From Methylomagnum ishizawai (lineage in GTDB: Bacteria; Pseudomonadota; Gammaproteobacteria; Methylococcales; Methylococcaceae): a stretch of 35,000 nt of DNA. Below are positions 1 through 35,000 of this stretch, in pieces; position 1 is the stretch's first letter, and each line of letters opens with the position of its first letter. Where the stretch lies: contig NZ_FXAM01000004.1 of the NCBI RefSeq assembly GCF_900155475.1, positions 1 to 35,000 on the forward strand. Direction: 5' to 3'. Position numbers and translations under genes: made by a program. The notes under the pieces were generated by a model that did no database searches, was not told the origin of the DNA, and saw only the letters and a program-made list of their open reading frames with translations.

Positions 1-3000
1 GGCGGCTGGGAGCCGCTGTGGGCGCGTTCGCTGGCCTGCGCCGATGAATTATGCGCCCTGGCCCAGGGCTACGCCGGGGCGGTGCCCGACGATCCCGCCA
101 GGGCGGAGGTTGCGGCTTGGGCCGGGCTGCTGCGCGACGATTTGCGCTCCCACGCCCGCGATTGGACAGCCTGGACCCGGCCGCGCCGGCCACGTCCCCT
201 TGGGCGAGGCCGGTGAAGCGGGCGCGGCCCTGGCCGCACGCCTGGACGCCCTGGCCGACGCGCCGAACGCCTGTTCCGGGGAGATGGATTTCCGGTTTCC
301 TGTACGACCGGCCCGGCATCTGTTCAGCCTGGGCTATCTGGTGAACGAGGGGCGGCTGGACGGCACCTATTACGACCTCCTGGCCTCGGAAGCGCGGCTG
401 CCAGCCAGATTGCCATCGCCAAGCGCGAAGCGCCCAGCACCCATTGGGCGCGGCTGGGCCGCCGCATGACCCGGTGGGCGGCCCATGTGCTGTTGTCCTG
501 TCGGGCTCGATGTTCGAGTACCTGATGCCTTCCCTGGTCGGCTTCACTCCGCGCCATAGCCTGTTGGACGAGACCTGCCGCCGGGTGGTCGCCCGCCAGA
601 TCGAATACGGACGCCAGCGCGGCATCCCTGGGGGCATTTCGGAATCGGCCTTCGCCGCCCGCGACGCCGGGATGACCTATCAATATTCGGCCTTCGGCGT
701 GCCCGGCCTGGGCATGAAACGCGGCTTGGCGCGGGATTGGGTGGTCGCGCCCTACGCCACGGCCCTGGCGGCGCTTTACGGCCCAGGCCGCCGCCGAAAA
801 CTACGCCCGCTTGGAAGCCCTGGGCGGGCTGGGTCCGCTATGGCTTCTACGAAGCCCTGGATTTCACCCCGGAGCGGCTGGCGGAACGGCAAGGGGTGCG
901 GTGGTGCGCTGCTATATGGCCACCACCAGGGCATGGCCTTGGTCGCCCTGGCCGATGTGGTCCACGACGGGGCGATGCGCGGGCGCTTCCACCGGGTGCC
1001 CTTGATCCAGGCCACGGAATTGCTGTTGCACGAGCGCGGCCCGCGGGGACTCGATACCCACAGCCCGCGCTCGCCTGGACCAGGCGAGGCGGCCCAGGTC
1101 GCCAGCCGCCGGTACGCCAGCGACCTTCCCCGACATCCGCCCTGCCCTCGTCCCATCTGCTCTCGAATGGCCGTTACGCGTTGATGCTGACGGCGGCGGG
1201 CTCGGGCTATAGCGCCTGGAACGAACTGGCGGTGACACGCTTGGCGCGAAGACCCCGGTGCGCGACGATTGGGGCGCGTTCTTCTATCTGCGGAACCGGG
1301 CCACGGGCCGGTCTGGTCGGCGGGTACCAGCCACGGCGGCGGTCCCCGACCATTACGCGGTGGATTTCCTGGAGGACCGGCGCGGATCGCCCGCGCCGAC
1401 CGGCGACATCGCCACCACCCTGGAAATCGTGGTGTCCCCCGAGGACGACGCCGAGATCCGCCGCCTCAGCCTCGCCAACCACGGCCCGGCGCCGGTCGAG
1501 ATCGGAACTGACTTCCTACGCCGAGATCGTGCTGGCCCCGCCCGCCGCCGATGCCGCCCATCCGGTGTTTTCCAACCTGTTTGTGGACACCGGATATTTA
1601 CCCCAGGCCGTGGCCTTGTGGCGCGGCGGCGGCCGCGCGGAGCCGGGGAGCCGGAACGCTGGGCCGGGCAGGTCCTGGCCGGGGTGGCGGCGGACGCGGG
1701 CGTGGAGTACGAAACCGACCGGATGCGCTGCCTGGGCCGGGGCCGGGGCGTGCGTTCGCCCCTGGCCTTGCAGGATGGCGGACCCTTGGGCAATAGCGTC
1801 GGCCCGGTGCTGGACCCGGTGTTTTGCTTCCGGGTGCGGCTGCGGATCGAGCCGGGCGCGGTCGCCCATACGGTATTCACCACCTTCGTGGCCCAAAATC
1901 GCGATGATTTGCAGGAATTGGCGCTGAAATACCGCGACCCCGCCCTGTTCGACCGGGTATCGGCCCTGGCCTGGACCCAGGCCCAGGTGCAACTCCGCCA
2001 TCTACGCATCGCCACCGACGAAGCCCAGCTCTTCCAAGCGCTGGCCAACCGGCTGTTGTACGCCGACGCCGCGCTGCGTCCCTCGGGCGCGGTGCTGGCC
2101 TTGAACACGCTGGGCCAGCGGGCTTTGTGGCGGCATGGGATTTCCGGCGACCGGCCCATGGTGTTGGCGCGGATCGGCGATGCCGGGCAGCGGGCCTTGG
2201 CCGAGCAATTGCTGCGGGCGCAGGAATATTGGCGGGCCAAGCGCTTGGCGGTTGATCTGGTGTTCCTGTGCGAGCAGGACGCTTCCTACGCCGAGGAACT
2301 GGGCGGTTTGCTGGAAAGCTTGGCGCGGGCGCAGCGGGCGCTGTCGGGGGCCGGGCCGGACCCTGTGCGCGGCGCGGTGGCGGTGGTGCGGGCGGATTGG
2401 CTGGACGAGGCCGACCGGCTGTTGCTGCGTTCCAGCGCCCGGGTGGTACTGGCGGGCTGGCGCGGCACCCTGGCCGAGCAATTGCTGCGGCGGGCGCGGG
2501 GACCGGCGGGCTACGCGCCCTTGCGGCGGCCCTGGACCGGCGCGGGACCGGCGGACCTCGACGCCTTGGCCGGGCCGGACCCGTCCACCTTGGAATTCTT
2601 CAACGGGCTGGGCGGTTTCACCGACGGCGGGCGGGACTACGTGGTGCGGCTCGGTCCCGGCCAGTCCACGCCCCTGCCTTGGACCAATGTGATTGCCAAC
2701 CCGGATTTCGGCTTCCTGGTGACGGAATCCGGCGGCGGATATACCTGGAGCCTGAACAGCCGGGAAAACCCGCTCACGCCCTGGTCGAACGATCCGGTCG
2801 GCGATCCGCCCGGCGAGGCGTTCTATCTGCGCGACGAGGACAGCGGCGAACTGTGGTGCCCGACCGCCCTGCCGATCCGGGTCGAGGGTGGGCATTACCT
2901 GATCCGCCACGGCCAGGGCTATAGCCGGTTCGACCACGCCTCGCACGGCATCCACAGCGCGTTGACCCAATGCGTGGACCCGGCGGACCCGGTCAAGGTC

Positions 3001-5019
3001 TCGATCCTCCGCCTGCGCGACACTTCCGGGCGGCCCCGGCGGCTGAGCGTGGTGGCCTATGCCGAATGGGCGTTGGGGAATTCCCGCCCCGCCGCCGCGC
3101 CCTATGTCGTCACCGAATCCGACCCCGCGACCGGGGCGCTATTGGCTCGCAATCCCTGGAGCGCCGAATTCGGCGGGCGGGTGGCCTTCGCCGACCTGGG
3201 TGGCCGGCCAACCGCCTGGACCGCCAGCCGGGAGGAATTCCTGGGCCGCAATGGCGGGCTGGACGCCCCGGCGGGCTTGTTGGGGCGGCGGGCCGGTTTG
3301 CGGCGGCGCTGCGGGGCCGGGCTGGACCCCTGCGCGGCCCTGCAAACCGGGATCGAACTCGGCCCCGGCGGCACGGCGGAAGTGGTGTTCCTGCTGGGCC
3401 AGGGCGCGGACCGGGCCGGGGCGTTGGATTTGATCCGGCGGCACCGGGCCATCCCGGCGGCGGAGACCCTGGAACGCGCCCGGCGGGCCTGGGACGAACG
3501 GCTCGGCGCTTTGCAAATCCAGACCCCGGACCGGGGCTTGGACCTGCTGGTGAACCGCTGGCTGGTCTATCAGGCGCTGGGCTGCCGGGTCTGGGCACGG
3601 GCGGCGTTCTACCAGGCCGGGGGTGCCTATGGCTTCCGCGACCAACTCCAGGACGGCATGGCGCTCGCCGCCGCCGATCCCGCCGGGGTCCGCGCCCATT
3701 TGCTACGGGCGGCGGGGCGGCAATTCCCCGAGGGCGATGTGCAGCACTGGTGGCACCCACCCACGGGCCGGGGCGTGCGCACCCATTGCTCGGACGACCG
3801 GCTATGGCTGCCGGTGGCCGCAGTGCGCTATCTCGACGTGAGCGGCGACGCCGCCGTGCTGGATGAGGAAATCCCCTTCATCGACGGCCCGCCGCTGCCG
3901 CCCGAGCGGGAGGACGCCTATTTCGAGCCGACCCTTTCCGAGGTCCGGGCCAGCCTCTACGAACATTGCGCCAGGGCATTGGACGCCAGCCTCGCGCTGG
4001 GTCCGCACAGCCTGCCCTTGATCGGCGCGGGCGACTGGAACGACGGCATGAACCGGGTGGGCCAGGCGGGCCGGGGCGAAAGCGTGTGGTTGGCGTGGTT
4101 CCTGATTTCGGCCCTGGAAGCCTTCATTCCCCTGGCGGCGGCGCGGGACGATGCCGGGCGGGCGGACCGCTGGCGCGGCCACGCGGAGCGGCTCAAAGCT
4201 GCGGCCGAGGCTGCGGCCTGGGACGGGGCGTGGTACCGGCGGGCCTGGTTCGACGACGGCACGCCCTTGGGTTCCGCCGCCAACGCCGAATGCCGGATCG
4301 ATTCCCTGCCGCAGAGCTGGGCCGCGCTATCCGGGGCCGCCGACCCGGAACGGGCGCGGCGGGCCCTGGATGCGGTGTGGGAGCGCTTGGTGCGCGGCGG
4401 CGACTCCCTGGTGCTGTTGTTCGATCCGCCGTTCCGGCGCGGCGCGGACCCGGACAGCCACGCCACACCCGATCCCGGCTATATCGCGGGTTATCCGCCC
4501 GGCACCCGCGAGAACGGCGGGCAATATACCCACGCGGCGGTGTGGTGCGCCCTGGCCGAAACCCGCCTGGACAACGGTTCCGGGGCGGTGGAATTGTTGC
4601 GGATGCTCAACCCGGTTTACCGGGGCGCGGACAAGGCGGGGCGGGAAGCCTACCGGGGCGAGCCCTATGTGTTGGCGGCGGATGTCCACGCCGGGCCGGA
4701 GCATGCGCGGCGGGCGGGCTGGACGTGGTATACCGGGGCGGCGGGCTGGTATTACCGCACCGCCGTGGAAGGTGTGTTGGGGCTGGAACTCAGGGCCGGG
4801 ACGCTGTTCGTCGATCCCTGCCCGCCCACCGCCTGGCCGGGCTTCGCGGCCAGCCTGCGCCGGGGTTCGGCCCGCTACGGGATCGCGGTGGAGAATCCCC
4901 AGGGCGTCCGCCGGGGCGTCGCCGCGCTGGAACTCGATGGCGAAGCCTTGCCGCCCCAGGGCGGAATCCCGCTGGCGGACGACGGGCGGGAACACCGGGT
5001 CCGCGTGGTCATGGGCTAG
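1..5019 (+). pseudogene. Cyclic beta-1,2-glucan synthase / GH94 phosphorylase-like, 5' part frameshifted
   Basis: The encoded sequence matches the C-terminal half of NdvB/ChvB-type cyclic beta-1,2-glucan synthases: a glycoamylase-like module (FEYLMPSL near 510-535, QIEYGRQRG, YQYSAFGVPGLGMKRGLA, HHQGMALVALADVV), then the carbohydrate-binding and GH94 phosphorylase modules. The open frame 1258-5019 is continuous and keeps the GH94 acid region GAGDWNDGMNRVG (about 4027-4065), GQYTHAAVW and WYTGAAGWYY. Upstream of about 1650 the homologous segments hop among all three frames: frame 1 at 1-185, then switches near 185, 285, 310, 400, 470, 780, 900, 1240, 1507 and 1620. The gene also lacks its 5' end, which lies outside the window. 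Conserved words survive between the breaks, so this is either a young pseudogene or a stretch of poor sequence. The intact 3' part could still be translated only if internally initiated. The family makes or trims periplasmic glucans at the inner membrane. Confidence 0.75.
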
Positions 5020-5144
5020 CGCATGGTTTCATCCGGGGGGCTGCGCCCGTCGCGGCCCCGGACCTGCCGCACCGACGGCGGCGGCGGGTCCGGCCCCAAG
5101 GCTCCGACCTCCCGCCGGACGCTGTTGGAAAAGGAGATGCCGAC

Positions 5145-5294
5145 ATGCTCGAAATCCTCGCCATCGTGCTGATCGTCCTGTGGGTCCTGGGCTTGGTGTC
5201 CTCGTACACCCTGGGCGGATTCATCCATATCCTGCTGGTGATCGCGGTCATCATGGTCGCGGTGCGTATCATCCAGGGGCGCCGCCCGCTGTAG
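5145..5294 (+). CDS. 49-aa membrane protein of the lmo0937/DUF5670 type
   Basis: The product is 49 residues and almost wholly hydrophobic, with two membrane segments (about 3-20 and 27-43) split by a short YTLGGF turn and ending in RIIQGRRPL. This layout is that of the small lmo0937-family membrane proteins, which often accompany stress genes; their role is unknown. The start is supported by AAGGAG at 5131-5136, eight bases before the ATG. It stands alone, 125 bp after the glucan synthase remnant. Inner-membrane location is inferred from hydrophobicity only. Confidence 0.7.
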   Translation: MLEILAIVLIVLWVLGLVSSYTLGGFIHILLVIAVIMVAVRIIQGRRPL

Positions 5295-5403
5295 CCGCCT
5301 GTCGGACCTGAACCCGCATGGCCTTGGATGGTGCCGTCCTCATCACCGGACTTCCCAGGGAGGAAGCCGCCCGGAGCATCCAGAAGATGCGCGGCCCGGT
5401 AGG

Positions 5404-5459
5404 CGGCTTGCGTGGGGTTCTGCCGAACGCGGCGGCGGAGGATGGCGGTGGGCTTATAG
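5404..5459 (+). pseudogene. Relic of a Rep protein C-terminus
   Basis: Read in the frame of TGC at 5409, this stretch encodes CVGFCRTRRRRMAVGL then stop. The end of the intact rep gene at 7206 reads FVGFCRKRQRRMEVG then stop, and the DNA matches closely over about 45 bases. A stop codon sits just upstream in the same frame, and no more of the rep sequence is recognisable. I read it as the scar of a deleted or recombined rep copy located 5' of the present iterons. Confidence 0.5.
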
Positions 5460-5513
5460 CATGCGGTGAGCCTGCGAGCCGCATCCATCGCGAACCGCGT
5501 TTTCGACCACACG

Positions 5514-5537
5514 AAAAAGGCCGCTCACGCGGCCTTT
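5514..5537. terminator. Hairpin terminator of the AAAGGCCGC family
   Basis: The stem AAAGGCCGC / GCGGCCTTT with loop TCAC is flanked by A and T runs, so it could act in both directions. The stop codon of the minus-strand DUF29-like gene (5525-5527) lies inside the loop region. An identical hairpin recurs at 8216-8241 and close variants at 13382, 23275 and 26807. Confidence 0.6.
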
Positions 5538-5782
5538 CCCCTGTCGATCCCTCTTCCCGCCCGGACTAACTCCGGCCAGAACCCCGCGTCAAGGCTTCGC
5601 TCCACGGTCCAGGGGTTGTTTTCCGGGAAGCACTCCCGGCCCAGCCCCGTTTCGCGCACCGCGTCGGCCAGGTGTTCCAAATCCAGGGCGCCGAAGCGCC
5701 CCGCCCGCAGGAGCCGGGCTTGTTCGCTGGCCCAGGCCACGATATCGGTGTCGTAAAGCATCTGCGGCGTTGCTCGGCTCAT
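5525..5782 (-). CDS. Internally deleted DUF29-family protein
   Basis: The 85-residue product begins with the typical DUF29 N-terminus (MLYDTDIVAWASEQARLLR, then LDLEHLADAV) and jumps directly to the usual C-terminal end (CFPENNPWTVERSLDAGFWPE). Full-length family members carry roughly 60-70 further residues between these parts, so an in-frame internal deletion is likely. The start at 5782 was chosen over an ATG six codons later; an AGGAG lies rather far upstream, so the start is uncertain. The stop codon falls in the terminator hairpin. DUF29 proteins are common in cyanobacteria and proteobacteria and their function is not known. Confidence 0.55.
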   Translation of the reverse strand: MSRATPQMLYDTDIVAWASEQARLLRAGRFGALDLEHLADAVRETGLGRECFPENNPWTVERSLDAGFWPELVRAGRGIDRGKAA

Positions 5783-5941
5783 ATGCTGACCAGGGGATTC
5801 TAACTCTCCTGGACCCGCTGCGCCCACTTGTCCACAAGCGCCCTCGCGCGTGGTGTTCTGGGTGTTCTGGATGTTCATCCACCAGTGTTCAGTGTTCGGC
5901 GAAAATTTTCTAGCTTGAATCAAAGGCTTGCGCGATTTGCG

Positions 5942-6042
5942 GTGAGAAATTCAATCCCAAAAGTGAGAAATTCAATCTGGATCGGTGAGAAATTCAATCC
6001 GAACGGTGAGAAATTCAATCCCAAAAGTGAGAAATTCAATCC
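5942..6042 (+). repeat. Origin iterons of replicon 1 (5 copies)
   Basis: Five direct copies of GTGAGAAATTCAATC start at 5942, 5963, 5985, 6006 and 6027, with a period of 21-22 bp so that all face the same side of the helix. They lie just upstream of a Rep_3-type initiator gene and are followed by a DnaA box, the usual layout of an iteron origin. Confidence 0.9.
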
Positions 6043-6055
6043 GAAGTCCACAGGG

Positions 6056-6064
6056 TTATCCACA
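6056..6064 (+). other. DnaA box (TTATCCACA)
   Basis: A perfect consensus DnaA box lies 14 bp after the last iteron of replicon 1. In iteron plasmids host DnaA cooperates with Rep at such a site. The following A+T-rich stretch to about 6110 may be the unwinding element. Confidence 0.75.
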
Positions 6065-6070
6065 GATAAA

Positions 6071-6100
6071 GTGAAAACTGGATATCAGGTTTATTTTCAC
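6071..6100. promoter_or_regulatory. Inverted repeat in the rep promoter, likely Rep operator
   Basis: GTGAAAA (6071-6077) and TTTTCAC (6094-6100) form an inverted repeat between the iterons and rep. The half-site resembles the first half of the iteron (GTGAGAAA). Rep_3-type initiators commonly repress their own promoter as dimers at such a divergent iteron pair, so autoregulation is inferred. Confidence 0.5.
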
Positions 6101-6159
6101 CTTTCAAGGTATGATCAGTCTCTACCGTGTCCGGCAATCTCCAACCCGCAGGCTTCGTC

Positions 6160-7206
6160 ATGAGTAAATCCAAAAACAACGCAAAACTATCTCCACCCGT
6201 TCCAGTGCATCCCACCGGAAGCCCCTGGGAAGCCACGCCGCACAATCCGGCTACCGTTCCCCTGGCAATGCCCGCCGTCATCGTCAACATCCAAGGTCCA
6301 TATACGGAAAGGGATAGGAAGCTCTATGCCTTCTTAGTCCACGCGGTTTGGGATGAACTAGGCGTGAAACGCATCCATGAATTGCCTGTGGCCCGCATCA
6401 ATAAAGTATTTGAGGAACACCACAGCGATACCAGCCAAGGCTGGATTTGGGAAAGCGCGAAACGCTTGGCCATGACCTCCGTTGAATGGGCACAAGTGGA
6501 AGGCGAGGACCGTCTGCACGGCATCGCGCATTTGTTTTCCTACGCCGCGACCCATGAGGCGGCCCGTGCCGATGGGGTTTTGAAATTCGAGTTCCCGGCT
6601 GGCCTGATACCCGTCTTGAAAGAACCCCGCCGCTTCGCCCGGTTGCGGATTCATTTCCTCATCGCCCTGTCCGGCAAATACGCGGTGACGCTCTACGAAA
6701 TCCTGGAATCGGTGGCGAATTTGCGGAATCCGGTTTTGGAAATCGAACTGACGAAGCTCCGGCAATGGCTGAAGGTGCCGGAAGACAAGCTTGATCGATA
6801 TGTGGATTTGAAGCGCTTCGTGCTGGAACCCGGTATCAGGCAAATCAACATGAACCCGGAAGGCGCGGGTTTCTCGGCGCAGATGGAAGCGCTCAAGAGC
6901 GGGAAAGCGGTCGAGCGCATCCGCTTCGTTATCCAGAAATTGGATACCCGCGTGGCCTTGGAAAAGCAGATCAAACCCCGCCTGGAACCGCCCGTGCCGC
7001 CGCCGGTGGAACCGATGTCCGCTTTTGGCATTTTGCTCAGCACGCGGACCTACGAGAAGGCCAAGCAGGCCGCGCCCGATTTCGATATCTACGGCCTGGA
7101 AGCGGAATGGCGGGATTGGATCAAGGGGAAGCCCCGGCCCAACGACCCGGACGCGGCCTTCGTGGGGTTCTGCCGGAAGCGGCAACGGAGGATGGAGGTG
7201 GGTTAG
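6160..7206 (+). CDS. Rep_3-family iteron replication initiator
   Basis: The 348-residue product has the two winged-helix layout of Rep_3 (Pfam PF01051) initiators. The first covers about residues 45-165. The second carries the diagnostic run SGKYAVTLYEILES, then LRQWLKVPEDKLDRYVDLKRFVLEPGIRQIN. It should bind the five iterons upstream and open the origin with DnaA. The ATG at 6160 was chosen; a GTG at 6127 in frame would add 11 residues, and neither has a strong ribosome site. The basic tail FVGFCRKRQRRMEVG is echoed in a relic at 5404-5459. No copy-number RNA is evident. Confidence 0.85.
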   Translation: MSKSKNNAKLSPPVPVHPTGSPWEATPHNPATVPLAMPAVIVNIQGPYTERDRKLYAFLVHAVWDELGVKRIHELPVARINKVFEEHHSDTSQGWIWESAKRLAMTSVEWAQVEGEDRLHGIAHLFSYAATHEAARADGVLKFEFPAGLIPVLKEPRRFARLRIHFLIALSGKYAVTLYEILESVANLRNPVLEIELTKLRQWLKVPEDKLDRYVDLKRFVLEPGIRQINMNPEGAGFSAQMEALKSGKAVERIRFVIQKLDTRVALEKQIKPRLEPPVPPPVEPMSAFGILLSTRTYEKAKQAAPDFDIYGLEAEWRDWIKGKPRPNDPDAAFVGFCRKRQRRMEVG

Positions 7207-7575
7207 CGGGTAGAACAGGCCGAGACCCAATTTATCGTTTTACAATTATTCGAAATAATAGAATCGAACAGCAAGACCGCAGCAAAACCTGTTTTAGCTC
7301 TCATGGTCTCAACAAATTATATTTTAGTGGGTTTGCAACTCCGATCTGATCGTGCAAAAATTGCGGGTCAGAGGTCGCCTTATATGGAGTTTTTAAAAAT
7401 GACGAAAAATTCCCCGCGAATTCCCATTCAGCTTTTCTTTGCTTTTGTCGTAATTTCGGTTATGGCAATGAAAAATTGATACTCAGTAAAATACAGTATA
7501 CCATCAATATTAGAAATCTCATTAAACCCGCCCAGCGGGCGACCTTTTCCATATCCGGCTAGGCGGGAAAACCTA
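7207..7575. other. A+T-rich intergenic stretch with weak parDE terminator
   Basis: I find no gene here. Base composition is far more A+T-rich than the neighbours. A short hairpin CCCGC-CCA-GCGGG at 7527-7539, with AAA on its left (U-tract when read on the minus strand), could end the parDE transcript. Confidence 0.4.
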
Positions 7576-7878
7576 TCAGAACTGCGTCGCCATCCTCCCC
7601 CGGACATCCATCCGCCCGTGCAGGACGCGGACGACCTCGATGCCGCCATCAATGGCCCGGTAGAAGATGAAATGCCTGCCGACCGGGTATTTCCGGTATC
7701 CGGGCCGGATATCACCGCAATCCTGCCCCTTGAGCGGATCGGCGGCTAAGGCGTGGAAACCCCGGTCCAACTCCGCCAGATAGCGGTTCCGCTGTTCCTT
7801 GCCCCAAGTGTCCTGGGTATAGCGGGCGATGGCTTTCAAATCCTCCTTGGCCTCGCGGGTCAGGACGAACCCACCCAT
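7576..7878 (-). CDS. parE: ParE/RelE-superfamily toxin
   Basis: The 100-residue protein has the RelE/ParE fold signature: an N-terminal LTREAKEDLKAIARYT helix pair, WGKEQRNRYLAEL, a central GYRKYPVGRHFIFYRAIDGGIEVVRVLHGRMD core strand block and a short C-terminus. ParE toxins poison DNA gyrase; that target is known for the family, not shown here. The start codon overlaps the stop of the upstream antitoxin gene by one base (TGATG), implying coupled translation. With ParD it forms a post-segregational stabilisation module beside replicon 1. Confidence 0.88.
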   Translation of the reverse strand: MGGFVLTREAKEDLKAIARYTQDTWGKEQRNRYLAELDRGFHALAADPLKGQDCGDIRPGYRKYPVGRHFIFYRAIDGGIEVVRVLHGRMDVRGRMATQF

Positions 7879-8120
7879 CAATGGGTGCCTTCCTGGTCGA
7901 GTTCGGCAATCAACCCCTCCAGCGAATATTCCGCCCTGCCGCTGGCTTCCCCATCGGCCAAGGCCCGGCGCAACAGGGACAGCCGGGTTTCGTGTTCCTC
8001 CAACAGCCGCAGCCCGGCGCGGACGACCTCGCTGGCCGAACCATAGCGCCCGTCGCCGACCTGGCTGGCGATGAATTGCTCGAAGTGCGTGCCCAGGGTC
8101 ACGCTGGTGTTTTTCTGCAT
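7878..8120 (-). CDS. parD: ParD-family antitoxin (ribbon-helix-helix)
   Basis: The 80-residue protein begins MQKNTSVTLGTHFEQFIASQVGDG and continues with YGSASEVVRAGLRLLEEHE, the canonical ParD/CopG ribbon-helix-helix that binds the operator as a dimer. The C-terminal half (LLRRALADGEASG...) is the disordered toxin-wrapping arm. It precedes parE with a one-base overlap. The inverted repeat at 8145-8169 immediately upstream is the likely operator. The ATG at 8120 fits the family's usual length. Confidence 0.88.
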   Translation of the reverse strand: MQKNTSVTLGTHFEQFIASQVGDGRYGSASEVVRAGLRLLEEHETRLSLLRRALADGEASGRAEYSLEGLIAELDQEGTH

Positions 8121-8144
8121 GTGGGTGGCTCCCGTGGCTGTTAA

Positions 8145-8169
8145 TACCAATATCGAATATATATTGGTA
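8145..8169. promoter_or_regulatory. Palindromic operator upstream of parDE
   Basis: TACCAATAT (8145-8153) and ATATTGGTA (8161-8169) form a perfect inverted repeat with a 7-bp centre, 25 bases before the parD start. ParD-type antitoxins autorepress at such sites. The assignment is by position and symmetry. Confidence 0.7.
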
Positions 8170-8215
8170 CTCCGGTGCCGGCAAGCGGGACGCGGCCCCT
8201 CGTACATCGAGGCAC

Positions 8216-8241
8216 GAAAAAGGCCGCTCACGCGGCCTTTT
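8216..8241. terminator. Hairpin terminator downstream of ftsH
   Basis: AAAGGCCGC-TCAC-GCGGCCTTTT lies 25 bases beyond the ftsH stop. On the minus strand it ends in a U-run, fitting termination of ftsH before parDE. It is the same hairpin as at 5514-5537. Confidence 0.65.
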
Positions 8242-8265
8242 CCATGTCCATTCAAGGAATCCCGA

Positions 8266-10182
<1,917 letters not shown>

Positions 10183-10400
10183 AAGGGGTTCCTCTAGATG
10201 GTTATTGCGGGACCGCGAGGTGTTCGCGGATGCTGGTGGTGGGCGATCATGCTCGGTTCGTTCTCCAAGGCTGCGGCGACGGTTAAGAAGAAGATTAAAA
10301 CAAAGAATAAGAAGAATAAGGACTTGCGCGAAAATTTTTTCAGTTTTTTTTTGTTTCAAAATCAATGACTTACAAGCGGCTTTTGAGGCATTTTGGGCGC

Positions 10401-10702
10401 GACCCGTCAGCTATACCTACCGAAACGGCCTAAAAACGACCCCTAAAACACCCCAAAACGGTTGTTTTAAACCACCCCCAAACGTGACCCGTCAGCTATA
10501 CCTACCGAAAATCGGCCGACCCGTCAGCTATACCTACCGAAAAAATCGCGACCCGTCAGCTATACCTACCGAAAACCCCCTCGACCCGTCAGCTATACCT
10601 ACCGGCCGACCCCCCCCGAAAAACGACCTGTCAGCTATACCTACCGCGACCCGTCAGCTATACCTACCGAAAAATGCCTCGACCCGTCAGCTATACCTAC
10701 CG
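10401..10702 (+). repeat. Origin iterons of replicon 2 (8 copies of 22 bp)
   Basis: Eight direct copies with core GTCAGCTATACCTACCG start at 10401, 10486, 10518, 10550, 10583, 10625, 10648 and 10681. All are identical over 22 bp except the sixth, which has T for C at position 5. Spacers are 1-63 bp. The last copy overlaps the stop codon of the minus-strand rep gene (10697-10699). The A+T-rich tract at about 10285-10370 beside the array is a candidate unwinding region. Confidence 0.92.
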
Positions 10703-11797
10703 AAAATCGGGGTCCGTGGCGGACTTATCCACAGGTTTATCCACAGCCTGTTGTGACACATCGATAGCATTTTTATGACGCTTATTGGCGGTCTTCATCT
10801 CCCCCACGAACTCCATGGAGGCGCTGAGCGTGTAGACCACGTCCTCGATCCTGCCGCGGGCGCTGCGGATTTCGTTTTTCTTGACCAGCATCAACACCCC
10901 GCTGGCCTTCAACTCCGCGAAGGCCGCGTCCACCGCCGCCACCGCCTGCCGCTGCTGGCCGTAGCCGTCCAGCAGGGCGCTGTCGCGGCGGATGGTGCTG
11001 TAGCGCATCTCGAAGGACGTGGCGAGGCTGGCGAAGGTGAACTTGAGCGAGAGCTGTTTATGCAGCCAGCGGGCAAGCTGGGTGCGGTGGCCCATCATCT
11101 GGGCGTAGTTGAACTGCCTGTAGGTCACGGCGTCGATGGCCTCGGTGACCAAAGGATGGAACTGCACGATCCATTTCGACTGCGGATCGTCTTCCAGCTT
11201 GTCCCTGGACACCGCCGATATGCCGGGGAAATAGGCGCTGCGGGCGAAGAACTTGGGGGAGTCGCCGTCGGTGGCGCGGAGTTCGATGATGCTCCCGGAG
11301 AGGATGTTGAGGCTCAGCACGATCTCTTGGTAGGATCGGGCATGCCCCTGCTTCCTCAATTCCTCGCGCAGCGCGTACAGGGTGAACACCACCCCGCTGC
11401 GCTGGTTCTTCCGGTCGAAGAAGGCGTTGCGCTGCTCGGCGGCGATCTTGCGCAGGGCGTCCTCGACCAGTTCCTCGTTGGCGCTGGGGTAGTAGTCGGT
11501 CTCGGTGCGGGTCTTGTCGTCGAGGATGCGGGCGGCCTGGATGCGGGCTTCCAGCGTGCGCCCCCGGTATTGGAAAACGACCTGCCTGATCCCCAGGAAG
11601 CCCTTTTCCTTGCGTATCTTGGCCATCTGCTGCCGGGAGATGGCGTAGCGCGGCACGCTGTCCCACAGGTCGAAGGTGTTGGAAAGCCGGTCGCGCTCGG
11701 CCGGGCCGTTGCAGAGGAAGGCGCGGAACAGGTCGATCTGCCCGCCCTCGAAGTCGGTGTCGGCCGGTGGCACCAGGGGCGCGGGCTGGGCGCTCAT
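10697..11797 (-). CDS. Iteron-type plasmid replication initiator, family not named
   Basis: The 366-residue protein carries features of plasmid initiators: NTFDLWDSVPRYAISRQQMAKIRKEKG near the N-terminus, YYPSANEELVEDALRKIA, a predicted winged helix around FTLYALREELRKQG...SYQEIVLSLNILSGSIIEL, and a second around QLARWLHKQLSLKFTFA...YSTIRRDSAL...AVAAVDAAFAELKASGVLML. I do not match it confidently to Rep_3, TrfA or RepL. Its function rests on the adjoining iterons and DnaA boxes, which overlap its 3' end. ATG at 11797 overlaps the stop of the upstream 90-aa gene (ATGA). It probably binds the 22-bp iterons and recruits the host helicase. Confidence 0.75.
   Translation of the reverse strand: MSAQPAPLVPPADTDFEGGQIDLFRAFLCNGPAERDRLSNTFDLWDSVPRYAISRQQMAKIRKEKGFLGIRQVVFQYRGRTLEARIQAARILDDKTRTETDYYPSANEELVEDALRKIAAEQRNAFFDRKNQRSGVVFTLYALREELRKQGHARSYQEIVLSLNILSGSIIELRATDGDSPKFFARSAYFPGISAVSRDKLEDDPQSKWIVQFHPLVTEAIDAVTYRQFNYAQMMGHRTQLARWLHKQLSLKFTFASLATSFEMRYSTIRRDSALLDGYGQQRQAVAAVDAAFAELKASGVLMLVKKNEIRSARGRIEDVVYTLSASMEFVGEMKTANKRHKNAIDVSQQAVDKPVDKSATDPDFR
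10725..10745 (+). other. Two DnaA boxes inside the 3' end of rep
   Basis: TTATCCACA occurs at 10725-10733 and 10737-10745, 12 bp apart. On the minus strand these bases are codons for VDKPVDK near the end of the replication protein, so the boxes are embedded in coding sequence. Confidence 0.8.
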
Positions 11798-12066
11798 GGG
11801 ATGGATTGCCCGACCGTGGCCGGCCTCCGCGCCGCCAGCGGCCCGCCGTACCCGCTCCCGAACTTCACCCGCACCGAATCCTCCACCACCTCGAAATCCG
11901 CCAGGAACCCCGCGTCCTTCAACGCCGTGTGGGCCTTGATCAGCGCGTCGCGGTTGCGCTTGCCGTTCTTGGCCTCCAGGCCGATCAGGCCGGCCAGGAT
12001 GTCGAGCTGGTGCGGACCGGGCGCGGCATGGGTCGAGTAATAGGCGTGCAGGGCGCGGGTGGTCAT
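11794..12066 (-). CDS. Stand-alone TrfA-like C-terminal winged-helix protein
   Basis: Residues 5-70 (ALHAYYSTHAAPGPHQLDIL... then HTALKDAGFLADFEVVEDSVRVKF) align with the C-terminal winged helix of the two TrfA-like initiators in this window: WLHGYFASHREPFPVKLETI...LEALRTVGFLVSWRVEKDLVYV and WLHLWISSHAEQYPHKVETI...LDLLKDAGVITSWAIDAADLVHI. The rest of TrfA is absent. GTGAGG about eight bases before the ATG and the ATGA overlap with the rep gene downstream indicate a real, coupled gene. It may be an accessory DNA-binding subunit or copy-control factor of replicon 2, or a relic kept as a leader cistron. Confidence 0.6.
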   Translation of the reverse strand: MTTRALHAYYSTHAAPGPHQLDILAGLIGLEAKNGKRNRDALIKAHTALKDAGFLADFEVVEDSVRVKFGSGYGGPLAARRPATVGQSIP

Positions 12067-12182
12067 GGTTGGGCCTCACTGGGTGGTGTTCGTCGCACGC
12101 TCGCGCCCTAGGGAGGCGTCTTTTTCAATCGGTCGTGCGCGTTGCCGATGTTTTGCACATGTTATTGCACGACTTAAATTCA

Positions 12183-12206
12183 TTGTCAATAGATTGTCAT
12201 GGACAA
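12183..12206. promoter_or_regulatory. TTGTC repeats between rep operon and MerR-like gene
   Basis: TTGTC occurs at 12183 and 12194, and the second forms a palindrome TTGTC-ATG-GACAA (12194-12206). It lies in the only A+T-rich part of the divergent intergenic region 12067-12330, so it is a likely operator or promoter for either or both operons. Confidence 0.4.
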
Positions 12207-12330
12207 AATATTTGCGTAGCATGTCCAAGCGAACCCGAATCCGGGCCTTCCGGTTAGACAGGGAAGTCCGCTGGCGTTCCAAACGCCGCCTCCCCCGAGC
12301 CACCTCCGCCACCCGCCAGGGGAACCGACC

Positions 12331-13350
12331 ATGACCCAAACCACCGACGAACCCATTTTCAGCATCGGCACCGTGTCGCGGCTGACCGGCATCCCGGCGG
12401 ACACCCTCCGCGCCTGGGAGCGCCGCTACAACGCCATCACCCCGCGCCGCTGCCCCGACAACAACCGCCGCGGCTACACCCGCGCCGACCTCACCCGCCT
12501 GGGACTCATCAAGCAATTGGTGGACCAGGGCCACGCGGTCAGTTCGGTGGTGTACCTGCCGGAGGAAGCCCTGCGCGAGCGGATGAAGGTCCACGCCGAG
12601 GTGCTGGCCGAAACCCCGGAGCCGCGCCCGGAACCCGAAGGTCCGGCGCGGGTGCTGGTGTACGGCGAGGGGCTGCCGTTCCTGGTCGAGGGCTGGCGCG
12701 ACGAACTGCCGGGGCTGGACATCGTGGGGGCGTATACCTGCCACGCCGATTTCGAGCGGGCGGCGCTGGTGTTGCAGCCCGAGGTCTTGCTGCTGGAACT
12801 GCCCGCGCTGCAACCGGCGGCGGCGGAACGGGCGCGGGAATTGGCGTTCCGGGCCTCGGCGCGGCGCGCGGTGGTCGTGTACGGCTTCGCGGCTTCGAGC
12901 CTGCTCGAACAGTTGAACCGCCAGGGCGTGGTGACGCTGCGCGCCCCGGCCACCCCCGCCGCCCTCGAAGAAGCCTGCCAATTGCCGCGCCCCGACCGGC
13001 CCGCCGCCGCCAACGAGCCGGGCCTGTGGGCCGAGGCGGTGCCGCCGCGCCGCTTCGATGGCGAAACCCTGGCCGCCGTGGCCCAATCCGCGACCCGGTT
13101 GCGCTGCGAGTGCCCACAGCATTTGACCGATTTATTGTTCCGGCTTGGTGCGTTCGAGCTGTATAGCGGCGAATGCGAGACCCAGGATATCCAGGACGCC
13201 GAGTTGCACGCCTGTTTGCGGCGGGCGGCGGGGCGGGCGCGGGGCTTGTTGGAGGAAGCCTTGGACCGGCTGCTCAGGGCGGAGGGCTGGACCGGCCGGG
13301 ATGAAGGGGAGTCCGGGCGGCTGCGGGTGGTGGCGGGGCGGGGGGAATAA
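12331..13350 (+). CDS. MerR-family regulator with CarH/LitR-like layout
   Basis: The 339-residue protein opens with a MerR winged helix (about 10-78: FSIGTVSRLTGIPADTLRAWERRYNAITPRR, GYTRADLTRLGLIKQLVDQGHAVSSV). A Rossmann-like domain follows (about 107-215: ARVLVYGEGLPFLVEGW, EVLLLELPAL, RAVVVYGFA). This is the arrangement of the CarH/LitR photoreceptor regulators, but I see no cobalamin-binding ExxxH-type motif, so the sensory domain may not bind B12. AGGGGAA precedes the ATG. It is divergent from the replicon 2 operon and ends at a strong terminator. It may control that operon; no target is shown by the sequence. Confidence 0.75.
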   Translation: MTQTTDEPIFSIGTVSRLTGIPADTLRAWERRYNAITPRRCPDNNRRGYTRADLTRLGLIKQLVDQGHAVSSVVYLPEEALRERMKVHAEVLAETPEPRPEPEGPARVLVYGEGLPFLVEGWRDELPGLDIVGAYTCHADFERAALVLQPEVLLLELPALQPAAAERARELAFRASARRAVVVYGFAASSLLEQLNRQGVVTLRAPATPAALEEACQLPRPDRPAAANEPGLWAEAVPPRRFDGETLAAVAQSATRLRCECPQHLTDLLFRLGAFELYSGECETQDIQDAELHACLRRAAGRARGLLEEALDRLLRAEGWTGRDEGESGRLRVVAGRGE

Positions 13351-13381
13351 GGTTTCCCTGGGACACATAGGACGAAATAGC

Positions 13382-13407
13382 AAAGGCCGCTGGATGCGGC
13401 CTTTTTT
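13382..13407 (+). terminator. Terminator of the MerR-like gene
   Basis: AAAGGCCGC-TGGAT-GCGGCC followed by six T residues, 31 bases after the stop codon. It is a variant of the hairpin repeated through the window. Confidence 0.8.
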
Positions 13408-13472
13408 ATGTATTGGGAAATGGTGCGATGGTGGAGCGGGGTGTAAGATTAGGCGGCCTGGGCGGCGGGGAG

Positions 13473-13500
13473 ATTTGTCATAACGCCCGTTATGCGACAT
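13473..13500 (-). other. 28-bp dif/pdif-like Xer recombination site
   Basis: On the plus strand this reads ATTTGTCATAA, a 6-bp centre CGCCCG, then TTATGCGACAT. On the minus strand the first arm ATGTCGCATAA keeps CGCATAA of the XerC half-site and the second arm TTATGACAAAT matches 9 of 11 bases of the dif XerD half-site TTATGTTAAAT. The 11-6-11 geometry is that of dif and plasmid pdif sites. It lies between a GC-rich and an AT-rich gene block, at a composition break. Confidence 0.7.
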
Positions 13501-13539
13501 ATAAAGTCAGCATATGATTATTATTTTTGAACATATTCA

Positions 13540-14340
13540 ATGACAAAAATATCGTTTCTTCACTCTGGATTACCAAAAGATTGTACATTTCCAATCATCT
13601 CAACCTTGGAATCTGCAGAAAATTATCCTTTTAGACATGGGACTGGTTTCTTTGCAAAAAGAGGACGTGATATATATTTTATTACAGCCAGACATTGTTT
13701 AATAAAACACACAAATGAAAATATAGATAAACTAGCCTCCAGACTAGCTATCCCATATATTCCGCATGGCTATAAGCATGAAAAATCAGATTATATACAA
13801 TTCTCTGACATATATTCACCAAAACAGAAGCAAAATAATTCACAAGAAGAATATATTGATTTTGTTGTATTGAAAATTTCTAACCCATCAAAGTCAAAGC
13901 ACTTAAAAACCCTTCTTTCACGTTCTGTAAAAATACCTCCTACTGGGGATTGGCTAGATAGCTTTATTTCAATTGGTCAAGAAAAATTTGGTGTTTTAGA
14001 TGGTAAAAGTATAAAACTTTTATGCATTGGCTATCCATATGATGGAACTATTACAAATATAACTATTGACGATAATGAGAGGGCGAACATACTTTTACAG
14101 CCAGCAACATTTATTGGGTATCTTGAGGAAGGTATAGACTGGAATCTGCTATCCCTAAGCAAAATAACATGGGAGTGTGAGCTTAATGGATTTAGTGGCT
14201 CTCCTGTATTTATTTCATTTAAGAACGAAAACGGAAGACAATTCGCACTTTCTGGAATGTTAGTGATGGGAACAAATTCAAAAGTTCACTTTATAAAAGT
14301 AAGTGTAATTTCCAGATTTTTTCAAGAGTTATATAGTTAA
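13540..14340 (+). CDS. Trypsin-like serine peptidase, AT-rich
   Basis: The 266-residue protein shows the chymotrypsin-fold triad: His52 in FITARHC, Asp107 in YIDFVVLKI and Ser219 in NGFSGSPVF. The entry strand HGTGFFAKRGRDIYFIT is typical. It has no signal peptide or membrane segment, so it is probably cytoplasmic. Base composition is about 35% GC by eye, against roughly 65-70% around it, and codons are AT-biased; this is a recent import. There is no clear ribosome site before the ATG. Stand-alone proteases of this kind occur in bacterial defence loci, but no partner gene is adjacent, so that role is only a possibility. Confidence 0.8.
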   Translation: MTKISFLHSGLPKDCTFPIISTLESAENYPFRHGTGFFAKRGRDIYFITARHCLIKHTNENIDKLASRLAIPYIPHGYKHEKSDYIQFSDIYSPKQKQNNSQEEYIDFVVLKISNPSKSKHLKTLLSRSVKIPPTGDWLDSFISIGQEKFGVLDGKSIKLLCIGYPYDGTITNITIDDNERANILLQPATFIGYLEEGIDWNLLSLSKITWECELNGFSGSPVFISFKNENGRQFALSGMLVMGTNSKVHFIKVSVISRFFQELYS

Positions 14341-14749
14341 ATGCTTTACAGACAAAGCTGTCTGTGCCAAAAATCAAGAATTTCGACACACCCCGGCAAG
14401 CCCGATAAATCAAAGGCTTGCCCGTGCCATAAATCGAGGCCAAAACACAGGGCCGCTTGCCCGGCACTTGGGCACGGCTTCCCCGTTTCCGGCAGCGCCA
14501 CCCGGTTGCAATCCACGCCACGGCCAAGCAGAATCCCGCCCCGGTGCTAGAAACACCTCGAAAAAACCAGCGGTTTGAATCGCTCCGCCGATGCGATGGC
14601 CTGCGCCTGCCGGATTTCCGATGGGCGGGAGTGTGACGGATACAAGACCTGTGAAGGGAAGAAGTCCGCCCGATCCTGGTTTTTGGGTTTCTAGCTCCCG
14701 CCCACCCCGCTAGAAACGGGGTTCCGAAATCCAAACCAGGAGCAATCCC
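14341..14749. other. Non-coding stretch with GCTAGAAAC repeats before the KilA-N gene
   Basis: No credible gene is seen. The element GCTAGAAAC occurs at 14546-14554 and 14709-14717, and its complement GTTTCTAGC at 14687-14695. The last two form a hairpin or operator with a 13-bp centre, 33 bases before the KilA-N start. The arrangement suggests a repressor site or a leader hairpin. Confidence 0.45.
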
Positions 14750-15370
14750 ATGACCCACCCCGCCCAAAATGCGCCCACGGCGCTGACCATCTCCGAAATT
14801 TCCATCCGCCAAGATGAGCAAGGCCGCTATTGCCTAAACGACCTCCACCGCGCTTCGGGAGGGGAAAACCGCCATCGGCCCTCTTTGTGGCTGAAGAACC
14901 GGCAAACGGTTGAATTGATGAAGGAACTGAAAAAAGCAGGAATTCCTGCTTTTTCCTCCAGGCAAAAAATCGGCTCTTTCGTCCACCAAGACTTGGTTTA
15001 CGACTACGCCATGTGGATATCGCCCGCCTTCAAGGTGAAGGTCATCCGCGCCTATGACGCGATAGCGACCCAGGCCCGCCCCAACCCGGCCCCCGAAGCC
15101 CTGCCCACGCCCGTCCAAGCCGCCATCAACCGCCGGGCCTTCATCGTCATCGCCGAGGCCCACCGCCAGATCAACCTCACCCTGACCGAGAGCGCCCGCC
15201 GCCATCTCGCCGAGGGCCACACCGCCGCCGAAACCGCCGACCTGGTCGAACATGGCCCGCTGCGCCAGATACGCCTGGTCCACTGCGACGAACTCCGGCC
15301 CCTCGCCGCCCTGCTGTCCGAACTGTCGGGGGCCGTCGCCGCCCTGATCGAAGGCCAGCCCGCGCCGTAG
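14750..15370 (+). CDS. KilA-N domain protein
   Basis: Residues about 13-110 form a KilA-N DNA-binding domain as found in phage antirepressors (GRYCLNDLHRASGG, RPSLWLKNRQTVELMKEL, TYPE-like VHQDLVYDYAMWISPAFKVKVIRAYDAI). The C-terminal half is helical and not recognised. AGGAG lies seven bases before the ATG. The 206-residue product is probably prophage- or plasmid-derived and may regulate nearby genes. Direct/inverted GCTAGAAAC elements upstream could be its own target. Confidence 0.82.
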   Translation: MTHPAQNAPTALTISEISIRQDEQGRYCLNDLHRASGGENRHRPSLWLKNRQTVELMKELKKAGIPAFSSRQKIGSFVHQDLVYDYAMWISPAFKVKVIRAYDAIATQARPNPAPEALPTPVQAAINRRAFIVIAEAHRQINLTLTESARRHLAEGHTAAETADLVEHGPLRQIRLVHCDELRPLAALLSELSGAVAALIEGQPAP

Positions 15371-15403
15371 GGCCGCAGGCGTTGGCGGGGGCGGGCCTTA
15401 CGA

Positions 15404-15832
15404 TCAGGCGTCTATCGCCTCGATCCGCGGGATATGCCGCCCGCCCTCGAACGGCGTTGCCAGGAAGGTCTGGACGATCTCCTTGGCGGTCCCGATATCC
15501 ACGATTCTCTGGCCGATGGCGATGCAATTGGCGTCGTTGTGCGAGCGGGTCAGGAACGCGGTTTCCTGGTTGAAGGCGTAGCCGCAGCGGCAGCCCCGCA
15601 CCCGGTTGGCGACGATGGCCTCGCCGTTGCCGCTGCCGCCGAGGACGATGCCGCGCTCCACCTCGCCTTTCACCACCGCCTCCGCGCAGGGCCGTATCCA
15701 CTGGGGATAGTCCGTGCGTGCCTCGTCGAAGCAACCGTAATCCACGACCTCGTGGCCGAGCGTGGCGAGCCAGGCGCGGAGCGCCTCCTTATGGGCGAAG
15801 CCCGCGTGGTCCGAAGCGATGCCGATCTTCAT
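15404..15832 (-). CDS. rpiB: Ribose-5-phosphate isomerase B, actinobacterial-type active site
   Basis: The 142-residue protein is a full-length RpiB/LacAB-family sugar isomerase that interconverts ribose-5-phosphate and ribulose-5-phosphate in the pentose phosphate pathway. It has SDHAG (residues 7-11), GIVLGGSGNGEAIVANR (61-77) and RSHNDAN (96-102). The catalytic cysteine of the E. coli enzyme is replaced by Gly65, while Glu71 of GSGNGE occupies the place of the catalytic glutamate of the Mycobacterium enzyme. GAGGGA lies before the ATG. It runs convergent to the KilA-N gene and divergent from parA. An isomerase of this subtype in a plasmid-like region suggests transfer, or use of another phosphosugar. 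Confidence 0.9.
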   Translation of the reverse strand: MKIGIASDHAGFAHKEALRAWLATLGHEVVDYGCFDEARTDYPQWIRPCAEAVVKGEVERGIVLGGSGNGEAIVANRVRGCRCGYAFNQETAFLTRSHNDANCIAIGQRIVDIGTAKEIVQTFLATPFEGGRHIPRIEAIDA

Positions 15833-15932
15833 GGGGATTCCCTCAGGTGATGGGGCCGGGGCGGCCCAGGAGCCGCGAGTGTAGCGCTTCCATCCCGCCG
15901 CCGCCGAGGGCCGGGAGGCGGATGAAATCGCA

Positions 15933-15997
15933 TGGAATAATATCATTCCATATGGAAGTATACTGTTGATACGATATGATATAGAATCGTGCGATTC
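15933..15997. promoter_or_regulatory. Palindromes upstream of parA, candidate par operator/centromere
   Basis: TGGAAT-AATATC-ATTCCA (15933-15950) and GAATCG-TG-CGATTC (15984-15997) flank further TATGGAAGTATAC and CGATATGAT motifs; the latter recurs at about 16012. The dense symmetry directly before parA suggests operator and centromere sites for the small partner protein. Confidence 0.5.
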
Positions 15998-16015
15998 CAT
16001 CCCACATCAACCGAT

Positions 16016-16657
16016 ATGATCATCCTGATAGGCGGCGAAAAGGGCGGCACCGGCAAAACCACGCTCGCCACCACCCTGGCCGCGCTGCGGGCCTTGGCCG
16101 GGCGCGACGTGCTGCTGATCGACACCGACATCCAGGGCAGCGCCAGCGATTGGGCGCAGCAACGCGGCGACAGCGGCGCGCGGCGCGTCGCCTGCGTGCA
16201 GAAGTTCGGCAAGGGCTTGCAAGCCGAGGTGCTGGACCTGGCCGGGCGCTACCAGGATATCGTCATCGATGCCGGGGGCCGCGACTCGGTGGAACTCCGC
16301 GCCGCCCTGGTGGTGGCCGGGCGGGCCTATATCCCGGTCCAGCCCTCGCAGTTCGACCTCTGGACCCTGGACCGCATGGACGGCTTGGTGGGCGCGGCCC
16401 AGGGCTTCAACCCCGGCTTGGAAGCGCGGATGGTCCTCTGCCGCGCCTCCACCCATCCCTCGGTCGGCGACCGCCGCGACGCCACCGCGCTCATGGCCGA
16501 CTTCCCCCATCTGGCCCTGTCCCCCGCCGCCATCCACGACCGCGCCGCCTACCGCAAGGCGGCGCGGGAAGGACTGTGTGTGGAGGAACTGCGGCCCAAG
16601 GACGCCAAGGCCGCCGAGGAAACCCTAGCGCTCTACCAGGAGGCATTCCGTGAGTAA
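16016..16657 (+). CDS. parA: ParA-family partition ATPase
   Basis: The 213-residue protein is a small ParA (type Ib) ATPase. It has the deviant Walker A GEKGGTGKTTLA (7-18), Walker A' region VLLIDTDIQGSASDW and Walker B DIVIDAGGRD. It lacks an N-terminal DNA-binding extension, as expected when the partner protein does the regulation. ATG at 16016 was preferred to a GTG nine codons upstream. The partner gene starts eight bases before its stop. With the iterons and trfA downstream it makes a compact replicon. Confidence 0.88.
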   Translation: MIILIGGEKGGTGKTTLATTLAALRALAGRDVLLIDTDIQGSASDWAQQRGDSGARRVACVQKFGKGLQAEVLDLAGRYQDIVIDAGGRDSVELRAALVVAGRAYIPVQPSQFDLWTLDRMDGLVGAAQGFNPGLEARMVLCRASTHPSVGDRRDATALMADFPHLALSPAAIHDRAAYRKAAREGLCVEELRPKDAKAAEETLALYQEAFRE

Positions 16658-17123
16658 GTTCACCCGCAAACCCAGGCCCGCCCCGGCGGTCGAGGATTTC
16701 ATCGCCGGGGCCGGGCAAGGCCCGGACCGGGCGGACGGTCCCGAACCACCCAAGACCGTCGCGGGCGACGCCACACCGGACCATCCGGTATTCGGGCAAA
16801 TCTTCGCCGCGCTCTCCCAAATATCCGACGCCATTGGGAAGACCCCCAACACCGACAGGCCGACCACCATGGACAACACCGCCCCATCCGCCCCCCCAGC
16901 CTCCGACGCCTTGGCGGCGGATACGGCGGGATACCCCTGGCAACACCCCAAGGTGCGGGATGACGTGCAGAAGGTCTACAACCTGAGGTTGCCGGAGCCT
17001 TATCTGCTCAAGCTGAAATTCATCGCCGGCAACACGCCGGGTTCGATGCAGCGCTTCTGCCTGGACGCCCTGCTGCCCGCCATCGACGCCGAGATCGAGC
17101 GGCTGACCGGGAAGCCGGGCTAG
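16650..17123 (+). CDS. ParA partner, putative ribbon-helix-helix centromere-binding protein
   Basis: The 157-residue protein starts with GTG preceded by a strong AGGAGG and overlaps parA by eight bases. The first 100 residues are rich in Pro, Ala and Asp and look disordered. The C-terminal 50 (VYNLRLPEPYLLKLKFIAGNTPGSMQRFCLDALLPAIDAEIERL) have the strand-helix-helix pattern of RHH proteins such as ParG-type partners. Disordered tails that stimulate ParA are usual in such partners. The function is inferred mainly from its position. Confidence 0.65.
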   Translation: MSKFTRKPRPAPAVEDFIAGAGQGPDRADGPEPPKTVAGDATPDHPVFGQIFAALSQISDAIGKTPNTDRPTTMDNTAPSAPPASDALAADTAGYPWQHPKVRDDVQKVYNLRLPEPYLLKLKFIAGNTPGSMQRFCLDALLPAIDAEIERLTGKPG

Positions 17124-17144
17124 GCCCGGACCGGGCCGGAAAAG

Positions 17145-17347
17145 TTATCCACAGTTCGGGTTTAGAGTGGGGAAAACTCGGGTTTAGAGTGGGGAAAGTT
17201 ATCCACAGTTCGGGTTTAGAGTGGGGAAAACTCGGGTTTAGAGTGGGAAAAGTTATCCACAGTTCGGGTTTAGAGTGGGGAAAGTTCGGGTTTAGAGTGG
17301 GGAAAGTTCGGGTTTAGAGTGGGAGGAAGTTCGGGTTTAGAGTGGGG
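17145..17347 (+). repeat. Composite origin of replicon 3: 8 iterons with 3 interleaved DnaA boxes
   Basis: Copies of TCGGGTTTAGAGTGGG start at 17156, 17178, 17210, 17232, 17264, 17286, 17308 and 17331. DnaA boxes TTATCCACA lie at 17145, 17199 and 17253. The spacing is 22 bp between adjacent iterons and 32 bp where a DnaA box is inserted, so both fit whole helical turns. Pairs of iterons alternate with DnaA boxes in the first half. Confidence 0.93.
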
Positions 17348-17425
17348 AAAACGGATCGCGAAAAATCGCTGGAAGCCGCGCCACATAAGGCCAGCGGCGA
17401 TTTCGGCGGCAATGCGCTAACCGTA

Positions 17426-17458
17426 TTTCTTTAACCTTTTTTTAACCGCCTTTTAACC
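17426..17458. other. A+T-rich repeats, candidate DNA unwinding element of replicon 3
   Basis: Three tandem T-rich repeats of the form CTTTAACC, TTTTTTTAACC and CTTTTAACC follow the iterons at about 80 bp. Such 13-mer-like repeats next to iterons are where initiators melt the origin. Confidence 0.55.
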
Positions 17459-17587
17459 GCGCGCCGTAGCGAAAATAGCGATTTAACCCCGAAACCCCGG
17501 CCTGGGCCATGCCGCGGACCGCCCGCGCCCTGGATTGCCCCAGGGGCCGGGAACGCCCCCAACCCCGCCCGGAAACCGGATTCAGGC

Positions 17588-18502
17588 TCAGGCGCGGACG
17601 ACATAGACCAAATCCTTCTCGACCCTCCAGGACACCAGGAAGCCCACCGTCCTCAACGCCTCCAACGCCGCCGCGACCTTTTCCCTGAGGTGGTCCAGGC
17701 GCTCCATGGTCAACCCGGCCCCTTCCCGGATCGTTTCCAGCTTCACCGGGAACGGCTCCCTGTGGCTGGCGAAATAGCCGTGCAGCCAGGATGCCAGCCC
17801 GCTGGGCAGGGCGAGGCGCTGTTCCCATTCGAACTGGGTGTAATGCACCTCGCCGAAGAACTCGACCATCTCCGGCGCGATCCTGACCTGATAAGTCTTC
17901 AAGGCGTGGCCCTCGGCGTTCTTCCAGCGGAAGAACGGGATCATCGACAGGCTGAGCCCTTCCTTCAGACGCTTGCTGTAGACGCCCAGGGCGGTGGCTT
18001 GCAGGCGGGTGATGCAATCGCGCAGGCGTTGGTAGCTTTTGCCGGAAGCGTCCCAGCCCACCGCCTTGCAGAAGGCGTGGGGGCCGAATTCCACCAACTC
18101 CCCCGGCGGCGTGTTGCGGGCGAGGTGGATGAGGTGCAGCCAGACGGTCTCGTCGTCCTGGCGCAGTTCCTCGCCGGTATAGGTGATGCTGCCGTCGCCG
18201 ATGACGTAGACATCGACGTTGGCGAGGTAGCCGCGCTTCTGTTTGCGGTTGCGGGCGTTGAACAGCGCGGACCGGACGATTTCGTTGGGCGCTCCGCGCT
18301 GGGATTCCGGCCAGAACGGCAGGCGGATGATGGGCGCGGCCTTGGCGGACGTGGGATTTTGGGGTTTGGGCGGGGTGCCGCTTTTGCCGGCCTCGGCGCG
18401 TTTGCGGGCGATGCGGCGGGCGGCGGCTTCCCAGGATTCGCCGGGCAGGGCTTCTTTCTGGATTTCTTCGGGCGTGAGGGCGGAAGGGTCGCGTTGGGTC
18501 AT
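17588..18502 (-). CDS. trfA: TrfA-family plasmid replication initiator
   Basis: The 304-residue protein matches TrfA (IncP-type initiator): LPFWPESQRGAPNEIVRSALFNAR, ITYTGEELRQDDETVWLHLIHLA, GWDASGKSYQRLRDCITRLQATAL, then the C-terminal winged helix WLHGYFASHREPFPVKLETI...GFLVSWRVEKDLVYV. The start at 18502 is supported by GAGG eight bases upstream; the frame remains open to 18598 without such a site. It points toward its iterons and DnaA boxes and lies convergent to the parA operon. It should bind the 17-bp iterons and load the helicase with DnaA. Confidence 0.92.
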   Translation of the reverse strand: MTQRDPSALTPEEIQKEALPGESWEAAARRIARKRAEAGKSGTPPKPQNPTSAKAAPIIRLPFWPESQRGAPNEIVRSALFNARNRKQKRGYLANVDVYVIGDGSITYTGEELRQDDETVWLHLIHLARNTPPGELVEFGPHAFCKAVGWDASGKSYQRLRDCITRLQATALGVYSKRLKEGLSLSMIPFFRWKNAEGHALKTYQVRIAPEMVEFFGEVHYTQFEWEQRLALPSGLASWLHGYFASHREPFPVKLETIREGAGLTMERLDHLREKVAAALEALRTVGFLVSWRVEKDLVYVVRA

Positions 18503-18563
18503 GGCGGATACCTCGCGGGGGTTTTTGCCTTCGGCCACCGCCGTGGGGGCCGGAACGGGGAGT

Positions 18564-19352
18564 TTACCCGCCCGCGCCATCGATGTTCCCAGGCCCATAC
18601 GGGGCGTGGGACGGGGCCGTCCACCCGCCGCCGACCGCCAGGGTCGGAGCGGGCAACAAGCGCTCGAATTCGCGCCGCACCACCGGATAGCATTCGCAGA
18701 CCCGCGCCTCCAGGCCGGGCCGGTCCAGCACCGTGATATGGCCCCGGCTGTAGTCGATCAACCCGGCCCGCTGCAATTTCCCGGCGGCTTCGGTCACGCC
18801 CTCGCGGCGCACGCCCAACATATTGGCGATCAATTCCTGGGTCATGGCGAGTTCGTTGCCGGACAGGCGGTCCAAGCTCAACAGCAGCCAGCGGCAAAGC
18901 TGTTGGTCCACGCTGTGGTGGCGGTTGCAGGCCGCCGTCTGCGCGGTCTGGATGATGAGCGCCTGGACATAGCGCAGCAGCAGCCGGGACAGCGGGCCGG
19001 TGCGGGCCGCTTCCCGCCGCAACAGCGCCGCCCGCAGCCGGTAGGCATGGCCGGCGCTCTGCACCACGGCCCGGTTGGGCATGGTGTTGCCGCCGGTGAA
19101 CAAGGCCACGCCGACCAGCCCTTCCCGGCCCACCACGGCGACCTCGGCGGATTCGCCGGTCGCCATCACGTACAACAAGGACACGATGCTGTCGGTGGGG
19201 AAATAGGCATGGCGCAATACCCCACCGGCTTCGTACAGCACCTTGCCCAGGGGCAGGGCGACCGCTTCCAGGTGCGGGGCCAAGCGCTCGTATTCGGCTT
19301 GGGGCAGGGCGCGGAGCAATTGGTTTTGGCGGGGGGCGTGCGGATTAACCAT
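18564..19352 (-). CDS. Crp/Fnr-family transcription regulator
   Basis: The 262-residue protein has an N-terminal cyclic-nucleotide-binding-like barrel (about 20-130: LRHAYFPTDSIVSLLYVMATGESAEVAVVGREGLVGV) and a C-terminal helix-turn-helix (about 165-225: LAMTQELIANMLGVRREGVTEAAGKLQRAGLIDYSRGHITVLD). No Fnr-type cysteine cluster is present and cNMP-contact residues are not obvious, so the signal is unknown. It lies just upstream of trfA on the same strand and downstream of the YsnF-type genes, which it may control. The C-terminal 30 residues are Gly/Pro-rich. Confidence 0.88.
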   Translation of the reverse strand: MVNPHAPRQNQLLRALPQAEYERLAPHLEAVALPLGKVLYEAGGVLRHAYFPTDSIVSLLYVMATGESAEVAVVGREGLVGVALFTGGNTMPNRAVVQSAGHAYRLRAALLRREAARTGPLSRLLLRYVQALIIQTAQTAACNRHHSVDQQLCRWLLLSLDRLSGNELAMTQELIANMLGVRREGVTEAAGKLQRAGLIDYSRGHITVLDRPGLEARVCECYPVVRREFERLLPAPTLAVGGGWTAPSHAPYGPGNIDGAGG

Positions 19353-19448
19353 ATGCGATCCTGTGCGCGGGCCGGTCGGGATGGCGGGGCCGCGCCGCCC
19401 GGCCCGCCACCGGACACGGGGCGGACGGCGCGTTGCCGGAAGTAGGGT

Positions 19449-20306
19449 TCAGGACTTGGGTTTGGGCTTGGTCTGGCCCGTGGCGGGGCCGGGCGGCAGG
19501 TTCTCGACCTCGACCTGGGTGCGGCGCACGGTGTCGTGGACGGTCTCGGTGCGCTCGGTCACGCCCTTGCTCACCACGACCTCCTCGACCACCTGGGCCT
19601 GTTTGGCGATCACCGCCTCCTCGGCCATCTCGGTCAGTTCGACCACGCTTTCCTTGAAGGCGCCGGTCTCGCCGGGGGCGAGCGGACGGTCCACCGGGTG
19701 GCGTTCGATATTGACGTGTTCCTCGCGCAGGCTCACGGTTTCGCTGACCGGGGTTTCGCTCACCCGGCTGTAGACCCGGACCCCGCCTTGCTCGACGGCG
19801 CGCTTGCCCACCTTCAGTTCTTCCTCGACCACCGGGATGCGGGTTCCGCCGCCTTCGCGGACATAGCCGCCCGGAGCGCCCGCTGTCGCTGTGGCCGTTC
19901 CGGTCCCAGGTCCATTCCAGCCCGAGCGCATCCACTGTTGGGCACGTTCCTGGATGTCCACCGCGCCGTGTTCTTCCAGGATTTCCACCGCCCGGTCCAC
20001 TTCCTCGGGGTTGGCGACATCCACCGTGACCACCACGCCGCCGCGCCGGACGCCCTCGGCGTAATAGCCCACGTCTTCCGGCGGCCAGCCCAGTTGCTGG
20101 CGGCGCTCCTCCAGGAAGCCCAGCTTCACCATCAGGCTGTGGAAGCCCGATTCCTTTTCCTGGCCGGTCTGGCCTTGGGCGGCGAATGCTTGGTCGTTGG
20201 CCACGATGCGGATGTGGTTTTGGTCGAAACCTTCCGCCACCAGATCGTCCACCGCCTCTTCGGCCCCGGCCCGTTGGTCCAGCAAACCTACTACCGTGTT
20301 CGTCAT
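19449..20306 (-). CDS. YsnF/DUF2382 stress protein with N-terminal general-stress domain
   Basis: The 285-residue protein begins MTNTVVGLLDQRAGAEEAVDDLVAEGF, the N-terminal domain often called general stress protein 17M-like. After a GT/AT-rich linker comes a DUF2382 (YsnF/AvaK) domain (about 150-265: RIPVVEEELKVGKRAVEQGGVRVYSRV, VSLREEHVNIERHPVDRPL). AAGGAGG precedes the ATG. The function is unknown; relatives are induced by desiccation or general stress. A second DUF2382 gene lies 21 bases upstream in the same operon. Confidence 0.85.
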   Translation of the reverse strand: MTNTVVGLLDQRAGAEEAVDDLVAEGFDQNHIRIVANDQAFAAQGQTGQEKESGFHSLMVKLGFLEERRQQLGWPPEDVGYYAEGVRRGGVVVTVDVANPEEVDRAVEILEEHGAVDIQERAQQWMRSGWNGPGTGTATATAGAPGGYVREGGGTRIPVVEEELKVGKRAVEQGGVRVYSRVSETPVSETVSLREEHVNIERHPVDRPLAPGETGAFKESVVELTEMAEEAVIAKQAQVVEEVVVSKGVTERTETVHDTVRRTQVEVENLPPGPATGQTKPKPKS

Positions 20307-20327
20307 AACGTCCTCCTTGGGATGGGT

Positions 20328-20777
20328 TCAAGCTTGGGTTGGGTCGTCTTCCGCCACCGGGGGCAGCCGTTCGACCGAGATTTCCTCGCGCCGCAACAGG
20401 GTTTCCTGGGTCCGGGGCCGGGGGGTCCGCCGTTTGGTGACGCGCAGTTCTTCCTTCAGGAACAGCCGCTTTTCGATCACCAGCCGCTCCTCCAGCACGG
20501 GGATGACCAGGGTGTCGCCTTCCTGCCGCGCCGCCACCGGGCCGTCCACGGGCTGGCCGATGGGGACGCGCTCGATGTCGAGGGTTTCGTCCCAGCCGTC
20601 GGCCTCAAGGGTTTCGCGCCGGGTCGAGACCTTCTTGACGATGCGTACCCGTCCGGTTTCGACCCGGCGTTTGGTCACGCTGGCCCGTTCCTCGACAACG
20701 GGGATGACCAGGGGGGTGGGGGGGTCGGCGGACGCGCCCGCTGCGGGTCCGGGGGGGTGGGGGGATGGACGTTCCAT
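20328..20777 (-). CDS. DUF2382 (YsnF-type) stress protein
   Basis: This 149-residue protein holds two DUF2382-like halves: IPVVEERASVTKRRVETGRVRIVKKV...VERVPIG-type and IPVLEERLVIEKRLFLKEELRVTKRR...REEISVERLPP. It starts the operon with the next gene 21 bases downstream. The first 25 residues are Pro/Gly-rich and the ribosome site is weak, so the start is uncertain. Confidence 0.8.
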   Translation of the reverse strand: MERPSPHPPGPAAGASADPPTPLVIPVVEERASVTKRRVETGRVRIVKKVSTRRETLEADGWDETLDIERVPIGQPVDGPVAARQEGDTLVIPVLEERLVIEKRLFLKEELRVTKRRTPRPRTQETLLRREEISVERLPPVAEDDPTQA

Positions 20778-20963
20778 GTCGCTGGCTGGGCCTTGCTGCG
20801 CCGGGGTGGGCCGGCGGATATGGATTGGAATGGCCGGGGTGGGGTAAGTTCCGGCGCGGGCCTAGGGGACAGAACTTAGCCGTTGCGCGCCGGATCGAAA
20901 TGCCGGAACCCCCGGTCCGGGCCGGGGGAAGGGCATCGGCAGCTATCGCAATGGAGGCGAGCC

Positions 20964-21605
20964 ATGGACCGGGATGATTTGGCCTTGCTCAAGCCCCGCG
21001 TCAAGCGGGTTCTGAACGATTTCCTGATCGGCGTGCTGGCCTTGCTGCCGGTGATCGTGGTCGGGGAAATCTTGGTGTTCCTGGCGGATTTGATCCTGGA
21101 ACTGGTGTTCGGCGTGAACCGGTATGTGGGGAACGCCTTCGTCACCTTCCTGGCCTTCGCCGCCGCGTTCGCCCTGCCGGTGTCCATCGGCCACAGGATC
21201 AACCGGCGGCGGCATTCGCTGGTGGTGTCGGGCCTGGATTACCTGGTGGGCCGGATTCCCTTCCTGGGCGCGGTCTACAAGATCGTCCAGCGCCTGATCG
21301 AACTGTTCCGCAATAAGCCGGGCGAGGCCAGGCGCGAGGTGGTCTACGTCGAATATCCCAAGGATGGCATGTGGGCACCGGCCTACCTGACCCACCGCGA
21401 AGGGGACCGCTGCGTGGTGTACGTGCCGACCTCGCCCAATCCCACCAACGGCTTCACCGTGATCGTGCATGAATCCAGGGTGGTCAAATCGGCCCTGGAT
21501 ATCTCGGAGGCGACCAGCTTCATCGTCAGCCTGGGTGCGGATTATCCGAAGTCGGAGGAGGCTTTGTCCCTGGCCGTGGCCAAGGCCGGGCCACAACCGC
21601 CCTGA
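20964..21605 (+). CDS. DUF502 family inner-membrane protein
   Basis: The 213-residue protein matches DUF502: two N-terminal membrane segments (about 20-50 and 55-80), the signature VGRIPFLGAVYKIVQRLIELF and VYVPTSPNPTNGFTVIVHESRV-type C-terminal domain, ending in SLGADYPKSEEAL. GGAGG six bases before the ATG fixes the start. The family's role is unknown. It is divergent from the YsnF-type operon, with 186 bp between them. Confidence 0.9.
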   Translation: MDRDDLALLKPRVKRVLNDFLIGVLALLPVIVVGEILVFLADLILELVFGVNRYVGNAFVTFLAFAAAFALPVSIGHRINRRRHSLVVSGLDYLVGRIPFLGAVYKIVQRLIELFRNKPGEARREVVYVEYPKDGMWAPAYLTHREGDRCVVYVPTSPNPTNGFTVIVHESRVVKSALDISEATSFIVSLGADYPKSEEALSLAVAKAGPQPP

Positions 21606-21755
21606 GGTGGGCGCTGCCGCGATTTCCGGTTGGATGGCTGTTAGGGTACGCGAATGGCGTGATCGTGCGCTGGCGGGCGTTCTAGGGCGGGTTTTGGCGG
21701 GTCTGGTTGGGGGGGCGGATGCCCGGTTGGGGGCATCCACCCAGGGTCGCGGGTC

Positions 21756-22046
21756 TCAGTCGTCCTTGCGGCCGCCGCCTTTGCCGCCGTGGCTGCTTTC
21801 GCCACCCTTGCGGCCGATATCCGCCATGTGTTCGCGGTCGCGGCTCACCGCTTCGCCGCCTTTCTGGCCGGCCCGGCGGGCTTCCTCCGAATCGAACTCA
21901 TGGGCGGTTCCCTTCTCGTGCGCGGCGTGTCCGCCCTTGCTGGCGATCTCGCGTTGCTTCTCCTTGTCCATCGAAGCGAAGCCGCGTTCGCTCTTCTTGC
22001 CCTGCTCTGGGTTGTCCTGGTCCTGTCCTTTCTTCGACGCAGCCAT
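21756..22046 (-). CDS. KGG-repeat stress-induced protein (YciG/GsiB-like)
   Basis: The 96-residue, very hydrophilic protein has several KGG motifs: GFASMDKEKQREIASKGGHAAHEKG, EEARRAGQKGGEAVSRD and MADIGRKGGESSHGG. These are the hallmark of small stress proteins such as GsiB and YciG, thought to be hydrophilin-like. GAGGAAAGG precedes the ATG. It belongs with the stress cluster around it. Confidence 0.88.
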   Translation of the reverse strand: MAASKKGQDQDNPEQGKKSERGFASMDKEKQREIASKGGHAAHEKGTAHEFDSEEARRAGQKGGEAVSRDREHMADIGRKGGESSHGGKGGGRKDD

Positions 22047-22153
22047 GATCCTTTCCTCGTGTAGCCATGGGATGGCCTTGACGGCCCGGACCCGGCCTGG
22101 GTCCTCAGGGGTTGGATATCCGGCTGGATTGGAAAAGTTCAGCGTATTTTCGC

Positions 22154-22310
22154 CTAGGAGTCTGTCGGACTTTCCGATAAAAAGACCGAATTGACCATTT
22201 TGTGGTCAATTTTGGCGCTTCTACATGAATTTTCGATTATTCGAATTCGATGAGTCGCCCAAATATTCGTGTACAAGCGCTTCGCGCTTGGAAGTCCGAC
22301 AGACTCCTAG
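22154..22310. mobile_element. MITE with 19-bp perfect terminal inverted repeats
   Basis: CTAGGAGTCTGTCGGACTT (22154-22172) is exactly repeated in inverse at 22292-22310. The 157-bp interior is A+T-rich, has no gene, and holds the palindrome TTGACCA/TGGTCAA. The outermost CTAG may be target duplication or part of the ends. It resembles a miniature, transposase-less insertion element. It supplies the stop codon of the DUF2721 gene on its right. Confidence 0.75.
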
Positions 22311-22786
22311 CGCCCCTCCTCCTCGGTCCGCCCGGCGATGGCGTCGATCAACTCATAAAGCTGTTCCTCCTCCTTCTCCGAACTGAGCCCGATGGCCACC
22401 TCCGAGATGTAGAACAGCATCCCCACCAGCAGCGACAGCACCGACAGCACGAACATCAGCACGGCCACCACCTGGGCCGCCGGCACGTACAGGGCCAGGC
22501 CCAGCAGCAGGCAAGTGACCATGGTGCCGATGCCGCCCAGCAGGGTGTAGAAGAAAGCGTTCTTGATCCGGCCGGCCCGGTGCTGGATCGATTCGATCTG
22601 GGCTTGCAGGACCAGGACTTCCTGTTTCTTGCCGGCCAGGGCGGCGAGGTGCTTGTCCTTATGGAAGGCCCGCAGCCGGTTGACGATGCCCATCAGCCGG
22701 GCGTTGATCGAAAGGACAAGCAGCCCCGTGGCCGAGATGAAGATGGCCGGGGCGACGAAGGCTTGGAAGAGTTCCGTCTGGGTCAT
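22307..22786 (-). CDS. DUF2721 family membrane protein
   Basis: The 159-residue protein starts MTQTELFQAFVAPAIFISATGLLVLSINARLMGIVNRLR and has three membrane segments (about 8-30, 76-100, 104-130), matching DUF2721. The stop codon TAG (22307-22309) lies inside the terminal repeat of the MITE, so the natural C-terminus may have been cut or replaced by a few residues. The family's role is unknown. Confidence 0.8.
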   Translation of the reverse strand: MTQTELFQAFVAPAIFISATGLLVLSINARLMGIVNRLRAFHKDKHLAALAGKKQEVLVLQAQIESIQHRAGRIKNAFFYTLLGGIGTMVTCLLLGLALYVPAAQVVAVLMFVLSVLSLLVGMLFYISEVAIGLSSEKEEEQLYELIDAIAGRTEEEGR

Positions 22787-22940
22787 GGTTTGCCTGTGGG
22801 GGAAAGGCCGCAGGGCGCGGCGGCACCCCCGAAGTTTAGCGAGTGCCGCCCCGCCCCGTGCGTGCGCCCTGGCAAACCGCCGGGTCCGGCCGATAATTGG
22901 GATATGGGTACGAGACCCGCCTATCCCGCGAGGTGCCGCC

Positions 22941-23075
22941 ATGAGCCACTTGAACCTTCTGCTCCACCTGATGAACCAGCGGACCTCCATCCAGGAGGCC
23001 CAGATGGAACGCGCCGCCGCCCTGATCCTGGCCGGGGCGCTGGTCCTGATCGCGGTGGCCCTGATGCTGCTGTGA
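22941..23075 (+). CDS. 44-aa single-pass membrane protein
   Basis: The product MSHLNLLLHLMNQRTSIQEA... has one membrane segment (about residues 26-44). GAGG lies eight bases before the ATG and a hairpin ACGGCCC-GTGAT-GGGCCGT (23076-23094) follows the stop. No family is recognised. Confidence 0.5.
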   Translation: MSHLNLLLHLMNQRTSIQEAQMERAAALILAGALVLIAVALMLL

Positions 23076-23274
23076 ACGGCCCGTGATGGGCCGTCGCGGC
23101 GGGGAATCCGTCCCCCACGTGGATATGGGCGCGGGGGTGGCGGGGCTGTCGCCATCTTTTTTCGCCGCTTCCTCCCGGTGGAGACACACAAGCCTCAGCC
23201 TTCGATAGAACCCAAAGCCCCCGCGTCCGGCAAACCGGGTGGAGAACCGGCCTGGCCCGGTCCGTTCGTACACG

Positions 23275-23299
23275 AAAAAGGCCGCCGATGCGGCCTTTT
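23275..23299. terminator. Hairpin terminator after the first collagen-like gene
   Basis: AAAAAGGCCGC-CGAT-GCGGCCTTTT lies 17 bases beyond the stop of the minus-strand gene ending at 23316. It can act in both directions. Confidence 0.7.
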
Positions 23300-23315
23300 C
23301 ACGGTCTCCGTCGCC

Positions 23316-24494
23316 CTATTGGCAACTGAACGTCACCCAGAGCGATTTGCCATCGACGCTCAACGCCTGGTTGCCATCCACCTGCACGGCATAAGTATCG
23401 CCCGCGTTGAAGGACGCCGCCCCGCTGGCGGTGCAAGTCCGTTGGCCGGCAGCGATGGTGCAATCCACCCCCGGCGACATGAACACGGCATCGACGCCCT
23501 TGCGTAGCGTGAAGCTGTAGTTACCCGTGGTGTTGCCGCTGAAGGCGGCCCTGAGGGTCGCCGCCGCGCAGCTTTGCGGGATGATGCGGTGGCCGTCGCT
23601 CTCCTGGGCGATGGGCAGGTTGCCATAGCCCAGCCAGGCCGTCCCGTTGCCGTTGATGTTGGTCCCGAACACGCTGTAGGTATCCGAATACAAGGCACCA
23701 CCGGCGGGCGTCGTCCATTGGGTGTTGTAGTCGGTGCCGTCGATCTTCGCCAAAACCTGTCCGGCGCTGCCGCCGGTGGGGACGCCCGGACCCGTGGCCC
23801 CGGTCGGGCCGGTGGCTCCCGTCGCTCCCGTGGCCCCGGTCGGACCCTGCGGCCCGTCCGGGCCGGTCGGGCCGGTGACCCCGGTCGCGCCGGTCGGCCC
23901 CTGCGGCCCGGCCGGACCGATCAGGGTGACATCGACGAAGGCCGCATGGCTGGTGTCGGTGTTCTCCTTGCTGTCGAGGGACACCTCCCCCACCGTCGTG
24001 GTCAACAGGATCGAACGGCCCGGATCACCGGGGTTGTCCACCCAATATTTGACAATATCGGAAACATCCACGCTGACCCATTGCGGCAGGTTGTTGATGG
24101 CGGTGGAGTCCGTGAACGGCGCGGGGAGCGCGGCGTCCGTCAGGCCGGTGTTGGCGGTGAGGGTGCCCTCCGCCCAGTCGGCGTTGGCCCTTTTCACGAC
24201 GAAGCGGGCGCTGTTGTTGGTGGAGCCGCGCACCCAGACGTGCAGCATGGCCTTGGCGATGTCCGAGCTGGCGGTACCGGCCGGAAGGAAGGTGGCCATG
24301 GATTTGAACTTGAACAGCACGGTCTTGCCGGTGCCGTTGGCCGGGAGGAGGGTGGCCGAGCCGTAGTTCACCGTGGGGTTGGCGCTGTCGGTGTAGCTGT
24401 CGGAGCGGACGGGGATTTCCACCGCCCGCGCGGCGAAGGGGGCGAGGACCGCCGTGGCGAGCGCGGCGCGGAGGAACTGCATGGATCGGGTCAT
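23316..24494 (-). CDS. Secreted collagen-like protein with DNRLRE-type N-terminal domain (copy A)
   Basis: The 392-residue protein has a signal peptide ([20 protein letters not shown]). A DNRLRE-like domain follows (about 25-195: [66 protein letters not shown]). Next are about 16 Gly-X-Y triplets ([19 protein letters not shown]...), a [23 protein letters not shown] hinge and a C-terminal beta domain ending in WVTFSCQ. Collagen-like rods usually trimerise and display the end domain at the surface. It is a tandem paralogue of the upstream gene. Confidence 0.85.
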
Positions 24495-26021
24495 CTTTCG
24501 TGTCCGGGGGTGTTTGCTGATGGATGGCTTGGCGCTTCGTCAGCCGTGGTGGGGCGGACCGCGACCCGGCGAACCCTGGCTGGCGGGTCGCGCTATCGCC
24601 CACCCACCCCATGGCAAGCCCACGTTATAAGGCCCACGGTTGCGGGAGGTTTGCGGTGGTGGGTAAGGAATATACCCACCCTGCCAGCGGCTTGGAATGG
24701 CCGGATTCCCCGCCGCAAGCGCCCGCTAAAACGGTGGACTATGGCTATTGGCAGGTCACTGTCATGTAGACCGCCACGCCGCCGCCGGTATTATGCGCTT
24801 GGGTACCCCCGGTCACGAGTATCCCCAGGCCATCCCCCGCGACGAACGAAGTATTGCTGGAAGTATTACAAGACCGGACCGAGCCGCCCCCGAAATTACT
24901 GGCGCAGGTCATTACGTCGCTATAGGTATACGAGCTTCCGGTATTGGTGGCCTTCCGCAGCTTGATGGTATAGGTATTGGAGCTGACCACGGTATTGGAG
25001 ATGGCATTCATGGAAACCTTGCTACACGGGGCGCTCAGCATCCTGAAACCGTCTTGCTCGTTGCTGGATTGCGCCTGGGTGCCCCCGATGATGGTGATGT
25101 AATGGGCGCTCAGGATGGTGCTATTGCCACTGTTGATGAGGAAATTGAATTGCTGCGGGATATCCATGGGCTTCCAATTCGAGGCGCTACTGTCGTAGGT
25201 CAGCACCTGGCCGTTGGTCGGTGCCGTGGACGCCACGGTGGTGCCCTGGAGGCTGGTGGCGTTGGAACCGCCGCCGGTCGGGGTCGTCCATTGGGTGTTG
25301 TAGTCGGTGCCGTCGATCTTCGCCAAAACCTGTCCGGCGCTGCCGCCGGTGGGGACGCCCGGACCCGTGGCCCCGGTCGGGCCGGTGGCGCCTGTCGCAC
25401 CAGTCGCGCCAGCGGCCCCGGTCGCGCCGGTCGCGCCGGTCGGACCCTGCGGCCCGGCCGGGCCGATCAGGGTGACATCGACAAAGGCCGCATGGCTGGT
25501 GTCGGTGTTCTCCTTGCTGTCGAGGGTCACCTCCCCCACCGTCGTGGTCAACAGGATCGAACGGCCCGGATCGCCGGGGTTGTCCACCCAATATTTGACA
25601 ATATCGGAAACATCCACGCTGACCCATTGCGGCAGGTTGTTGATGGCGGTGGAGTCCGTGAACGGCGCGGGGAGCGCGGCGTCGCCCAGGCCGGTGTTGG
25701 CGGTGAGGGTGCCCTCCGCCCAGTCGGCGTTGGCCCTTTTCACGACGAAGCGGGCGCTGTTGTTGGTGGAGCCGCGCACCCAGACGTGCAGCATGGCCTT
25801 GGCGATGTCCGAGCTGGCGGTACCGGCCGGAAGGAAGGTGGCCATGGATTTGAACTTGAACAGCACGGTCTTGCCGGTGCCGTTGGCCGGGAGGAGGGTG
25901 GCCGAGCCGTAGTTCACCGTGGGGTTGGCGCTGTCGGTGTAGCTGTCGGAGCGGACGGGGATTTCCACCGCCCGCGCGGCGAAGGGGGCGAGGACCGCCG
26001 TGGCGAGCGCGGCGCGGAGGA
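23710..26021 (-). repeat. Near-identical 0.75-kb direct repeat in two collagen-like genes
   Basis: The segment 23710-24475 repeats at 25283-26021. Outside the collagen triplets, only about five base changes are seen over some 550 bp. Differences concentrate in triplet number: copy B is shorter. The DNA flanking the repeats, including both C-terminal domains and both first codons, differs. Confidence 0.85.
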
Positions 26022-26043
26022 GCGGTTGTACGGGGTTGGTCAT
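24745..26043 (-). CDS. Secreted collagen-like protein with DNRLRE-type N-terminal domain (copy B)
   Basis: The 432-residue protein has the same signal peptide and DNRLRE-like domain as copy A, a shorter Gly-X-Y region, and the same [23 protein letters not shown] hinge. It then carries a second linker (TSLQGTTVASTAPTNGQVLTYDSSASNWKP) and a different C-terminal beta domain ending in VAVYMTVTCQ. AGGAAC precedes the ATG at 26043. The frame is open further upstream, but with no coding character. The common rod with an exchanged tip suggests variation of surface binding. Confidence 0.85.
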   Translation of the reverse strand: MTNPVQPLLRAALATAVLAPFAARAVEIPVRSDSYTDSANPTVNYGSATLLPANGTGKTVLFKFKSMATFLPAGTASSDIAKAMLHVWVRGSTNNSARFVVKRANADWAEGTLTANTGLGDAALPAPFTDSTAINNLPQWVSVDVSDIVKYWVDNPGDPGRSILLTTTVGEVTLDSKENTDTSHAAFVDVTLIGPAGPQGPTGATGATGAAGATGATGATGPTGATGPGVPTGGSAGQVLAKIDGTDYNTQWTTPTGGGSNATSLQGTTVASTAPTNGQVLTYDSSASNWKPMDIPQQFNFLINSGNSTILSAHYITIIGGTQAQSSNEQDGFRMLSAPCSKVSMNAISNTVVSSNTYTIKLRKATNTGSSYTYSDVMTCASNFGGGSVRSCNTSSNTSFVAGDGLGILVTGGTQAHNTGGGVAVYMTVTCQ

Positions 26044-26303
26044 CGTCGTGTTCCTAGGAGGGGTTGTTCGGCAGATAAGGTAGTTGTACAGGCCCAGGCA
26101 CGAAGAATAGCCGTCGACGGAAGATTTGTGATGGTTGGGCGACACCCGGCCCGATGCAGCCGACGGCCTGGGCGGAATCGGGGCACCGGGCCACCGGAGG
26201 GGCGTTCCGGCGGCCACGGCGTTATAGTTCGCGTCCCACCCAGCACGACGAGGAACCCCATGCCGACCGCTCCCCGCACCGCGACCACGGAGGCGCACCC
26301 CGC

Positions 26304-26783
26304 TTGAACCCGGCGCCCCCCCGCAAAGCCAAGGACCGGGCCGAGTCCCGCGATCCCCGCACCCTCGACATGTTCGACCCGCCCCCCCGGCGCGTGGCGA
26401 CGCCCCGGCCCGCCAGGGCGCGGCGCAAGCCCGGACCCGGCGCGCCGCCCCCGCCGTCACCGGAAACCGCGTCCGCCGACCCGGTCCCGGCGCTGGCGCC
26501 GGACGAGCGGGCCGAATTGGAACGCCTGCGCCTGCGGGCCGAGGAATCCGAGCGCGAATACCAGGATGGCCGGGCCTTGATCGAGTCCATCGAGGGCTAT
26601 CTGGCCGAGGAATACGCCAAATCCGAGGCGCTGGCGCGGGAGAACGAGCAACTGCGCGGCAGGTTGGGCGAATGGCTCCAGCGCACGCAGGAACTGGAAC
26701 GCGAGCGCGAGCAACTGGTGGGGATACTGATCACGCTGCTGAAGGACCGCAACCGGCAGGCGCGGAAGCAGGCGGGGTTCTGA
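26304..26783 (+). CDS. Coiled-coil protein, function unknown
   Basis: The 159-residue product has a basic, Pro-rich N-terminal third and a coiled coil from about residue 70 to 150 (ERAELERLRLRAEESEREYQDG, EEYAKSEALARENEQLRGRL, LEREREQLVGILITLLKDRNRQ). The likely start is TTG at 26304, after GGAGG; ATG at 26370 is the alternative. The TTG overlaps the stop of a 15-codon frame (26261-26307) that may act as a coupled leader. It ends 24 bases before a terminator. Confidence 0.6.
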   Translation: MNPAPPRKAKDRAESRDPRTLDMFDPPPRRVATPRPARARRKPGPGAPPPPSPETASADPVPALAPDERAELERLRLRAEESEREYQDGRALIESIEGYLAEEYAKSEALARENEQLRGRLGEWLQRTQELEREREQLVGILITLLKDRNRQARKQAGF

Positions 26784-26806
26784 ACCGCCGCCGTCGGCGA
26801 GTGGAT

Positions 26807-26833
26807 AAAAAAAGGCCGCGCGAGCGGCCTTTT
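26807..26833. terminator. Bidirectional terminator between convergent genes
   Basis: AAAAAAAGGCCGC-GCGA-GCGGCCTTTT separates the plus-strand coiled-coil gene from the minus-strand secreted protein gene. It belongs to the repeated hairpin family. Confidence 0.8.
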
Positions 26834-26863
26834 CCACGTCCGATGGACAATGGTTGTTGAGTG

Positions 26864-27286
26864 TCAGGGGATGAATTTAACGCGGCCCCGGCTGACGCGC
26901 GCTTCATCGCCCGCGTACCAAGTGCCGGTGCCTTCGGAGTCGCGGACGAACGTCAGGCTGCTCCCATCCGGAGCCACGAAAATATGGTTGTGGTCGCCGC
27001 TGCTATAGGTGATCTCGCCGGTGCAGTCGCTATCGATGGTGTAGGTGGACGTGACCTGCACCTGATGGCCGTCGCTATCGGTCTCTTTGACGGCACCCTT
27101 GCCCATGCCGTCGAAAGTTTCCATGCCCGCCGCGGCGTAAGGCACGCCGCCCTCCTGGCCGGCCAAATGGTAGACATACGTGCCTTTGAGCGCTTTCTGC
27201 GTACACACGACATCGGCGGCGAAAGCATCGACACAAATCAGCGATCCCACAGCGCAGGCGAATGCTAAGGCGTTTCTTCTTATCAC
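26864..27286 (-). CDS. Small secreted protein, family unknown
   Basis: GTG at 27286, preceded by AGAGGA, gives a 140-residue protein with a clear signal peptide (IRRNALAFACAVGSLICVDAFA, cleavage near AFA-AD). The mature part has two cysteines (VVCTQ and DSDCTG) likely forming a disulfide, and alternating strands: KGTYVYHLAGQ, GMETFDGMGKGAVKETDSDG, YTIDSDCTGEITY, LTFVRDSEGTGTWYAGDEAR. The repeat of beta strands with Gly turns suggests a small beta barrel. The layout resembles many uncharacterised exported proteins. Confidence 0.65.
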   Translation of the reverse strand: MIRRNALAFACAVGSLICVDAFAADVVCTQKALKGTYVYHLAGQEGGVPYAAAGMETFDGMGKGAVKETDSDGHQVQVTSTYTIDSDCTGEITYSSGDHNHIFVAPDGSSLTFVRDSEGTGTWYAGDEARVSRGRVKFIP

Positions 27287-27652
27287 AACGATTTCCTCTT
27301 GAAAGTCAAAAATCCAAGCTCCGGGCCACCAGGTCGCCCCGGTCTTCATCTTTCCAAAACCTGCATCCATCTGTCTATCAGATAGTTTCAGTTTTTTTCA
27401 ATGTAGTTCACTTTTTAATTTGTGCAATGGATCGCGATAAATTCCGGCTGGCTCAGGAAACCGCCGCGTCCGGGCCTTAACGCCGGACGGCGGTGGGCGC
27501 GGCGAGAGCGCGTCGGAACCCTCACAGATATAAATGATAAGGAAGGTTATCTTGGGTAATAGCTACCGTCCATCCCGCCTGGAGCGATGGACTGGGCTGG
27601 GAGTGCCGCTTTGGGCATACTGCGCCCATCGTCCACCGTCCCGAGGATATCC
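27287..27652. other. Intergenic region upstream of kfrA-like gene
   Basis: I see no gene. The half nearest the secreted protein gene is A+T-rich (27370-27420). The inverted repeat GATAA-GGAAGG-TTATC at 27536-27551 is a candidate KfrA operator; KfrA proteins repress their own promoters. Confidence 0.35.
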
Positions 27653-28609
27653 ATGGCCCGCCGCCGCCTGACCACCCTGCCCGAACGCCGTCCGCCCACC
27701 TTCGACCTGGCCCGCGACGCCTGCGAAGCCCTGTTCCGCGAAACCGGACTCACCCCCGGCACCGACGCCGTGGTCGAGCGCATCGGCGTCAACAACCGCC
27801 CGCTGGTCCGCAAGGCCATCGAGGCTTGGCTGTTGGACCTGCCCGCCCGCCTCTACCGGCGCGAGGACTTGCCCGACATACCGCCCGAACTGGCCGGGCA
27901 ATTCCGGGGCTTGTGGGAAGCGGCGGTGCAAGCGGCGGACCAGCGCTTCGCCGGGGAACGGGCCGGGCTCCAGACCGAACTCGACGCCCGCGCCGCCGGA
28001 TTGACCGAAGCCCAGGCCGCCCAGGCCGGGGCCGAGGCCCAGGCCGAAGCCGCCCGCGTCGAACTGGCCGGACAACAAGCCACCGCCGCCGCGTTGGAAG
28101 CGGAATTGGCCGGGGAACGCGAGACGGTCCGGGCCACCACCGCCCTGTTGCGCCAGGCCGAGGCCGAGGCGGCGCGGCGGGCGGCCCTGTTGGAGACCGA
28201 GCGCGGCCACGCCGCCGAGCGCATCGCCTTCCTGGAGGAGCGCATCGACAAGGACAACGCCTGGTATCTGCAACGCATCGCCGAGGAACGCGCCGACGCC
28301 CGCCAGGAAGCCGCCCGCGAATTGGCCCGCCGCGACGAGGAACTGGGGAGGTTGCGCCTGGATGCCGCCCGCCGCGATACCGAACTGCGGGCCTTGCGCG
28401 AGGAACTGGCGGGGCTGAAGGGCCGGGGCGAGGCGCAGGCGCAAGCGCTCGTCGCCGCCCAGGCCGCCTTGGAGGAAAAAACCGCCGCCCTCGCCACCCT
28501 GGCCGGGGAGGCGGCGGCCTTGCGGAGCGCCCAGGAAACGGCACCGGACGCCCCGCGCCATGCCGCCAAGCCGATCCCCAAGCGGGGCTGGGCCAAGCAG
28601 CGGCGGTGA
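27653..28609 (+). CDS. KfrA-like DNA-binding coiled-coil protein
   Basis: The 318-residue protein starts with a KfrA N-terminal DNA-binding domain (about 14-90: FDLARDACEALFRETGLTPGTDAVVERIGVNNRPLVRKAIEAWLLDL). A long Ala/Glu/Arg coiled coil follows to about residue 295. A basic tail ends it (AAKPIPKRGWAKQRR). KfrA proteins of IncP-type plasmids are self-repressing, rod-like nucleoid proteins that aid plasmid stability. GAGG precedes the ATG. Its presence supports a plasmid origin of the region. Confidence 0.82.
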   Translation: MARRRLTTLPERRPPTFDLARDACEALFRETGLTPGTDAVVERIGVNNRPLVRKAIEAWLLDLPARLYRREDLPDIPPELAGQFRGLWEAAVQAADQRFAGERAGLQTELDARAAGLTEAQAAQAGAEAQAEAARVELAGQQATAAALEAELAGERETVRATTALLRQAEAEAARRAALLETERGHAAERIAFLEERIDKDNAWYLQRIAEERADARQEAARELARRDEELGRLRLDAARRDTELRALREELAGLKGRGEAQAQALVAAQAALEEKTAALATLAGEAAALRSAQETAPDAPRHAAKPIPKRGWAKQRR

Positions 28610-28614
28610 GGGGC

Positions 28615-29121
28615 TTAGAGCCCGGCCAGGACCGCCTCGGCGCTGGAGACCTCGAACTTGCCGGGTTCCTCCACGGCGATGTGGCCGACCACGCCGTCGT
28701 CCACCACCATGGCGAAGCGCTGGCAGCGCACGCCCATGCCCTTGGCGGTGAGGTCGAGTTCCAGGCCCAGCTTGCGGGTGTACTCGGCGCTGCCATCGGC
28801 CAACATGCGGACCTTGCCGTCCACCCCGAGTTGCTGGCCCCAGGCCCCCATCACAAAGCCGTCGTTGACGGCCACGCACCAGATTTCATCGACGCCCTTG
28901 GCCTTGAGCTCGTCGTAATGGGCGAGGTAGCCGGGGACGTGCTGGGCCGAGCAGGTCGGGGTGAAGGCGCCGGGCAGGCCGAAGACCACGATCTTCTTGC
29001 CCTGGGCCAGCTCGGCGACCTGGAGCGGTTGGGGTTTCAGGGGGCAGCCGGTGCCGGTGTCGAAGCCGGTGGATTCGCTGAGCGTGCCCTCGGGCAGGCG
29101 TTCGCCAACTTGGATGGTCAT
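28615..29121 (-). CDS. Peroxiredoxin, Prx5 family
   Basis: The 168-residue protein carries the Prx5 active site PGAFTPTCS (50-58) with the peroxidatic Cys57, and GMGVRCQRFAMVVDDGVV, which includes the conserved Arg. It reduces peroxides using glutathione or a thioredoxin-like donor. GGAGGGA precedes the ATG. It is convergent to the kfrA-like gene, with only 5 bases between stops. Confidence 0.92.
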   Translation of the reverse strand: MTIQVGERLPEGTLSESTGFDTGTGCPLKPQPLQVAELAQGKKIVVFGLPGAFTPTCSAQHVPGYLAHYDELKAKGVDEIWCVAVNDGFVMGAWGQQLGVDGKVRMLADGSAEYTRKLGLELDLTAKGMGVRCQRFAMVVDDGVVGHIAVEEPGKFEVSSAEAVLAGL

Positions 29122-29491
29122 GGGATTCCCTCCTCGGTGTTGGGGGTTGGAAAGGCGGCAGCATGACCCAGGCCGGGCGCGAAGTCAAAGCGGGCCGCGC
29201 CTGAAACCCTTGTAATATCAGGGGTTTGGGCGCGGAATAGCCCATGCCGCATGGGGGTTTTCAAGCGACGGAAGACGGTGTCGGCGGGCTTGCTCCCTCT
29301 CGGGCGTTGGCATGCCCTCACCGTCCCGGCCGCCATCGACCACCCCGGATATACCAGCTTTCCGCATCCGCCGCCCCCGGTGGCGATCCGCCATTGAGCC
29401 GGGTCCGGCCGCCGGCCTATCCTGCCCCGCTCCAATCCACCCCCCGCGCCGGGCACCGCCCGGAACCGGGGAAAACCCCATTCGACAGTCT
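29122..29491. other. Divergent intergenic region between peroxiredoxin and glycosyltransferase genes
   Basis: No gene is recognised in this 370-bp stretch. It should hold the two divergent promoters; no OxyR-like or other operator is clear. Confidence 0.3.
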
Positions 29492-30310
29492 ATGAACGCT
29501 GCAACAAACCTCTCGATCTGCGCCGTGCTGGCGGTACGCAATGAACTCCCCTACCTGCGGGTGTTGCTGCCCTTCCTGGCGGCGCAGGGCATCGAGGTCG
29601 CCATCCTCGACAACGGCTCGACCGATGGCAGCCAAGCCCTCTACGCCGCCTACGCGGGCGATCCGGTGATCTCGGTCGGAACCCTCCCCTATCGCGGGTA
29701 TTTCTCGCTGTCGGAGCAACTGGCGGCGAAACGGGCCTTGCTGGCCACGCTCCACCACGATTGGCGGGTCCACCACGACGCCGACGAGATCATGGAGCAT
29801 CGCGGACCCGGCCAGACCCTGCGCGACGCCATCGAGGAAGCCGACGCCCAGGGCTACAACGCGCTCAACTTCGAGGAGTTCGTGTTCCTGCCGGACGCGG
29901 GGACCGACCTGTCGGGGATGGATTATTACCGGACCGCCCTCCGCTACTACTTCCTGGAACCCCGCAAAGGGAAACCCCGGCTCAACCGCGCTTGGAAGCG
30001 CGGCCTGGAAGCGGCCAATCTGGCGACGGGGGGGCATCGGCTGGAAGGGGGGGATGTGGCGCTCTCTCCGGCCAACCACATCCTCCGCCACTACATCGTC
30101 CTCGGCGAGGACCACGCCCGGCGCAAATACGTCAACCGGGTTTTCGACGCCCAGGAGGTGCGGCGCGGCTGGCATGGGAAGCGGATGAACATCCCCGCCG
30201 ACCGGCTGGCCTTGCCAGAATCGGGCGAGTGGCTGTTCCGGCTGGAACGGTTCGATTCCAAGGATTTCCGCAGGGACCGGCCCGCCACCGACAATTTCTG
30301 GCACTGGTAG
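29492..30310 (+). CDS. Glycosyltransferase family 2-like protein
   Basis: The 272-residue protein has a GT-A nucleotide-sugar fold: SICAVLAVRNELPYLRVLLPFLAAQGI, DNGSTDGS (40-47) and the metal motif HDADE (95-99). The middle part (NFEEFVFLPDAG, YYFLEPRKGKPRLNRAWKRG) and GDVALSPANHILRHYIV resemble the GT2/GT92-type family sometimes annotated as glycosyltransferase of unknown acceptor. No membrane segment is seen. The donor and acceptor cannot be told. Confidence 0.8.
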   Translation: MNAATNLSICAVLAVRNELPYLRVLLPFLAAQGIEVAILDNGSTDGSQALYAAYAGDPVISVGTLPYRGYFSLSEQLAAKRALLATLHHDWRVHHDADEIMEHRGPGQTLRDAIEEADAQGYNALNFEEFVFLPDAGTDLSGMDYYRTALRYYFLEPRKGKPRLNRAWKRGLEAANLATGGHRLEGGDVALSPANHILRHYIVLGEDHARRKYVNRVFDAQEVRRGWHGKRMNIPADRLALPESGEWLFRLERFDSKDFRRDRPATDNFWHW

Positions 30311-30375
30311 CCCGGTTCCGGGCCACGCTTGCCGCTTCGGGCGGCGCGGGCATAGGATTCCCGCCGGACATGAAA

Positions 30376-30412
30376 AAGGGCGCTGAACCCCGCCAAGAGT
30401 CACGCCCTTCTT
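30376..30412 (+). terminator. Hairpin terminator before replicon 4 rep gene
   Basis: AAGGGCG (30376-30382) and CGCCCTT (30403-30409) pair across a 20-base loop and are followed by CTTT. It ends the glycosyltransferase transcript before the replication gene. Confidence 0.55.
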
Positions 30413-30486
30413 TGTGATGCGAAAAAACCAAGCCCACCCGTGGGAGGCCCGATTCATGCCCGCCACCCGCGAAGGAGTACCAAGCA

Positions 30487-31629
30487 ATGGCCGATGATAC
30501 CCCAAAATCCACCCCCGACCACAACCCCGAGTTGCCGCCCCAGTCCGCCGAGGAAAAAGCCGTCGCCGAGTTCCTGGAACGCCAACTGGAAGCGGAAATG
30601 CCCAACATGGCCCCCGAGATGCGGCGCCAACTCGCCCGCATGGGCGCGGCCATCCAGCGGCGCGACGCCGAGCGGGAAGCCTCCCGCGGGGCCGCGCCCG
30701 AACCCAAGGCGGCGGTCCAGGAGCCGCCCCCGCCGGCCCTGGCGGAAGTCCTGCGCTTCCTGCTCCCGTTCGGCGAGGACACCCGGCCCATCTCCAACGT
30801 CATGGCCCGGTGCGCCCTGTTCGCGCCGGTGAAGGAACGGCGGCGCTTCGACGATTACACCGTGGTGGGCCGGGTCGAGGGTTGTTTGATCGAATGGAAG
30901 GGCGAGCAACTCAACCAGGACGATCACGACACCTTCATGCAGTTGGTGCAGATGGCCCGGCACCAACCGCTGGGGACCGATGTCGTGCAGCCGGTGAACG
31001 CCATCCTGCGCGGCTTGGGCCGGCATACCCGGCAGGAGCAGCGGCGGCAGTTGTTCGAGCAGTGCGACCGCCTCATGTCGGGGGTGTTCAGGATCACGCC
31101 GGACGGCAAAGCCTCCTACGCCGGACACTTGCTGGCGGACATCGTGACGCCCCAGAACCAGCGGACCGAACCGCAGCACCGGCGTTTCCTCTCCTACCAA
31201 CTCAATGTCAAGCTCGCGCCGTTCTACGCCGACGACGCCTTCACCCTGATCGACTGGGGCGAGCGCCTCAAGATCAAGGGGCGCGGCTCCGAACTCGCCA
31301 AATGGCTGCACTTGTGGATTTCCAGCCATGCCGAGCAGTATCCGCACAAGGTGGAGACCATCCGCAGGCTATGCGGGAGCCAGGTGAAAGACCTTAAACA
31401 CTTCCGGGAGAAACTTCGGCAAGCCCTCGACCTGCTCAAAGACGCCGGGGTCATCACCTCCTGGGCTATCGACGCCGCCGATCTCGTGCATATCGACCGG
31501 ATGCCCAGCACGACGCAGCTTGAGCACATCGCCAAGAAGGCGGCAAAGGAAGATCGGCGGCGCAAAACCATGACCCATATCTCCGACCTCCTTCCCCGTC
31601 CGCCCAAGCCTAAGGGTAAGAAGGGGTAG
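30487..31629 (+). CDS. TrfA-like plasmid replication initiator (second type)
   Basis: The 380-residue protein has the TrfA plan: an acidic, Pro-rich N-terminal 85 residues, LRFLLPFGEDTRPISNVMARCALF, LIEWKGEQLNQDDHDTFMQLVQMAR and the C-terminal winged helix WLHLWISSHAEQYPHKVETIRRLCGS...LDLLKDAGVITSW. It differs widely from the trfA at 17588-18502 and has a basic tail (PPKPKGKKG). AAGGAG before the ATG fixes the start. Its stop codon abuts the first of 13 iterons, so origin and gene are fused. Confidence 0.85.
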   Translation: MADDTPKSTPDHNPELPPQSAEEKAVAEFLERQLEAEMPNMAPEMRRQLARMGAAIQRRDAEREASRGAAPEPKAAVQEPPPPALAEVLRFLLPFGEDTRPISNVMARCALFAPVKERRRFDDYTVVGRVEGCLIEWKGEQLNQDDHDTFMQLVQMARHQPLGTDVVQPVNAILRGLGRHTRQEQRRQLFEQCDRLMSGVFRITPDGKASYAGHLLADIVTPQNQRTEPQHRRFLSYQLNVKLAPFYADDAFTLIDWGERLKIKGRGSELAKWLHLWISSHAEQYPHKVETIRRLCGSQVKDLKHFREKLRQALDLLKDAGVITSWAIDAADLVHIDRMPSTTQLEHIAKKAAKEDRRRKTMTHISDLLPRPPKPKGKKG

Positions 31630-31930
31630 CGCGGCTTTTCGGCCACCGGAGCGCGGCTTTTCGGCCACCGGAGCGCGGCTTTTCGGCCACCGGAGCGCGG
31701 CTTTTCGGCCACCGGAGCACGGCTTTTCGGCGACCGAGCGCGGCTTTTCGGCGACCGAGCGCGGCTTTTCGGCGACCGGAGCGCGGCTTTTCGGCGACCG
31801 GAGCGCGGCTTTTCGGCGACCGGAGCGCGGCTTTTCGGCGACCGGAGCGCGGCTTTTCGGCGACCGGAGCGCGGCTTTTCGGCGACCGGAGCGCGGCTTT
31901 TCGGCGACCGGAGCGCGGCGAAAAGCCGAG
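31628..31930 (+). repeat. Origin iterons of replicon 4 (13 copies) with terminal inverted copy
   Basis: Thirteen direct copies with core CGGCTTTTCGG follow the rep stop codon, mostly at 22-bp period (two at 21). The first four copies read GGCCACCG and the rest GGCGACCG, so the array falls into two sequence types. It ends in an inverted half (CGGCGAAAAGCCG at 31917-31929). No spacer lies between repeats. Confidence 0.93.
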
Positions 31931-31931
31931 A

Positions 31932-32001
31932 TAACTAATTGATTTAGTTAGTAAATTTAAAAAGACGCGCCGCCTTAAATCCTTTTAAATCTTTTTAAAC
32001 C
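31932..32001. other. A+T-rich unwinding region of replicon 4
   Basis: A palindrome TAACTAA-TTGAT-TTAGTTA (31932-31950) is followed by tandem CTTAAAT, CTTTTAAAT, CTTTTTAAA repeats (31972-32001). This is the only A+T-rich stretch near these iterons. No consensus DnaA box is seen. Confidence 0.55.
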
Positions 32002-32093
32002 GTTTTCGAATCGGCGCGGATGCGGAAATCGCGTCGAAATCGAACCGGACCGCCGGGCCGCATCTTGGCTATCCTCTGCCGATTACAACCGCG

Positions 32094-33806
32094 ATGGCCC
32101 CGACCATGACACTCGACCCCACCGACCGCGCCCTGCTCCGGGGCTGGCTCCAAGGCTTGCCCTGGCTGGTCCTCTCCGACGTGTACCAACCCGACCAACT
32201 GCCCTCGGCAACCAAGGCCCACACCGAAACCCTGGTCGAAGCCCTGGTGGCGCGGGCGCGGCGCTCGGGCCGGGACGACCTCGCGGACCGCCTCGCGGGC
32301 GGACCGCTGGTCTCCGAGCGCTGGCAAGCCCAGGCCGACGCCGCGATAGACGCCATCCTCGAATTACCCGAACCGCGCCCCGCCCCATCCGATCCGGTGG
32401 CCCGCTGGTTTCCGGGACGCATCGAAGCGCCCTTGGCGCGGGCCGGCATCGCCACCCTGGCCGACATCGCCCAAGCCGCCGAACTGGACGGCTGGTGGCG
32501 GACCGTCCCCCGCATCGGCGAGGACGGCGCGGAAATCCTCCGCCAATTCTTCGCCCAAAGCCCCGAACTCGGCCCCCTGCCCGAGATCGTGGTCGAACCG
32601 CCGCCCGCCCCCGAGCGCCCACCCCGCACCGACGTGGCCCCGCTCGAATACTTCCGCGCCCCGGAACTGCTCTCCGGTCGCGACCGCACCAACCGCCAAC
32701 CCCCCGAACGCCAGCGCATCCAGGCCGACACCGACGCCGAGGCGGTCGGCTGCTGGCTGGCGCAATGGCCCGAGGACAGCGCCACCCGCCGCGCCTACCG
32801 CAAGGAGGCCGAGCGCTTCCTGTTATGGAGCCTCTTGGAACGCGGCAAGCCGCTGTCCGGGTTGGGCGTGGATGACGCCATCGCCTACCGCCAGTTCGTC
32901 CGCGATCCGCAGCCACGGGAACGCTGGGTCGGCCCGCTGGCGGCCCGCCGTTCGCCCGGCTGGAAACCGTTCCAGGACGGCCTGTCCGAACGCAGCGCCC
33001 AATTCGCCGAGACCGTGCTGCGGAGCCTGTGCCAATGGTTGGTGGAGGTGGGATATCTGGCCTGGAGCCCGTTCGGGGGATTGCGCCGCGCCCGCCGCTC
33101 GGAAGAAGGCATGGCCGTGGGCCGGGCGCTGTCGGAACGGGAATGGCGCTGGGTGATGGATTACTGCGCCGGGAAGCTGGCCGAGCCGGGGACGGACACG
33201 GCCTATTACCGCCACGCCCGTTTCGCGCTGCGCTTCGGCTACGCCACCGGGCTGAGGATCAGCAACCTCGCCGCCGCCACCCTGGGCGACCTGGAACGCC
33301 GCGAGGGCCGCGACGGGGCCAAATGGTGGCTCCACTGCCGGGTGAAGGGCGACAAGCCCCACAGGGTGCCGGTGACGGCCCTGCTGGGGGAATTGCGCGA
33401 GTACCTAGGGTTCCGTGGCTACGACGCGCCCCTGGAAGCCCTGGACCCCGATATCCCCCTGATCGGCAAGCGCCGCCGCACCCGCACCGGGCGCAAAACC
33501 TACCGCGAAGTGGCCTATAGCCCGGCGGGTTTGCACGACCTATTCCGTTCGCTGTTCGGGGAGGCGGGCGCGGCGCTGGAATCCACCGACCCGGTGGCGG
33601 CGGCGCGGCTGCGGGCCTCGACCGCCCATGTGCTGCGCCACACCCACGCCACCCACGCCCTGGAGCGCGGCGTGCCCATCACCGTGGCCCAGCGCAACCT
33701 GGGCCATGCCAGCCTCGCCGTCACCAGCCGCTACCTGACGGTGGACGACGACCGCCACCACGAGGAAATCGGCAAATTGCTGGACCCCGGCGCGGAACCG
33801 GCCTGA
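32094..33806 (+). CDS. Large tyrosine recombinase/phage integrase
   Basis: The 570-residue protein has an N-terminal domain of about 200 residues like the DUF3701-type extension of some proteobacterial integrases. A SAM-like arm-binding part follows (about 215-345). The catalytic domain carries R388 (TGLRIS), H512 and R515 (HVLRH), H538 (NLGHAS) and Y547 (TSRYL). All residues for strand exchange are present. It may integrate or resolve this element, for example by multimer resolution. ATG at 32094 has another in-frame ATG four codons later. Confidence 0.88.
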   Translation: MAPTMTLDPTDRALLRGWLQGLPWLVLSDVYQPDQLPSATKAHTETLVEALVARARRSGRDDLADRLAGGPLVSERWQAQADAAIDAILELPEPRPAPSDPVARWFPGRIEAPLARAGIATLADIAQAAELDGWWRTVPRIGEDGAEILRQFFAQSPELGPLPEIVVEPPPAPERPPRTDVAPLEYFRAPELLSGRDRTNRQPPERQRIQADTDAEAVGCWLAQWPEDSATRRAYRKEAERFLLWSLLERGKPLSGLGVDDAIAYRQFVRDPQPRERWVGPLAARRSPGWKPFQDGLSERSAQFAETVLRSLCQWLVEVGYLAWSPFGGLRRARRSEEGMAVGRALSEREWRWVMDYCAGKLAEPGTDTAYYRHARFALRFGYATGLRISNLAAATLGDLERREGRDGAKWWLHCRVKGDKPHRVPVTALLGELREYLGFRGYDAPLEALDPDIPLIGKRRRTRTGRKTYREVAYSPAGLHDLFRSLFGEAGAALESTDPVAAARLRASTAHVLRHTHATHALERGVPITVAQRNLGHASLAVTSRYLTVDDDRHHEEIGKLLDPGAEPA

Positions 33807-33886
33807 CCGTCACGGAGTGGTCAAATTCTTCGCAAAGGCCAGGAAGCTCTGGAAAACCGGGGGTTCCAGGCCATCGAGCCACAGAC

Positions 33887-33909
33887 TTATCCACAGAAAA
33901 TGTGGATAA
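33887..33909. other. Inverted pair of DnaA boxes
   Basis: TTATCCACA (33887-33895) and TGTGGATAA (33901-33909) form a perfect palindrome around GAAAA. It lies between the recombinase and the RepL-like gene, and may belong to the fifth replicon or to a lost one. Confidence 0.65.
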
Positions 33910-34027
33910 CCGCTTCTAAATATGCGAGCGATTGGTTGTAGCAATGCCGCCTCGACCCGCAAGCGCGGTCCAGGTATTCCGCCTGTTCCGGCGTGGGCCT
34001 GAGTTCGATCTTGTGGGCGAGGAGCAT
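33887..34027 (-). pseudogene. N-terminal relic of an IS200/IS605 tnpB
   Basis: The 46-codon frame encodes MLLAHKIELRPTPEQAEYLD followed by RACGSRRHCYNQSLAYLEA. This is the start of TnpB/OrfB helix-turn-helix domains (HKIxLxPTPEQ...ACGxxRxxYN). Full TnpB is about 400 residues, so more than 85% is missing. The frame stops within the DnaA-box palindrome, and no tnpA, right end or RuvC motifs are seen nearby. Confidence 0.7.
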
Positions 34028-34049
34028 GGCAGGGTGCGTGCCTACGGTC

Positions 34050-34211
34050 CTAGGCCACGACGCGGGGATCGGCCGCGCACTGGTTGGCGAGCCAAACCCC
34101 GGCCAGGATCAGCGGGGCCAGGATCAGGCTGCCCAGCATGACCAGGGCGGTGCTGGCGGCGGCGACCACGTTGAGGGCGAAGGGGGCGATTTGCTTGAGG
34201 AAATTGGACAT
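34050..34211 (-). CDS. 53-aa membrane protein
   Basis: The product MSNFLKQIAPFALNVVAAAS... has two hydrophobic stretches (about 9-24 and 25-43). No family is recognised and the ribosome site is weak. It is oriented like the tnpB relic. Confidence 0.4.
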   Translation of the reverse strand: MSNFLKQIAPFALNVVAAASTALVMLGSLILAPLILAGVWLANQCAADPRVVA

Positions 34212-34333
34212 GGCGGGTTCTCGGGGGAGGATGGAGGGAACGGGGATTTTAGCCGTTCCGTGGCGCTCCGGTCCCGCCCGGTCCGCGCTCCGGTCCACCG
34301 CCGCAGCCTAGAAGAGATAAGAAGAGCAACGAA

Positions 34334-34440
34334 ACCGGACCCCGCAGCAACGCTGGAAACCCGGTCTCTATTCCTGCAACCCGAAGTCTCGGGTCCGGTG
34401 ACTATGAGTCTCGTTTTTTAGTTGAATTATGAGCCTTTTT
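34334..34440. promoter_or_regulatory. Leader/operator region upstream of RepL-like gene
   Basis: ACCGGACCC (34334-34342) and GGGTCCGGT (34391-34399) form a 9-bp stem. Inside it, AACCCG and GTCTC motifs repeat. ATGAGTC and GACTCAT lie at about 34404 and 34440. The stem could be an antisense or attenuation control of rep, but no function is shown. Confidence 0.35.
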
Positions 34441-34482
34441 GACTCATCATTCCGGCCTTGAAATCTCTAAAACAGGTTGGAT

Positions 34483-35000
34483 ATGGAGAATAAGAGTCTC
34501 AAATCCAGGCGCGGATTTCCCAAATACACCGAAAATCCCAGTCTGGACCACGCGTCGGACAGCACCAAATCGGGAACCCGGCGGATCGTCAACAGAACCG
34601 GCGACCGCTGCCTGATCGTGTCCGAACACGGCGAAATCCTGGCACCGGCGGGATTCCACGAAGTCGTCGAGGTGGACCGCACCAAGTTCGTGAAGCTGTA
34701 CGTGGATGGCGTGAAAGCCTTGCAAGAGCTGAGTTCGGCGGGGGCCAAGGTTTTCGAGTTGGTTTACAGGATCGTGCAGGACAATCCCAGCGCGGACCGG
34801 TTCTATCTGCACCTCATGGATGCGGAAAAACACGGACTGAAGATTTCGCGGCCCGTGTTCCACCGTGGCTTGAGCGAGCTGATAGGGAAGGAATTCGTGT
34901 TCGAGAGCGTCATGCCGAATATCTACTTCCTCAACGTCAACTACCTGTTCAACGGCAACCGGCTGGCTTTCATCAAGGAATTCCGGCTCAAAGAGAAACG
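34483..35000 (+). CDS. RepL-like replication protein, cut by the window edge
   Basis: The frame continues past the window, giving at least 172 residues. FVKLYVDGVKALQELSSAGAKVFELVYRIVQDN, then ISRPVFHRGLSELIGKEFVFESVMPNIYFLNVNYLFNGNRLAFIKEFRL match the winged-helix initiators of the RepL family (PF05732), best known from small Firmicute plasmids. The N-terminal 45 residues are basic. An inverted DnaA-box pair lies about 575 bp upstream. No iterons are visible on this side. Confidence 0.75.
   Translation, partial: MENKSLKSRRGFPKYTENPSLDHASDSTKSGTRRIVNRTGDRCLIVSEHGEILAPAGFHEVVEVDRTKFVKLYVDGVKALQELSSAGAKVFELVYRIVQDNPSADRFYLHLMDAEKHGLKISRPVFHRGLSELIGKEFVFESVMPNIYFLNVNYLFNGNRLAFIKEFRLKEK

What the first reader, a model, noticed from the sequence alone, without database searches (positions are those of the whole stretch)
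5942..35000. Five replication initiators with four unrelated iteron origins in one 29-kb stretch
Rep_3-type (6160), an unnamed initiator (10697), two divergent TrfA-type (17588, 30487) and RepL-type (34483) genes lie close together. Four have their own iteron arrays with different repeats, and three of those arrays also have DnaA boxes. Multireplicon plasmids with two or three Reps are known, but five in 29 kb is unusual. Origins may be specialised (host range, copy number, timing) or be successive co-integrated plasmids. Each rep still looks intact.
Basis: partly seen in the sequence, partly recalled or inferred. Interest (0 to 1): 0.92.

Follow-up and report, generated by a model that had tools for sequence, protein, structure and literature searches.

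The report
Methanotroph plasmid with six replication initiators
A small circular plasmid of a methane-eating bacterium carries six different sets of replication start machinery, and its sister plasmid in a related strain carries eight, where plasmids usually have one or two; most of the shared copies look actively kept, which makes the old question of why plasmids keep spare origins testable.

Summary
The window is part of a contig whose ends overlap by 12.3 kb, so it is an unclosed circle of about 66.4 kb. It holds six initiators: Rep_3, an unnamed 'replication protein', two TrfA, a RepL type, and a second Rep_3 outside the window. Five have their own iteron arrays, mutually unrelated. A closed sister plasmid, pRS11DPr3 of Methylomagnum ishizawai (70,338 bp), carries eight, so misassembly is excluded for the shared ones. 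All five shared initiators show dN/dS 0.05-0.40. One ParA was found on each plasmid: ori-rep modules turn over, rather than whole plasmids piling up. Relics, swapped alleles and one chimeric rep with its crossover in a shared C-terminal tail support this. Second result: a C-terminal three-helix domain without a Pfam model is shared by TrfA, Rep_3, RepA_C and RPA initiators. Which origins fire, and why all are kept, is inferred: most likely redundancy against incompatibility with co-resident plasmids.

The parts
5316..5497 (+). relic of a TrfA initiator (N-terminal part, matches residues 53-124 of TrfA 1990 of pRS11DPr3)
   Evidence: tblastn 43% over 72 aa, 85% over 26 aa with the paralogue; DNA 91% over 81 bp
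5942..6064 (.). iteron array of R1 (21-bp repeats, about 4.8 copies) and one exact DnaA box (6056-6064)
6160..7206 (+). R1, Rep_3-type initiator, 348 aa
   Evidence: PF01051/PF21205; low-confidence core model still matches RctB and RepE winged helices; dN/dS 0.17 against pRS11DPr3
7030..7203 (+). C-terminal tail A of R1, predicted three-helix domain (residues 291-348)
10401..10702 (.). iteron array of R2, 8 copies of a 22-bp core, downstream of the gene
10697..11797 (-). R2, initiator of the methanotroph-plasmid 'replication protein' family, 366 aa; two exact DnaA boxes inside its 3' end (10725, 10737)
11823..12079 (-). weak relic of a TrfA winged-helix segment, in frame upstream of R2; its counterpart on pRS11DPr3 scores 16 bits, below the TrfA cut-off
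16007..16657 (+). ParA-type partition ATPase, the only one found on the circle
   Evidence: Pfam CbiA/AAA_31/MipZ; local tblastn with six ParA-type queries
17145..17352 (.). iteron array of R3, 8 copies of a 22-bp repeat with three exact DnaA boxes in it
17588..18598 (-). R3, TrfA initiator, 336 aa; its N-terminus carries a tail-B-like motif (about 18386-18478)
   Evidence: PF07042; dN/dS 0.40, p 0.005; motif read by eye from the translation
27587..28609 (+). KfrA-type plasmid backbone protein
   Evidence: PF11740 E 9e-12
30487..31629 (+). R4, divergent TrfA initiator, 380 aa
   Evidence: PF07042; dN/dS 0.21, p 6e-8
31628..31919 (.). iteron array of R4, 13 copies of a 22-bp repeat starting at the stop codon, no DnaA box
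32094..33806 (+). tyrosine recombinase with DUF3701, conserved on the sister plasmid
33887..33909 (.). inverted pair of exact DnaA boxes upstream of R5, conserved on the sister plasmid
34483..35000 (+). R5, RepL-type initiator; 3' end lies beyond the window
   Evidence: dN/dS 0.047 on the window part

Best explanation
Shown: this is one natural circular plasmid of about 66.4 kb in a Methylomagnum methanotroph. It carries six separate initiator genes, five with their own unrelated iteron arrays and a RepL type with paired DnaA boxes, and belongs to a plasmid lineage whose sister carries eight. Shown by comparison: initiators with their arrays have been gained, duplicated, swapped and lost on a shared backbone, and the five initiators present on both plasmids evolve under constraint. 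Inferred mechanism: each Rep binds its own iterons, DnaA helps at the origins that have boxes, and any of several origins can start replication. Because the repeats do not resemble one another, titration or handcuffing by a co-resident plasmid can silence one origin without losing the plasmid. Modules are exchanged by homologous recombination in sequences they share: leader segments of trfA paralogues, iterons, and C-terminal tail segments that unrelated Reps have in common. The tail A domain is most likely a replisome- or helicase-contacting module.
For: Circularity: ends 99.6% identical over 12.3 kb. Independent sister: 70,338-bp closed plasmid with 8 annotated initiators, 7 of 8 confirmed by Pfam. 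Constraint: dN/dS 0.17, 0.40, 0.21, 0.05, 0.14 for R1, R3, R4, R5, R6, one-sided p from 0.005 to 2e-30; for R3, R4 and R5 dS (0.07-0.16) equals that of five control genes (0.06-0.16), so this happened while on this plasmid lineage. Swapping: R1 and R6 have dS 0.75 and 0.62, about 4 to 13 times that background. R6 is a chimera: its downstream flank and last codons match the RepB 27009 locus (97% over 1,972 bp), its core and iteron region match Rep 44148 (83%), with the switch between 41923 and 42004. Origins: five arrays mutually unrelated; 9 of 9 exact DnaA boxes on the circle and 6 of 6 on the sister lie within 600 bp of a rep, a zone covering 20% and 26% of the circles (the 600-bp limit was set after seeing the distances). 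Duplicate-and-diverge: the three related trfA paralogues of the sister have repeats 0.82, 0.77 and 0.59 identical to one another, the last at chance level. Modules, not plasmids: one ParA each. Incompatibility pressure: the 359-kb contig C2 of the same genome has a 71% R2 homologue, and 5 of its 9 iteron-like copies differ from R2's repeat at one of 22 positions.
Against: No replication was measured; an intact frame can be inactive, as for FIB of F with a poor ribosome site (PMC11983097, abstract and passages seen). R1 and R6 may have been constrained on other plasmids before capture; their repeats match those of their sister counterparts only at 0.57 and 0.71-0.76, against 1.00 for R3 and R4. 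R2 has no orthologue on the sister, and its second copy in the terminal overlap has 7 gap positions and no continuous frame, so its intactness rests on one reading and on its relatives. Paralogous trfA origins of the sister may interfere with each other. Near-R2 iterons also occur on plasmids of other species, so their presence on C2 may be family inheritance and says nothing by itself about competition. Only two genomes were seen with the lineage.
Confidence: 0.6

Rival explanations
1. Passive debris of successive cointegrations: one origin does the work and the other reps are captured leftovers that have not yet decayed.
For: Relics of two TrfA genes and of one Rep_3 tail lie on the circle; the number of reps differs between the two plasmids (6 and 8).
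Against: Three reps with background dS show dN/dS 0.05-0.40, not the value near 1 expected of debris; DnaA boxes and, for R3 and R4, identical repeats are kept with them; one ParA on each plasmid and no match to two relaxase queries.
Confidence: 0.2
2. The extra rep-iteron units are kept mainly as incompatibility or regulatory determinants (repressors, decoys that exclude rival plasmids), not as working origins.
For: R2's iterons nearly match those of an R2-type gene on a 359-kb contig of the same genome; Rep proteins of iteron plasmids act on their own iterons and promoters (established knowledge).
Against: Decoys would need iterons alone; here complete initiator genes are constrained too. 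R2 and the C2 gene coexist in the same assembly, so exclusion is not absolute.
Confidence: 0.12
3. Specialised origins: each serves a host, growth phase or copy-number state.
For: The initiators come from different families, and some origins have DnaA boxes while R4 has none.
Against: No feature links any origin to a condition, and three related trfA origins on the sister argue for redundancy.
Confidence: 0.07
4. Assembly artefact joining separate plasmids.
For: The contig is noisy: 43 gap openings in 12.3 kb of self-overlap.
Against: A closed sister plasmid from another strain shares the backbone in blocks and five of the six initiators; the contig overlaps itself end to end.
Confidence: 0.01

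Closest known systems
pRS11DPr3 of Methylomagnum ishizawai RS11D-Pr (NZ_AP019786.1)
   Same: Shared backbone in rearranged blocks; counterparts of R1, R3, R4, R5, R6
   Different: Eight initiators instead of six: two further TrfA of the R4 type and a RepB that the contig lacks; no R2; an inversion ending at a rep remnant
IncF-type multireplicon plasmids of Enterobacteriaceae
   Same: Several replicons of different type on one molecule; the spare replicon being free to diverge is a published view (PMC7105883, passages seen)
   Different: COMPASS reports at most seven typed replicons, on a 446-kb plasmid (PMC7105883, passage); another survey at most five (PMC12689464, section 17 read). Here 6 in 66 kb and 8 in 70 kb. 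The typing shown for the sister lists no replicon type, so surveys based on such typing would not count it.
Acinetobacter multi-rep plasmids
   Same: Several reps of different groups on one plasmid
   Different: At most three Rep genes in the A. baumannii collection, p3ABSDF (PMC7315799, passages seen); here four families on one plasmid, and no set of pdif-like sites around the reps was found
RPA initiators of Rhodobacterales plasmids
   Same: Carry the same C-terminal tail A: 71 of the 80 genome loci kept in the tail scan encode RPA proteins
   Different: Different initiator family; in Methylomagnum the tail sits on TrfA, Rep_3 and RepA_C proteins

Membership tests
multireplicon plasmid | more than one initiator gene on one circular molecule | tested here: met
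   six on the circle, eight on the sister
multireplicon plasmid | each initiator with its own origin sequences | tested here: met
   iteron arrays at five of six, mutually unrelated; R5 has only an inverted DnaA-box pair upstream
multireplicon plasmid | more than one origin able to replicate | not testable with these tools
   needs cloning, deletions or marker-frequency data
cointegrate of whole plasmids | several partition or mobilisation sets | tested here: not met
   six ParA-type queries find one ParA on each plasmid and two relaxase queries find none; a part of the contig was not readable
cointegrate of whole plasmids | IS or transposon copies at the junctions | tested here: inconclusive
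   the sister's gene table lists TnpB and a tyrosine recombinase but no IS-type transposase; that table is incomplete by its own description, and IS copies on the contig were not searched for
pdif-module plasmid (Acinetobacter type) | XerC/XerD sites flanking the modules | tested here: not met
   no match to a recalled XerD-arm core with up to 1 mismatch in the window; 5 and 4 loose 28-mers on the two circles, scattered, not a set around the reps
TrfA (R3, R4) | PF07042 above its cut-off | tested here: met
   170 and 46 bits against 22
Rep_3 (R1, R6) | PF01051 winged-helix domain above its cut-off | tested here: met
   R1 40 bits, R6 143 bits against 22.4
RepL (R5) | match to a curated RepL model | tested here: not met
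   no Pfam match to the window part or to the full sister protein, no NCBIfam match to the window part; called RepL type only by 50% identity to an annotated RepL
IncA/C-type RepA (R2) | homology to RepA of IncA/C plasmids | tested here: inconclusive
   1,291 plasmid records match at E 1e-5, many enterobacterial and typed conjugative; the IncA/C label is recalled and was not checked record by record

The most novel reading that the evidence does not exclude
The plasmid is an origin-exchange platform. Unrelated initiators carry interchangeable tails: tail A, a C-terminal three-helix domain without a Pfam model found on TrfA, Rep_3, RepA_C and RPA initiators, and tail B, a 30-residue motif at the C-terminus of two Rep_3 types and, more loosely, near the N-terminus of a TrfA. 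These dock the initiator to the host replisome and, as shared DNA, serve as recombination seams by which new initiator cores with their iterons are spliced onto an old tail, letting the plasmid change its incompatibility identity.
Probability: 0.2. Interest if true: 0.86.

Novelty: new variant of a known kind. Interest (0 to 1): 0.7.

Why it matters
Why plasmids keep more than one origin is an old question, mostly studied with the two or three replicons of IncF plasmids. A natural pair of sister plasmids with six and eight initiators, five shared and constrained, with relics, swaps and duplicate origins whose repeats have diverged, gives a series in which gain, use and loss of origins can be tested directly. 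The sister has no replicon type in the listing seen, so such plasmids may be undercounted outside clinical bacteria. The shared tail A domain offers a concrete candidate for how unrelated initiators address the same host replication machinery.

Tried and rejected
Misassembly: rejected for the shared initiators. Whole-plasmid cointegration: weakened by a single ParA on each plasmid. pdif or Xer modules: no supporting set of sites. Search for more relatives of R2 and R4 among viral contigs: nothing confirmed. Known domain for tail A: no credible Pfam match to four tail versions at E up to 10 (best 0.002, 18 bits against a cut-off of 32), no PDB sequence match better than 0.11, one PHROG called 'replication initiation protein' in 4 of 10 versions; in the Foldseek lists for both models the matches with E up to 0.001 are to RctB, RepE and a Rep WH1 domain, that is, to the winged-helix core. 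A resemblance of tail A to helicase-loader domains is recalled from memory and untested. Tail A in 369 Gammaproteobacteria genomes drawn from the class: only the own genome matched, so it is not general in the class; the other Methylomagnum genome does not show among those with a match. With the pRS11DPr7 version of the tail as query only 8 plasmid records matched, against 163 with the TrfA version, so counts depend on the query.

Rows dropped: the tail scan confirmed 81 loci and kept 80, its cap. Of these 80, 54 were used for the two structure alignments; those left out are truncated frames and some full-length ones, mostly near duplicates, picked by hand. All 80 were used for the position and Pfam counts. 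The tail tree uses some 60 residues, a midpoint root and a local support of 0.857. The R1 model has mean pLDDT 65 and an alignment across families.

Papers: PMC12689464 passages and section 17; PMC7105883, PMC7315799, PMC4980987, PMC11983097 and PMC12727199 passages only (for PMC11983097 and PMC12727199 these include parts of the abstract); all others search listings only. In the 5.39 million open-licence papers held, none has pRS11DPr3 or pRS11DPr1; no paper listed for terms on initiator C-terminal domains describes tail A by its title or abstract start. Most subscription papers are not held.
Full report
What was checked. The window is bases 1-35000 of contig C4 (78,766 bp) of a 5.48-Mb genome of eight contigs. 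The first 12,336 and last 12,346 bases of C4 are 99.6% identical with 4 mismatches and 43 gap openings. Four other contigs of the same genome show the same kind of 8-10 kb end overlap. So C4 is an unclosed circle of about 66.4 kb from a noisy assembly, probably of long reads. The nearest named relative is Methylomagnum ishizawai RS11D-Pr: both window TrfA proteins are 94% identical to proteins of its plasmid pRS11DPr3.

Initiators. Window: R1 Rep_3 (6160-7206 +), R2 'replication protein' family (10697-11797 -), R3 TrfA (17588-18598 -), R4 TrfA (30487-31629 +), R5 RepL type (34483 +). Rest of the circle: R6 Rep_3 (contig 41848-42837 -). pRS11DPr3, a closed 70,338-bp record, is annotated with eight: four TrfA, three Rep_3 (one called RepB) and one RepL-type 'replication protein'; Pfam agrees for 7 of 8, the RepL type having no Pfam match. 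It also holds a short TrfA relic below cut-off. In 38 genomes of the family, no contig outside the two Methylomagnum genomes has more than one TrfA match or more than one Rep_3 match; many of those assemblies are fragmented. Among 72,556 plasmid records, 604 match R3 with 626 places in all, and pRS11DPr3 alone has four.

Origins. Repeat arrays stand next to R1, R2, R3, R4 and R6. Each repeat occurs only at its own array on the readable circle (4 mismatches allowed) and the five repeats are mutually unrelated: best rotation identity 0.36-0.52 against a shuffled 95% level of 0.60. Exact DnaA boxes are far above chance in the window (8 against 0.02), and all 9 on the circle and all 6 on pRS11DPr3 lie within 600 bp of a rep gene, a zone that makes up 20% and 26% of the two circles (limit set after seeing the distances). 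R5 has no iterons but an inverted pair of boxes that the sister keeps. The three R4-type trfA genes of the sister each have their own 22-bp array; the repeats are 0.82, 0.77 and 0.59 identical to one another. Between the two plasmids the repeats are identical for R3 and R4, but only 0.71-0.76 for R6 and 0.57, chance level, for R1. So initiators and their repeats drift or are replaced together.

Selection. Between C4 and pRS11DPr3, dN/dS is 0.17 (R1), 0.40 (R3), 0.21 (R4), 0.05 (R5, window part) and 0.14 (R6); one-sided Fisher p is 0.005 for R3 and below 1e-7 for the others. Five control genes on the same plasmids have dS 0.06-0.16 and dN/dS 0.09-0.27. R3, R4 and R5 fall in that dS range, so their constraint acted on this plasmid lineage. 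R1 and R6 have dS 0.75 and 0.62: they are diverged alleles brought in separately, and part of their constraint may predate capture. R2 has no counterpart on the sister and was not tested.

Turnover. The two plasmids share much of their backbone in inverted and moved blocks. R6 is the clearest case. Its downstream flank and last codons match the RepB 27009 locus of the sister (97% over 1,972 bp), while the rest of the gene and its iteron region match Rep 44148 (83%); the switch lies between about 41923 and 42004, in or next to the tail segment that both rep genes share. At the place where the sister has Rep 44148, C4 keeps only a tail remnant, at the end of an inversion. TrfA relics lie at 5316-5497 and, weaker, just upstream of R2. 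One ParA is found on each plasmid and two relaxase queries match neither. This pattern fits gain and loss of ori-rep modules on a kept backbone better than stacked whole plasmids. The sister's gene table is incomplete by its own description, so absences read from it are weak.

Shared tails. Comparing the initiators showed that unrelated families end in the same segment. Tail A (about 50 residues; P-x2-D-x-Y ... W ... D-x-AF-x-G(F/W)) is the C-terminus of two sister TrfA proteins, of R1 and its counterpart, and of RepA_C initiators on pRS11DPr7 and on contig C7; in R6 and Rep 44148 it is followed by tail B. A scan of 84,980 species genomes kept 80 loci of 81 confirmed, and in 80 of 80 the match starts 45-63 residues before the end of its open frame. 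Of the 80 proteins 71 match RPA (PF10134), 14 Rep_3 and 6 TrfA, the latter two weakly, and 1 RepA_C. AlphaFold2 gives tail A as three helices behind a floppy linker, mean pLDDT per ten residues 87-98 in R1 and 75-95 in an RPA protein; the R1 core is poorly predicted (mean of the whole model 65). No credible Pfam or PDB sequence match was found. In a tail tree, the TrfA, R6-type Rep_3 and RepA_C tails of Methylomagnum group together with one betaproteobacterial MAG (local support 0.857), while the RepA_C protein of another MAG (L045) lies outside, which points to exchange of tails between families. R1's tail is of another, RPA-like version. Tail B is shared by RepB 27009, Rep 44148 and R6 at the C-terminus and, as a looser match read by eye, by R3 near its N-terminus. 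In plasmids it matches 26 records at E up to 1: 15 under genes named as initiators, 9 hypothetical, 2 without a feature.

How it most likely works. Inferred: each Rep acts on its own iterons; several origins can serve; because the repeats differ, an incoming or resident plasmid can silence one of them but not the plasmid. Co-residence could supply that pressure: contig C2 of the same genome carries an R2-type gene (71%), and 5 of its 9 iteron-like copies differ from R2's repeat by one base in 22. Near-R2 iterons also occur on plasmids of other species, so this is suggestive only. A published example of a spare replicon that is intact in frame yet defective, and that can be activated in trans, is FIB of F (PMC11983097, passages), which is also the main caution: intact is not active.

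Novelty. Multireplicon plasmids are a known kind. Published counts that I saw reach seven typed replicons on a 446-kb plasmid (PMC7105883) and five in another survey (PMC12689464). The sister's eight exceed both in number, and the two plasmids carry about six to seven times more initiators per kilobase than that seven-replicon plasmid; but those surveys count only typed replicons, so the comparison is not like for like. No paper found names these plasmids.

Noticed in passing
14623-14711 +: Match to the sRNA-Xcc1 RNA family (60.5 bits, gathering score 53), beside a KilA-N protein gene; role on this plasmid unknown.
   Followed up: no
13473-13500: Near-palindromic 28-mer that resembles a recombination site (the closest of the loose Xer-like matches), upstream of the sRNA-Xcc1 match.
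   Followed up: no
23316-24494 and 24745-26460, both -: Two neighbouring genes with a CBM96 domain and collagen-like repeats share a 779-bp aligned stretch at 94% identity; probably a tandem duplication.
   Followed up: no
1258-5019 + and contig C4 beyond the window: A GH94-type glycosyl hydrolase gene with diverged similar DNA elsewhere on the circle (72-78% identity in pieces); no matching DNA on the sister plasmid.
   Followed up: partly
L017 (CP157007.1, Methylomonas sp. AM2-LC): A 133,659-bp record carries three R2-type initiators, two of them with the same score and identity; other methanotroph plasmids may hoard reps too, or the record has a repeat artefact.
   Followed up: partly
L033 (pRS11DPr5) 4611-7365: Two different Rep_3 initiators close together on a 35-kb plasmid of the same strain.
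   Followed up: no
8266-10173 -: A plasmid-borne FtsH protease gene above the NCBIfam FtsH cut-off, conserved on the sister plasmid (97.5% protein identity).
   Followed up: no
L012 (pRS11DPr1): amoCAB-annotated monooxygenase genes lie about 3 kb from the R2-type initiator on the 274-kb plasmid.
   Followed up: no
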